IMG/VR virus record: IMGVR_UViG_3300023215_000876
Span: 1-47,934 of that record
Direction: 5' to 3' (one strand)
DNA: 47,934 bases
From: a virus
The notes under the pieces: generated by a model
Seen by the model: the letters and a program-made list of their open reading frames with translations, nothing else
Databases searched by the model: none
Told to the model about the DNA's origin: nothing
Shown here: positions 1 to 47,934 of the stretch, piece after piece
How the letters are laid out: every line of letters begins with the position of its first letter
How positions within the stretch are numbered: position 1 is the first letter of the stretch
Program-made: the position numbers and the translations under genes

Positions 1-49
1 TTCCGCCCCCCTTCCTATATGGCCCCCTCCTGGTTTTCAGGACCAAGGC

Positions 50-80
50 AAAAGAAAACCCCCCGCCCGAAGGCGAGGGG
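50..80 (-). terminator. Rho-independent terminator of the leftmost leftward unit
   Basis: Read leftward, a GC-rich stem of about 8 pairs (60-67 with 72-80, one bulged base) closes a UUCG-type loop. It is followed by TTTTCTTTT (complement of 50-58). It lies 37 bases past the stop of the 59-residue gene. Confidence 0.85.
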
Positions 81-116
81 TATCCCTTCACATGAGCCAG
101 AGGATAAACCAAAGCA

Positions 117-296
117 TTATGCTACCTCCCTGCCAGCAAGCCTTGCCTTCTCATATCGATAGTGGCTCAAGCCTTGGCGCGCAATGTAGGCTTGGTAGGG
201 GCCGGTCAGTTTATGAATGGGATGCTTTGCCAAGCCCTGGCGGATGAAGGTTTGGGCCGCGATACGTGCGGCCTTCTTGATATCGCGGCCCATCAT
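117..296 (-). CDS. Small basic hypothetical protein, 59 aa
   Basis: An uninterrupted 59-codon frame starts ATGATG at 296, three bases after the stop of the 63-residue gene at 300-491. A GAGG lies about 8 bases upstream. The product is strongly basic (many Arg and Lys), has no membrane segment, and carries a PYQAY-like motif in its second half. It is the last gene before the terminator at 50-80, so it is probably co-translated with its neighbour. No family recognised. Confidence 0.6.
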   Translation of the reverse strand: MMGRDIKKAARIAAQTFIRQGLAKHPIHKLTGPYQAYIARQGLSHYRYEKARLAGREVA

Positions 297-299
297 CCC

Positions 300-491
300 C
301 TAGGCCTCGACCGGCTGGAACACGTTCACGCCAACCCGAACCTGCTTACCGTCTAGGGCCACGGGCTGATTGCCGGCAGTGGTGGAGCGGATGACTGACT
401 TGCCGGACGATGAGATGGGTGCGTCATCCCCATTCTTATAGGGAAGGGTAATGGTGATTTGGGTCTTGTCGCGGTTCAAAGATACTTCCAT
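300..491 (-). CDS. Small hypothetical protein, 63 aa, copy 1 of a duplicated gene
   Basis: It is a close paralogue of the product of 800-991. Both share the order NRDK, ITLPYK, GDDA, SGKS, NQPVALDG and QVRVGVN near matching positions, with no gaps. The sequence suggests a compact beta-rich protein without signal peptide or membrane segment. AAGGAA lies about 9 bases before the ATG. The message probably starts near 537 from the promoter at 543-570, giving a 5' leader of about 45 bases, unlike the paralogue. Function unknown. Confidence 0.7.
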   Translation of the reverse strand: MEVSLNRDKTQITITLPYKNGDDAPISSSGKSVIRSTTAGNQPVALDGKQVRVGVNVFQPVEA

Positions 492-542
492 GATGGGAAG
501 GTTCCTTTAGTCTGTGTCACGGCCCAAGGTGGCCGATGCCCT

Positions 543-570
543 ATTGTACCATGGAACCGCGAAACCGCAA
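543..570 (-). promoter_or_regulatory. Leftward sigma70-like promoter of the first small unit
   Basis: Read leftward: TTGCGG (570-565), 16-base spacer, TACAAT (548-543). The stretch TGGTACAATAGGGCAT is shared with the promoter at 997-1024, so the control region was duplicated with the gene. Confidence 0.65.
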
Positions 571-626
571 CCGCCCCCGCGAAAGCAAGAGAAGACCGCA
601 CCCGCGCACGTACACACACAAGTGGA

Positions 627-672
627 GTGAACTAAACTGACCTAACTGAACTGAACTGAACTGGACTGACTG
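627..672. repeat. AACTG pentamer array
   Basis: Imperfect tandem copies of AACTG/AACTGA lie between the terminator at 676-718 and the promoter at 543-570. A shorter, related array sits at 1092-1111, equally upstream of the duplicate promoter. Both are preceded on the plus strand by an AGTGGAG-like string. The repeat and its position suggest a binding region or replication slippage; it is not a CRISPR (no unique spacers). Confidence 0.7.
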
Positions 673-675
673 GAG

Positions 676-718
676 ACAAAAGAAATCCCCCATCCCAGCG
701 TGCTACTGGGACAGGGGA
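676..718 (-). terminator. Leftward terminator after the 800-991 gene
   Basis: Read leftward, CCCC/GGGG and CCCAG/CTGGG pairings form a two-part stem around 685-718. ATTTCTTTTG (complement of 677-686) follows. It isolates the two duplicated small units from one another. Confidence 0.65.
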
Positions 719-731
719 CAGGGAGTGGTGG

Positions 732-790
732 GGTCTCAGGCTGGCCTAGCATGGTGACTGCGTCCAGTCTCGTACCTAGCCTGAGATACC
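732..790 (-). other. 58-base structured element downstream of the 800-991 gene
   Basis: The arms 732-742 and 778-790 pair over 11 bases with two bulged bases. Inside, GACTG (756-760) and CAGTC (765-769) form a perfect hairpin with loop CGTC. The element lies between a stop codon and a separate terminator. It could be a 3' RNA processing or stability structure, a small RNA, or a DNA site. Confidence 0.5.
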
Positions 791-799
791 GTGAGTCAA

Positions 800-991
800 C
801 TACTCTACCGGTTGGAAGATGTTGACACCCACCCGGACTTGCTGTCCGTCAAGGGCTACCGGCTGGTTTCCACCAGTGGACGCTCTGATCAGGGACTTAC
901 CTGAAGCGGAGATTGAGGCATCGTCACCGGCCTTGTAAGGCAGGGTAATGGTGACCTCGCTCTTGTCACGGTTCAACGTAACGTTGACCAT
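800..991 (-). CDS. Small hypothetical protein, 63 aa, copy 2; predicted leaderless
   Basis: Paralogue of the 300-491 product, with the same length and motif order and only conservative changes elsewhere. The -10 box TACAAT ends five bases before the ATG, so transcription should start at or within a base or two of the start codon, leaving no room for a ribosome-binding site. Copy 1 has its start about 45 bases further downstream and a normal AAGGAA. Function unknown. Confidence 0.7.
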   Translation of the reverse strand: MVNVTLNRDKSEVTITLPYKAGDDASISASGKSLIRASTGGNQPVALDGQQVRVGVNIFQPVE

Positions 992-996
992 GCCCT

Positions 997-1024
997 ATTG
1001 TACCACGAAATCGCCGGACGTCAA
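997..1024 (-). promoter_or_regulatory. Leftward promoter with TTGACG and TACAAT, leaderless type
   Basis: TTGACG (1024-1019), 16-base spacer, TACAAT (1002-997), then AGGGC and ATG at 991. Confidence 0.75.
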
Positions 1025-1091
1025 ATCGCCCTGGAATATGGAGAATGGCCTGCATATGGAGAAGATGGGCGGGCGTGAGTGGAGGGAACAG

Positions 1092-1111
1092 GACTGAACT
1101 GAACTCAACTG
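1092..1111. repeat. Short AACTG pentamer array, second copy
   Basis: About four ACTGA/ACTCA units sit 68 bases upstream of the -35 box at 1019-1024. They match the placement of the longer array at 627-672 relative to its own promoter. Confidence 0.5.
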
Positions 1112-1216
1112 CCTTAAATGCCAGCTGCCCCCCGAAACCAACCTATTATGTGTCATTTGAGTGTGATTTGGAGGGGAAAGAGAGAGGAGATGGGGCAATA
1201 TCACCCATATTTCACC

Positions 1217-1262
1217 CATTTCCCTGTGATAAATGGCTCAAACCATCACATTTCCCTGTGAT
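1217..1262. repeat. 14-base direct repeat in a gene-free stretch
   Basis: CATTTCCCTGTGAT occurs exactly at 1217-1230 and 1249-1262, starts 32 bases (about three helical turns) apart. CCCAATTC occurs twice just downstream (1265-1282). The interval 1025-1348 holds no gene that I can support. The spaced repeats look like sites for a DNA-binding protein upstream of the leftward promoter. Confidence 0.5.
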
Positions 1263-1348
1263 TGCCCAATTCTCCCCAATTCACCCATTCTAAATGCGAT
1301 CCAGCCGCATAAATATCATCACCAACACAAATAACTGCAACCATTCTA

Positions 1349-1462
1349 TCAACTTACCAGCCCGCCCTCATCATCCCACCTACTCAATTCGGCTGGCTCA
1401 GGGGGCAGATCATCCCCTTTCTTGGGCTGTTGGGTGTCATCTCCACACTTCGGACGCGCCAT
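1349..1462 (-). CDS. Small acidic protein, 37 aa
   Basis: A 37-codon frame starts at ATG 1462 inside the end of the 98-residue gene, with GAGG about 10 bases upstream. Its product is rich in Asp, Glu, Pro and Gly. It is the last possible gene of the leftward operon starting at 2335. Only length and context support it; function unknown. Confidence 0.4.
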   Translation of the reverse strand: MARPKCGDDTQQPKKGDDLPPEPAELSRWDDEGGLVS

Positions 1463-1733
1463 CCGCTATTAGCCTCTGCAATCTAACGATCCAAGCCTTT
1501 ATAGTAGACTTACGATCAACTAATATTCCTCTCCCATCCTTAAACGCCCACCCATGTTGTTCAGCATACTCAAGCCAGTTTAGCCCAATCTCCAGATATT
1601 CTATAGGAGGTAGAGCATTAATAGTAATGCTGTCCTCAGTATGACGTATGGTTGGACCAACTATCACCGGCTTACGATCACCCATTACCGGCTTATTATA
1701 CATCAACTGTTCAATCTCTTCCTTCTTACTCAT
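1437..1733 (-). CDS. Hypothetical protein, 98 aa
   Basis: Start chosen at ATG 1733, after an AAGGGAAAGAGAA purine run; the longer frame upstream overlaps the preceding gene and looks unlike protein. The C-terminal half (EYLEIGLNWLEY ... IKAWIVRLQRLI) matches the core of the 62-residue product of 1923-2111 (DLIEVGIDWLEH ... IDGWIKRLKAI), so the two are paralogues within one operon. The shared part is probably helical. No known family recognised. Confidence 0.65.
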   Translation of the reverse strand: MSKKEEIEQLMYNKPVMGDRKPVIVGPTIRHTEDSITINALPPIEYLEIGLNWLEYAEQHGWAFKDGRGILVDRKSTIKAWIVRLQRLIADGASEVWR

Positions 1734-1908
1734 TTCTCTTTCCCTTAAAGTACAAGTATAGACGGTACGCTCCCCATCCAAATCCCAACACACTAACAGC
1801 CCACACTGCAATGGCTAAGACTGGGTAGCTTGCCATCCACGCCGCTACATTGAAACCAAACACACTTAACACCACCGAAGCCGCCGGAATATAACAAGCT
1901 GGACACAT
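1726..1908 (-). CDS. Two-helix small membrane protein, 60 aa
   Basis: The start at 1908 has AGGAG about 7 bases upstream. Two hydrophobic segments (about residues 8-26 and 28-52) are followed by a basic tail KGKRNE. An N-terminal CPAC pair is present. The stop overlaps the start of the next gene by 8 bases, indicating translational coupling. Size and topology would fit a holin or an inhibitor-type early protein, but the early leftward position argues against lysis. Confidence 0.6.
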   Translation of the reverse strand: MCPACYIPAASVVLSVFGFNVAAWMASYPVLAIAVWAVSVLGFGWGAYRLYLYFKGKRNE

Positions 1909-1922
1909 ACTCTTACTCCTTC

Positions 1923-2111
1923 TTACACTAAGATGTCAATAGACTCCATGGCCTTGTTGTCATCTCTAATTGCTTTCAACCGCTTAATCCACCCATCAAT
2001 CATTGCATACTTGTCCTTCATATCACCGCCGTTCGGAGGGTGTTCAAGCCAGTCAATCCCAACCTCAATTAGGTCAATCGGGTCATCCCATACTAATCTC
2101 ATTCCACTCAT
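1923..2111 (-). CDS. Hypothetical protein, 62 aa
   Basis: It overlaps the end of the 75-residue gene by an ATGA junction. Paralogue of the C-terminal part of the 1437-1733 product (shared GxDWLE/GxNWLE and WIxRL motifs). Tryptophan-rich helices; function unknown. Confidence 0.65.
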   Translation of the reverse strand: MSGMRLVWDDPIDLIEVGIDWLEHPPNGGDMKDKYAMIDGWIKRLKAIRDDNKAMESIDILV

Positions 2112-2335
2112 TCACGGTAGGGCAAGCCCGTCACCTCGCCATCCTTCCATTCCTTACCAACAATTACACCTTTACCAATGGCTTCATGTGGAACCATGAT
2201 CTTTAGGCCATCAGGCGCTAGATACAAGCGAACAATATGACCTCCAGCCAAATGTAACCTACCCAAAGCGTGATAGATCAACTCACCACTGTCAAGTACT
2301 TTATCGAATTCAAACGCATCTTTGTGTTTACTCAT
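2108..2335 (-). CDS. Hypothetical protein, 75 aa, first gene of a leftward operon
   Basis: It starts at ATG 2335, five bases after a perfect TATAAT, so its message is predicted leaderless; no ribosome-binding site is available. The protein has alternating hydrophobic residues (VRLYLA, LKIMVP) suggesting beta structure. It heads the operon 2335 to 1349. Function unknown. Confidence 0.65.
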   Translation of the reverse strand: MSKHKDAFEFDKVLDSGELIYHALGRLHLAGGHIVRLYLAPDGLKIMVPHEAIGKGVIVGKEWKDGEVTGLPYRE

Positions 2336-2340
2336 CCTGT

Positions 2341-2369
2341 ATTATACCCTAATCTAAGCAATCCGTCAA
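2341..2369 (-). promoter_or_regulatory. Leftward consensus promoter TTGACG-17-TATAAT
   Basis: TTGACG (2369-2364), 17-base spacer, TATAAT (2346-2341), ACAGG, ATG (2335). Near-perfect sigma70 promoter driving the 2335-1349 operon. Confidence 0.85.
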
Positions 2370-2641
2370 GAGCCCAGCCATCAATCTTCAAGCAGAAGTC
2401 CGTCCTACTTAGCCACCAACTTCCAACGTCACCTCCATATTGACCAGATGCTGAGAAAATTTTTCTGCTCCTACTCTTCTGCTCGTACCCTAGCCAAGAT
2501 CAGGGCTTACAGAAAAATTGCAAGAAACGTGCCAAAATCTTGAATTACGGCGAAAATGCGGCAGCACGTTGAAATCATTGACGAATTTCGTTTGAAAATA
2601 TCTTTAAAATACCTTATTTCGCCTTGATTTTGCCACATTTC

Positions 2642-3274
2642 GCGCTCATAATCGAAAATCGAATTTCGCCCCGCCACTGGGGCAGTTCGATACCCGCCAC
2701 TGTCCGCTGGGCCAGACGGGTCGTTCGGAAGCCTCGTTATCCGGTGCTTAGACGCTCCCCACATTGTGGGACTGCACTGGAGACACAAGGACACTACGCT
2801 ATGTTGGCTAACTCCAATGGGCCTCTGCGTAGTCACGACCTAGACTTCCCAGCCTTGTACGAGGTGTCAGCGTTGAGATGCCCACCAGTTAGCCCCCACG
2901 CTTGTGGGATAGCGCGAAGCGGATGTGCTACCGACACACCCTTCAGGGTAAGGAAGGGCGGAAGTCAGAGTTCAAATATCTGACTGAGGTGGCCGCGAAA
3001 GGTATACAGTGGGTTGACCCCCACACCGACGTAGGTTGCCCTCGGGACAAGCCCCCGTGAAGCATTAACCCACTCCGTATCCTTCTACGCTTAGATGTTC
3101 ACCGTCATGCGGTACTGCGTACAAGGTAAGATAGAGTGGTGCGGTGTGAAGAACGGATGAAGGATGTTCTGATAATTGGGGGAACCACTGCTGTTGACTG
3201 GTATTTCTATACCTATTGAGATAGGGGGAGCGTGGTGTGTTTTAACGCCTCCCCCTAATCTCTATATTTCATTT
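2642..3274 (+). ncRNA. Candidate large structured non-coding RNA
   Basis: The stretch 2370-3324 has no convincing gene in any frame, but dense perfect hairpins read on the plus strand: 2668-2683 (GCCCC/GGGGC), 2692-2721 (ACCCG/CGGGT), 2793-2833 (7 pairs enclosing a TTGG/CCAA hairpin), 2895-2908 (CCCAC, loop GCTT), 2939-2958 (CCCTTC/GAAGGG), 2963-2985 (AGTCAGA/TCTGACT with a T-loop-like GTTCAAATA), 3009-3024, 3081-3126 (9 pairs, one mismatch, enclosing ACCG/CGGT), 3135-3189 and 3200-3213. A terminator ends it. An upstream stem (AACGTGC 2526-2532 with GCACGTT 2564-2570) lies in AT-rich DNA. The 5' end is uncertain (weak TTGAAA-17-TATTTC at 2592-2620). Size and style recall the giant phage RNAs GOLLD and ROOL, but I cannot match either consensus. 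Confidence 0.55.
3218..3274 (+). terminator. Strong rightward terminator after the structured region
   Basis: GAGAT and AGGGGGAGCGT (3218-3233) pair with ACGCCTCCCCCT and ATCTC (3245-3262), one bulged C. A U-rich tail (3263-3274) follows. The T-rich side is on the plus strand only, fixing the RNA's orientation. Confidence 0.75.
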
Positions 3275-3324
3275 ATCTATTTATCTACCCCCTGAAACAG
3301 GTTATTTATGTAAAAGGATAGGTT

Positions 3325-3522
3325 ATGCACCTATATGTAAAGGCCACCACCAAATATGGCACTATCAGCTGGGCCACTTTCAGTTTAGGTGGTGCTGTCA
3401 ATCTCTACCATCATATGAAGAGTAAGCCTGAGTATAAAGAGGTTCATATCCTTGACTATCACAGCAATGATGTTACTGAGGAAATGATTGATGTACACAG
3501 TACACTCGCACATTCAAGGTAG
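3325..3522 (+). CDS. Hypothetical protein, 65 aa
   Basis: First rightward gene after the terminator; an AAAAGGA purine run lies about 8 bases before ATG 3325. The sequence has a beta-like N-terminus and a histidine-containing second half. Its 3' end overlaps the next small gene by 32 bases. No family recognised. Confidence 0.55.
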   Translation: MHLYVKATTKYGTISWATFSLGGAVNLYHHMKSKPEYKEVHILDYHSNDVTEEMIDVHSTLAHSR

Positions 3523-3655
3523 GGTTGTAACCTACTACTTCTCAGAGTGGTTCGATGTCATGAACCACGCTAAATACCAGAATAAACTCTCTTGTGTCTA
3601 TCTGGTGACAGTAATTGATAAGCACGGCAAGGATGTGACAGGAGATATGAAATGA
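3491..3655 (+). CDS. Hypothetical protein, 54 aa
   Basis: A 54-codon frame starts at ATG 3491 with GAGGAAA about 9 bases upstream. It ends in an ATGA overlap with the amidoligase gene at 3652, which indicates coupling. The C-terminal part (VTVIDKHGKDVTGD) looks like ordinary protein. Function unknown. Confidence 0.5.
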   Translation: MYTVHSHIQGRVVTYYFSEWFDVMNHAKYQNKLSCVYLVTVIDKHGKDVTGDMK

Positions 3656-4581
3656 CAACCCTGCGAGAGTATGCCCCCACTAAATACTTCACCGACGAAG
3701 CCCTGGACAGGGTGGAGGTGGGATTTGAGTGTGAGTTTGCTGTCCCTAAACAGTTTGATGTGAATGAAATTGAAGGCCGTCTCAAAGCCATTAAGCCCGG
3801 TCTGATCCATCACTGCTACGAAGATGGCCCTGCCGAAGTGGGATACAGGCCTGTTGAGGCAGTGACCAATTGGTGGAGTACCTCCGAAGCGTTAGAGAAC
3901 CTACACTTGATCTTGGATGGTATCAGGAAGCTGGAGGCCAAAACCCACCAAAATTCCTCATGCCATGTGAATATCACTCATACAAGCCATGAATTCAATC
4001 TCAACAACTTTTGGGACAAGGAGAGATGTCAGACCCTTGGTATGGCCTTCCCTGCAGTTGGTATTCATCAGTATTTGGATCGGCCCTCCTTGCATGCTTG
4101 GTGTCCTTCCATCACTCATCAAGTCGCCTCCAAATTATACAAAACCAAAAAGCGAGGCAACTTTGACTCAAAGGCAATAGACCATATCAATTCTACTCTC
4201 CACCCTTGGGCTAGAAATGCAGTTTCCTTCAACTCCACCTATCAACATGATGAAACAACTCGGATTGAGTTCCGTGTCCCCGGCGGCGAAGGGTATCACA
4301 CCGAAAAGGGAGAGGAACGTATCAAAGCCGTTGTCAAGACTTGCGCCGCTTACATCCTCGGTATGATCGAGCAGCCTAAACTGATGACCTTTCTTGCAAG
4401 GCAAAACATAGCTTTGGCAAATAACCTTTCTAATCACCCTATCAGTAGTTATGAATATATTCCTAAAGCAAGGTATGTTGAGGAAGATGAGTGGTGTGAT
4501 GATATGTGTGGTTGTGGTTATGATGAGGGAAACTGCGAATATTGTAGTGAGTGTGATTACTGCGGGTGTGAGTGTGAATGA
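3652..4581 (+). CDS. Amidoligase-like (GCS-fold) enzyme with cysteine-rich tail
   Basis: Shows the pattern of COOH-NH2 ligases of the gamma-glutamylcysteine/glutamine synthetase fold: an N-terminal GFECEF strand with acidic metal ligands (residues about 24-29), an SCHVNITH motif (about 103-110) and TRIEFRVPGGEGYH (about 204-217). These enzymes use ATP to join a carboxylate to an amine. The last 33 residues hold nine cysteines and many Asp/Glu, an unusual metal-binding-like tail. A second amidoligase is encoded at 6157, and a GATase and an ATP-grasp ligase follow. GGAG precedes ATG 3652. The substrate is unknown. Confidence 0.65.
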   Translation: MTTLREYAPTKYFTDEALDRVEVGFECEFAVPKQFDVNEIEGRLKAIKPGLIHHCYEDGPAEVGYRPVEAVTNWWSTSEALENLHLILDGIRKLEAKTHQNSSCHVNITHTSHEFNLNNFWDKERCQTLGMAFPAVGIHQYLDRPSLHAWCPSITHQVASKLYKTKKRGNFDSKAIDHINSTLHPWARNAVSFNSTYQHDETTRIEFRVPGGEGYHTEKGEERIKAVVKTCAAYILGMIEQPKLMTFLARQNIALANNLSNHPISSYEYIPKARYVEEDEWCDDMCGCGYDEGNCEYCSECDYCGCECE

Positions 4582-4838
4582 CAACCAATCTTAAAGACAC
4601 ACTCAAGCTTGGCTACTCAGCCCGGGTGGGCTCCAACATTGTCCATTACCCCACATTCCCTCGTGGTATGACTGTTACTGGATTTCATTCCGCATCGAAC
4701 ACTGGATGGGGATCAACTGGCCATAAGCGAGGCCGATCACTCAAGGGTACACCAGAGTATGTTACCCTTGTCAAATATTATGAGGAATTATATGACACTG
4801 AACATTCGATGCCTCGAACCAATAACGACCGACGATAA
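4578..4838 (+). CDS. Hypothetical protein, 86 aa
   Basis: Starts in an ATGA overlap with the amidoligase stop, so translation is likely coupled. Basic, Gly/Ser/Thr-rich, with no signal peptide. No family recognised; by position it may belong to the amidoligase operon. Confidence 0.5.
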   Translation: MTTNLKDTLKLGYSARVGSNIVHYPTFPRGMTVTGFHSASNTGWGSTGHKRGRSLKGTPEYVTLVKYYEELYDTEHSMPRTNNDRR

Positions 4839-5037
4839 AAAATATCTGCCTGTAGTTGAGCTTATATTCGACTGCGGAATTGTGTGGACTTGGAAGTATT
4901 CCAAATCTTATTGGGGTATTACCGAAGCATGGAAAGTTGGTAGACAGATTGCTACCTCTTTAAGGAAAGAGGGATACTTACTATCCGATATGCTGCGTGA
5001 GGCCAATATTACCTCTGATCAATCAGTAATCATTTAA
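4792..5037 (+). CDS. Hypothetical protein, 81 aa
   Basis: Start placed at ATG 4792, which has GAGG about 8 bases upstream; it overlaps the previous gene by 47 bases. The middle (VELIFDCGIVWTWKYSK) is beta-like and the rest helical. Function unknown. Confidence 0.55.
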   Translation: MTLNIRCLEPITTDDKKYLPVVELIFDCGIVWTWKYSKSYWGITEAWKVGRQIATSLRKEGYLLSDMLREANITSDQSVII

Positions 5038-5052
5038 CAAAGGAAACCTGTT

Positions 5053-5256
5053 ATGAAGATGTCTAACCTTCCCTCTCATGCTCAAGCTCGTTTTGCTATT
5101 GGCAATATCGTTAAGTCCCCCGGTTTCCAGTCGGTGACCGATGTGACTGGTAAGACCTATGACAAGGACGACCGAAAGGAATTCTGGGCTGACCTTCTAC
5201 GATATCAGCAAGTGAAAGTCGCCGGTAATGGTCTTACCGTTCGGTTATCCTTCTAA
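5053..5256 (+). CDS. Hypothetical protein, 67 aa
   Basis: AAGGAAA precedes ATG 5053. The stop overlaps the next start (TAATG at 5254-5258). Small mixed alpha/beta protein; no family recognised. Confidence 0.6.
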   Translation: MKMSNLPSHAQARFAIGNIVKSPGFQSVTDVTGKTYDKDDRKEFWADLLRYQQVKVAGNGLTVRLSF

Positions 5257-5459
5257 TGCAAACACATTCAATCACAATCCCTTTGAAGAAGGTTCGAGAG
5301 TTAGTCAGGGAGTATGCCAAAACCATTTCTATGGTAAATCCCAACCTCCTCCATTGGAAGCTAGAAAATACCGGAGAAGGTGAAAATCCTATTCTTGCCT
5401 GTGTTACGTTAAGTAACCATTCCAGTACCGAAGTACGAATTCCGTACAAAGACGACTGA
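5256..5459 (+). CDS. Hypothetical protein, 67 aa
   Basis: Coupled to the preceding gene by a one-base overlap. An N-terminal helix (KKVRELVREYAK) is followed by strands. Function unknown. Confidence 0.55.
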   Translation: MQTHSITIPLKKVRELVREYAKTISMVNPNLLHWKLENTGEGENPILACVTLSNHSSTEVRIPYKDD

Positions 5460-5475
5460 TTCAGGGGAGGGAGAG

Positions 5476-5670
5476 ATGCGCAAACCTAGTCGAGACCGTT
5501 CGATAAAGAGGATGAAGGGTCACAATAGGTTTGCGCACTCTCTTGAAGACCCCTTCTTTAGACATAAGAGAATATCCTCTCAAAAATTATATACTAGGAA
5601 AATTAAGCACCCTGGCCGATTGGATCGGGGGGCAGAGCACGTTGAGAGTGAAAAGGACCTACCCAAATGA
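5476..5670 (+). CDS. Basic hypothetical protein, 64 aa
   Basis: A strong purine ribosome-binding site (GGGGAGGGAGAG) precedes ATG 5476. The product is rich in Arg, Lys and His, so nucleic-acid binding is possible but unproven. It ends in an ATGA overlap with the next gene. One GGGGGCAG site of the dispersed motif lies inside it (5628). Confidence 0.5.
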   Translation: MRKPSRDRSIKRMKGHNRFAHSLEDPFFRHKRISSQKLYTRKIKHPGRLDRGAEHVESEKDLPK

Positions 5671-5834
5671 TTGAAATGCGTTGGTACCAAGATGTACCTA
5701 ATGCCAGTTTATATACTAAGGCACCACGACTTCAGTTTCGGTACAGAATTAACCTATCTGATGATACAGTTTGGTCTGATTGGAAGGAAGTTCCTTTCGT
5801 CAGTGATTCTAACAGATATGAGGACCTCCCCTAA
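5667..5834 (+). CDS. Hypothetical protein, 55 aa
   Basis: Runs from ATG 5667 (ATGA overlap) to TAA 5834, where the next gene begins in a TAATG junction. Aromatic-rich beta-like sequence (LQFRYRINL, WSDWKEVPF). The tight junctions on both sides are the main support. Confidence 0.55.
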   Translation: MIEMRWYQDVPNASLYTKAPRLQFRYRINLSDDTVWSDWKEVPFVSDSNRYEDLP

Positions 5835-6154
5835 TGCCCTTTTACCAACACAGCAAAACCCGAGAAAGAATCGAATGCTCACAAGAGGTGTTCGATTATC
5901 TAAAGGCAGGCGGCATAATCTCTGTCGCCAAAGTAGGCTCACGCGAGTGTGAGTTGTGGGGCTTCCCCAAAGAGTCCCACTTACCTGTCTTGGTTTACCA
6001 AGGCACAAACAACTTTGAACCTCTCTCCGAGGAAGATCAGATGTTAGAACCGGTTGTAGACTTATCAGAAGAGCCTTCTGCCTTTGCTCAACTCAAATCT
6101 GACAACACCGATGATTGGGATGGTGTTGACTTCTGCTTAATGATTAAGGAGTAA
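5834..6154 (+). CDS. Hypothetical acidic protein, 106 aa
   Basis: Starts in a TAATG junction. The N-terminal half is alpha/beta; the C-terminal half is highly acidic. It ends two bases before the second amidoligase. No family recognised; by position it may serve the amidoligase. Confidence 0.6.
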   Translation: MPFYQHSKTRERIECSQEVFDYLKAGGIISVAKVGSRECELWGFPKESHLPVLVYQGTNNFEPLSEEDQMLEPVVDLSEEPSAFAQLKSDNTDDWDGVDFCLMIKE

Positions 6155-6156
6155 TA

Positions 6157-7569
6157 ATGCCCACATCTTCACATCTTGTGAATCGACAAAGCTTAGTTGC
6201 AAACATTTTAGCAGCTTCCATTAGCTTATCCCCATCTGACAAAGTCCAGATAACAATAATAGTTACCGATCTTATTCCAGATGAAGATCAATGTCCCATT
6301 TCTCACAGTTGGTTTGCCGATAAAATTACTGTAATAAGTAGATTAACTTCTATATCAAGCAACGAAATTATAACAATGGTTTCAGAATTCATAGTTGTAG
6401 CATTCTGCAATAATTGTGGGGAGCCTGTTAATGCTCCTTTTGAAATGGCCTATGTAGAAGAACCTATTTGTTTGTCCTGTCGTGAGAGTTACTATATCTA
6501 TAACGAGGATGAAGAAACCTATGTATCAAGGCATGATACTGAACATTACGAAAATAGTGAGACTCAGAGTGTCTACGCATATGATGCAAATCCCCTTAGA
6601 TACTTACCAAACTGCATTTTGTCTACTCGTGAAGAAAAACGCAATCTCAAAGACCAATACCATCCTGTTTTGCTGGGAGTTGAGATAGAGGTAGAACGTA
6701 AACCTAACATAGACCCCGAAAGCACCTCAAAATTGGCAGAGTATGTTAAGACTTGGTGTATTCTGAAGGGTGATGGTACTCTTAGTAACGGTTTCGAGAT
6801 AGTGTCTGCTCCCGCTAGTTTTGAGTGGCATAAGTATGGTTATGGGGCTGGCAAGAAGGGGGCAGTTGGCCCTTGGAAAGAGCTGCTTAACAACCCGCTC
6901 ATTCGTGACAATTTTACATCGTGGAATACTGGTACTTGTGGTGTTCATGTCCATGTCAGTCGGGCGGCAATTACTCCACTTCAAACCGGTAAGATTATGG
7001 TGTTTCTCAACGCTGTCGAGAACTTTGAGGTAATTGCAGCTATTTCTGGGCGCGGTGATACAGAATATGCTCGGCATCAGGCTAATTCCAACATATTTGA
7101 ACCTATTCGTACTGGTAGGACACGGAGTGATCGCTATGTCTGGTTCAATCTTACCAACAAAGCCACGGTAGAGTTTAGAATGTTTCGGGGCAATACCAAA
7201 TATGAAGGGTTCATGCGTTACCTGGAGTTTGTTCAGGCCACAGTAGAGTTCACTAGAGATGCAAGTATCCGCCATCTTCACATCAAGAACTTCTGTAAGT
7301 GGCTCAAAAAGGCTGAAAACCATTCCCGCTTCAACATTCTGTATGCCTTTATGTATAGAAAATGGAGTGCTTACTTTGACACTATTGATGTTCGTAAGTC
7401 TATGTTGAAGAAATCTAAGCCTGCCAGAATTGATGACGGGTATATATTGGTTGTCAAACCCTATAAAGCCAAACCAAAGCCCAGAGTTTCTCGTAGTGCT
7501 AGACACATCATTAGATATTGGCCTGAGCAAGTCAATCTCTACACTGTTCAATCTAAAATCCCCCTGTAG
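6157..7569 (+). CDS. Amidoligase family (Amidoligase_2-like) enzyme with zinc ribbon
   Basis: A 470-residue protein with AGGAG before ATG 6157. CNNC (84-87) and CLSC (105-108) form a probable zinc ribbon. The catalytic domain follows: GVEIEVE (174-180), DGTLSNGFEIVS (206-217), CGVHVHVS (261-268) and a late strand VEFRMFRG (338-345), the pattern of amidoligases of the GCS/glutamine-synthetase fold. The family makes amide bonds between a carboxylate (often glutamate) and an amine using ATP. It is followed by a glutamine amidotransferase and, after the iteron region, an ATP-grasp ligase, a combination that suggests a peptide or amide synthesis pathway. Target unknown. Confidence 0.8.
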   Translation: MPTSSHLVNRQSLVANILAASISLSPSDKVQITIIVTDLIPDEDQCPISHSWFADKITVISRLTSISSNEIITMVSEFIVVAFCNNCGEPVNAPFEMAYVEEPICLSCRESYYIYNEDEETYVSRHDTEHYENSETQSVYAYDANPLRYLPNCILSTREEKRNLKDQYHPVLLGVEIEVERKPNIDPESTSKLAEYVKTWCILKGDGTLSNGFEIVSAPASFEWHKYGYGAGKKGAVGPWKELLNNPLIRDNFTSWNTGTCGVHVHVSRAAITPLQTGKIMVFLNAVENFEVIAAISGRGDTEYARHQANSNIFEPIRTGRTRSDRYVWFNLTNKATVEFRMFRGNTKYEGFMRYLEFVQATVEFTRDASIRHLHIKNFCKWLKKAENHSRFNILYAFMYRKWSAYFDTIDVRKSMLKKSKPARIDDGYILVVKPYKAKPKPRVSRSARHIIRYWPEQVNLYTVQSKIPL

Positions 7570-7590
7570 TAGTTGTGAAGGAGAAATATT

Positions 7591-8679
7591 ATCTGCCTAA
7601 TCATTGTTGATTCAGAGTCAAAAGGCGTGGAAGAAGATTTAATTCATGCTGCATACGAAAACAATCCCGATGGGTTTGGTGTAATGATGCCAGTTGGTAG
7701 GGGAAAGATTCATGTCCATAAGATACTTCCCAAAAAGTGGGAAGACTGTTGGAATACTTATCAGAAGTATGTTGGAAAACCTATTGCACTACACTTCCGT
7801 CTAAATACCCAAGGAGACACTGACAAAGCTAATTGTCATCCCTTCAAGGTGCTAAGTAAAAAGCAGCATGGCAGAGATTGTTGGCTTATGCACAATGGAC
7901 CTTACATCACCTCCCCTTCTATCGATGTAACCAAATCCGACACATGGCACTTTGTGGAATACATTCTAAAGCCTATTCTAGTCCGCAATCCTGATTTGTT
8001 GGAAGATACAGTTCTCCTCAATATCCTTGAAAACCTTGCCATTCAAGACCGTCTAACTATTCTTGATGGAAAGAAAGAGACCTTCCTTAACACTAACTTT
8101 GATGATAAGGATGTGTTTGATGGATTGGCTCTTTCCAACACTTATAGCCTTCACAGAGGTACAGGCCTGGAGTATGATCCTGCAACGGGAGTCAGTTCCT
8201 TTCGCAACAAAAACTCTTACACCTCTTCAAATTATGTATATGGTTTCGAAAGAGCTAATAACTACTATGATCAGTATGATACCTATGCAGATTGTGCGGG
8301 TCCACTCAGTAAAGAAGAAGTACCTGTCATTATGGATGTCTTTGAAAGCATCCTTAAAGCTATGAATGAGGGTTCCTTTAAGAATGATAACCCCGTCAGA
8401 CTAGAGATAGAAAGCTACATTAATCTAGATAATGAAGCTATTGATCTCACTTTTGAAGACATTGATGAGACTGGTCAAGCATTTAAGGATGCCAAAATGT
8501 GGGAAGAAGATAAGAATAATCCTGACTTCGTAATGGGTAGTGTACCTACAAACGATAAATTAGATGTGTCCAAACTTGACGGTCTCGATAAAATAAAGGA
8601 AATGTCAGAATCTGAATTGTATGACTGGGTTACTCAGTCCCCTGAAGAGGCTTGTAATGTTTTAACGGAGATTTTATAA
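7591..8679 (+). CDS. Class II glutamine amidotransferase with non-AUG start
   Basis: Class II (Ntn) amidotransferases use an N-terminal cysteine exposed by Met removal. The frame extends upstream of the first ordinary start (GTG 7627) to a codon ATC (7591) followed directly by Cys: M/I-C-LIIVDSES. AGGAG (7579-7583) is spaced 7 bases from ATC. Family motifs follow: PDGFGVMM, HFRLNTQGD with NCHPF, and MHNGPY. The preceding ATT (7588) could also initiate. The enzyme would release ammonia from glutamine for the neighbouring ligases. The C-terminal half is acidic with no recognised domain. The gene ends in an overlap with the next start. Confidence 0.8.
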   Translation: MCLIIVDSESKGVEEDLIHAAYENNPDGFGVMMPVGRGKIHVHKILPKKWEDCWNTYQKYVGKPIALHFRLNTQGDTDKANCHPFKVLSKKQHGRDCWLMHNGPYITSPSIDVTKSDTWHFVEYILKPILVRNPDLLEDTVLLNILENLAIQDRLTILDGKKETFLNTNFDDKDVFDGLALSNTYSLHRGTGLEYDPATGVSSFRNKNSYTSSNYVYGFERANNYYDQYDTYADCAGPLSKEEVPVIMDVFESILKAMNEGSFKNDNPVRLEIESYINLDNEAIDLTFEDIDETGQAFKDAKMWEEDKNNPDFVMGSVPTNDKLDVSKLDGLDKIKEMSESELYDWVTQSPEEACNVLTEIL

Positions 8680-9029
8680 TGGCTTCAATCGAAGAACAAA
8701 CTGACTTCCTCTTACAATTAGACCTTTTCTTGAAGAGCATTGATGACTTCAAAACCCTTCCAGAAATAATTGCAAAAATAAGAATTAAAACCCATATTGC
8801 TAAAATTAATGGTAACCAAGACTATGAAGATGAGGTACTGTTTGCTACTGTACCAAATAAAGATTTTCCAAGCCCTTGGACCAAAATGCATAATATAAAA
8901 GAAGAAACTTGGTCAGTTGTTAGTAATACCAGCGAAGGCGCTTTGGATGTCGGATCAGGCTTTTCAAAGTTTGTAGCTGCCTTTCTTTGTTCCCGAGCAA
9001 ATCACCAAAATTGGAGAATCTCTAAATGA
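8679..9029 (+). CDS. Hypothetical protein, 116 aa
   Basis: Starts in a TAATG junction with the amidotransferase and ends with a 4-base overlap to the next gene, so the three are probably co-translated. Mostly helical N-terminus; no recognisable motif. Placement suggests an accessory role in the amidoligase pathway (inference). Confidence 0.6.
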   Translation: MASIEEQTDFLLQLDLFLKSIDDFKTLPEIIAKIRIKTHIAKINGNQDYEDEVLFATVPNKDFPSPWTKMHNIKEETWSVVSNTSEGALDVGSGFSKFVAAFLCSRANHQNWRISK

Positions 9030-9556
9030 AATTAGTTGTCACTAATGATCTTAACTACTTTGAAATCAATGCAGACGGTTTTATGATAGCTCTTGATGTA
9101 CAGCGTCCCCTTATGTTAGAAGATGTAACCTTTCGATACAATTTTAGCACTATCTTAAGCAATCCTCTTATCATTGAAGGGATACCTTCTTCACAGTTCA
9201 CAGCCCTTTCTGCCCTGACATGTTGGGATAGTATGATGGGAGAGTCAATCAATGGTAATATGGAAACATTCCATGCTGCAGGTTGGCGCAAGTTAAAATG
9301 CCATACTTTCGCAACTACATGGATTTGGATTGCTGATCCTGTCTCTGAATATGATGGAAGGGAAATACATAGGGATGATGGAAACACTTCATTTTCTGTT
9401 AAGCCCCAAAATCACACTGTTTTGAGTGCAGATGCTCTTATGTTAAGTGGCGCTAATAATGGCACCACTCTTTTACATAATAATATTGGACTACAATTTG
9501 TGAAAAACCCTGTAGTAGCCAATGGTTGTGCCTATCAAGACCTCTTAACTACCTAA
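9026..9556 (+). CDS. Hypothetical protein, 176 aa
   Basis: ATGA overlap with the previous stop. Alternating hydrophobic pattern suggests a beta-rich protein. An HRDDG string (about residue 119) followed later by a His could be metal ligands of a cupin-like or 2OG-oxygenase-like fold, but the spacing is not convincing. Last gene before the iteron-bearing non-coding region. Confidence 0.6.
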   Translation: MKLVVTNDLNYFEINADGFMIALDVQRPLMLEDVTFRYNFSTILSNPLIIEGIPSSQFTALSALTCWDSMMGESINGNMETFHAAGWRKLKCHTFATTWIWIADPVSEYDGREIHRDDGNTSFSVKPQNHTVLSADALMLSGANNGTTLLHNNIGLQFVKNPVVANGCAYQDLLTT

Positions 9557-9561
9557 AGCAT

Positions 9562-9751
9562 TTCCGAATGAACCCCGAATAAACCCCGAATGACCCGAAT
9601 CAACGAAATATGACCCTCCTACCCCTCCTTTAATTAATATAATAAACTACATAATAATAATGTAATATATATATATTTATATAGAGGGGGTTGGGAGGGG
9701 CCAAAGTCGCTCATTCGGCCCATTCGGGGTTCATTCGGGGGTTATTCGGAA
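9562..9751. repeat. Symmetric iteron array, candidate replication origin
   Basis: Four CCCCGAAT-type units on the left (9562-9569, 9573-9580, 9584-9591, 9594-9600) and four inverted ATTCGGGG-type units on the right (9713-9718, 9722-9729, 9733-9740, 9744-9751) are spaced about 11 bases apart, one helical turn. All four pairs are symmetric about the same point, 9656.5. Inside come opposed pyrimidine/purine tracts (9613-9628, 9685-9700) and about 55 bases of almost pure A/T (9629-9683). Iterons on one helix face flanking an AT-rich core are the hallmark of an initiator-bound origin. A giant regulatory hairpin is the alternative. Confidence 0.7.
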
Positions 9752-9773
9752 ATCCCCCTACTAGGAGAAGTAA

Positions 9774-10625
9774 ATGAGAAAACGATTGTGGTGCGCCCGC
9801 CCTTCGGTTACAGCAGATAACCTTGCCAGAACGATGGGATTACTGAAACTGTCTCGGACTATATGTTCATTCCATCCGAGACGAGAGGATAAAATATTGA
9901 ATTGGGGTTCTTCTAGTGTTCCCAGAACTACAATTGGAGCTTTTATAACTCATCCCTTAACCTGGATAAATAAGCCTGGAAATGTCTACAATGCTGTAAA
10001 CAAGATAGAAACCTTTCGGATACTGAAAGAAGCAGAAATCCGCACCCCCGCCTGGACTACTGATGAGAATGAGGCTTTAGTTTGGTTACTGGATGAGGAA
10101 AGGTCAGTAGTCTGTAGATCCATTGTCAATGGTCACAGAGCAGAGGGTCTAGACATTATTAATCCAGGTGACTATGACGAAGGAGAAGGCCTTCCATACC
10201 TACCACCCTGCCCCCTTTACACCAAGTATATCAAGAAAGAGCATGAGTATCGCTTACACGTTATGCGTGTGCCCTCTAATTACAGTATATATTGGATGGA
10301 TGAAGACCTTTATACAGTCATATATACCCAAAAGAAGCTCCGCCGCCGCGCCACCCCTGACAGTGAGGTAAATTGGCAGGTCAGAAACCATGCCAATGGG
10401 TTCATCTATGCTATGGTTGATCCTCTCTTAATGAGTCGGGATAATGGTGCCCCTAAGATGGCCTGTGATGCAGTCAAAGCCCTCGGACTTGACTTTGGTG
10501 CGGTGGATATGGTACAAACACACTCAGGTAAATTCTTTGTACTGGAAATTAATAGTGCCCCAATGTTGGTGAACCGCTCCCTTGACATTTACGTTGACAA
10601 TTTTAGGAGATTCTATGCCCTTTAA
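9774..10625 (+). CDS. ATP-grasp ligase (RimK-like)
   Basis: A 283-residue protein, AGGAG before ATG 9774. ATP-grasp signatures in order: NAVNKIETFRILKEAEI (about 80-96, the first lid), VVCRSIVNGHRAEGLDI (about 112-128), LYTKYIKKEHEYRLHVM (about 146-162) and the Mg-binding end GKFFVLEINSAPML (about 253-266). Such enzymes form amide bonds through an acylphosphate. It follows the amidoligase and amidotransferase genes across the iteron region and overlaps the next gene by 11 bases. It probably adds an amino acid to the product or target of the amidoligase system; substrate unknown. Confidence 0.8.
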   Translation: MRKRLWCARPSVTADNLARTMGLLKLSRTICSFHPRREDKILNWGSSSVPRTTIGAFITHPLTWINKPGNVYNAVNKIETFRILKEAEIRTPAWTTDENEALVWLLDEERSVVCRSIVNGHRAEGLDIINPGDYDEGEGLPYLPPCPLYTKYIKKEHEYRLHVMRVPSNYSIYWMDEDLYTVIYTQKKLRRRATPDSEVNWQVRNHANGFIYAMVDPLLMSRDNGAPKMACDAVKALGLDFGAVDMVQTHSGKFFVLEINSAPMLVNRSLDIYVDNFRRFYAL

Positions 10626-10956
10626 TCCCAATACATATCGGCTAAACCTATCTTCACACTACAAAGACGCTCTTGACCGAGCCATAGACAACGATGCTGG
10701 GGTGTTTATTCCGTGTGGGTCCAAGGAAGATGCCATGTATTTACGCATGAACTTGGGTAAATATCGGAAGGCACATGAAATTCAACATTTGACGGCAAAG
10801 ATGTCTGCTGACATCACCTATAAATATGCCTATATCTCTATGGATTGCATTCTCCGAGAGTCAATCTGGGGAATTAAATGTCATGTGGTGACAGGAACCG
10901 ATCCCCATAAAAAACTTACATTAATTGATCCACAAACAGGAAAGAGCCTTGATTGA
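10615..10956 (+). CDS. Hypothetical protein, 113 aa
   Basis: Start chosen at ATG 10615 because GGAGA lies 5 bases upstream; an earlier in-frame ATG at 10582 has no such site. Overlaps the ATP-grasp gene by 11 bases. Contains FIPCGSKEDAMYLRMNL, alpha/beta, no recognised family. Confidence 0.6.
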   Translation: MPFNPNTYRLNLSSHYKDALDRAIDNDAGVFIPCGSKEDAMYLRMNLGKYRKAHEIQHLTAKMSADITYKYAYISMDCILRESIWGIKCHVVTGTDPHKKLTLIDPQTGKSLD

Positions 10957-11485
10957 CTTAAAAAAGAGTAACATTCTTACTAACGCCAAGGTTGCACAAC
11001 TCAAACTTTTACCGTCTACTACCATACAAGCCCCTGATCAAATTTCAACAAGGCGTTTAATGAAGTTGGCTACAGAATTTGGAGCTGCCTATTATTGGTC
11101 TAGACGCCCTTACCAAGCTGTAGAGGAAGTGCGAAGTCACAATTATAATCTTGGAAACTATAGTAAAGGTAAGAATTTTTGGTCCTTTCGTATTGGTCGC
11201 CGGATTGTATTAGTGGATACACAGCAAGTCAAACTTCCAAAATCAAAGGTGAGTTTAAGAGGTCCAGCCTATCCAAATGAAGGTCCACCCGCTCACTTTA
11301 ATGGTGAAGCCATAGGACATAGAGATAGTTCCTCTATAAGGGAACGTCCTTTTAATGTCAGGCGATTGAGTGATGGAGAAATAGTGTATGAGGATGATGG
11401 TGTAGAGTTTACATCAGACTTTCTCTCTGCTATTACTAGAGGCCATACAACAGATTATCCACACCGTGGAGAAGAAGAAGAGTGA
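10949..11485 (+). CDS. Hypothetical protein, about 178 aa, TTG start
   Basis: No ATG is available near the 5' end. TTG 10949 has AGGAAA 6 bases upstream and overlaps the previous stop by 8 bases; TTG 10925 is an alternative. Basic N-terminus, acidic C-terminal EEEE. No family recognised. Confidence 0.5.
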   Translation: MIDLKKSNILTNAKVAQLKLLPSTTIQAPDQISTRRLMKLATEFGAAYYWSRRPYQAVEEVRSHNYNLGNYSKGKNFWSFRIGRRIVLVDTQQVKLPKSKVSLRGPAYPNEGPPAHFNGEAIGHRDSSSIRERPFNVRRLSDGEIVYEDDGVEFTSDFLSAITRGHTTDYPHRGEEEE

Positions 11486-11691
11486 AGTATCTAAATTATG
11501 TCGTCTTTACATTTGCCCTTCTATTTATTCCCATCATGTGTACCACCAACCTAATAGTATCTGAAAGAGAGACCCCAAATGAGCAGAGGTTTGTTAGTAA
11601 CACACCGCAGAATTACCAAGGATTGGAGTCAGTCTCCTATAGAGAGGTATCACAACCCGAATGGAGGGCCTCGATACATTGGAGTATCTAA
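11482..11691 (+). CDS. Possible exported small protein, 69 aa, GTG start
   Basis: GTG 11482 overlaps the preceding stop. The first 22 residues are a hydrophobic signal-like segment ending in Cys (IPIMC), not a good lipobox. It overlaps the next gene by 113 bases, so only the first part may matter. Starts with GTGAAGTATCTA, as does the lipoprotein gene at 20262. Confidence 0.4.
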   Translation: MKYLNYVVFTFALLFIPIMCTTNLIVSERETPNEQRFVSNTPQNYQGLESVSYREVSQPEWRASIHWSI

Positions 11692-11824
11692 GGAGACAGT
11701 TACTAGAGTTCTAGAAGGTATAACCCGTAGGGATGTAAAGGCCCATCTAAAATGGCTTAAAACTCGGTGGAAGGGTATTAAGTGTCCCACTCCCACCCAA
11801 ATAGAGACTATGAGATATGAATGA
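11579..11824 (+). CDS. Basic hypothetical protein, 81 aa
   Basis: A GAGAGA ribosome-binding site precedes ATG 11579. The protein is basic with a helical C-terminal half (VTRVLEGI, DVKAHLKWLKTRW). DNA binding is possible. Its end overlaps the next start. Confidence 0.5.
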   Translation: MSRGLLVTHRRITKDWSQSPIERYHNPNGGPRYIGVSKETVTRVLEGITRRDVKAHLKWLKTRWKGIKCPTPTQIETMRYE

Positions 11825-12051
11825 TGGATGACCTCAAAGAGCTATTGGAACAAATCGCCCATACTGATTTGAGGACAGGCGGGCTACCGGCCCATACATT
11901 TGATACATCTAAGGAAGCCGCCGAAGCCCTAACGTCTAAGGACGCGGAGATAGCCGCCCTTAAGAAAGAGCTTATGGTAGCTGATAAGTATCGGTTAGGT
12001 TCTGATGAATGGGACAAGAAGTGGCGGGATCAAGAGGCAAATGGTAACTAA
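11821..12051 (+). CDS. Small coiled-coil-like protein, 76 aa
   Basis: ATGATG start overlapping the previous stop. Heptad-like helix around residues 30-52 (EAAEALTSKDAEIAALKKEL). Typical of small phage early proteins; function unknown. Confidence 0.55.
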   Translation: MMDDLKELLEQIAHTDLRTGGLPAHTFDTSKEAAEALTSKDAEIAALKKELMVADKYRLGSDEWDKKWRDQEANGN

Positions 12052-12304
12052 GAAATTCACCCTTGACGACAAGTCCTTAGAGGCGTATAATAGTGAGAAG
12101 AAGTTCATGGAGGGCCTCAACGACCTCATTGAAACACACAAGGAGACACTGGACAAATCTCGGATGGCAGTAACCCTGTTAGACGTTGCACACGATATAC
12201 TGCTTACCGAGAAGGGTCCTTATCAATCCCTTATCATAGCAACAGGCATCCTCCACGGTTTCAGCCAGCGAGGATTGTTCTTTGACCCGGAGAAACTACA
12301 CTGA
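12041..12304 (+). CDS. Hypothetical helical protein, 87 aa
   Basis: Start at ATG 12041 has AGAGG about 6 bases upstream, overlapping the previous gene by 11 bases. Its stop overlaps the next start (TGATG). All-helical, charged; no family recognised. Confidence 0.55.
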   Translation: MVTKKFTLDDKSLEAYNSEKKFMEGLNDLIETHKETLDKSRMAVTLLDVAHDILLTEKGPYQSLIIATGILHGFSQRGLFFDPEKLH

Positions 12305-12462
12305 TGAACTATATGCAGACTGTAAATCATCCCAACTACCAACAAGCCAATCTACAGGTACGCAGCGCCGTCCGGCTGTTACAGGCCCTTGGCATGACAC
12401 AAGACGAGGCCCGCCAACTTGTACGTGATTGGACCTCAGGAGCAGGAGACGGAGCAGCATGA
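12304..12462 (+). CDS. Small hypothetical protein, 52 aa
   Basis: Runs from ATG 12304 (TGATG junction) to TGA 12462 (overlap with ATG 12459). The segment VRLLQALGMTQDEARQLVRDW resembles a small helix-turn-helix, too short to assign. Confidence 0.5.
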   Translation: MNYMQTVNHPNYQQANLQVRSAVRLLQALGMTQDEARQLVRDWTSGAGDGAA

Positions 12463-12707
12463 CAAAGAAAGCAGATAAACTGAACCCCGCCGATTTGGTG
12501 GAGGTAACAGGACTGTTCGACCGTGATCTGGAGGAGTTGGCAGATGATAAGCCAGCCCTGGAGAAGATCATAACGCACCTACGGAAGCAGCGTGAGAATG
12601 TAGCTGCTGCTGAACAAGCGGGTAAAAGAATCACAAAGAAGGTAGCGACTGGTAAGGCCAGCAAGCCCTTCTCACTTGATAGCCCACTCTCTTTATTAGG
12701 ACAATAA
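12459..12707 (+). CDS. Hypothetical protein, 82 aa
   Basis: ATG 12459 overlaps the previous stop. Helical and charged, with a lysine-rich C-terminal part. No family recognised. Confidence 0.55.
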   Translation: MTKKADKLNPADLVEVTGLFDRDLEELADDKPALEKIITHLRKQRENVAAAEQAGKRITKKVATGKASKPFSLDSPLSLLGQ

Positions 12708-12708
12708 T

Positions 12709-12987
12709 ATGATTACTACTGGATTTATCACCGTTGCCACTGTTGCGTGGCTCTTACAAGTCTTACTCTTTCCCTTGAATCCTATGGACAATGGCATGGT
12801 TGCAACTGTTGCGCAACGCTTTGATACAAAGAAAGAGTGTCTTCAGGCAGCTCCCTCTATAATTCCTCAGATAATTAATGACTATATGAAGTCTAAATTT
12901 GAGCGGCCTAAAGAAGTCAAATTTATCTGTGTCTTGGAAAATGCTATGCTCCCCGGCACGGAAGAAACGCGCCCGGACCCCATATGA
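12709..12987 (+). CDS. Small exported or membrane-anchored protein, 92 aa
   Basis: The first 23 residues form a hydrophobic segment suited to a signal anchor. The rest is soluble and contains a pair of cysteines (CLQ at about 43, ICV at about 74), which could form a disulfide in the periplasm. Starts one base after the preceding stop. Confidence 0.55.
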   Translation: MITTGFITVATVAWLLQVLLFPLNPMDNGMVATVAQRFDTKKECLQAAPSIIPQIINDYMKSKFERPKEVKFICVLENAMLPGTEETRPDPI

Positions 12988-13034
12988 TTAGTTTTTGGGA
13001 CTGGTTCTTCTGGCCCTTGCATTGGCTGTTCTGA
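12984..13034 (+). other. Possible 16-codon hydrophobic leader peptide
   Basis: A tiny frame rich in Trp and Phe (five W, five F in 16 codons) links two genes: ATGA at its start and TGATG at its end, where the hydroxylase-like gene begins. It might be a coupling peptide; expression is unproven. Confidence 0.25.
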
Positions 13035-13591
13035 TGGATAATTTTTACCGGATACCGGAGTTAAAGTTTGACATTGACAAACTTCAAGAGGCTACTAATC
13101 AAGTGATAAGTAGGGTTCCATTTGAGGGGGATGATCCTAGTATTATGTTGACACACATACCAGGAGACCTTAAGTCCACAACAGGAGACAACTTGGTTGG
13201 CCAGTACTGGACTAATCCTGACCACGACGAGAACGAGATTTCTGTAGAGAAGGAAATTCAAGAGGAACTGTACACAGAAATCAGACCTGAGTTTGAGGAT
13301 ACATACTTCAAGTATGTCTATAATAAATGTTCAGAGAAGTTCCGACTAGGTAGGGTGCGCTTACTGTTACGAACTTACTGCACCATGCAGGACTGGCACC
13401 GAGACCCTGAGCCGCGCCTCAATATTCCTATAACAACTAATCCTGGAGCGCTGATGATCATTGACACAGAAGCAAGACACTTACCGGCTGATGGCTATGC
13501 TTGGCTTACTAACACGGTAAATTATCATACTGCCATCAATGGTGGACGTAAAGATAGAATACATCTTATTGCTACAGTGTTCGATAAGTAG
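13034..13591 (+). CDS. 2OG-Fe(II) oxygenase-like (Asp/Asn hydroxylase-type) protein
   Basis: A 185-residue protein. Its C-terminal half has the pattern expected of a 2-oxoglutarate iron oxygenase of the aspartyl/asparaginyl hydroxylase type: WHRD (His122, Asp124), RLNIPI, GYAWLTNT, NYHTAINGG (His165) and Arg175 for 2OG. Start set at ATG 13034; a TTG start at 12995 would add a hydrophobic extension. Such enzymes hydroxylate proteins, small molecules or bases. It lies on the same strand as the amidoligase genes and may modify the same product (inference). Confidence 0.6.
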   Translation: MDNFYRIPELKFDIDKLQEATNQVISRVPFEGDDPSIMLTHIPGDLKSTTGDNLVGQYWTNPDHDENEISVEKEIQEELYTEIRPEFEDTYFKYVYNKCSEKFRLGRVRLLLRTYCTMQDWHRDPEPRLNIPITTNPGALMIIDTEARHLPADGYAWLTNTVNYHTAINGGRKDRIHLIATVFDK

Positions 13592-13595
13592 ATGG

Positions 13596-13721
13596 ATGAG
13601 AATATTTATCGTTATGATCCTGCTATTCTGGGTAGGATTAACCGCATATACAAACCTCATTCTACCTTTGCACCCCCAGGTTGGAAGCCTACGATCCTTA
13701 TTAGGATTAAATGAACGTTAA
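13596..13721 (+). CDS. Small single-span membrane protein, 41 aa
   Basis: ATG 13596, 2 bases after the preceding stop. One hydrophobic segment (about residues 3-22), then a short soluble tail. No specific function recognised. Confidence 0.45.
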   Translation: MRIFIVMILLFWVGLTAYTNLILPLHPQVGSLRSLLGLNER

Positions 13722-13765
13722 AAAGCTAATTGAAACATCCCCTAACTTTTAAGATAGGAATGTAA

Positions 13766-14011
13766 ATGATCTATAACACTCACACCAACAGTTTTAGTGA
13801 TACATTGGAAGAAGAAGCGCCTATACCTACTTTGGGAGAAGAAATGTCGGAGGAAGACCAAGCATCTAGAATAGCAAAAATAGCGGACGAAATAGAGTGG
13901 GCCTTTACTTGGACAGAAACTGAGATAGGTAGTAATTATTGGATGGACGTAGTTCAAAACTTGATGGAAGTGTCTACAGTTATTAGGAATAGTGAAGGGA
14001 GAAGGGGGTAA
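13766..14011 (+). CDS. Acidic hypothetical protein, 81 aa, tandem paralogue A
   Basis: Begins MIYNTHTNSFS, nearly the same as MIYNSETNSFS of the next gene. Both then share a helix containing RIA and a W-x-S-x-YW-D motif. Clearly a tandem duplication. Acidic overall; function unknown. Confidence 0.6.
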   Translation: MIYNTHTNSFSDTLEEEAPIPTLGEEMSEEDQASRIAKIADEIEWAFTWTETEIGSNYWMDVVQNLMEVSTVIRNSEGRRG

Positions 14012-14012
14012 G

Positions 14013-14246
14013 ATGATCTACAATTCAGAAACCAACAGCTTTTCAGAGCAAGGCCCTTCGACAACTAGAACCGGAAGGGCTGCTCCTAGTGGACAGCGCT
14101 TTAGAATAGCTGCTGACGCTATCAATGTTTTTCATTGGAACAGTACAGATCAGGGCTCTAGATATTGGGGAGATATCTATGAAGAATTAATGGTAATGCA
14201 TAATGACCTTCTTCGTAATGAAGGCAGTAGTGATGGGCCAGATTAA
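14013..14246 (+). CDS. Hypothetical protein, 77 aa, tandem paralogue B
   Basis: Start at ATG 14013 after GAAGGGGG, one base past the stop of paralogue A; this start aligns the two proteins exactly. Ends in TAATG with the nuclease gene, so it is probably co-translated with it. Confidence 0.6.
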   Translation: MIYNSETNSFSEQGPSTTRTGRAAPSGQRFRIAADAINVFHWNSTDQGSRYWGDIYEELMVMHNDLLRNEGSSDGPD

Positions 14247-15163
14247 TGGAGGATACACTAGGTGAACACAAATTCCAAAAGTATATTGGTGGTAGACAAA
14301 TTGTTTGGGACGCATCCAGTTTTAGCACAGTGCAGGCCTGTCCCCAACTCTACCGATACAAACTCGAAGGCTATCGGTCCAAGGTAGAATCTATTGATCC
14401 CCTATGGGGTAGCGCCGTACATCGAGGAATGGAAGTCTTGGACACCCACCGGTTTTACGGCCACTCAAAGGATGAAGCCGTTTCAGACGCTGTTCAAACA
14501 ATTCTGGCTGAGTTTTCAGCCCTGGGACAGAGTACGGATAACAAGAAAAACATGGAAACGGCCATCCGCGCCATCGTCTGGAGAGGAGAAGAGTTCTATT
14601 CTACAGACCTCATGAAGATAGCCGCCCTCCCCAATGGGGACCCGGCGTTGGAAGTTAGGTTTGAGATACCCTTCCCTGGTACTGAGTTCAGAGTATCAGG
14701 GAAGATAGATAAGGTAGTGTGGTGGGAGAACGATCTCTATATTGTAGATACTAAAACCACTAAGTCAGGACTGGGTGATTGGTACTTCAACTACTTCGCC
14801 CCGGCGGTGCAGACTACCTGTTATATCTGGGCCACCAGGGATGTGTTAGGGATGCCAGTGAAGGGTTTCATTGTGGATGCCATCCAAACAGGAGTAAACT
14901 TCACTCGCTTTGGACGAGCCCCTTTCACTGTTACCCCTTCTCAGGTAGATGAGTGGCTTACTGACACAGCTATTACCTTAGGACAAGTTGAAAAGTATCA
15001 TGAGTTAGATCACTGGCCCCGCAACTTCAATTCTTGTGGGAACTATGGGGGCTGTGTTTTCAGGGGGGTTTGCCGTAATGATCGTAGTCATAGGTCGGCC
15101 TTCCTTGACGCGGACTTTAACTTCAAGCCCTACTTGGGTACACCATATCATGAGGAAACTTAA
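14246..15163 (+). CDS. Cas4/RecB-like PD-(D/E)XK nuclease with Fe-S cysteines
   Basis: A 305-residue protein. Motifs: GSAVHRG (His59), GKIDKV (Asp155) and IVDTKTT (Asp168, Lys170), the active site of RecB-like nucleases. Four cysteines (Cys32, Cys264, Cys270, Cys276) in the one-plus-three layout of Cas4 and AddB indicate a 4Fe-4S cluster tying the ends together. It would degrade or trim DNA ends in recombination or host-DNA breakdown. Together with phage IscU and an A-type carrier in the same transcription direction, this suggests the phage helps build its own cluster. Confidence 0.8.
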   Translation: MEDTLGEHKFQKYIGGRQIVWDASSFSTVQACPQLYRYKLEGYRSKVESIDPLWGSAVHRGMEVLDTHRFYGHSKDEAVSDAVQTILAEFSALGQSTDNKKNMETAIRAIVWRGEEFYSTDLMKIAALPNGDPALEVRFEIPFPGTEFRVSGKIDKVVWWENDLYIVDTKTTKSGLGDWYFNYFAPAVQTTCYIWATRDVLGMPVKGFIVDAIQTGVNFTRFGRAPFTVTPSQVDEWLTDTAITLGQVEKYHELDHWPRNFNSCGNYGGCVFRGVCRNDRSHRSAFLDADFNFKPYLGTPYHEET

Positions 15164-15198
15164 ATGGAAATAACTTATAATACAGGAGTTAATACATA

Positions 15199-15360
15199 AT
15201 GAGTTATATGTTGCCCTTACTGCTTATTTATTTTATTTGGCAGCTTATAAAACCAGCAAAAAACATCTTACGTACTCCTTTGTTTGGATGCTCTTTGGAT
15301 TATTATATTATTAAAGCATGTAAGCCAGACGAGAGGTTTAGTATGGAAAGATACCAGTAA
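15199..15360 (+). CDS. Small membrane protein, 53 aa
   Basis: ATG 15199 with GGAG upstream. The N-terminal 17 residues are strongly hydrophobic, then basic and amphipathic. Fills most of a gap between larger genes; function unknown. Confidence 0.4.
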   Translation: MSYMLPLLLIYFIWQLIKPAKNILRTPLFGCSLDYYIIKACKPDERFSMERYQ

Positions 15361-15396
15361 TTAACATCTTAGAGAGTAGAGCAGGAGGAATGTGTA

Positions 15397-15480
15397 ATGG
15401 AAGTAATTATAATATTCACTGTAATGGGTGCGATATGCGGGATATTTTTTGGTTCATCTAAGGAGAGAGAGAAGCCATAA
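15397..15480 (+). CDS. Tiny membrane peptide, 27 aa
   Basis: GGAGGA lies upstream of ATG 15397. One hydrophobic span (EVIIIFTVMGAICGIFF) followed by a charged tail. Supported by the ribosome-binding site and membrane-peptide composition only. Confidence 0.4.
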   Translation: MEVIIIFTVMGAICGIFFGSSKEREKP

Positions 15481-15496
15481 ACACCAAGGAGGGAAA

Positions 15497-15754
15497 TTGA
15501 ACAGAAATGATTGGTTAGAATACATTGGTGAGCACAGCGATGATGTCGAAGACAAGGACAAAATGATAGAACGACTCAAAGATGAAATCGTAGACATCAC
15601 ACACCCTGAGTTTGGTTCTATGTGGGATACGGTAAGGGAAGAGTGTGCAAAGGAGAGGGAGGCTTGTGCAAAAGTGGCAGATGACGAAGATGATCGCCGT
15701 CACGGTATAGCAAATAACATTTCCATCATCATCAGAGCGAGGGGAAATGAGTAG
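15497..15754 (+). CDS. Hypothetical acidic protein, 85 aa, TTG start
   Basis: TTG 15497 is the start best served by AAGGAGGG (15486-15493). The protein is acidic and helical. EECAKEREACAKVADDE is a common phage helix (cysteine- and alanine-rich, seen in many small phage proteins) of unknown role. Confidence 0.55.
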   Translation: MNRNDWLEYIGEHSDDVEDKDKMIERLKDEIVDITHPEFGSMWDTVREECAKEREACAKVADDEDDRRHGIANNISIIIRARGNE

Positions 15755-16001
15755 GGCCAAGCGCGAAAAGAAAGTCAAGCACACCTACCACAACCTAAAA
15801 TTTACAATGAAGGAACATAGGGAACTCAACGCCCTCAACCAAATGCATTCCCTATGGTACATCAGTGATGTTACCAAGGGTCAGCACGGCACAATAGTGG
15901 GAAGATTTAGGCTAATTACCTTGGCCGAAGTAGCATTGGATGCATTGAATAAGAGGTGGCCCCTCAGAAACAAGCGCAAATATATAAGGAGAAATCCATG
16001 A
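15747..16001 (+). CDS. Basic hypothetical protein, 84 aa
   Basis: ATGAG start overlapping the previous stop by 8 bases. Very Lys/Arg-rich at both ends. Possibly nucleic-acid binding; not recognised. Confidence 0.5.
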   Translation: MSRAKREKKVKHTYHNLKFTMKEHRELNALNQMHSLWYISDVTKGQHGTIVGRFRLITLAEVALDALNKRWPLRNKRKYIRRNP

Positions 16002-16219
16002 ATAGTGACTCACGGCTCAATATATTGGAGGAAAAGTTTGAGTGCTTAATGGACTGCCATAAGGACATACAAGACGCACTTAGCAATTTTGAGTCCTTGA
16101 TTGCACACTTTGACTCCGAAATACTCAACTTGAAAAGTAACGGATACGAATATGAGCCAAGAATGCGCATGGAACTAAAAGAGGAACTGGAACTGGAAGA
16201 GGAACTAGAAAATGAGTGA
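15998..16219 (+). CDS. Coiled-coil acidic protein, 73 aa
   Basis: Start at ATG 15998 has GGAGA 6 bases upstream. Long helix with heptads, ending in a Glu/Leu-rich tail. Overlaps the next gene by 8 bases. Confidence 0.55.
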   Translation: MNSDSRLNILEEKFECLMDCHKDIQDALSNFESLIAHFDSEILNLKSNGYEYEPRMRMELKEELELEEELENE

Positions 16220-16583
16220 CGTAATTGATTTCACACCTAAACTAAAAGAGAAACACCTCGATAAGATGATGGCCGAGGCCGCCGAAACTCCCGCCGCCGA
16301 GTGGACACCAATCCAGGCACTAGATCAAGCCCGTGAGTGGGCGGCGGCTCGGGGGGCAGACAAGTGTATTGTTATATGGACCGAGGCCCCACCCCCTGAT
16401 CCAGTTATAACCAAAGACGATGGCACAAGAGTTGTGCTTTCTGATGGCGTAGAGACCCCGACGGGTATGGTTGGACCAGTACAGTCTCAGTCAGTCTACT
16501 ACATGATCTCAAACATGGACCGATCAGACGCGCTCGCCCTAGTGGTACACCTTGGAAAGAAACTGATAACGGAGTGGTTTTAA
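16212..16583 (+). CDS. Hypothetical protein, 123 aa
   Basis: N-terminal acidic helix, then an alpha/beta region (CIVIWTEAPPPD, YYMISNMDRSDALALVVHL). Resembles small phage proteins of unknown function; one GGGGGCAG motif (16352) lies inside the gene. The stop overlaps the next start. Confidence 0.55.
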   Translation: MSDVIDFTPKLKEKHLDKMMAEAAETPAAEWTPIQALDQAREWAAARGADKCIVIWTEAPPPDPVITKDDGTRVVLSDGVETPTGMVGPVQSQSVYYMISNMDRSDALALVVHLGKKLITEWF

Positions 16584-16756
16584 TGACTAGAGTAAACGAT
16601 GTAGGAATGATTACAGAGGCTGTAGAAAAGTTAGCCCGCAGTATGGAAGTTTTAGATCTTGAGGAGTGCTTTATACGACATGAACTTGAGCATTACTTAA
16701 ATAAAGCACCTAAGGCAGAGGTAGAGCAGCTCATTATTGATTGGATGGGGAAATGA
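16583..16756 (+). CDS. Hypothetical helical protein, 57 aa
   Basis: Start ATG 16583 in a TAATG junction with the previous stop. Acidic helical protein (HELEHYLNKAP). Function unknown. Confidence 0.5.
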   Translation: MTRVNDVGMITEAVEKLARSMEVLDLEECFIRHELEHYLNKAPKAEVEQLIIDWMGK

Positions 16757-16941
16757 AGTACAGAATTATCGATGATGGAAGTAGGTTTTGGGACGTACCC
16801 ATCCGAATAGAAGAACTGTGCACAGTAACCGGTTGGAATTTTAAAGGTTGTTTCTTCACATACTGGGGCGCTCGCCACGGTTTAAAGAAGCTAATGAAGC
16901 TACCTAAAGAAAAGATTGTGCTGTATGAGACAGAGAATTGA
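16753..16941 (+). CDS. Hypothetical protein, 62 aa
   Basis: ATGA overlap at 16753. Contains aromatic-rich WDVPIRIEELCTVTGW; no recognised family. Its stop overlaps the TTG start of the cyclotransferase-like gene. Confidence 0.5.
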   Translation: MKYRIIDDGSRFWDVPIRIEELCTVTGWNFKGCFFTYWGARHGLKKLMKLPKEKIVLYETEN

Positions 16942-17342
16942 AAAAGATATTTGTTTATGGTACACTTAAGAATGGTTACCCTCTAAACAGTTGGTTAGAG
17001 AGGGAGGAACTATTGGACCCCGACTATATCACCCACGAAGCTCACTACGATCTCTATGATCTTGGGGGAGCTCCCGGTATGAAGTGGGTGGGTGATGGAG
17101 GCTATCAGATACGGGGCGAAGTGTGGAGTATGAACGATTTGACCGAGAACAATCTGGGCCTTGTTGAGGGGAGCGCATACAAGTTACGCCACCTGCCCCC
17201 CGATCCAAACCTACACTTTTTTGAGTTCCAATATCTTGGAAAATTTATACCACCAATAGGCCATAGATTAAAGGAGTGGACATGGTCGAGTTACAGGTCT
17301 ATCGAGACGGAAAGCGAGAGGGGTCTATCAAGATTAACATAG
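16938..17342 (+). CDS. Gamma-glutamylcyclotransferase-like (GGCT/AIG2 fold) protein
   Basis: Starts TTG 16938 in a TTGA overlap. The opening KKIFVYGTLKNGYPLN is the signature YGTLxxG of the fold. GGAPGMKWVG and a GEVW strand carrying the candidate catalytic Glu follow. Family members cleave gamma-glutamyl amines to pyroglutamate. In amidoligase pathways such enzymes can trim gamma-glutamyl products, which fits the two amidoligases upstream. The C-terminal 20 residues overlap the next gene by 61 bases. At 134 residues the length is typical. Confidence 0.75.
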   Translation: MKKIFVYGTLKNGYPLNSWLEREELLDPDYITHEAHYDLYDLGGAPGMKWVGDGGYQIRGEVWSMNDLTENNLGLVEGSAYKLRHLPPDPNLHFFEFQYLGKFIPPIGHRLKEWTWSSYRSIETESERGLSRLT

Positions 17343-17449
17343 ACTTCTTCGATTTACAAAAAGGGCTGACAGTCCCCGTCAAGAATGAGATGGGAATCAT
17401 TCAGTTCCGAGCCAGAAGGGGGTTTATCGTTGAAATAATGCACAACTAG
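17282..17449 (+). CDS. Small hypothetical protein, 55 aa
   Basis: AGGAG lies about 6 bases before ATG 17282, inside the end of the cyclotransferase-like gene. Basic N-terminal half, beta-like. Ends two bases before the promoter at 17452. Confidence 0.5.
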   Translation: MVELQVYRDGKREGSIKINIDFFDLQKGLTVPVKNEMGIIQFRARRGFIVEIMHN

Positions 17450-17451
17450 GC

Positions 17452-17480
17452 TTGACAAAATATTAAAAGCGGCGTATAAT
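17452..17480 (+). promoter_or_regulatory. Perfect consensus promoter before the replication block
   Basis: TTGACA (17452-17457), 17-base spacer, TATAAT (17475-17480). The predicted leader of about 47 bases carries AAGGAGG before the ATPase start at 17534. Confidence 0.9.
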
Positions 17481-17533
17481 GGGAGGACATAAAGCGTTGA
17501 ACTACGCCAAACCGTTCATTATAAGGAGGGCTC

Positions 17534-18316
17534 ATGCCCGCATATACCGATCACACCGTGGGGTCGAGAACTAAACTCCTTCTCTGTGGAGATTCAGGTT
17601 CCGGTAAGACCTCATCCCTCGCCACATTAGCCAACGCAGGCTACAATCTCAGGATCGCAGACTTTGATGCCGGTCTAGATGTTCTAGGAAACTATCTAGA
17701 GGGTGATGCTGCGTCCCGAGTACACTATGTTACACTTCGTGACTCTATGAAAAACGCAACAGCCTTCCAGGATTTTTCCAAGCTGCTCACTATAGGCTGG
17801 GAAGATTTTGGATTGCCCAAAGATTGGGGAGATAATGATGTCCTGGTTATCGACAGCCTTACATTCCTTGCGAACTCAGCTATGCGTCGGATACTCCAAC
17901 GAGACGGAAAGAAATTCACAGACCAGCCCGCCATCCAACACTGGGGGGAGGCAGGGAGGGACATTGAACTTCTCATTCAGTGGCTTACATCCGATGAACT
18001 ACCATGTAACTTGGTCGTCACCACACATGTCCAATATTATGATGAGCCAGGGGGAGGTAGTCGGGCCTATCCAGTGGCTCTCGGACGGAAGCTTCCGACT
18101 ATTATTGGACGATACTTTAATACGGTACTTCGCATCGATGTTAAACCGTCAAAAACAGGAGGGTCCCGCATCCTAAGGACTGCCAGTGATTACAAAATGG
18201 ACCTCAAAAATCCAGCACCAAAACAAATAGACCCCGAGGTTGACTTAGACCTCAACCTCATATTCAAGGGCATACAACAACGTGCCAAAAATTCTACCAA
18301 CCAGAAAAAGGAGTAA
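17534..18316 (+). CDS. Sak4-like RecA-family ATPase
   Basis: Walker A GDSGSGKTS (residues 19-27) and a Walker B strand DVLVIDS (about 102-108) followed by a VVTTHV sensor strand identify a phage RecA/Rad51-like AAA_24 ATPase of the Sak4 group, 260 residues. Sak4 proteins promote single-strand annealing or recombination together with a phage SSB, which is the next gene. Own promoter at 17452; strong AAGGAGG. Confidence 0.8.
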   Translation: MPAYTDHTVGSRTKLLLCGDSGSGKTSSLATLANAGYNLRIADFDAGLDVLGNYLEGDAASRVHYVTLRDSMKNATAFQDFSKLLTIGWEDFGLPKDWGDNDVLVIDSLTFLANSAMRRILQRDGKKFTDQPAIQHWGEAGRDIELLIQWLTSDELPCNLVVTTHVQYYDEPGGGSRAYPVALGRKLPTIIGRYFNTVLRIDVKPSKTGGSRILRTASDYKMDLKNPAPKQIDPEVDLDLNLIFKGIQQRAKNSTNQKKE

Positions 18317-18319
18317 TAT

Positions 18320-18778
18320 ATGGTTGATCTTTCTAACTTCGTTTCTATGTCGTTCGGGGCTGTTCCCGAGCAGAAGCTGCTAGCTGAGGGCATCTATGAG
18401 ATGGTCATCAGTGGGTACTATGATACCCAGTATGAGAAGGACGGTGAGACCCGGACTATCATTAACATCCGTCTCAAGGCCGCAGAGGTTGTTGAAGCAG
18501 ACTTTGAGGAGGAGGACCTTGACGTGTCGGAGCCTGTGCGTATGACCTTCTTCTGTACCGGTCCGGCCCTTGCTCAGAAGAGTCCGGTGATTTCTGTTCG
18601 TGCCTTTGTGCGGGATATTCTTGACCTGTCTACTGATGAGGTGGACCAGCTGGATGTTGGCCCCGCACTAGAGATGTTGACTGGTCGCCGCTTCCGTGCA
18701 GTCCTTCGCCATGAGATGGGCGGGAAAAACAAGGACGTGAAGGAAGCCAAGGTTGCGAAGATTCTCGAAGTAGTTTAA
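18320..18778 (+). CDS. Probable single-stranded DNA-binding protein
   Basis: A 152-residue protein directly after the Sak4-like ATPase (AGGAG before ATG 18320) and ending at a terminator. The N-terminal LLAEGIYEMVISGYYDTQ and following strands resemble the OB-type phage SSB/DUF669-like proteins that accompany Sak4. Acidic middle (DFEEEDLDV). The family call rests mainly on context. Confidence 0.55.
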   Translation: MVDLSNFVSMSFGAVPEQKLLAEGIYEMVISGYYDTQYEKDGETRTIINIRLKAAEVVEADFEEEDLDVSEPVRMTFFCTGPALAQKSPVISVRAFVRDILDLSTDEVDQLDVGPALEMLTGRRFRAVLRHEMGGKNKDVKEAKVAKILEVV

Positions 18779-18791
18779 CTCTGGGGGGAGG

Positions 18792-18827
18792 AGAGGGGTC
18801 CTTTCAGAAGGGGACCCCTCTTTCATT
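18792..18827 (+). terminator. Strong rightward terminator
   Basis: AGAGGGGTCC (18792-18801) pairs perfectly with GGACCCCTCT (18812-18821), followed by TTTCATTT. It ends the Sak4-SSB unit, yet the next gene starts only 11 bases after the stem. Confidence 0.85.
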
Positions 18828-18831
18828 TGCC

Positions 18832-19905
18832 ATGAGCACATCATTAGTATTAAATCCTGTCGGCCCTCATCTACCCACCTCAAATCCTAGTCGCCTCGCA
18901 TTTGTGGGGGAAGCCCCCGGTGCGCAAGAGATTATGGCAGGGGAACCTTTCGTAGGTAAGGCTGGGGAGGAGTTCAATCGGTGGCTCCATCATGCTGGAC
19001 TCAAGCGTGAGGAACACCTCATCACCAACGTCTTCAAGTACAAACCGGTACAAAACAAGATTGCAACTTTCTTTGTCAAGAAAACTGCGGCCAAGAGGAT
19101 AGAGGGATGGAAGCCTCTGTTTCCGTACCATTCCACCCAAGGGTTTTGTATACAAGAGAGGGAGCCTGATCTACTCATACTAAGGGAGGAGTTAAGAAGT
19201 GCCAACATCAAAGTCGTGGTCGGAATGGGAGCAACAGCGCTATGGGCTTTTACAGGCCTATCAAAAATCACTGCTCACCGGGGAACTATTTTCACTTCGG
19301 AGTTCTTTGACAGAATACTGTTCATACCCACTTTCCATCCCTCATATATCCAACGCGGGAACTTCGACAAGCGGTCCTTTGTTATGGCCGATATTCTCAA
19401 AGCCAAAGGAGAACTAGACTCTGACGCAGTGACTTATACTGAGCGGGAGATACGAACCGAACCCACCTTTGATGATGCTTTATATGAGTTGGGAATGATG
19501 GTAGGTATTGAAGAGCCTATAGCCTGTGATATTGAGACAGGCTGGGATCAGATAACTTGCATAGCTTTTTCACCTACCCCAACTCAGTCATTAGTAATCC
19601 CTTTCTGGGACAGTAGTAAGCCAAACAATTGTTACTGGGACTCGGAACTGCGCGAAACCATGGTGTGGGATTCAGTTAAGGCTTTACTTGAAAGTGATAC
19701 CACTTTCATCTTTCACAACGGGGCCTATGATATCATGTGGCTCAAGGAACGAATGGGCATCAATGTCCACACCCCCTTTGAAGACACCATGCATATGCAC
19801 CACGCGATGCAACCTGAATTACCCAAGGCCCTCGGGGTTTTAGGATCATTGTACACCAAGGAAGCTAGCTGGAAACATTTGGTCAAACACGTAGAGGAGA
19901 AATGA
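18832..19905 (+). CDS. UDG-like domain fused to N-part of PolA 3'-5' exonuclease
   Basis: Residues 20-190 carry family-4-type uracil-DNA glycosylase motifs: FVGEAPG (24-30), PFVGKAG (39-45) and HPSYIQR (169-175). The usual Fe-S cysteines are absent. Residues about 225-357 are the start of a DnaQ-like proofreading domain: CDIETG (Asp233, Glu235) and FHNGAYD (Asn296, Asp300). The third motif (YxxxD) is missing and instead opens the polymerase gene at 21536. Phage PolAs with N-terminal UDG-like domains are known (SPO1); here the protein is cut inside the exonuclease domain. No ribosome-binding site is visible between the terminator and ATG 18832. Confidence 0.8.
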   Translation: MSTSLVLNPVGPHLPTSNPSRLAFVGEAPGAQEIMAGEPFVGKAGEEFNRWLHHAGLKREEHLITNVFKYKPVQNKIATFFVKKTAAKRIEGWKPLFPYHSTQGFCIQEREPDLLILREELRSANIKVVVGMGATALWAFTGLSKITAHRGTIFTSEFFDRILFIPTFHPSYIQRGNFDKRSFVMADILKAKGELDSDAVTYTEREIRTEPTFDDALYELGMMVGIEEPIACDIETGWDQITCIAFSPTPTQSLVIPFWDSSKPNNCYWDSELRETMVWDSVKALLESDTTFIFHNGAYDIMWLKERMGINVHTPFEDTMHMHHAMQPELPKALGVLGSLYTKEASWKHLVKHVEEK

Positions 19906-20180
19906 TGTTAAGAATAACGCTTGAACTAACTGATCGAACCTTAGGGCCTGTCCTAGCTACAAAGAGTGTAGCAGTAGACGGATTCTATATAATCGTTATG
20001 TCTGACGGAACAAAGTTGAGCACCCCTATGAACCGCATTGTGGTAATTAAGGAGGAACCGGTTGATGTCTCAAACACCAATGATGTCCGCTCTGGAAACA
20101 GTGACAAGACAGCTGTCGTTCTGGGTGATAGCGGCAACGTTCAGTCTCTGGTGGATACCGGAAGTGGCCCCGACTCTTAA
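19905..20180 (+). CDS. Hypothetical protein, 91 aa
   Basis: Starts at the second ATG of an ATGATG after GAGGAG (19894-19899), overlapping the exonuclease-part stop. The first half is beta-like; the second half is polar and overlaps the membrane-protein gene by 116 bases. First gene of the cassette that separates the two polymerase parts. Confidence 0.5.
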   Translation: MLRITLELTDRTLGPVLATKSVAVDGFYIIVMSDGTKLSTPMNRIVVIKEEPVDVSNTNDVRSGNSDKTAVVLGDSGNVQSLVDTGSGPDS

Positions 20181-20265
20181 GGCCGCTCTCTGGATTAACT
20201 GGCCCTACCTATTGATGGCATTTGGGTGGGGGTATATAGTGAGGCGGGGATTCAATAAGCTGTGA
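20065..20265 (+). CDS. Two-span small membrane protein, 66 aa (holin-like)
   Basis: GGAGG (20051-20055) serves ATG 20065. Two hydrophobic segments (about 19-33 and 44-60) and a basic C-terminus RRGFNK give a small-holin-like topology. It is immediately followed by a predicted lipoprotein, a pairing reminiscent of lysis cassettes. Early location is unusual for lysis; other membrane roles are possible. Confidence 0.5.
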   Translation: MSQTPMMSALETVTRQLSFWVIAATFSLWWIPEVAPTLKAALWINWPYLLMAFGWGYIVRRGFNKL

Positions 20266-20348
20266 AGTATCTATCACTTCTCCTACTAAGTGGATGCGCC
20301 TTCCTCCCTGCCCCCTTTTCCCAACTGTCTAATATAATCAATGCCTAA
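20262..20348 (+). CDS. Very short predicted lipoprotein, 28 aa
   Basis: GTG 20262 in a GTGA overlap. The 28-residue product has a textbook lipoprotein signal (LLLLSGC, Cys12) and a mature part of only 17 residues with two prolines. It could be an Rz1-like outer spanin in miniature, or a decoy; no inner spanin is seen next to it. Confidence 0.5.
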   Translation: MKYLSLLLLSGCAFLPAPFSQLSNIINA

Positions 20349-20387
20349 CAATTAATGGCTGAATATGTAGAGGATATAAAATAAGAT

Positions 20388-20714
20388 ATGGATATTACAA
20401 TTTCTGATAATGCGGCGAAGCGTATCTCTGAGCTAGTCGCCAAGGATGGAAGGTCTGAACTAATGCTTAGAGTCTTAATCTCTGGCGGTGGGTGCTCGGG
20501 CTTCACATGTGAATTTAGTCTAGAAGAGAAACAGACTAACCTAGACATAGAATTTATACATCAGGGCAGCAAGGTCGTTGTGGATATGGTGTCTCTGGGT
20601 TATGTTAAGGGTTCAGAGTTAGACTTCGTAGATGAAGTTATGGGATCGTATTTCTCCCTCAAAAATCCTAATGCCAAATCTACCTGTGGATGTGGTGCTT
20701 CCTTTGCTGTATGA
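20388..20714 (+). CDS. A-type Fe-S carrier (ErpA/IscA/HesB family)
   Basis: A 108-residue full-length A-type carrier. The three conserved cysteines are present: GGGCSGF (Cys36) and STCGCG (Cys100, Cys102), the C-terminal form closest to ErpA. It receives Fe-S clusters from a scaffold and delivers them to target proteins. The phage also encodes IscU at 27034 and a Cas4-like Fe-S nuclease at 14246. Ribosome-binding site weak (GAGGAT at distance). It lies within the cassette splitting the polymerase. Confidence 0.9.
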   Translation: MDITISDNAAKRISELVAKDGRSELMLRVLISGGGCSGFTCEFSLEEKQTNLDIEFIHQGSKVVVDMVSLGYVKGSELDFVDEVMGSYFSLKNPNAKSTCGCGASFAV

Positions 20715-20747
20715 AAACGTCAAAATTTACTAAAAATTTCTGGAGAC

Positions 20748-20776
20748 TTGACGGGTTTTGAAATCCATGGTATAAT
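20748..20776 (+). promoter_or_regulatory. Consensus promoter TTGACG-17-TATAAT, leaderless type
   Basis: TTGACG (20748-20753), 17-base spacer, TATAAT (20771-20776), then six bases to ATG 20783, so the message should start at or next to the start codon. It drives the polymerase-half transcript. Confidence 0.85.
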
Positions 20777-20782
20777 CTCTGG

Positions 20783-21067
20783 ATGAAGAGACCTTATATA
20801 TTCTCACAGATTCCCATTCCGCCGGGTACAATTCAGGTGGAGAAAGAGATTAGACTTTGGCGAGCTGTCCTTGACCAAGCGTTACAAGACTACCTGCATG
20901 ATCCTGTAACAGCAGAGGAAGAGGAGATTAAGGAGGTCGCTAAAGTTTGGCTGCGGGGAGACACGGATTACTTTCATCAGATATGTGAGAGGGCTATGCT
21001 TAGTAAGAGAGAGGTGATGATACGCATTGAATACAAGATTGGAAACTTATGGGAGTTATATAGGTAA
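20783..21067 (+). CDS. Hypothetical phage protein, 94 aa, predicted leaderless
   Basis: First gene after the promoter at 20748. The pattern LWRAVLDQALQDYLH followed by AKVWLRGDTDYFHQICERA resembles a small helical domain common in phage replication or packaging regions, of unknown role. Ends in TAATG with the next gene. Confidence 0.6.
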   Translation: MKRPYIFSQIPIPPGTIQVEKEIRLWRAVLDQALQDYLHDPVTAEEEEIKEVAKVWLRGDTDYFHQICERAMLSKREVMIRIEYKIGNLWELYR

Positions 21068-21558
21068 TGGCATATGACTGGGACTACGGCGATGCATGGG
21101 ATACGGACTACAATATACCCGGTCCTGATCCTGAGAACCCTACATTAGGATCAATTACGTTTACAGAAGAGAGCGTAGGTACTGAACCCACTGGCTTCAG
21201 TTCAGACTACTACCAGTTACCGGATAATGCAACTGAACTCCAAGACCTAATTGAATACAAGGAAATGAACTTTGCGCTTGGAAATATCTTCAAGGCTTGC
21301 TACCGATGTGGCTCAACTAAGACACCTATCTATGATCTTGAAAAGATTCTATGGTTTGCAGAAAGAGAACTCGAAAGACTTCATCCAGAAGCTATCCGCT
21401 GCGACATCCCCGAAGACGCTACGGAAGAGGATATCCCGGCCATCGCAGACCGAATAGCAAAAGAGATTCAGATAAAATTAGACAAGCGTATTGTAAACGA
21501 GACATCCGATAAGTTGATAGGATTTAGAGGGGCCTATGCAGGTAAGGAAAAATACTGA
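21067..21558 (+). CDS. DUF3310-like protein, 163 aa
   Basis: The stretch ELQDLIEYKEMNFALGNIFK plus CYRCGS and DLEKILWFAERELERL (about residues 58-100) matches the DUF3310 pattern found in many phages, sometimes attached to nucleotide-metabolism enzymes. The C-terminal region is acidic. It overlaps the polymerase gene by 23 bases, so the two are translationally coupled. Confidence 0.65.
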   Translation: MAYDWDYGDAWDTDYNIPGPDPENPTLGSITFTEESVGTEPTGFSSDYYQLPDNATELQDLIEYKEMNFALGNIFKACYRCGSTKTPIYDLEKILWFAERELERLHPEAIRCDIPEDATEEDIPAIADRIAKEIQIKLDKRIVNETSDKLIGFRGAYAGKEKY

Positions 21559-23077
21559 CGACATCAGCGACCTTACAAAGCAAGAAGTTCTTTGGCACTA
21601 CTGTGGTATAGATGCTGCAGTAACTAGAGAACTTTTTGATAATTTTAAACCGAACGTAGAACAAAACTGCAAGCGCACCTATGAGTTTGAGATGGCTATG
21701 CTTGGTCCGGCCTTCAGTATGATGCGACGGGGACTTAGGGTGGACAAAGAGGGGATGAAGATAGTTCATAGAACCCTAAGAGCTAAGGAAAGTAAGCTTG
21801 GTAGTCTATGGCAAACAATAACTCATCCCTTAAGTGATGGAGATATTAATCCTGCCAGTGGTAAACAATGTATGGAACTACTCTATGGTACATTGGGTAT
21901 CCCTACCATGTATCAGCGGACTGGTTCGGGGGGCAGCCCACGTCCAACCCTAAATAGGGCCGCGCTTGAGAGGATCATAGACAAATATCCCAGGGGTAAG
22001 CTCCTCGCTCGCATTCTGCTGACACTCAGGGATTTGGCTAAGAAGTTACAGGTTTGTAAAACTAAACTCGATCCAGACGGTAGGTTACATACCTCCTTCA
22101 AGGTGGCTGGCACCAATACATGGCGCTGGTCCTCTAGCAGTACAGCCTTCCGCACCGGCACCAACATGCAGAACATTACGAAAGAACTGCGCCGCATGTA
22201 TGTGCCAGACCCTGGATATAAGTTCTTCTATGCGGATTTAGATCAGGCTGAGTCGCTGGCCGTGGCCTACCTGTCGGAGGATGAGAACTATATAGCAGCG
22301 TGTGAGTCACCCGACCTGCACACTGCCATCGCCAAGCAGATTTGGCCTGACATTGTGACGGACAGGGACACCGCAGAGCTACCTTACCTACACGGCCTCA
22401 GTTACAGGGACTTAGCTAAGCGGGCTGGCCACGCCACCAACTACGGCTTGACCCCTGGCTCACTGCAGAACCATCTGAACTTGAAGCTCAGGGATGCATG
22501 GAAGTTTCACCTTAATTATATTGGGGGTGCAATTCCTTGTGATCAGATTAAACGTTGGCATGATCAAGTACCTGAGGATGGTTTTGACAAGATGGGGGAT
22601 TTTGGGGATGGGGTTGGAATGCTAGAGGTTGAAGGTGCTTTCCCTGGTATTAGGCAGTGGCATAAGGGTGTGTTAGCTAAACTTTATAAAGATGGTAGTC
22701 TTACCACCCCCTTAGATTTTACCCGCCGATTCTGGGGCAATCCCGCTGCCCATAAGGTAATCAGAGAAGCCATTGCGTTTGTTCCCCAGTCCACTATCGC
22801 ATGCCTCCTACACATAGGTATGTATAGGGTGTGGAGGGAACTGGACCCCAAGGATGTGCAAATATTATGTAATGTGCATGATGCTATCCTTGGACAGATA
22901 AGGGAGGAAGTGTTTGATGAGTGTATTGAGGATGTACTTACTTGCATGCGTAATCCTATTCCTATTTTGGATAGGACTCTTAACGTACCTGTTAGCGTAG
23001 AGGTGGGGTATAACTGGTCGCCAGTTGACCCACACAAAAAGATATTCGCTGACGGAAACCCGGATGGATTAGGATAG
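21536..23077 (+). CDS. Family A DNA polymerase, C-terminal part (polymerase domain)
   Basis: A 513-residue protein. Residues 14-30 (KQEVLWHYCGIDAAVTR) are the third exonuclease motif, YxxxD (Tyr22, Asp26), completing the active site begun in the 18832 product. Motif A: YADLDQAE (Asp234, Glu239). Motif B: R291-K295-H299-Y303-G. Motif C: VHDA (His448, Asp449). The residue equivalent to E. coli Phe762 is His299, not the usual Phe, Tyr or Leu, and the Glu after the motif C Asp is Ala450. It starts inside the previous gene with no frame link to the exonuclease part, so the two probably assemble as separate subunits. Confidence 0.9.
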   Translation: MQVRKNTDDISDLTKQEVLWHYCGIDAAVTRELFDNFKPNVEQNCKRTYEFEMAMLGPAFSMMRRGLRVDKEGMKIVHRTLRAKESKLGSLWQTITHPLSDGDINPASGKQCMELLYGTLGIPTMYQRTGSGGSPRPTLNRAALERIIDKYPRGKLLARILLTLRDLAKKLQVCKTKLDPDGRLHTSFKVAGTNTWRWSSSSTAFRTGTNMQNITKELRRMYVPDPGYKFFYADLDQAESLAVAYLSEDENYIAACESPDLHTAIAKQIWPDIVTDRDTAELPYLHGLSYRDLAKRAGHATNYGLTPGSLQNHLNLKLRDAWKFHLNYIGGAIPCDQIKRWHDQVPEDGFDKMGDFGDGVGMLEVEGAFPGIRQWHKGVLAKLYKDGSLTTPLDFTRRFWGNPAAHKVIREAIAFVPQSTIACLLHIGMYRVWRELDPKDVQILCNVHDAILGQIREEVFDECIEDVLTCMRNPIPILDRTLNVPVSVEVGYNWSPVDPHKKIFADGNPDGLG

Positions 23078-23088
23078 GAGGCTTGATA

Positions 23089-23301
23089 GTGGGGACTGAA
23101 CACCTAGGCGAACCGCTACCACCCGTACACAGTTATACTGAACAGGAAGGAAAACATATGAGAGGTGAGCGACAGAAAGATAACTCCAATCAATACAAAA
23201 ATGGTTATGATAGTATTGATTGGAGTGTGAAGGTGAAGCCTGTTGATAAGGACAATCTTGAAACAAAGGAAGCAACATTTAGTAAGAGGGGATGGTTCTA
23301 A
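23089..23301 (+). CDS. Hypothetical protein, about 70 aa, GTG start
   Basis: GGAGG (23077-23081) is spaced 7 bases from GTG 23089. An internal ATG 23158 also has a good site (GGAAGGAAA) and would give 47 residues. Polar and Lys-rich; ends in a TAATG junction. Confidence 0.5.
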   Translation: MGTEHLGEPLPPVHSYTEQEGKHMRGERQKDNSNQYKNGYDSIDWSVKVKPVDKDNLETKEATFSKRGWF

Positions 23302-23558
23302 TGGACCTTTATGGAGGGGTACACTCATATAGGGGGGACCCGATACGCTCGCGCAATGATTCTAGATATCTAGCAAACTTTATTCAAGCTTACTATGATG
23401 ATAAGGGACAACATGGTGTGCGCTGTGTAGTGATACAAAAGTATAGGCCCATTGAACACTTCGCCATCAGAAGTAACCTTCGCTTTGATGCCTTGGATGC
23501 TGATGCATCAGTAACTGAGTATTTGATTAGGCGAGCAAAGGTAGAGGATGTCACGTAA
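23301..23558 (+). CDS. Hypothetical protein, 85 aa
   Basis: ATG 23301 in a TAATG junction. Alpha/beta sequence with RCVVIQKYRP core; overlaps the helicase-like gene by 11 bases. No family recognised. Confidence 0.55.
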   Translation: MDLYGGVHSYRGDPIRSRNDSRYLANFIQAYYDDKGQHGVRCVVIQKYRPIEHFAIRSNLRFDALDADASVTEYLIRRAKVEDVT

Positions 23559-24849
23559 TCATGGGAATTTTATCAAGGCTTGTTCGGAGGCCCTCAAAGA
23601 TTCTGCCATCCCAGAAATCTACCGCACATGGAGTGCCATTTCAATCGTGGCGGGAGCTTTGGGGCGGCGGGTCTGGTACGACTTCGGAGCCTACGAAGTC
23701 AGACCTAACCTCTACATCGTCCAAATTGGAGGACCAGGGAGCGGCAAGTCCCTTAGCCTCATCCTCCCAATTGACAAACTCTTTCGAAAACTCACGACTG
23801 AACCTGGCACGAAAGAGGGGCAGGATGCGTTCAATGCTGAACTCTCCAAGTACGGACTTCAAAAATCTCCGCTCTACTTGGTTACGGATAGGATTACTCC
23901 TGAGAAACTCTCTAAAGTTATAGCTCAAACGCAACGAGAGAACTTAACTCTCTCCACTTTCTCGGACAAGTTCATTGAGAGTCCCCTCACGCTAGTGACT
24001 TCCGAGTTCGGAACACTAGTGAACAGAGCTGATAATTATCTGCAGATGTTCTTGACTGGCATCTGGGACTCACCTATGAGTTACACCTATCGCACCAAGA
24101 CCTCAGGGGAAGACTTCCTTAAGGGCCCCTGTATGAACTGGATTGCCTGCGCTACGGCTGATCAGTTCGTCACCCATCTACCAGAAAATGCTCGCACTCA
24201 AGGTTTATTGTCACGTATGATCTTAGTATACTATGATGGTGATCCACTTCCTCAGTCAATCTATTATCCATCACCAAACTACGGTCAGTTAGAGTTGTTG
24301 CGTGAAGACCTTGCTGCAATAGCTAGTATGACTGGAGAGATGAAATTTGAGGAAGGGCTTAGGGAGGAAGTTGCTGCCGAAGTTGAAGACGGTATCAGTC
24401 CTGAACCCACGGACCCAAACCTCTCGGAATACCTGAGGCGAAGGCCATCGCATTTCGTTAAGGTCGCTCTATCAGTAAGTGCAGCTAAGTCTGATGGGCT
24501 TGTAATTACCCGAGAGGATTGGGAAGATACTAAGCAGCTGATGTTCAACGCTGAGAAGTATATGCCTGCCGCCCTCGCTCACTTCGGTGTAGGTAAGGCT
24601 GGCCGCTTGGCTGTTGACATGCAGGATTTCCTTAACTACATCACATCTACTCAGGATAGATACGGTATACCCCTCAAGATATTTAAGCAAGAGCTTATGA
24701 GGAAGGTCTCAAACCCCCTGGAGGTGGAGCAGATGGTGAAGGTAATGGAAGAGTCCGGTCTCATCAATGTTGAGGGACCAATAGTTATTCCCAACGTGAT
24801 AAAAAAGCCAACGAAATCAAAGGGAGTTGCTACCCCTAAAGTTACGTGA
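23548..24849 (+). CDS. DUF3987-like P-loop ATPase, probable replicative helicase-like
   Basis: A 433-residue protein. Walker A GGPGSGKS at 61-68 is preceded by AISIVAGALGRRVWYDFGAY and PNLYIVQI, an arrangement typical of DUF3987-type phage ATPases associated with primase-helicase functions. A C-terminal winged-helix-like part (about 360-420) follows. It lies between the polymerase and RNR genes. Exact activity (helicase or loader) is an inference. Confidence 0.65.
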   Translation: MSRNHGNFIKACSEALKDSAIPEIYRTWSAISIVAGALGRRVWYDFGAYEVRPNLYIVQIGGPGSGKSLSLILPIDKLFRKLTTEPGTKEGQDAFNAELSKYGLQKSPLYLVTDRITPEKLSKVIAQTQRENLTLSTFSDKFIESPLTLVTSEFGTLVNRADNYLQMFLTGIWDSPMSYTYRTKTSGEDFLKGPCMNWIACATADQFVTHLPENARTQGLLSRMILVYYDGDPLPQSIYYPSPNYGQLELLREDLAAIASMTGEMKFEEGLREEVAAEVEDGISPEPTDPNLSEYLRRRPSHFVKVALSVSAAKSDGLVITREDWEDTKQLMFNAEKYMPAALAHFGVGKAGRLAVDMQDFLNYITSTQDRYGIPLKIFKQELMRKVSNPLEVEQMVKVMEESGLINVEGPIVIPNVIKKPTKSKGVATPKVT

Positions 24850-24879
24850 TATAATTAGAGCTAGTGGACGTACTAGCTC
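24827..24879 (+). promoter_or_regulatory. Possible promoter with inverted-repeat operator before the RNR gene
   Basis: TTGCTA (24827-24832), 17-base spacer, TATAAT (24850-24855). A perfect 8-base inverted repeat GAGCTAGT/ACTAGCTC (24858-24865, 24872-24879, loop GGACGT) covers the predicted start of transcription. It looks like a repressor operator, or an RNA hairpin at the 5' end. Confidence 0.5.
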
Positions 24880-24910
24880 CACCCTTTAACCCACATTCTG
24901 GAGATTTAGT

Positions 24911-26608
24911 ATGCCATACGGACCCACTTTGCCCATCTCTATCCGTACCCACACAGAAAAATACAGGCAAGATGGTGAAAGCTTTGAAGAGTTATGTGCG
25001 CGGCTGGCTGCTGCTCTCAGTGACAGTGAACGCCACCGTAAATCCTTAAAGGAAATCCTACTAGACCAGCGCTTTTTACCTGCCGGACGTATCCAGGCAG
25101 CGGTTGGTGCTGTGCGTAGGGTAACCCCTTACAACTGCTACGTTAGTGGCACCATCATGGACTCCATGGACGACATCATGGAGAAAGCGAAGGAGGCTGC
25201 GCAGACAATGAGAATGGGAGGTGGCATTGGATATGATTTCAGTACTCTTCGGCCTGACGGTAACCGTATTGTTTCTCTGAATAGTAGCGCTAGCGGTCCT
25301 ATCTCTTTCATGGAGATATACGACTCCGTTTGTAATACTGTACGCTCTGCTGGTCATCGCCGTGGCGCTCAAATGGGAGTCCTTAGGGTAGATCACCCTG
25401 ATATAGAAGCCTTCATCCGATCCAAACAGAACTCCAACCGCCTTACCAACTTCAACATCTCAGTTGGTATCACCGATGAGTTTATGAACTGCATTAAGAA
25501 GGATCGCCCCTTCCAACTCCGCTTCCGTGGTCAGGTGCAAAAGGAAGTGAACGCTAAGGAATTGTGGGAAGGAATTATGCGGGCCAACTGGGACTGGGGT
25601 GAGCCCGGCGTCCTGTTCATGGACGTGATCAACCGCAAGAACAATCTATGGTACTGTGAGACTATCGCCGCTACTAATCCTTGTGGTGAACAGCCTCTGC
25701 CTCCCTATGGTGCGTGTTTACTGGGGAGCTTTAACCTTACTAGGTATATCCAATCTAATGCTCACCATGATAGACATGAATTTGACTATGAAGTATTTGC
25801 CTCTGACATAGCAGAGGTGGTGCGGGCCATGGATAATGTAATTGACAACGCTATTTATCCCTTACCTCAACAGGAACATGAGGCCCGCAGCAAGCGGCGT
25901 ATGGGACTAGGTGTTACAGGGGTGGCTAATGCTATAGAGATCATGGGCTTTAGCTATGGCAGTAATCCGTTCCGTGCTGTATTAGAGGACATTCTTAAGA
26001 CGTTAAGGGATGTAGCCTATTACACCAGTGCGCAGCTGGCTAAAGAAAAGGGAGCCTTTCCACTCTTCCGTCCAGCTTACTGTGATGGACCTTTCATTCA
26101 GACACTACCCAAGGTGCAGCGAGAGATGATCCGTAAACATGGCATCCGTAATAGTCACCTACTCTCCATTGCTCCCTGTGGTACCATCAGCCTATGTGCT
26201 GACAACATTAGCTCAGGTATTGAACCGGTGTTCAGGCATGAGTACTCACGGGTGATCATCGAAGAGGGTGGACCTAAAGAGTATGAGGTGTCTGATTATA
26301 ACTTCAGGGTATACAATCTCAAGGGCAAGACAGCAGACAAGGTGACACCTAATGAGCATGTCAAGGTGTTAACCCTTTCACAGAAGTACATGGATAGTTC
26401 AGTCTCCAAGACATGCAACGTGGGGTCTGATGTAACCTGGGATGAGTTCAATAATATTTATTTCCAGGCATATGAGGGCGGTGCTAAAGGATGCACCACC
26501 TTCCGTGACAGTGGAAAACGAGAGGGAATATTAAAAGAAAGGAAAGAAGAGAATGGAACAGCATGCTACATCGATCCAGACACCGGAACAAAAACCTGTG
26601 ATGAGTGA
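24911..26608 (+). CDS. nrdJ: Adenosylcobalamin-dependent (class II) ribonucleotide reductase
   Basis: A 565-residue protein reducing ribonucleotides to deoxyribonucleotides with a B12-generated thiyl radical. Key residues: Cys76 (YNCYVSG) and Cys269 (YGACLLGSFNL) as the reducing pair, and NPCGEQPLPPYG with the thiyl Cys258 and Glu260. MRMGGGIGYDFS and the GVTGVANA strand are typical of the NrdJ family. Cysteines near the C-terminus (TACYID, KTCDE) can relay electrons. No small subunit is present or needed. Its last 56 bases overlap the next gene. GGAG lies upstream of ATG 24911. Cofactor must come from the host. Confidence 0.92.
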   Translation: MPYGPTLPISIRTHTEKYRQDGESFEELCARLAAALSDSERHRKSLKEILLDQRFLPAGRIQAAVGAVRRVTPYNCYVSGTIMDSMDDIMEKAKEAAQTMRMGGGIGYDFSTLRPDGNRIVSLNSSASGPISFMEIYDSVCNTVRSAGHRRGAQMGVLRVDHPDIEAFIRSKQNSNRLTNFNISVGITDEFMNCIKKDRPFQLRFRGQVQKEVNAKELWEGIMRANWDWGEPGVLFMDVINRKNNLWYCETIAATNPCGEQPLPPYGACLLGSFNLTRYIQSNAHHDRHEFDYEVFASDIAEVVRAMDNVIDNAIYPLPQQEHEARSKRRMGLGVTGVANAIEIMGFSYGSNPFRAVLEDILKTLRDVAYYTSAQLAKEKGAFPLFRPAYCDGPFIQTLPKVQREMIRKHGIRNSHLLSIAPCGTISLCADNISSGIEPVFRHEYSRVIIEEGGPKEYEVSDYNFRVYNLKGKTADKVTPNEHVKVLTLSQKYMDSSVSKTCNVGSDVTWDEFNNIYFQAYEGGAKGCTTFRDSGKREGILKERKEENGTACYIDPDTGTKTCDE

Positions 26609-26843
26609 GTTTGGTTACTCTTACGATTTAGACTTTACGGTTATCCCTAAGAAGCATAGGGAGGGGGTAGAGAATACCTTTAGCACTATGTATAAGACAA
26701 TGGCTGCACTATACGAACATATGATTATGGAACATGGAGTACCTGAGAAGATGGCCTCTCAACTTTTACCACGCGGGCTCCATGTTAAATTTAAAATAGC
26801 ATCGTCACAAACTTCTTTTGATTTCAGCTTGACAAACGCCTGA
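26553..26843 (+). CDS. Hypothetical protein, 96 aa
   Basis: ATG 26553 has GGAAAGAAGAG just upstream and overlaps the end of the RNR gene; ATG 26601 is an alternative giving 80 residues. Its last bases carry the -35 box of the promoter at 26829. Function unknown. Confidence 0.55.
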   Translation: MEQHATSIQTPEQKPVMSEFGYSYDLDFTVIPKKHREGVENTFSTMYKTMAALYEHMIMEHGVPEKMASQLLPRGLHVKFKIASSQTSFDFSLTNA

Positions 26844-26857
26844 AATTAGAGTATAAT
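26829..26857 (+). promoter_or_regulatory. Perfect consensus promoter before the iscU leader
   Basis: TTGACA (26829-26834), 17-base spacer, TATAAT (26852-26857). Predicted start about 26864. Confidence 0.9.
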
Positions 26858-26863
26858 TAAATC

Positions 26864-27019
26864 ATACTCGTTGATGAGTATGCAGCTTCGGTTGGTGAGG
26901 GGGGCAGAAGCCTTATACCTGAACTGTTTGGCAGTACAATATTACCGTACACCGGCAGGGATGCTTAAGGTCCATTCACTGGATAATGGGGGGTATCAAA
27001 GGGTACCCCCCATTAATTT
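26864..27019 (+). ncRNA. Candidate small RNA or attenuated leader upstream of iscU
   Basis: About 155 gene-free bases between a perfect promoter and a perfect 12-base stem. It begins with hairpin CATACTC/GAGTATG (26863-26882), then GCTTC/GAAGC (26885-26911) around a GGGGGGCAG motif. A 5'-terminal hairpin plus a 3' hairpin are typical of a stable small RNA; alternatively it is a regulatory leader controlling iscU. Confidence 0.45.
26984..27019 (+). terminator. Intrinsic terminator or attenuator in the iscU leader
   Basis: TAATGGGGGGTA (26984-26995) pairs perfectly with TACCCCCCATTA (27004-27015); the following ATTTG is only weakly U-rich. AGGAG for iscU follows at once. Confidence 0.65.
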
Positions 27020-27033
27020 GATTAGGAGAAAGA

Positions 27034-27414
27034 ATGTCATATAGCGACAGCGTTATAGATCACTACGAAAATCCACGCAATGTAGGGTCCTTTGACAAGG
27101 ACGATGCCTTGGTTGGTACTGGACTGGTTGGAGCCCCGGCCTGTGGTGACGTTATGAAACTGCAGATCAAGGTGGTTGACAATATTATAAAGGATGCCAA
27201 GTTCAAGACCTTCGGATGCGGCTCAGCTATTGCGGCCAGCTCCCTCTTAACTGAGTGGGTTAAAGGCCGAACCCTAGACGAGGCCACCGAAATTAAGAAC
27301 ACAGATATTGTTGAGCATCTATCCCTTCCACCTGTTAAGATTCATTGTTCTGTGTTAGCTGAGGATGCAATCAAGGCTGCCATCGCTAACTATAAGAGTA
27401 AGAATGGCAATTGA
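27034..27414 (+). CDS. iscU: Iron-sulfur cluster scaffold protein IscU
   Basis: A 126-residue full-length IscU very close to the proteobacterial protein. Ligands: APACGD (Cys37, Asp39), FGCGSA (Cys62) and LPPVKIHCSVLAEDA (His104, Cys105), the last also the chaperone-binding LPPVK motif of HscA clients. It builds 2Fe-2S/4Fe-4S clusters from iron and sulfur supplied by host IscS and passes them to A-type carriers such as the phage one at 20388. AGGAG before ATG 27034. Recruited from a host. Confidence 0.95.
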   Translation: MSYSDSVIDHYENPRNVGSFDKDDALVGTGLVGAPACGDVMKLQIKVVDNIIKDAKFKTFGCGSAIAASSLLTEWVKGRTLDEATEIKNTDIVEHLSLPPVKIHCSVLAEDAIKAAIANYKSKNGN

Positions 27415-27598
27415 AAATTCCAAGTACGACACCATAGCGATGTCGATATACGAGACCCATCACCGGGCCCATCCTGAATGGCCAGCCTTCTTTAATATGA
27501 AGCGCAAGGAGAGGGATTATTGGCGTGGATTGGGGGAGATAGCACAAAAAAATAACCTCTGGAACCCCCCAGATGATGTGGATATCCTTACCACTTAA
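27404..27598 (+). CDS. Hypothetical protein, 64 aa
   Basis: ATG 27404 overlaps the end of iscU by 11 bases. Contains HPEWPAFFNMKRKERDYWRG, helical and basic. Last rightward gene before the convergent terminators. No family recognised. Confidence 0.55.
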   Translation: MAIENSKYDTIAMSIYETHHRAHPEWPAFFNMKRKERDYWRGLGEIAQKNNLWNPPDDVDILTT

Positions 27599-27613
27599 CA
27601 CACTATGTAGACA

Positions 27614-27634
27614 GGTCCTCTAGATTTAAGGACC
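27614..27634 (+). terminator. Rightward terminator-like hairpin
   Basis: GGTCCT (27614-27619) pairs with AGGACC (27629-27634); GTACAGTTTT follows. It ends the rightward arm. Confidence 0.5.
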
Positions 27635-27663
27635 GTACAGTTTTGGAGGTACTCCTGGTACCC

Positions 27664-27690
27664 TAAAAGTAAAGGCCCCTCTGAGGGGCC
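27664..27690 (-). terminator. Leftward terminator at the convergence of both arms
   Basis: GGCCCCTC (27674-27681) and GAGGGGCC (27683-27690) form a nearly uninterrupted palindrome. Read leftward it is followed by TTTACTTTTA, a good U-tract for the late operon. Confidence 0.75.
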
Positions 27691-27718
27691 CTTACAATGC
27701 CAGTCAACAGCAGTAAAA

Positions 27719-28135
27719 TTAGAATTTATCGAAGACTTCCTTCACATTGGAGGAGTCTGCGAACGATCCGTGGGTAAGGTACAAGCCTTTTCTCCACCAC
27801 CATCGTCGGGGTGCCCACATGCCACGCTCCTTGAGCATGTTATCCAGTAACCGGTTGGCTGCATCCACATTGTGGAAGCCTACCAATCCCATCCGCATCA
27901 ACTGAGCGAACGCATCATGCACCAGCGAGGGTGTGTAGGTAGCGTCAGTGTCCCAGGTCGGGCCGCTGGCTCCATCCCATGCGTAGCCCTTTTTGATAAC
28001 GAGGTCACCGTTAAGTGCAAGGATCAGAAAGTGGGTGTTTACCCCACTACGTCCTATATCAATGGGCATGATACCAGTATGCAGCTGTATATACTCTTTG
28101 TCCAGCTGGTACTTGTATCCTTTCGTAAATTTCAT
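27719..28135 (-). CDS. DUF1353-like protein, 138 aa
   Basis: GYAWDGASGPTWDTDATYTPSLVHDAFAQLMR (positions about 55-86, split here as GYAWDGASGPTW and SLVHDAF) is the DUF1353 signature, a small phage family often near lysis and tail genes. Last gene of the leftward operon, overlapping the 71-residue gene start by an ATGA. Biochemical role unknown. Confidence 0.75.
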   Translation of the reverse strand: MKFTKGYKYQLDKEYIQLHTGIMPIDIGRSGVNTHFLILALNGDLVIKKGYAWDGASGPTWDTDATYTPSLVHDAFAQLMRMGLVGFHNVDAANRLLDNMLKERGMWAPRRWWWRKGLYLTHGSFADSSNVKEVFDKF

Positions 28136-28347
28136 ACCCCGCCTAAGAAGTGACCGAACTTGACCAACATATTACCGATCCCGGCCAGCCCCTCGGGAGA
28201 GATGCCGAACACACCTGCCCCCAGAGCCAGCAAGCTGCCGACAGCGGTGTTAGTCTTGGGGTTCTTGTCAGCCGCGCCGCCGAGCCAGTTCGCTCCGCTT
28301 CCGACAGCCCTGAAGAGAGGGCCTGCAAATTTGAATATTCTAGTCAT
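28132..28347 (-). CDS. Small Gly/Ala-rich membrane-like protein, 71 aa
   Basis: AGGAG precedes ATG 28347. A hydrophobic, glycine-rich segment (about 37-65) may insert in membranes. Next to the lysozyme-like gene, so a holin or spanin-related role is possible but unproven. Confidence 0.5.
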   Translation of the reverse strand: MTRIFKFAGPLFRAVGSGANWLGGAADKNPKTNTAVGSLLALGAGVFGISPEGLAGIGNMLVKFGHFLGGV

Positions 28348-28359
28348 TGGTATTCTCCT

Positions 28360-28926
28360 TTATCTGTAAGCTTCTGATAACCGTTTCATTTGATCTGCCA
28401 TTCGTTCACTCCCAATTCCTGTGTAGTGTGCCTCTTTAGATACTACGTCTGGATCAGGATTAATAGACACTAACTCTTTCCTTAGGCTAGGAAATTTTTT
28501 ACGATTAAACTTATTGCCTCCTAGATTGTGAGCCATGGTACTTAACACCATTTTCTGATCATGTTTAAGTGAGTCCCATTTAGGACCAATAAAACGCTCA
28601 GCTTCTTTTATTGCTGCTTTGGTACGACTTACTCCCATCACAGAAACTTCTTCAGCACTACCAGTCCAGTCTTTAGGGACTCGATTTCCATGTCCTACAA
28701 CATAACCTACAAGCTCACCATCTACATTCCGATCTTCTACAGCTTTATAAGTTCCATTCTTCTGCAACCCCGACACTCCTTCCTTGCCATGAATATATTG
28801 AGTAGTATCCTCATAGAAAAAGGGAGAAGTCATGCCAGTTAGATCACTAAGGTATGATGCAAGTCTATTTAATCCACTTGGTTCAGCCATTGTCAATCCT
28901 ATTATAACCAGTTCTTTAAGCAACAC
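28360..28926 (-). CDS. Lysozyme-like (GH24-type) endolysin with N-terminal anchor
   Basis: A 188-residue protein starting GTG 28926. A short hydrophobic N-terminus (LLKELVIIGLTM) may act as signal-anchor. KEG (about 48-50) could supply the catalytic Glu. AVEDRNVDGELVGYVVGHGN (about 62-81) and MAHNLGGNKF (about 143-152) resemble the lysozyme core ending TIGYGH and the AFNxGxGNF helix. It should cleave peptidoglycan at lysis or entry. Its 5' end repeats that of the next upstream gene. Confidence 0.6.
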   Translation of the reverse strand: MLLKELVIIGLTMAEPSGLNRLASYLSDLTGMTSPFFYEDTTQYIHGKEGVSGLQKNGTYKAVEDRNVDGELVGYVVGHGNRVPKDWTGSAEEVSVMGVSRTKAAIKEAERFIGPKWDSLKHDQKMVLSTMAHNLGGNKFNRKKFPSLRKELVSINPDPDVVSKEAHYTGIGSERMADQMKRLSEAYR

Positions 28927-28978
28927 TCACCAGTGTCCTATGCGATTCATAGCGCCAACTGCCCCCTGAACCAGTCAT
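28916..28978 (-). pseudogene. Duplicated remnant of an exonuclease gene end, 20 codons
   Basis: A 20-codon frame joined by ATGA to the 203-residue gene ends LVSVA-stop. It matches LVGVA-stop, the end of the DEDDy exonuclease gene that precedes the other copy. The shared GTGTTGCTTAA DNA shows that the exonuclease 3' end was duplicated together with the following gene start. Confidence 0.5.
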
Positions 28979-29586
28979 CGCCAAGCTGGTACATTGTTAC
29001 GGATATTGTTACGGTCAGACTCATCAATAGGATCACGTTTATGATACTTTGACCATAGATTTGCTCGAACTCCTGTTTGACCTGCTCCTTCAGCAATTTG
29101 TTTTAGCATCAGGCTACTTCCAACATCATCTCCTGAAACTCTACTAGCACCCAGCATGTGAGCAAGAGCCATAATACCTTGTTCATCATCACTTCGTTTA
29201 TAAGCTAACTCTTTTCCCCATTTGTCTCTTGTGTCCTTATCTATTGTCCCTAAATTATATGCTCGATTGGCGGCAGTTTTTGTAGAGTTTTTAGTTATAG
29301 AATAGTACCCACTTTTATCTGTGTCACCAAATGGTTGCAAATTTGTGTTAGTAGATTCTAGGTCACGCATCTGTCCCATATATGAACGGAGATTTTGAAT
29401 GTGATCATAAGTAGGTTCTTCCCATCCCCTACGTTTCCAACCTGTTCTAACAGTCTTAGTAAAGGAATCAGGTGATCCAATTATATCACGGACGACACTC
29501 ATTACTCGTCCCATGCTCCAATCATTATTTTCTGGCATAGCAGTTCCTATAACTAATCCTATTATAATAAGCGTTTTAAGCAACAC
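28975..29586 (-). CDS. Possible lysis or virion-entry protein, 203 aa
   Basis: Starts GTG 29586, overlapping the exonuclease gene by 11 bases. Its start MLLKTLIIIGL is nearly that of the endolysin-like product (MLLKELVIIGL). The remainder is soluble, with an ALAHMLGASRVSGDD stretch reminiscent of the MAHNLGG helix of its neighbour, so it is probably a divergent lysozyme-fold paralogue. Confidence 0.45.
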   Translation of the reverse strand: MLLKTLIIIGLVIGTAMPENNDWSMGRVMSVVRDIIGSPDSFTKTVRTGWKRRGWEEPTYDHIQNLRSYMGQMRDLESTNTNLQPFGDTDKSGYYSITKNSTKTAANRAYNLGTIDKDTRDKWGKELAYKRSDDEQGIMALAHMLGASRVSGDDVGSSLMLKQIAEGAGQTGVRANLWSKYHKRDPIDESDRNNIRNNVPAWR

Positions 29587-30331
29587 CCACCAAGATATGT
29601 TCTTTCTTGTCCTTACTCAGACAGTTGGTACGCTGTCTCATCCATGCATGACAGGACATACATTGTATCCGTCGATAGCTCATTGTCTTAGTATGTGCCT
29701 CACCTCTGAACTGCAGGTGATCTGACCCACAGCTAATACACACTGGCTCACCTATGTCTTTATAAAGAGCATGGTTCGGATGGCCCTTGATCCAAGGTTT
29801 AATCCTATCATACACCCTCTCTAATAGTATCACATCTCCCTTATTATATTTCTCCATGGTCTTCCATGAAGCTGGGTCCCCGTTCATACACCCAGTCCAG
29901 AGAGGCATACCCTTATGTGACACTTTGGAGCCCAGCCCCAGGAACTGTGCCACATAATCAAGCTTGTTAGAAGGCAGCCTGAACTGTTGACGCATGGTCC
30001 GCAGCAGATCGATCTGGTGATAGGGGGCAGGGGGCGGCATCGACTCCTGCAAGAACTCCTTATTTAGTGTAGGCATGTCAAACTTAGTTCCGTTGTAGTG
30101 TACCACCGCATCCGCCTCGGAGATCAGATCATGTACCTCCTCTAACATCCCTTTCTCATTACCACCCACCACACTGGCGAAGTGCATCTTCTTTTTGTTG
30201 TACCATTTCGCGGCCCAGCACAGGGTATACCCCGGCTCCACAATCTGGTTAATTCCTATGTTCTGATCCCAAAGACCCCAGGTGTAAACTTTATGTGGAG
30301 CCGTCTCGATATCGAGCATGAGGATTTTCAT
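29576..30331 (-). CDS. DEDDy 3'-5' exonuclease with C-terminal zinc ribbon
   Basis: A 251-residue protein. DnaQ-like motifs: MLDIETA (Asp7, Glu9), VVHYNGTKFD (about 76-85) and YNKGDVILL (about 161-169, YxxxD). CISCGSD (about 198-204) and QCMSCHAW (about 223-230) form a zinc ribbon. The family processes DNA or RNA 3' ends. GGAGA before the TAATG junction at 30331. A nuclease embedded in late lysis/virion genes is unusual; it may degrade host DNA or act in packaging. Confidence 0.85.
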   Translation of the reverse strand: MKILMLDIETAPHKVYTWGLWDQNIGINQIVEPGYTLCWAAKWYNKKKMHFASVVGGNEKGMLEEVHDLISEADAVVHYNGTKFDMPTLNKEFLQESMPPPAPYHQIDLLRTMRQQFRLPSNKLDYVAQFLGLGSKVSHKGMPLWTGCMNGDPASWKTMEKYNKGDVILLERVYDRIKPWIKGHPNHALYKDIGEPVCISCGSDHLQFRGEAHTKTMSYRRIQCMSCHAWMRQRTNCLSKDKKEHILVGVA

Positions 30332-30768
30332 TAAATCTCCTTGAATAAGTTACCCATGTACCCTACAGTAGCAACGAATGCAGACTTTGGCAAGTAGAAT
30401 TGAGCTATTTCACATTCATTATTTTTTCGCTTGCTAATTAACATGATTGCACTTCTCTGTGGATTCTCTATTACTACTGTTTCGGTAGGTCTTAATACGA
30501 TATAGGCACCTACGGCGTTTAGAATTATTACCTGTGTGTTAGGCATTTGCTCTGGTGTGTACGCCTTGAGAAATGTATGGAGAAACATTTCCAGGTCTTC
30601 TTTTTTCCAGTAGTCTACAAAAATAAGCCCCGGTACGATTTTAAGTAGATCAGTAGCAACTTCCAGCAAGGGCTTGCGCTCACAGATTTCCTCTTCTGAG
30701 TCAGCTTGGACCACCGCAGAACTGAACAGAACTGCGAAAGCTACCAGGATGGCCCGTATTAAATTCAT
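30331..30768 (-). CDS. Secreted hypothetical protein, 145 aa
   Basis: Clear signal peptide: basic start, hydrophobic AILVAFAVLFSSA, cleavage after VVQA (about residue 22). The mature protein has two cysteines (about 29 and 123) that could form a disulfide. Function unknown; co-transcribed with the exonuclease. Confidence 0.65.
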   Translation of the reverse strand: MNLIRAILVAFAVLFSSAVVQADSEEEICERKPLLEVATDLLKIVPGLIFVDYWKKEDLEMFLHTFLKAYTPEQMPNTQVIILNAVGAYIVLRPTETVVIENPQRSAIMLISKRKNNECEIAQFYLPKSAFVATVGYMGNLFKEI

Positions 30769-30791
30769 TTGTTATGTTACCACAAATAAGA

Positions 30792-33700
30792 TTACCTGTC
30801 AAGCACCTTGTTGTACCTTGCTTCTATCCTCTGCATCTGTCTACGCAGTCGGCGCGGCATTCTCCGTCCAGTGCCGGGCGATAGTCTATCTCTCGTTGCC
30901 CGGGTGATGGTACGAATTCTAGGGTTAATGATGTGCTCTGGCCTAGCTGTTTGGTTATGTTCAAACACTTCTGCCATGATAGCATTCATATCGGCCCTAA
31001 TATCTACTTGCTCTGCAACATTTCCAGCCTGTATAGCGTGGATCAAATCAACATTGAGGTTGGTCAGCTGCTTTGTGACTCTGTTTTGGTAGCTGGAGTT
31101 AGCTCGGATCAAACTCTGCCGGACAAATTCTAGCTCTCTAGCCTTCCCCAGTTTGGTGGAGTTGAAGCCGAAGAATTTCTTAGCTTGATCCATGATATCA
31201 ACTTCTTCAGGCGTTAGGAGTTGGTGACCTGACAAGCTCTTGACACCGTACCTACCCATGAACACCGATTCAGCTGCATTGCGTAATGCAACAGGTAAAA
31301 TACGCATGATAGCCTCGCCGCCCCTACCATCTTTCCACAACTGGAAGGCGTCTCGTGGGTTGCCGAAGATCAGAGACCCTGGCACACCCATGGTATCGTA
31401 GATGTCACCACGCATACCAGCCACCGCCTTAACAAGGGGGATGCCGGGGAGGGTGATGGCTAACCTACGTTGTACATCCATACCAGTATAGGTGTTGATG
31501 GCCCCCTTCTCAAGGAAGTCTGCAATGTGTCCAGGCAATCCTGCCTCTTCAACCAGTTCCTTGAAGACTAGACTAAGGTCATGGTCAAGACCATCTCCAA
31601 ACACACGCCTACCAAATCGTACTATTTCATCAATGTCATCAACACCAGGGATACCTCTAGCCCCCGATGCTAAGAAGATCATGAGAAGCATAAGGGCAGC
31701 TGCCTTCTTACCTTCCTTACCGTGGGCTCCTCTAAGCAATCTAAAGACCAACTCTGTAGTTGCCCATGAGTAGTGGGCGAACTGGAAGATGGATGCACCA
31801 ATGGGGCCACGCATGAACATTGCCCGGTTCTCCTTACCGAACTGTTGGAAGACCTCTTCAACACCATACAAAGAAATATCACTGGCATTAGGCTCGGTTC
31901 GATCAGCAAAGGCTATGGAGTTTTTGAGGATGTTAGACGAGTCCTTGAACACTGCCCTAGCTCTGTTTAGATTTTCCTTGTTCTGCATCAATCTATACAT
32001 AGCTAAACTTAGAATCATCCGTGACGATGTTTCCATAGTACTAAACATACCTGAGATAGCTACCTGAGTTACGTGATCAACAGACAGTCCATGTTTATTG
32101 AGGGCTATGTTCAACATATGGGGGGAGGAACCAATGCCACTTTCTTGCACCAAAGAGTAAGCTTTTAGAATACCGTTTTCAATTCCTCTAAGGAGAAATG
32201 CTTTTTCATCATCGGTGCCTTGAAACTTTTCCATGTTCAGTAGCACGTCACGCCAAGACCTACCTGAAGATAAGTCAAACATCTTCATGACGTCAATACT
32301 AGCTTTGGCAAGCTCCGCAGCCCCTACATGGGCTTTGGAGACACCAGTAATCATCGTCATCCACGGCAGACCAATCATAGGTATGGTCACCGTCTGCAAA
32401 ATGGCCGAGGAGAAGTTCAGTCCGATGTACATAATGAAGCCAGCGAGTCGGAGGTGGCGTGCCTCTTGTGCTGGGTCCATGACATACTGCATGGTTTTCT
32501 CAGCATAGACTTTCATCTTGCCGCTCAGCTCAAGGATGGCATCATTAGCGCGATGAGAGTATTTCATTTCGGCGGCAAGTTTAGCCATACCCGAAGCGTA
32601 TATTTCGATGGACTTAGATATGTCCAACTCATATCCTGCTACCAGCCTACGGTCCTGTAGGAGACCATCAATGCCCCTCTCACCTAATATCTTAAGTAAG
32701 GCTTTACGAGTTGCTGTTGCTGATACCTGCTCTGAGGCAGATAGCATAGAGAATAACGTATCGACATTAACCTGGGCGGCCTGTAGTCCTTGCTTAGTGG
32801 CATCACGATCTGACGATCCTGCCTTAATTTCAAATTCCTCTTCTGGATATTTTTCGCGTAGCTCCATCATTTTCTGACGAACGATACGCTCTTTCTGCTT
32901 CTGGGTTATATCAAACAGTTTAAATTTTATCTGTTGGTATTCTATGGCTGAGTTAGGGGAGGGACCTTCCTGGCCGGAGGTTTGATTCCATACCTTTTTA
33001 CTCCATACTCCTACATAATGGCTACCCTCACGAATAACATTCATGAAGTCTTTCTTTTTGAAGTTCTCAATCTGTTCCATTTGTCTGTTGATGCGCTTCA
33101 TATTCTCTAGAGTCTCGGTTAAATCTGTGAACCTTGCCCTATCCTTAGAACTAAACTGACCAGTGGGAATTTGGACACCGCCTGCAATAGCTGCATGCCT
33201 AGCTGCAATCATCTCTTCATCTGACTTAAGAATTAGGTCTAAGAAGGACTGTTGCAGGGCGCGTTCATTATCGAAGAGTACCTGGGCGGCATAGTTCTCA
33301 GTAGGTCGGGGTTTATCTGACAGTGTCTTACGTTCCCCCAGTCCCTCTACCAGTCTTTCTACTTTGGTGGAGAATTTATAGATAGGCATATCCCGATGGG
33401 CTGTGTTGGCAGTGGCTGTAAGCCAACCATACTTAAATGCCAGCTCTCTTAAATCAGGATCACCCATATACTTAGTCTCTAACTTAATCCACGCATGCTC
33501 TGAAGGCTTAATGCTTAAGTTGAGGGCAGCCATATTCCATAGGGTTTGCAGCTGACTTTGTATGTTAGCCAGTTCCACATCGGTGCCAGCTGTGTCCATA
33601 TTCTGCTCACCAAACTTATCAACCAATTGAGCTGTTTGCTCACCCTCCAACTCTCGAACGGGGATGCCGTCAAAGGTACTGGTACCCTTTGGAATGAAAC

Positions 33701-36700
33701 TCAGAGCTTGGTTGAGTATGTCTTCTGACTGGATAAGGCTGCCTGTCCTAACCTTATCAATCAGATGTAGATACATTTCCTGCATTTGAACATAGGCTCT
33801 GGCTTCGGGACCGGCGAGGAGGATAGTCTCTCCACCCACCAACGTGCTGCCCTTACCTCGGCCTACAGCATCTACCATAACGCCATCTACTTCTATCTGA
33901 GAGTTGACAATCTCTATGGTAGCGCCCTTCCAATAGTCCTCGGATAGTTGTGCCTCGGGGCCGTCCTTTTCTCTGGCCTTAGCTATTTCAGTATCGTAGT
34001 CTGCATACTGACCAAAAGCCTGGGGCCTATACCGCTTACCCTGCAACAGGGCAGCTTCAATAGCCCGTGTTAAGCTCAACCACTGCGTATCATCAGTTTT
34101 AATTGCAGAAATGTCCGTTAAGTATTTTAGGAGGCCTTCCGTAGTTTTCTGTGTATCCTTTCGGATGCGATCAATCAAGGCCCAGAACTTAGCGAACCCT
34201 GGATGCTTGTCAGCTAAGTGTCGGGAGGTGTTCATGATGCTATTGAACCAAGTGAAGTTATCCACGCCAGTAATCTTGGCGGCATCATCTAATTCCTTGT
34301 CTCCTGAAACACGGGTGTGCAGTTTACCAAGGGCATCCGTTAAGTATTGGACCGCCCAGTGTCTATCAATTGGCGGCGCATCGTTGTGAACATTTTCCGA
34401 GATACGGGAGCGCGAATGCATAGCATCATTGATGGCTCCGAAATCGGCATTGTATATTGACTTAACCTGCCATGGATCAAAAACCATGTAGGAGTTATGG
34501 AACTGTTGGAGCCTCTCACTGGTCTCTACCTCAATGGTGTTCTTGTATATAAACCCATCGTACCCCTTAGCTTTTAAGTGAGACCGGATGATGTTGTTTC
34601 GTTGAGCCTGGGTTTTGTCTCCCCTCAGCTTACTGAGTATAACTGCCCCTTCTTCTGCACTGAAGACAGGAATGACATCAGCCATGGCCTGCTCAACCAA
34701 CGCCTCCACCTCGGCTTCATCTAACTTAGGATTGTTCTTAGTTATCTTCCGAGACAACTCTAACCTGAGTACAGTCATCTCCTCTGTATGGAAACCCTCG
34801 GTCAACAACTTGACTATCTGGGATGGGTTCCACTTATTCATATCCGGCATGCGTAAGGGATTTTTAATATGCAAGAAAACAGGAAAGATGTTGAATCCCT
34901 GTCTTGCTGCTATATATTCATCTACACGCTTGTTGAAAAACTTGTTGATGGCTACAGTTTCTGGGGTTATAATATCTGTATCCAGCGCGGCGGCTATGGA
35001 TTCCAGGCCCATGGCCTCTTCCATGTCTCTCCGCACATCCCGCCTAGCCGCGCTCTCTAAGACAGACCCACCCTGAATCTTGTTAGCATGATCAGATGTA
35101 CCAAAGTGAACACCTAGCTCAGGTCCTCTGTTAAATCTGATGACACTTCCAAGGGGCCCCCAGCTAGCAGGATCAAAGGTACCGTGGAACATGACCATGG
35201 GATACCCACCGATAGTTCGCACAATACTTGCGCCGAACCAGTTGCCCAGCTTCTTAAGTCTTTCGGGGGTTCCTGGCTCTCCAATGCTCCACTTCTCTCC
35301 TGGGAGTTCTAACTTCTCCTTGGTCAATCGGGGCCGCATACCCACTAGGCCTGACTCAATCCGACCAAAGATGTCCTCGGCGGTATCGAACCCCTGATTG
35401 GTTACGGCCTCTAGTATGTTCTGTAGGAAGTCCTTGATGCGTTGGAAGAGGCCATGGACAGGCGATTTCGAGGGGAGGGAGGAGGGTGAGCCGGTCCAGT
35501 TCTCAAAGGCAACAGCGATAGCTTCTTCGTTCAGCTGCTCGTTAGTGAGGTTGTCCTCAGCATACAGAGCGTCAATGTCATACAGCTTACGCCAGCCCTT
35601 AGACATACGCTTCAGGGTCAGCCACTCAGTCTTGGTGAACAGTCCCATCTCTTTCATGGCGTGAATGACTTCGTGCTTAGCGGTGCCCAGCCGGTTTGGA
35701 TTGTTCATAGCAATCTCAATCAGGCCGCGTGTCCAGTTACCCATGATCCGGGAGTTGGGATCGGTATTGAAGTTAGGGTCAAGGAGTTCCCACGGCATAG
35801 CCAGTGTAACGTCCTTAAGGCCGATAGTGTCTAGCCACGCCCTCACTTGGTCGAAGGCGTTCTCCAGCTTTTCAATCTTCTCTTGATGAGCGGGTATTCT
35901 GGACTTTTGGCCCCACCTCTCATACTTTTGAGCACTCTTAGAAGGCGTAGCTGCTTCAGGTAGGGGCTTCTTAGGAGTTGTTGGAGAGCCCGGTCCTCGT
36001 TCCTTCAGCTTAGCAGCTATGTATTCTGCTTCAGTGAGAGTGCGCCCCTCACTGGCAGGGCCTGCTGACCATACCATCTCAAACCCCTCGCCTGCGGCAG
36101 GTGCTCTATAACCTGGACGCCCAGCGTCAACCATCTCAATGGTGGCAGCGTCGGCAAAGTTCAGGGGAAATTCTAGGGCCTTACTTTCAGGCTCGGTCCC
36201 GGCATTGACAGCCTGCTTAGACAGGACAGCCCGCATAGCTAAGCCTCTGTCTCTAACAGATAAGGCTACTGCTTGCTTAGCTCCTGCTGAAAGTCTGTGC
36301 TCATTCCTAAGAAACCAAGGATAGAACTCATCCATGAAGCGTTCATTATCTACAGCGGTATTGGGATACAGCCGCTGAAGATACTCATCCATGATGAGGG
36401 CATTGCGAGGTAGAATTCCAGCCTCAATACCCTCTTGAGGAGTTAGGTGTTGTGTGGTGCCATCACTTACCTCGGCTCCCTCTACCTTAGGAAGATTGAC
36501 CTCCACTGATGGGTCGGGCACACCTGGAATAGGCATGGCGGCACCCAGCGCGGGCAACTGCCGCAGGTCCTCGGCTAATCCAGGACTGGCTTGGGGGGCA
36601 GAGGGCGTTTCTGCCTGGGCCAGACTCTTCGCTTTTAGTTGGACATTGATGTCCCTCATCTTTTGGGCAAGTAGTCCTCGGCCCTCTGTGTCCCCTTCCG

Positions 36701-38369
36701 GGAGCGCATCATACTCCACTTCAACACTATCCCATAGCTTACTCAGGTCCTCATGGGACATATTTTCGTACAGAGCTTCTTGCGGGTCTAGGCGGGCGGC
36801 CTTCTTCTTTTGGAACTCCTTAGTGACCTCATCTATGCGATCCTCTAGGGGAGCCCAGACTTCTTCATCAGTCGCGGCTTCATGCTCATCACTAAGCGTC
36901 CTGTGTAGGTCTTGAAGCTCCGACTCAGATAAGAGGGCAAGGTCCTGCTGAGCAACTTGCTGGGCCTGGGCTAGATCGGCCTCAACCTCCTGTATTTGGG
37001 GAATTGTGACCGCCTCCTGCCCCCTCTCATCAGTCGGAACCTGAACTGGTTCTATTTCGGCTTCATCTATAGGAGCGGTGACGGGACCGGTATCGAAGGG
37101 GATATCACCTAGATCAGCCTGCTCCTGTCCTTTACTAGCAGCTTCCTCACGCTTGCGATTCTGTGCAGCTACTAGTTCCTTGAGGCGAGCAATATCTTCG
37201 GAAGCTGTAGACCCTTCTAAGTCTTTCATCTCCTCAAAGATTTCGTCAAGGGTTAGTTCATTAGCATTGCGGAGACTTCCAGGCTCGTGATCGCCTTCCT
37301 CTTCCTTCAAAGCGGCACCCTTAAGAGACTCCATCAAGTCGTCTAGCTCTTTGGTCCGGCGCTTCTGTCGCAGATGGCCAAGGCCCGCAGTAGCTGCAGT
37401 GAGAGGACCACCACCAACAGCACCGGCTGCCGCAGCTTCACCTAACTGTTTCCAGAAGGCGGGGTCTTTGAATACATTATGGTTGCCAGCTACGGTCTGG
37501 ACTGTGCCTTCAATCAAGCCTTCCTGCCCACCTTCGGTTAGACCTTCAGCTACAGCACCCTTACCAAAGCCAGCAGCCATTGCCCGAACAAACGTGGGAG
37601 CTTTCTTTAGGGCCTGTCCAGCACCCGCTTTTATACCTTCTCTCTTGGTGGTCTTTATGACTTGGTTGGCAAGTCTTCCACCTGATGTCAACGCGCCCTT
37701 GAAGCCCCTTATGAAGGTACTGCCCGGAAGCATTTCAAGGGCCGCATGGGGGACCATGACGCCAAGGGCTATGTTAGCGGCTTCTTCATCTGTGAGGTTC
37801 TCACCTATAGCACTGGAGAACCCTTCCCCGGCTCCCATCATAGCACCGTATCCCAACATGAAGGGGACGGCTAAGGGCGCGGCGGGGGTTATAGATAAGC
37901 CTGCTGCTAGTATGGTGGGGAGGGTGGTAGAGGCTGCGTTGCCGAAGTTGAACAGCCCCCAGTTAATAAAGCTATCCCATTGGTCTGGAGATGCGAGGAA
38001 GTCGGCTACACTTTCTGAGCCAATACTTTCTAAGGTGGTGTTCTTACCTTGATGGACAAGGCGCTTCATTTGGTAGTCGGCCAGTTGTTCCTTGGCCCAG
38101 TCCACAATCTCAGGGCTGCCAACCTTGACACCGAACGCAGCAATAGAGCCCGCTAACCCTGTACCAAGGGCCGCGCCACCGCTCTTAATTCCTTTGGTGA
38201 TTTGCCAATCTTCAGCATCGTTATTTGTCATAACGACCTTACCGAATTGCTGATAGGCTTCCCGCTTAAATTGATCTGTCTCTATGTAATCAGATATGTC
38301 TTCTTGGGACCAATTATCTGGAAAGGCTATAACATCAGGCAACCCCTGAATGTAAACCTCTTGTGCCAT
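30792..38369 (-). CDS. Giant polyvalent/internal virion protein, 2525 aa
   Basis: Largest gene, leftward. The N-terminal 340 residues are Gly/Ala-rich with membrane-like stretches (about 150-190). An acidic linker of about 340-700 follows. KHEVIHAM (HExxH at 899-903) with a downstream Glu-rich helix near 943 suggests a zincin metallopeptidase. At about 1040-1310 MFHGT, GVHFGT, IKNPL, GYDGFIYKN and YMVFDPWQVKS fit an ART-PolyVal ADP-ribosyltransferase-like domain. A hydrophobic segment lies near 1970-2010. The C-terminus resembles domains of large polyvalent proteins. Probably packaged and injected with DNA, as in other phage polyvalent proteins. Confidence 0.8.
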   Translation of the reverse strand: MAQEVYIQGLPDVIAFPDNWSQEDISDYIETDQFKREAYQQFGKVVMTNNDAEDWQITKGIKSGGAALGTGLAGSIAAFGVKVGSPEIVDWAKEQLADYQMKRLVHQGKNTTLESIGSESVADFLASPDQWDSFINWGLFNFGNAASTTLPTILAAGLSITPAAPLAVPFMLGYGAMMGAGEGFSSAIGENLTDEEAANIALGVMVPHAALEMLPGSTFIRGFKGALTSGGRLANQVIKTTKREGIKAGAGQALKKAPTFVRAMAAGFGKGAVAEGLTEGGQEGLIEGTVQTVAGNHNVFKDPAFWKQLGEAAAAGAVGGGPLTAATAGLGHLRQKRRTKELDDLMESLKGAALKEEEGDHEPGSLRNANELTLDEIFEEMKDLEGSTASEDIARLKELVAAQNRKREEAASKGQEQADLGDIPFDTGPVTAPIDEAEIEPVQVPTDERGQEAVTIPQIQEVEADLAQAQQVAQQDLALLSESELQDLHRTLSDEHEAATDEEVWAPLEDRIDEVTKEFQKKKAARLDPQEALYENMSHEDLSKLWDSVEVEYDALPEGDTEGRGLLAQKMRDINVQLKAKSLAQAETPSAPQASPGLAEDLRQLPALGAAMPIPGVPDPSVEVNLPKVEGAEVSDGTTQHLTPQEGIEAGILPRNALIMDEYLQRLYPNTAVDNERFMDEFYPWFLRNEHRLSAGAKQAVALSVRDRGLAMRAVLSKQAVNAGTEPESKALEFPLNFADAATIEMVDAGRPGYRAPAAGEGFEMVWSAGPASEGRTLTEAEYIAAKLKERGPGSPTTPKKPLPEAATPSKSAQKYERWGQKSRIPAHQEKIEKLENAFDQVRAWLDTIGLKDVTLAMPWELLDPNFNTDPNSRIMGNWTRGLIEIAMNNPNRLGTAKHEVIHAMKEMGLFTKTEWLTLKRMSKGWRKLYDIDALYAEDNLTNEQLNEEAIAVAFENWTGSPSSLPSKSPVHGLFQRIKDFLQNILEAVTNQGFDTAEDIFGRIESGLVGMRPRLTKEKLELPGEKWSIGEPGTPERLKKLGNWFGASIVRTIGGYPMVMFHGTFDPASWGPLGSVIRFNRGPELGVHFGTSDHANKIQGGSVLESAARRDVRRDMEEAMGLESIAAALDTDIITPETVAINKFFNKRVDEYIAARQGFNIFPVFLHIKNPLRMPDMNKWNPSQIVKLLTEGFHTEEMTVLRLELSRKITKNNPKLDEAEVEALVEQAMADVIPVFSAEEGAVILSKLRGDKTQAQRNNIIRSHLKAKGYDGFIYKNTIEVETSERLQQFHNSYMVFDPWQVKSIYNADFGAINDAMHSRSRISENVHNDAPPIDRHWAVQYLTDALGKLHTRVSGDKELDDAAKITGVDNFTWFNSIMNTSRHLADKHPGFAKFWALIDRIRKDTQKTTEGLLKYLTDISAIKTDDTQWLSLTRAIEAALLQGKRYRPQAFGQYADYDTEIAKAREKDGPEAQLSEDYWKGATIEIVNSQIEVDGVMVDAVGRGKGSTLVGGETILLAGPEARAYVQMQEMYLHLIDKVRTGSLIQSEDILNQALSFIPKGTSTFDGIPVRELEGEQTAQLVDKFGEQNMDTAGTDVELANIQSQLQTLWNMAALNLSIKPSEHAWIKLETKYMGDPDLRELAFKYGWLTATANTAHRDMPIYKFSTKVERLVEGLGERKTLSDKPRPTENYAAQVLFDNERALQQSFLDLILKSDEEMIAARHAAIAGGVQIPTGQFSSKDRARFTDLTETLENMKRINRQMEQIENFKKKDFMNVIREGSHYVGVWSKKVWNQTSGQEGPSPNSAIEYQQIKFKLFDITQKQKERIVRQKMMELREKYPEEEFEIKAGSSDRDATKQGLQAAQVNVDTLFSMLSASEQVSATATRKALLKILGERGIDGLLQDRRLVAGYELDISKSIEIYASGMAKLAAEMKYSHRANDAILELSGKMKVYAEKTMQYVMDPAQEARHLRLAGFIMYIGLNFSSAILQTVTIPMIGLPWMTMITGVSKAHVGAAELAKASIDVMKMFDLSSGRSWRDVLLNMEKFQGTDDEKAFLLRGIENGILKAYSLVQESGIGSSPHMLNIALNKHGLSVDHVTQVAISGMFSTMETSSRMILSLAMYRLMQNKENLNRARAVFKDSSNILKNSIAFADRTEPNASDISLYGVEEVFQQFGKENRAMFMRGPIGASIFQFAHYSWATTELVFRLLRGAHGKEGKKAAALMLLMIFLASGARGIPGVDDIDEIVRFGRRVFGDGLDHDLSLVFKELVEEAGLPGHIADFLEKGAINTYTGMDVQRRLAITLPGIPLVKAVAGMRGDIYDTMGVPGSLIFGNPRDAFQLWKDGRGGEAIMRILPVALRNAAESVFMGRYGVKSLSGHQLLTPEEVDIMDQAKKFFGFNSTKLGKARELEFVRQSLIRANSSYQNRVTKQLTNLNVDLIHAIQAGNVAEQVDIRADMNAIMAEVFEHNQTARPEHIINPRIRTITRATRDRLSPGTGRRMPRRLRRQMQRIEARYNKVLDR

Positions 38370-38375
38370 GAGATA

Positions 38376-39167
38376 CTACTTTGCTAAAGCACCAGGGGGA
38401 GACCACGCGCCGCTGATCCGCTTACCTGTTGCAGTAATTCCTAACTTACTTTCGATATCCTTATCTGAATATCCTTGTGACTTTAAGGATTCGTATGCCC
38501 TCAACTTCACCTTCCTCTCAACTGTCTGGGCATCTCCTAGAGGAACACCCATATCACCTGAGTAGAAGTTATAGGCGTCTTTCATGGCATCGTGCACCAT
38601 CTTAGCGTCCAGCTCCTTATACTTAAACTTTCTATCTAACCGAGCTTTTTGCTGAGCCGCTTTGGTCTTAGCCATGGTGGCTCCGATCTTTGCGTACTCT
38701 ATAGCGGCTTTGGAGGCCGCGCTTCCACGGCTAGTCTCCAGTTCAACAGCGCCCTTTAGAGGCTCAGCAATGAAGCTAAGTGGACCGGGCTTACGGGTGG
38801 CCATCAACAGGCCAAGGTCCCTAAGGAAGGGGTTCTTCTCTCCGGGTTCAATTCCTAGAGAGTTAAGAAAACTTTCAATGCCACCTTTTTCTCTCTCAGG
38901 AGTAGGTGTGTAGTCTATAAATTCCTCACCCATATATTCTTTAGTGGTTTCAGGACCGTAACCAATATTCTTACGTTGTTTCTCGAGTGCGGCGAACCAC
39001 TGGTCCTCTTCCTCAGCTTGAGTTTTGGATAGACGTTCGGCTTCTTCGGTAGCTACTTTTTGACGCCGAGCCTCCCGCCACCTTTCAAGCATACCAATGA
39101 AGGAGGTGTCTGTCCCTGGTGCGGCGGGCTCAACATCTCCGCCTGGAAAATCAAATATTCCTGCCAT
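38376..39167 (-). CDS. Probable internal/ejection protein, 263 aa
   Basis: Acidic, highly helical with coiled-coil stretches (EEAERLSKTQAEEEDQW) and an alanine/lysine-rich middle. It lies between the giant protein and the 303-residue protein, the usual order of ejection proteins in podovirus-like genomes. No signature domain. Confidence 0.5.
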   Translation of the reverse strand: MAGIFDFPGGDVEPAAPGTDTSFIGMLERWREARRQKVATEEAERLSKTQAEEEDQWFAALEKQRKNIGYGPETTKEYMGEEFIDYTPTPEREKGGIESFLNSLGIEPGEKNPFLRDLGLLMATRKPGPLSFIAEPLKGAVELETSRGSAASKAAIEYAKIGATMAKTKAAQQKARLDRKFKYKELDAKMVHDAMKDAYNFYSGDMGVPLGDAQTVERKVKLRAYESLKSQGYSDKDIESKLGITATGKRISGAWSPPGALAK

Positions 39168-39169
39168 TA

Positions 39170-40081
39170 TTATTGCCCCCTAAACAGAGCGCCGCCGAAG
39201 CCCTGGCCAATTCCTGCGATCCCCAGACCCGCAGCCTGCTGGAAGAATCCAGTTGTGGGCACACCGGGCTTGGTGGTAGTGGTATCTTTCTGGAGGGTGG
39301 TGGAAAATGGAGCCGCATTAAGAACACCGGTCCAATTACTAAGCTGCTGCCAGGGGTAATTTTGCTCTTGTTGATAATCCCTCATAGCTGCGTCTATGTT
39401 CGCTTGCTCGCTCTGCTGCTGCAACTGTCCAATACCAAGCTGTTGTGCAGTGTCCTGATAGCGCATATTTTGGGCCTGCCCAGCAAGCTGGCCTGCAGTA
39501 GCAGCGCCGCGCTGGCCTATGGTCCTAACGTCCTGTGCAGCCTGCTGTGCAAAGTCAAAGCCCTTACCATACACCCCCGCATACATATCTCCCAAGTTTC
39601 TTTGAAAGTTACGGTTCTGCTCAGCATCTACGATGCCATGACGGGCCCCACCAAATGCACCTGCCCGTTGGGCCTGTCCTGCAATGGCGTTACGTTTCAT
39701 TTCCTGCTGACGCCGCATTTCATCTTCGGTGCGCCGTCCAACATTTTGGATATAAGGATTGAAGTACTGATCACGCTCGGCAGAGCTAATAGCTCCGGTG
39801 GCACCAATAGCCGCGCCGTAAGCAGGGGCCATCTGACCGATGCCAATACCCTGAGCATCTCGTATATCTTGGAATGACCCTGTTTGGTCCTGAGTAAAAC
39901 CAGCTACCTGTTGGCCAGGAAAAGGAGTGTAGTCCTGTGATGCTAGTTCACCTGCTTTGGCTATAGCTTGTTCGTGTGGACCAGAGATATATTCCGGCAC
40001 ACTTTGGGTGGCAGTAGAGGTGCTAGTAGTTTGTACCGGGTCGGGGTCATCATCCCCAAATAGCCAGTCTAACCAACTCAT
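39170..40081 (-). CDS. Probable virion (ejection/tail-adjacent) protein, 303 aa
   Basis: Starts MSWLDWLFGDDDPD. The interior is Gln/Ala/Gly-rich with GQAQRAGAFGGARHGI, a motif common in marine podovirus virion proteins next to internal proteins, and many Gln-rich helices. Its last residues are glycine-rich. Likely DNA-ejection component; exact role unknown. Confidence 0.6.
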   Translation of the reverse strand: MSWLDWLFGDDDPDPVQTTSTSTATQSVPEYISGPHEQAIAKAGELASQDYTPFPGQQVAGFTQDQTGSFQDIRDAQGIGIGQMAPAYGAAIGATGAISSAERDQYFNPYIQNVGRRTEDEMRRQQEMKRNAIAGQAQRAGAFGGARHGIVDAEQNRNFQRNLGDMYAGVYGKGFDFAQQAAQDVRTIGQRGAATAGQLAGQAQNMRYQDTAQQLGIGQLQQQSEQANIDAAMRDYQQEQNYPWQQLSNWTGVLNAAPFSTTLQKDTTTTKPGVPTTGFFQQAAGLGIAGIGQGFGGALFRGQ

Positions 40082-40093
40082 TAAAAAGTATCC

Positions 40094-41767
40094 TTAAACA
40101 TAGTCGAACATAGACTTTCGGCCCTTCTGGAGCCCGTAACTAGCCCAATCGTATGCAGGGTCTAGGTACTCTGGTCGTACTATCCTCTTAGAGTATACCA
40201 CATCTTCACCCTTGTTTTCAAGGGTATCTGCACTGCTTCCACTGGTTCGGGGGGCAGCTTGCGCTAATTGGAATATACCTGAGCTGTTTAGGTCATTGTC
40301 CCCCCTTTCCCAGCCACTATCTCCACCTTCCCAGCCACCGCCTATAGCGTTGGGATCGCCTGCGAACTGCTTAAAGTTTACGTCGGGCCATTCGGGCAGG
40401 CTCAGTTGATCTATACCCGTATGCTTAGCAAGGTCTTCACCCCAACCACGTAACGTTCTCCCTGTCGCTCTCCCTGCCGATCTAGCCCCTTCAAATGCAT
40501 CGCCATAGAGACCTGTGACTGCATTCACTCCTGTAGTAGCAGCATCAATTACATCGCCTATAAGGCCCTGCTCTTCAGTTTTAGGAGTAACCATTTCTAA
40601 AGCCTTAGCCTCTTCATCTGTTCCGGGTAATCCTGTTTGGGTATTATTCTTAAACATACCTGTCACAGTATCAGCCAAGTCACCGCCCATCTCTGCGAGG
40701 TAGTCAGTCTTCATGGTTTTTGGTCCCACGCCAACCGCGCCCAGCATAGTTTCAAACGGTATACCAGTCACCATACCCAGCAGGCCAGCAATACCAAGAG
40801 CTGGGCTCCACTCATTGAAGGGTTCCGGGTTGTAGGTTTGAAACCCTTTAGCATCAGTTGGTGTTACATCATGAGCCTCTGAAACCGAGACACCGGGAAT
40901 AAAGAAATCAGCCAGCGTTCCCCAAAATCCTACGTCACCGTAGGTGGTCTTTTTATATGACGAGGATTCAAGGGCGGGCTCTTCTTCTCCAGCTGCATAG
41001 GCTTCAATTTCTGAGCGGACAGCTGGGGAGTATGTAGTATTATCCCACCAGCCGGGCTTTCCGCTGGCTATACCGGCATCATAAGCGGCCTTATTTTTTA
41101 TGGCTAGTTGCATTTCTTCTCGTCTGAGGGATGTGGTTTTTGGAGACTCAGTTAGGCTAGTACTATCCACTCCTAAATCACCACCTTGTTGGCCTGGTTG
41201 GTCTGGACCCTTGCCTGAGATAAGTCGGTCTAGGGTATACTTATCTTTAGGAGATAAGTTGGTGGTGCTCCATGAGCCGTAACCGTACTTATCACCTTTA
41301 GGGGTATACAGATCAGCAAAGGGGTCACTTGAACTTCCTGGAATAAATTCCTCCTGACTCTCATCAGTATAGTAATCTTCTTCGAAGTTGTCTCTTTCTT
41401 CTTGGGGGGAGAGATTATCGTCTATATCAAAAGAGTCAAACGACATAATCCCAAACGGATTATTATCCCTTCTGCCAGACCCGCCCGCCTGCTTAAGCAT
41501 TTGAGCTTCCTGAGGGTTGATGTAGGCCAACTGCTCACCAGGAGGAGCGGCCTGCTGTACCATGCGAGCTGCCCCTATCCCAGCCGGGGATGCTACCTGT
41601 TTAGTAGCGTACGGATTCTCAGGATTCTGGGGGCCCAGTTCATACTGGCGTGGGTCTTTACCCCTACGCATATGCCACGCATTGGTTAGGGCCATGAGGC
41701 CAGGAGCATCAGCAGGCACCAGCTGAGGGGCCCTCTCAAACTTATTTCCGTAGGGGGAGAATACCAT
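40094..41767 (-). CDS. Hypothetical virion protein, 557 aa
   Basis: Acidic, low-complexity N-terminal half with many Ser, Pro, Gly and Asp, a short hydrophobic part (about 325-350, GIAGLLGMVTGIPFETMLG), then a Gly-rich C-terminus. Lies between tail hub and ejection genes, so a virion role is likely. Contains an exact copy (40243-40260 region) of an 18-base motif present in the polymerase gene. Confidence 0.5.
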   Translation of the reverse strand: MVFSPYGNKFERAPQLVPADAPGLMALTNAWHMRRGKDPRQYELGPQNPENPYATKQVASPAGIGAARMVQQAAPPGEQLAYINPQEAQMLKQAGGSGRRDNNPFGIMSFDSFDIDDNLSPQEERDNFEEDYYTDESQEEFIPGSSSDPFADLYTPKGDKYGYGSWSTTNLSPKDKYTLDRLISGKGPDQPGQQGGDLGVDSTSLTESPKTTSLRREEMQLAIKNKAAYDAGIASGKPGWWDNTTYSPAVRSEIEAYAAGEEEPALESSSYKKTTYGDVGFWGTLADFFIPGVSVSEAHDVTPTDAKGFQTYNPEPFNEWSPALGIAGLLGMVTGIPFETMLGAVGVGPKTMKTDYLAEMGGDLADTVTGMFKNNTQTGLPGTDEEAKALEMVTPKTEEQGLIGDVIDAATTGVNAVTGLYGDAFEGARSAGRATGRTLRGWGEDLAKHTGIDQLSLPEWPDVNFKQFAGDPNAIGGGWEGGDSGWERGDNDLNSSGIFQLAQAAPRTSGSSADTLENKGEDVVYSKRIVRPEYLDPAYDWASYGLQKGRKSMFDYV

Positions 41768-42042
41768 TATACATTACCTGCTAGGTAGCCAGCGGCTTTA
41801 AGGTCATCGATTAGGGTGGCTAGTACATCAGCCAGTTCCGCTGTGGAGGTGGAATCAGCATTTAGCACCCGATCAATAGTCTTATTAGTCATAACCCAGC
41901 CTTTACTAATAGGCACTACTGGAGAGGTTTGATCTCGCAAGCGTAATGACTCTGCCATTTGCCGTAGTTTATGTCCATCATACTCCTCACCAAAGTCAGG
42001 ATATACTGGCCTATTTAGTGCTCCAGGTTTAGATTGTGCCAC
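41767..42042 (-). CDS. Small hypothetical structural-region protein, 91 aa
   Basis: The C-terminal helix STAELADVLATLIDDLKAAGYL is a pattern seen in small phage proteins beside tail genes. It overlaps its neighbours by one base on each side, so it is part of the tail operon. Role unknown. Confidence 0.6.
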   Translation of the reverse strand: MAQSKPGALNRPVYPDFGEEYDGHKLRQMAESLRLRDQTSPVVPISKGWVMTNKTIDRVLNADSTSTAELADVLATLIDDLKAAGYLAGNV

Positions 42043-43841
42043 TATCTGTCTCCATCAACTTGGGGGTTAGCTCTCCACTTACCCATTGTCCATGCATTGC
42101 CTAAGTCAGACGTTTGCCATTTAAACCTAAATTGACGACCTCGCATACGGGGCCGAATAAACTTAGTTGAAGATGTAACCGAGCGAGACTTGCTGCGTTC
42201 AGTAGAGTTCGGATATTGTTTGGCATAGGTGGTAAATGTCATAGTCCCTGTCATGCTTTTAAATGCAGGTACCACCTTATCCTGAAATACCATTGAGTTG
42301 CCTTCATTATATTCATATGCACCTGTCTCACAAAAAGCAGTCATGGCTGAACCGTCATCATCGGAGCCTTCTTCTTGGAAGTACAGTTGGCCTGCAGCGT
42401 TAACTGCGATGGGCTTTGTCTGTAAGTTTGTATCCATCCAAGCCAATCGATCTAATGTGCCAGTATACCATACTTTGCTATGGTCGTTAAATACTACATA
42501 CCTATCTACGTCTGAAGCACCTGAGGATGCATAGAAGAACCAAACTTCATTGAACTCCTTTATAGTAGAAACAAAGGCTTGTTCAAGTTGAGATGCATCT
42601 AATCCATCAAAGACAAAGTCTCGTACAGTACTGGGAAGAATTTTAACTGCTCCATCATATGTAAAGAAGTTGTTAGTACTCATCCAATACGTGATGCCAC
42701 CAAGAGACGCTACGGCATTTGGACCCGCTGCTCCACACTTCGTGCCTAATTCTTGAAAGGAGAATACGAAAGGGGGGCCCAGGAACTGCATTCCCCACAT
42801 GCTCTCGTCCGTAAAAATTAGTATTTGTCTTGCAGCTTGTTCCCAAGCCATGATTTTAGTGCCGCTTTCTATTTTCTTGCTGCCAGCTTGATTAGTGGCT
42901 GAAGGTGTCCAAGTAGTATTGTTTTCCTGATCACTCCAGGCAATTAAAAGAGGATCATAGGCCGAACCATCATGGGCTCCAAAGGCAATAGTGAACCTGT
43001 CTGGAGATACTCCCATTAGGTTAACTTGTGAAGGAGCACCAGATAAGACTGTTGCAACATTGCTAGTAGAAGGAGCCGATGAAGCATCCCAGGTATAAAT
43101 AATTCCTCCAACTGGACATGACAATAAATCTTCTCCCCAATTATCTAAGGAGTATACTTGCATGGTCAGAGATATAGTAGACGAAGTTCGTGCAGTGTTC
43201 CAAGTGGTACCACTTTCGTTCCAGGTTGAAGCGCCCCAACCTAGTCCAGCTGTGGTTTGTGCAGGTCCACAGACTAGAGAGTAGTCAGCACTTACAGTAC
43301 CAGCTGCAGAATTTGTGCCAGAGGAAGTGGCTACTGTACTTGACTCAATAGTGTAAGAGTTATCATCAACTTTAATGAGTGTGTACCATGTAGCTCCGGC
43401 TATAGTCACCCCATTAAAAACTTTGGGATCAGTACCACCAAGAGTGAAGAACACAAAGTCCCCGGTTGAAGCGCCATGAGAGGTATCAGCTACTGTCACT
43501 GTAAAGTCTTCATCGACAGAAGTGAACGGTGTAGTAGTTATATTATTGCCAGCAGAGCGCACAGGGGTGATGTTGTATTGTACTCCACCCTGGTATATAT
43601 AAAGGGCGCAGTTAGTTCCCACTGCAAGGTTGACGTTGCCATCTAGTTCACGCCAGTCGTGTAGTGTGCGAGCAGTACCAGCTACCTTAGCACTATCAAA
43701 TTTAGTCCAGCCTCCAATTTTCTCCGGTAATCCACTCTGATCAAATCGTATCTTGTCTGTAGCTATCCAATGAGTACCTGCTGTGTACTCATCAATATCC
43801 GTAAAAACTCCTGGCAATGGCATGATTGTAGTGTATGTCAT
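42042..43841 (-). CDS. Tail hub / packaged-DNA stabilisation protein (P22 gp10-like)
   Basis: A 599-residue protein beginning with PLPGVFTDIDEYTAGTHW and DKIRFDQSGLPEKIGGW, the start of the gp10-like family, followed by beta repeats with kelch- or propeller-like WYT/GALYIY patterns. In P22-type phages gp10 closes the portal and anchors tail fibres. It lies beside fibre genes and is in the virion order expected. Confidence 0.7.
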   Translation of the reverse strand: MTYTTIMPLPGVFTDIDEYTAGTHWIATDKIRFDQSGLPEKIGGWTKFDSAKVAGTARTLHDWRELDGNVNLAVGTNCALYIYQGGVQYNITPVRSAGNNITTTPFTSVDEDFTVTVADTSHGASTGDFVFFTLGGTDPKVFNGVTIAGATWYTLIKVDDNSYTIESSTVATSSGTNSAAGTVSADYSLVCGPAQTTAGLGWGASTWNESGTTWNTARTSSTISLTMQVYSLDNWGEDLLSCPVGGIIYTWDASSAPSTSNVATVLSGAPSQVNLMGVSPDRFTIAFGAHDGSAYDPLLIAWSDQENNTTWTPSATNQAGSKKIESGTKIMAWEQAARQILIFTDESMWGMQFLGPPFVFSFQELGTKCGAAGPNAVASLGGITYWMSTNNFFTYDGAVKILPSTVRDFVFDGLDASQLEQAFVSTIKEFNEVWFFYASSGASDVDRYVVFNDHSKVWYTGTLDRLAWMDTNLQTKPIAVNAAGQLYFQEEGSDDDGSAMTAFCETGAYEYNEGNSMVFQDKVVPAFKSMTGTMTFTTYAKQYPNSTERSKSRSVTSSTKFIRPRMRGRQFRFKWQTSDLGNAWTMGKWRANPQVDGDR

Positions 43842-44947
43842 GCTGCATTTATCTGGACAGGTCCAGTAACTGAACCGTTACCCCCAGTACCTCCAGTATA
43901 ACTGTCCGATAAAGGACCCTTAATGCCAGCTGCACCACCAGTTGCGGTAATTGAAACACCACTATCTATTAGGGTACCACCGTAAAGCACAGTAATGGAG
44001 CCTCCACCTGAACCGCCTCCACCACTGCCAGGGGCTCCCGTGGTTCCTTGTCCGGCTTGTCCACCAGAATTACCGTCTGCTGTAATAGTAGAACTAGCTC
44101 CAAATGTAAGGTCGCCGCCTACAATTAGGAAGATGGTTCCTCCACATCCCGGTTGACCAGCGGAGCCACTCAATCCAACTCCCGAGGCCCCCGAACCAGC
44201 TGCTCCTCCACCGTTACCGGCCCCGCCGCCACCCGAACTAGCATTACCTCCACCGTTACCTCCCTTACCGCCCGCGCCTCCATTTGCAAAGGCCGCTTCA
44301 CCTGCGTACCAAATACTGTTCCACCCGTGACCCTGACCACCTCCACCAGCACCTCCACAGAAAGCAGTACCAGCAGCGCCAGCACCACCTAGTTTTGAAC
44401 CACTCCCATTTCCACCACCACTGCCCCCACCACCAGTCTGACCACTTGTTCCTGCTATTCCAGGATTACCGTTTGCTGCTGTTTCTTGGGCGGCTCCACC
44501 GGCAGCACCAACAATTGGAGATTCGTATTCGTTGCGGGCACCCACTTTACCGACCATAAGCTCACCAGGAAAAGCTGTGCTGTTAGGAGTTTCGTCATCA
44601 GTGCTAGACCCACCAGAGAGGGCCCGAAAGATGTTGAGTTCCTCAGAAGCAATAGCATTGGCTCCACGATCTGTCATACTAATTGTTCCGTTGATAATGC
44701 AATTACCTGATACATAGATCATGAAACACTGACACCGATTATCAGTGGTAAGGGTTTTGCCAGAATCAATGGTTAAAGTGGTATAGTGTTTAATGACAAG
44801 ACCACTGTCTTGGGTAACAGACTCACTAACATTGGTGGATATAGTGACAGCGCCATCAGTGTCATCACCAAAATAATTCGTTCCGCTTCCTGCAGTAGCG
44901 ATAGCCACTGCTCCTGCTCCAAAGCCAATATATTGACCATAGAACAT
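43838..44947 (-). CDS. Glycine-rich tail protein, 369 aa
   Basis: ATGA overlap with the next gene. The N-terminal part is a beta-helix-like sequence (TLTIDSGKTLTTDNRCQ). The middle, about residues 160-330, is an extremely Gly-rich run (GGGAG, GAGGGG, GASGVGL). Such polyglycine bundles are seen in phage adhesins. Probably the host-recognition tip or a part of the tail fibre. Confidence 0.6.
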   Translation of the reverse strand: MFYGQYIGFGAGAVAIATAGSGTNYFGDDTDGAVTISTNVSESVTQDSGLVIKHYTTLTIDSGKTLTTDNRCQCFMIYVSGNCIINGTISMTDRGANAIASEELNIFRALSGGSSTDDETPNSTAFPGELMVGKVGARNEYESPIVGAAGGAAQETAANGNPGIAGTSGQTGGGGSGGGNGSGSKLGGAGAAGTAFCGGAGGGGQGHGWNSIWYAGEAAFANGGAGGKGGNGGGNASSGGGGAGNGGGAAGSGASGVGLSGSAGQPGCGGTIFLIVGGDLTFGASSTITADGNSGGQAGQGTTGAPGSGGGGSGGGSITVLYGGTLIDSGVSITATGGAAGIKGPLSDSYTGGTGGNGSVTGPVQINAA

Positions 44948-46137
44948 TATGTGTCATCCTCTGTGTTTGTAACAAAGAACATTCTAATTCCCAACAAACG
45001 AGCATCTTCAGTCATGTCATCGTTACCATTTGTAACATCTCTAGACAGTCTGAAGAAGCATATTTCGTCTGCAGCTGGGGAGCCTGCAATGGTCAGCGCA
45101 CCACTTTCTGAAGTAATTAAAACGTCTTCAGCTGCGCTTAAATTATCGTCAGTGACTACTACAGCAGTTCCATATGCAACGTCAATGGTGTCATCATTAG
45201 CACAGGCTACAGCTTGCATGGTCCAGGCTACTCCATCTGTATCCGTAGCTGTCGTAGTCCAACTAACTTGGTAGGTAATGGTACCCCTATTCCATGTTTT
45301 AGGGAACATAATATGGAACTGAACATTTTCCTTTGTGCTGGCATCAAAGTCTAGAGTAGACATGTCAGGCCGACCTGCTGTAGTCTCAGTTGCAGCTAAT
45401 GGCGCACATCCACTACTAGCAGTAGGCGTCATAGCAGCAGCAGGAATCCAAATGGTCTGTTTACCTGCAATGAGCATAGCGGTACCATTATTTTGGATGA
45501 CCCCCGTTCCCTTAGGAATAAGGTTTATGCCGATGTTGCTGTCACCACCAGTGGCTGCGATGATCGGGTTGTTGCCGGTAGAGTTATTAGATACGTCAAT
45601 TTCATTGACAGCAGAAGAGACCGTGGTGAATGTAACCAGTTGATTACCATTGGCATCATCCAGGCCAAAGGTACTCATGTTTATATCATTTAACAGGATT
45701 TGCTGACCTGCCACCGAGCAGGGAGGGGTAAGGGCTTCGCAGTTGGTGCCGTCTGCAATGATGCCCATGATAAATCCCTGAGGGATAGTTATGGCTGTAC
45801 CACCAGAGATATTTATGGTCGTATCATAAGACCCACCGGTAGCATTCCAGACCCAGTATGTGTGGGTTCTAGCAGGGACAACCAAGTTCAGGGTAGCAAC
45901 TAGAGTGCCTGTGCATTTGATGACCTTGCAGTGGCTAGCTGCTGTGGTACCAGAAGTTTCTTGGTATTGAGTATCGTCTAGGGTATATGTACTACCGGTG
46001 TTGGTGATAGTGGTGATGGCATGCATCGCCTCTTCCAACCGGCTCATGGCAGTGTTGGCCTTAGTACCCCAAGAACCCGAGTTCTCGCCTGAAGCCTGCT
46101 TTTCAAATAGAATTAAGTCTGACGGTGAAGATGACAT
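44947..46137 (-). CDS. Tail fibre protein, 396 aa
   Basis: GGAGA precedes ATG 46137. N-terminal SGENSGSWGTKANTAMSRLEEAM is the WGTK-type fibre attachment motif seen in marine phages. Beta-rich, low-charge repeats follow. One tail fibre or collar fibre component. Confidence 0.75.
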   Translation of the reverse strand: MSSSPSDLILFEKQASGENSGSWGTKANTAMSRLEEAMHAITTITNTGSTYTLDDTQYQETSGTTAASHCKVIKCTGTLVATLNLVVPARTHTYWVWNATGGSYDTTINISGGTAITIPQGFIMGIIADGTNCEALTPPCSVAGQQILLNDINMSTFGLDDANGNQLVTFTTVSSAVNEIDVSNNSTGNNPIIAATGGDSNIGINLIPKGTGVIQNNGTAMLIAGKQTIWIPAAAMTPTASSGCAPLAATETTAGRPDMSTLDFDASTKENVQFHIMFPKTWNRGTITYQVSWTTTATDTDGVAWTMQAVACANDDTIDVAYGTAVVVTDDNLSAAEDVLITSESGALTIAGSPAADEICFFRLSRDVTNGNDDMTEDARLLGIRMFFVTNTEDDT

Positions 46138-46191
46138 TATATAATTCTCCTTAACATACTCTATTGTAACATAAGTAATGGCTTATATCAA

Positions 46192-46341
46192 TTATCTCGC
46201 CCTCGCTACCATCCTTGTCTTTGTGGCCTTCAATGTTACTTTAACTGTCTTAATATCAGCATGGTCATCTGGCAGGACATCAAGGTCGCGGCGTAGCTTT
46301 TCGTACAGCTTTTCGTCATTGCGGCGGCGGTGGTCGCTCAT
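46192..46341 (-). CDS. Small basic protein, 49 aa
   Basis: Start ATG 46341 in an overlap with the stop of the upstream gene. Very basic (Arg/Lys), helical. Function unknown; small proteins here may be fibre-assembly aids. Confidence 0.5.
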   Translation of the reverse strand: MSDHRRRNDEKLYEKLRRDLDVLPDDHADIKTVKVTLKATKTRMVARAR

Positions 46342-46625
46342 TCCCCTTCCTCCGGCTGGAAGAGCCAATCTGAAGGCCATTCTTCGACAATCTCCAACCA
46401 GGGTGCGGCTACGGCAAGAAGAGCAATCATATCATTACTGTTGGCCCTGGATGTTCCAGTAATGATTCGTCCCTGCCCTCCTAAAGCAACGCTAACCTCC
46501 CGCACCATAACACCAATCTGCTCATCCTCGTCAGGCATATCAGTGGGACTACGAACACCTCTAGCAGCGTACAGATTGCGTAAAGCCGTCTCTCGGTTAG
46601 CGGGACATACGAGGTAATAAGTCAT
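46338..46625 (-). CDS. Hypothetical protein, 95 aa
   Basis: Start at ATG 46625, overlapping the LamG-type gene's stop by 4 bases. Alpha/beta (TYYLVCPANRETALRNLYAA). Between fibre genes; could be a fibre chaperone. No family recognised. Confidence 0.55.
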   Translation of the reverse strand: MTYYLVCPANRETALRNLYAARGVRSPTDMPDEDEQIGVMVREVSVALGGQGRIITGTSRANSNDMIALLAVAAPWLEIVEEWPSDWLFQPEEGE

Positions 46626-47470
46626 AGCCCAAACCTTCCCTTTTGTGCTGCCCAAAGCGTATCGAGATTAGCTTTCGTAAGGAAAGAACCTTCCCAGATC
46701 ATAACACCAGCCATACGACCTCCACTAACAATGAAACGCTCTGCGAGGTTTACTTCACCACCTAGAACCATTGGCCCTAACGGCGCTCCTGTGCCAGGAG
46801 AACTATAGTTAGCGTCAAATGTATCGTTAGGGCCAGAAACAGGTGCGTAGTTTCCATCTTCATAGAGAAACCCGGAGCCAGCGCCCCCCGGCTCATTTAT
46901 TGAAACCGCAGAAAAGTGCCAAACATTTGTATCTGATGAATTGACATGAACCCTAGTAGTCATGTTTATGCCACCACTATGGTGAATATTAGAAGTCCAC
47001 TGCTCCGTGCCCTGATGAACAAACCCTACTCCGTTACTTGTTTGCTCCATATCAGTAGTAGATAGGATAGTCTGATCGTCACCGGCTGGTTTAAGATAGT
47101 GCCATATAACGACTGTGAACTTAGCCAAGTCCTCATGAAGGGCGTTCATCCAACTCTCGGATGCTGCACCATAGGTAAAGATGTCCGCGCCATCGAAAGA
47201 ATAATAATCACCAGAACTAAGGTTACCCTCTGTTCCTACAAAGGTTGGATCATTAGAAGTAGCCCCCGAAGTTGAACCTCTATGGAATTGATCGGCCCCA
47301 ATATTACCTGATAGATCTATCCAATCTTGGGCAGTCCCATCAGGTACGGAGATAATTGACCCTGCGTCCAAGCACACTTTAAGGCCAGAGGTAAGGCCAG
47401 CGGTTACAATGTCCTGGTAGAAATTCTGTTCCACTGGCGCGGCATAGCGGTAGGGGTTGATGATGCTCAT
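46622..47470 (-). CDS. LamG/concanavalin-like tail protein, 282 aa
   Basis: Domain order typical of a LamG jelly roll: GLKVCLDAGSIIS, WIDLSGN, SGDYYSFDGAD, FTVVIWHYLK, VWHFSAVSI and AERFIVSGGRMAGVMIWE. Such domains bind glycans at the tip of tail fibres. Overlaps the partial gene at 47467 by 4 bases (ATGA). Confidence 0.75.
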   Translation of the reverse strand: MSIINPYRYAAPVEQNFYQDIVTAGLTSGLKVCLDAGSIISVPDGTAQDWIDLSGNIGADQFHRGSTSGATSNDPTFVGTEGNLSSGDYYSFDGADIFTYGAASESWMNALHEDLAKFTVVIWHYLKPAGDDQTILSTTDMEQTSNGVGFVHQGTEQWTSNIHHSGGINMTTRVHVNSSDTNVWHFSAVSINEPGGAGSGFLYEDGNYAPVSGPNDTFDANYSSPGTGAPLGPMVLGGEVNLAERFIVSGGRMAGVMIWEGSFLTKANLDTLWAAQKGRFGL

Positions 47471-47934
47471 GTGATGTAACCAATCAGATAAACCTTGAGG
47501 CCAGCACCGGCAGTGCTGGAACCTATGCCATCAACATCGACAGTCATTAGCGCATCGGCTGCTAATGCTGGACCGGCTCCACCGATAACCGCCGCAGTCG
47601 CCGCTGTGGCGCTAGTCTTTTCGCCAATATCAATTGTCAGCTTAGTCGTTAAAATCGTTGAGCCAGCTTCATTTACGTCGAAGGTGGCAACAGACCCTGT
47701 CGGGGCGGTTGTTAACCCTGCCTTGATGCCTGTCAGGGTAAATGCGTACGGCATGTGGAAGGTCGCTTTCGCCGTTCCGGTTGTAAGGTCTGTAGTCTCA
47801 TCGGAACAGGCAATGGCAATACACTGTTTCGTCGCCTCCGCAAACGACAACTGTGCAGAGCCGTCTGTCTTGATGAACTGGCCAGCACTCCCATCAGAAT
47901 CTGGAAACTTGAGCGCCCCATCGCCCAGTTTTAC
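47467..47934 (-). CDS. Tail fibre-like protein, C-terminal 155 residues (partial at right edge)
   Basis: The frame runs open to the window edge (no start in the window). The visible part starts with GDGALKFPDSDGSAGQFIKT, the D/G-rich repeat of phage fibre stalks, then AFTLTGIKAGLTTAPTG and ends with VYLIGYIT. The rest lies beyond the window. Confidence 0.7.
   Translation of the reverse strand, partial: VKLGDGALKFPDSDGSAGQFIKTDGSAQLSFAEATKQCIAIACSDETTDLTTGTAKATFHMPYAFTLTGIKAGLTTAPTGSVATFDVNEAGSTILTTKLTIDIGEKTSATAATAAVIGGAGPALAADALMTVDVDGIGSSTAGAGLKVYLIGYIT

Follow-up and report, generated by a model that had tools for sequence, protein, structure and literature searches.

A gene set called the 'Peptidoglycan Modification Cassette' is described, in the accessible part of PMC5498523, for RIO1-like podoviruses, and consists of two amidoligases, a class II glutamine amidotransferase (GATase), an ATP-grasp ligase and a gamma-glutamylcyclotransferase (GGCT). 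The carriers and their kin named in that part are PSA-HP1, RIO-1, phiEco32, LUZ24, PA11, tf and CW02, and peptidoglycan is put forward there as a hypothetical target. Cassettes of this type lie near replication genes, and similar gene sets are carried by UFV-P2 and LUZ24. As far as their available sections go, two papers, PMC5498523 being one, interpret such sets as chemistry of peptide bonds or of peptidoglycan side chains. The portion of PMC9960094 at hand does not mention amidoligase-cassette enzymes.

The window, the whole 47,934-nucleotide stretch of IMG/VR record IMGVR_UViG_3300023215_000876, contains a variant of this already described amide-bond cassette, so the kind is not new. It has in common with RIO1-type cassettes an amidoligase, an ATP-grasp ligase, a class II GATase and a GGCT. 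It differs in that neither the COOH-NH2 ligase nor 'mid' was found, in drawing its amidoligase and GATase from other subfamilies, in having its GGCT ~6.3 kb downstream of the ATP-grasp gene, and in its extra hydroxylase and orphan 3652 protein. In an iterated profile search with six seeds, no COOH-NH2 ligase was found in the window at E ≤ 1e-4, the best of 13 window proteins scoring 0.37, and the 'mid' companion (LUZ24 gp17 family) was likewise not found at E ≤ 1e-4. That 'mid' is a defining component of the cassette is our own interpretation.

The preliminary description had placed six named genes on the + strand, the strand of every feature given below, starting at 3652, 6157, 7591, 9774, 13034 and 16938. 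All six are indeed at these positions and rightward, with open reading frames intact, and profile or PDB matches fit the names given to the GATase, ATP-grasp, hydroxylase and GGCT genes. Because Pfam matches mostly fall under the cut-off, the assignments rest on profile searches, the order of the genes and fold. The two amidoligases side by side had been called notable, which they are not, as two are usual for the published cassette (PMC5498523, UFV-P2, LUZ24).

The gene at 6157..7569 encodes a 470-aa zinc-ribbon amidoligase, here named the AmLzn family. Its PHROG matches are phrog_16683 (9e-27), phrog_22302 and phrog_2443, 'amidoligase enzyme' (3.6e-7); the Pfam Amidoligase_2 match (0.029) is under the cut-off. 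With a profile of nine phage amidoligases it scores 1.4e-33, corresponding to the Amidoligase_2-type component of the cassette, and with the AmLzn profile 4.3e-45. Residues E178, D206, E214, H264, H266, R299, E339 and R341 are invariant in 47/47 non-redundant relatives. AlphaFold, given an alignment of 45 sequences, predicts a glutamine synthetase/YbdK fold, the model matching YbdK (1r8g) with Z 12.2 and glutamine synthetases with Z ~10 to 11.6 over a core of residues ~160-405. Compared with these enzymes, at ~8-15% identity, the 6157 protein adds a zinc-ribbon-like N-terminus and a glutaminase partner.

That partner is the adjoining class II GATase (7591..8679), downstream on the same strand across a 21-base gap if its start is ATC 7591. 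Profile A2 matches the glutaminase domain of GlmS (1xff) at 6e-9, and the protein scores 2e-29 with the GATmc profile. Pfam GATase_4 is matched at 0.0074, under the cut-off, and the main GATase subfamily of RIO1/LUZ24-type cassettes at 2.2e-4 in a search of 13 window proteins. C2, R70, N102, G103 and D117 are invariant in 40/40 non-redundant relatives and, with ATC 7591 as the start, would fall on what we take to be the class II signature, Cys beside the initiator Met, Arg, Asn-Gly and Asp, with roles as in GlmS.

The apparent start codon of this gene is ATC, and the Cys codon TGC comes next. No ATG, GTG or TTG lies between the stop at 7576 and this Cys codon, and the candidate starts, ATT 7588 and ATC 7591, are downstream of a Shine-Dalgarno-like AGGAGA (7579..7584), six bases 5' of the ATC. 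The first ordinary start codon of the frame is GTG 7627; if translation started there, the protein would be without its Cys, which becomes position 2 only from ATC 7591. The codon ahead of Cys2 is ATG in 39/40 relatives, as would be expected if the locus were partly a relic, with a GATase that is dead or poorly produced and with the 3652 and hydroxylase genes as passing cargo, neither of which has relatives in the sampled loci. We hold such decay to be quite improbable, since the frame is open, the catalytic-type residues are kept and the AGGAGA is well placed. The ATC is also seen in two assemblies, which are not independent because they are 99.985% identical over 20.6 kb.

The RimK-like ATP-grasp ligase (9774..10625) matches phrog_2599 at 1.8e-57, the cassette ATP-grasp profile at 8.3e-63 and RimK-type PDB relatives at 5e-7 to 2e-6. 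Its NCBIfam matches, MptN (6.9e-10) and rimK_fam (9.8e-9), are both far under cut-off. RimK modifies ribosomal protein S6, and the PDB names of the matches agree with this role. The cassette could thus put a RimK-like peptide or amino-acid tag on a host or phage protein, redirecting host machinery or evading defence, with the ATP-grasp enzyme nearest to RimK/alpha-L-glutamate ligases. We find this rather unlikely, as it leaves unexplained the tight amidoligase-glutaminase pair, which mostly occurs without ATP-grasp, and the family scores stay far below the RimK cut-offs. In a defence-system profile search the one match, of DndD with 55 residues of the hydroxylase (4.6e-4), was put down to chance.

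The genes had also been described as mostly coupled by overlaps, which holds for part of the region. The small 8679..9029 gene and the GATase gene have one base in common, the former is overlapped by the gene of a 176-aa protein of unassigned family (9026..9556), and the ATP-grasp gene overlaps that of a small protein at 10582..10956. It does not hold across the 217-base gap from 9556 to 9774, or for the hydroxylase and GGCT, ~2.4 and ~6.3 kb past the ATP-grasp gene with other ORFs between. The 10582 family occurs in 19 of 78 amidoligase-anchored loci among the matches listed. A protein at 10925..11485 reaches 34% in hhalign with a 13-member family; no link to 'mid' emerged, with hhalign at 11% and nothing between families exceeding 5%. 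A promoter and terminator scan gave 43 promoter-like sites, with 31.4 expected (sd 5.9), and 11 terminator-like sites, with 12.1 expected.

Whether these genes belong together was examined in related loci. Those anchored on ATP-grasp came from IMG/VR with 5 kb required on each side, so that 26 of 79 were dropped for short flanks and 53 remained. They are the best 80 of a longer list, not dereplicated, and therefore lean towards relatives of the window. Among these best-listed loci, 50 of the 53 hold at least four of five partners (GATase in 52, amidoligase in 52, COOH-NH2 ligase in 50, 'mid' in 50 and GGCT in 16), the nearest copy of a partner always being on the same strand; thus the cassette genes travel together. 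The unfiltered 79, from the same best 80, gave amidoligase 73, 'mid' 63, GATase 61, COOH-NH2 ligase 57 and GGCT 23.

Anchoring on the zinc-ribbon amidoligase gave 78 loci among the matches listed, and in 76 of them it adjoins a GATase, a count that allows overlapping stop-to-stop frames; a stricter rule gave 62 adjacent GATases. Of the two exceptions, L137 ends at a contig edge and L162 is without a GATase. ATP-grasp is present within the fetched stretch in one of these 78 listed loci, and GGCT in 19. Because the amidoligase is thus mostly without ATP-grasp and GGCT is present in this minority, the full pathway is not obligatory. Among nine whole records with the zinc-ribbon amidoligase, that of L080 aside, none held an ATP-grasp. 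In other phage records, no GATase was found in the stretches of 8.6 and 10.4 kb that hold the amidoligases of C. difficile phage AR1086-1 and a Microcoleus phage, and in a third the two genes are ~1.1 kb apart. The genes of the relatives compared are therefore not single or scattered (50/53 ATP-grasp loci and 76/78 pairs), and catalytic-type residues are present in both amidoligase (47/47) and GATase (40/40); the proposal of one cassette survives for its core.

The IMG/VR contig IMGVR_UViG_3300040985_001032 (L080/L097) is collinear with the window through the cassette to Sak4, its genes running amidoligase, GATase, 8679, ATP-grasp, 10582, 10925, nuclease, GGCT and Sak4. Its counterpart of the 8679 protein is 33% identical over 92 aa (blastp 1.4e-5), and that of the 10925 protein shows low similarity (33% over 42 aa, blastp 0.001, phmmer 2.9e-4); the 9026 protein against L080 8652-9140 is not significant (phmmer 0.12). 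Unlike the window, L080 has a GATase that starts with ATG and has no hydroxylase that was found. Its ATP-grasp is not sister to that of the window in the tree, which thus does not show common descent of both ligases. The amidoligase-GATase pair with ATP-grasp on one strand is also seen in the IMG/VR contigs L081 and L094, where, unlike in the window, a profile search of the fetched stretches found no GGCT or 10582-type protein. OM43 phage MEP401, mycobacteriophage MosMoris (Marvin group) and Manatee Spring phage ctgrD200 have an adjoining amidoligase-GATase pair of the window's subfamilies and order; no ATP-grasp was found in their whole records.

Of the two GCS-fold amidoligases proposed, 6157 stands by PHROG, profile and predicted fold. 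The other, a 309-aa orphan with a Cys-rich tail (3652..4581), has no match in Pfam, PHROG or NCBIfam, and is weakly suggested by its motif blocks to be a divergent glutamine synthetase/GCS-fold amidoligase. The five ordered blocks, GFECEF, EDG, EAV, CHVN and RIEFR, form a pattern, composed after seeing the 3652 protein, that matches 140/174 amidoligase-family ORFs, nothing else among 15,829 ORFs bar the five copies of 3652, and 0/20,000 shuffles. The hhalign match to amidoligases, 48% at first, dropped to 7% and 1% once the profiles were enlarged. No relatives were found in phages, viral contigs and species genomes, in 11 related records (a search without positive control) or in L080/L097 (a profile search, and a second search without positive control). 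Matches in the PDB were two chance ones on the Cys-rich tail, and the AlphaFold model from the single sequence was unusable (pLDDT 37.6).

The 2OG-Fe(II) Asp/Arg-hydroxylase-type protein (12995..13591 in a longer TTG frame, ATG at 13034) matches beta-hydroxylase 7v4f at 6.7e-13 and Asp_Arg_Hydrox at 3.4e-4, just under the Pfam cut-off (20.9 vs 22.6 bits). Of 50,697 phage records, a single one gives a match at E 1e-3, Pelagibacter phage Mosig (43% identity), where the surrounding 10.5 kb contains no amidoligase or GATase. None of the other sampled cassette loci, collinear L080 included, yielded a relative of the 13034 protein. This search was directed to that one protein, so that further 2OG families fall outside its scope; such families are reported from OM43 phage genomes. 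The hydroxylase was therefore rejected as a conserved cassette step. The GGCT/AIG2-like protein (16938..17342) matches Pfam GGACT at 3.8e-9, above cut-off, and the cassette GGCT profile at 1.5e-11, with Tyr7, Gly8 and Glu77 invariant in 6/6 aligned sequences, the window included. Butirosin is made by a protect-oxidise-deprotect logic with ATP-grasp BtrJ and GGCT BtrG. By analogy, the ligases might build a gamma-glutamyl-protected amide that the 2OG enzyme hydroxylates and the GGCT deprotects, giving a hydroxylated amino-acid conjugate, with the ATC start keeping the glutaminase low; we consider this very improbable.

We instead judge it slightly better than an even chance that the window encodes a two-protein, glutamine-dependent amide synthetase as the core, with glutamate ligation and GGCT trimming added. 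This builds on the computed families, co-occurrence, kept residues and predicted 6157 fold; the ammonia hand-over, the substrates and the order of steps are as we infer them. The 7591 glutaminase would release ammonia from glutamine. Using ATP, the 6157 amidoligase would couple this ammonia, or some other small amine, to a carboxylate. On that same acceptor the ATP-grasp enzyme would join an amino acid, in all likelihood glutamate, to a carboxylate, and the GGCT would take off gamma-glutamyl groups as 5-oxoproline, whether to trim or to recycle. In place of the COOH-NH2 ligase of other cassettes, the orphan 3652 may serve as a second amidoligase.

As to the target, our first choice, held tentatively and at well below even confidence, is the published guess, namely alteration of a stem peptide or precursor of peptidoglycan at an early stage of infection. 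The position of the cassette near replication genes and ribonucleotide reductase would also suit soluble metabolism, in which the genes would shift the pools of glutamine, ammonia and gamma-glutamyl compounds to supply nucleotides or amino acids while the phage infects. In its accessible part, PMC10945688 (2024) proposes nitrogen metabolism for a similar set in Phage-ZRK32 (amidoligase, glutamine amidotransferase, glutathione synthase, GGCT), but the growth test described there used whole phage and not these genes. Multi-ligase cassettes also suggest ordered assembly over pool changes, and we regard this role as distinctly unlikely. The modified bases of some phages carry attached amines or amino acids, and decorating the phage's DNA bases with amino acids or amides would likewise fit the nearby replication genes and the 21067 protein, which matches PHROGs labelled nucleotide kinase (best 1e-7). 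However, the stretch that matches these PHROGs is a weak Pfam DUF3310 match, and no hydroxymethylase/thymidylate synthase homologue was found by PHROGs among 20 genes beyond the cassette, smaller genes being partly scanned; DNA decoration thus seems a far-fetched prospect.

The phage ligases of the cassette are common, ATP-grasp matches occurring in 309 of 50,697 phage records and relatives being encoded in at least 542 IMG/VR stretches, and the available literature on such phage gene sets yielded no report of their product. The near-constant amidoligase-glutaminase pair, which is found in many phages without the rest of the cassette and is available, through Marvin-group mycobacteriophages, in a laboratory host that is harmless, is the smallest unit for testing the chemistry.

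The preliminary description assigned six genes to one pathway, and all six are present in the window by ORF checking and by Pfam and PHROG comparisons; its observation of the gene set was sound. Conservation of the set was examined from two anchors. For the RimK-like ATP-grasp (9774), which was matched at all in 309 of 50,697 phage records, the best 80 matches listed from IMG/VR gave 79 loci when the near-identical second contig of the window's virus was left aside, and 53 of these have 5 kb on either side. The 53 loci contain the class II glutamine amidotransferase (GATase; 52), an amidoligase (52), the COOH-NH2 ligase (50), the LUZ24 gp17 family here called 'mid' (50), and GGCT (16), with at least four of the five partners in 50 loci and the nearest partner copy on the same strand. 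From the other anchor, the zinc-ribbon amidoligase is adjoined by GATase in 76 of 78 loci. Thus, the gene set stays together, and it does so in three forms.

Form A, which is also the arrangement of LUZ24 and phiEco32, has the order GATase, COOH-NH2 ligase, 'mid', amidoligase, ATP-grasp. It is exact in 29 of the 53 loci, while ten have a second ATP-grasp-type stretch upstream of GATase and eight have GATase after the amidoligase. In form B the zinc-ribbon amidoligase, usually paired with GATase, occurs without ATP-grasp, which was absent from the fetched stretch in 77 of the 78 amidoligase-anchored loci and from all nine whole records other than that of contig L080 (IMGVR_UViG_3300040985_001032). 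GGCT and a protein of the 10582 type each occur in 19 of the 78. GATase was not found in the stretch around the amidoligase in C. difficile phage AR1086-1 (8.6 kb fetched) or a Microcoleus phage fragment (10.4 kb fetched), and about 1.1 kb separates the two genes in a Christensenellales phage. One contig, L138, has the zinc-ribbon amidoligase twice (5739–6605 and 9899–10753, about 4 kb apart). Form C, the zinc-ribbon pair plus ATP-grasp, was seen in four contigs: the window, L080, L081, and L094.

L080 is collinear with the window through amidoligase (35%), GATase (47%), 8679, ATP-grasp (37%), 10582, 10925, 12429, a nuclease (50%), 16212, GGCT (35%), and Sak4 (66%). On the other hand, 3652 and the hydroxylase were not found in L080 (for 3652, by a search partly without a positive control). 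The window's ligase does not fall next to that of L080 in a FastTree of 97 ATP-grasps, which leaves a single joining event without support from the tree. Incidentally, small proteins with Y-Y-R and GRR motifs lie near GATase and GGCT in L080, L097 (the same record), L098, L100–L106, L117, L121, and L136, and the 10925 protein of the window may be a distant member of this family.

The 6157 protein is an amidoligase, as judged from its predicted structure. The model, built on an alignment of 45 sequences, has pLDDT near or above 90 for much of residues 170–400. Glutamine synthetase and YbdK are the closest structures to it in the PDB, with VIA Z scores of 12.4 for 1tt4 (218 residues, 3.8 Å), 12.2 for YbdK, and 10 to 11.6 for glutamine synthetases. 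Eight acidic, His, or Arg positions are identical in all 47 non-redundant relatives picked out of 84.

Profile comparison assigns GATase (7591) to the class II glutaminases (1xff, 6e-9), and Cys2, Arg70, Asn102, Gly103, and Asp117 are kept in 40 of 40 relatives picked out of 82. The codon preceding Cys is ATG in 39 of these relatives and GTA in one; in the window it is ATC (7591), with AGGAGA six bases upstream and an alternative ATT at 7588 (start region 7588–7594). The same ATC is found in IMGVR_UViG_3300028892_000792, a contig that probably represents this virus again (99.985% identity to the window across 20.6 kb). Cys would be lost if the first ordinary start, GTG at 7627, were used. From its sequence, the gene appears to begin with ATC or ATT, either of which would be an unusual start.

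PHROG, PDB, and NCBIfam profile comparisons place the 9774 protein among the RimK-like ATP-grasps, although its NCBIfam scores are far below cut-off. The hydroxylase (TTG 12995 or ATG 13034) is similar to solved beta-hydroxylases in the PDB and, within the part that aligns, keeps an HxD followed further on by a His and an Arg. GGCT (16938) keeps the Tyr-Gly motif and Glu77, which we take to be catalytic.

The 3652 protein, also proposed to be an amidoligase, has no family match in Pfam, PHROG, or NCBIfam, and no relative was found in phages, viral contigs, related records (searched without a positive control), or species genomes. It has five amidoligase motif blocks in order, a pattern that matches 140 of 174 amidoligase-family ORFs, none of 20,000 shuffles, and, elsewhere among 15,829 ORFs, only the five copies of 3652 itself. 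Because this pattern was drawn up after inspection of 3652, it counts as support and not as proof. Profile alignment to amidoligases gave 48% with a nine-sequence profile, falling to 7% and 1% with two larger ones, and controls (30 shuffles and one reversal) reached at most 2.7 and 6.3 with the larger profiles and 8.7 with unrelated profiles, so the alignment statistics do not carry the amidoligase claim.

The window, a virus record of IMG/VR with 47,934 bases, has rightward genes from about 3.3 kb, then leftward virion genes. Downstream of the cassette genes are Sak4 (17534), split DNA polymerase A (18832 and 21536), and ribonucleotide reductase (24911). The two polymerase ORFs (18832–23077) enclose about 1.6 kb of small genes. 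Among these, 21067 has hits to PHROGs with the label nucleotide kinase and a weak one to Pfam DUF3310; the polymerase is also split in LUZ24. The region has 43 promoter-like sites, where shuffled sequence gives 31.4 (sd 5.9). A site that fits the sigma-70 consensus at every position (TTGACA, 17, TATAAT; 12/12) lies immediately upstream of Sak4 at 17452–17480, and an 11/12 match at 12063–12091. Protein-like leftward ORFs at the left end (1437–1811 and 2108–2335, within 1437–2335) were also seen; they suggest that, if the genome is circularly permuted, the leftward block may run on past the end of the window.

This kind of cassette is already known. Passages of PMC5498523 describe a seven-gene Peptidoglycan Modification Cassette, naming two amidoligases, ATP-grasp, GGCT, and GATase, list nine further phages, and give a superinfection hypothesis. 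In part of PMC6256558, seven ORFs of phiM6 are predicted for peptide-bond synthesis and host peptidoglycan modification is proposed; an excerpt of PMC10945688 proposes nitrogen metabolism as the role of such genes. Sections of PMC10580990 report OM43 phages with amidoligase and GATase, and 2OG oxygenases in six genomes; the gene order of UFV-P2 is found in a portion of PMC3890496. Among the matches listed in the open-licence literature, no announced assay of these phage enzymes was found.

We observed families, residues, neighbours, and predicted fold, and we infer all substrate assignments. Class II glutaminases pass ammonia to a partner synthetase, as is established for GlmS and PurF. Since a ligase of glutamine synthetase fold adjoins a glutaminase in nearly all amidoligase-anchored loci, the simplest reading is a glutamine-dependent amide synthetase, in which the 7591 glutaminase would hand ammonia to the 6157 ligase. 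The 9774 ligase would then extend the acceptor by glutamate, and GGCT would take off gamma-glutamyl groups. The core chemistry is likely, and the whole explanation is moderately plausible.

As for the target, the amidoligase–GATase pair is found in phages of Mycobacterium and of Methylophilales, whose outer layers differ but which both have peptidoglycan. This argues, weakly, for a peptidoglycan or cytosolic target over lipopolysaccharide, and peptidoglycan itself is a tentative candidate. The window is a variant form of the known kind of cassette, with two additions, 3652 and the hydroxylase, and an apparently unusual start codon in GATase.
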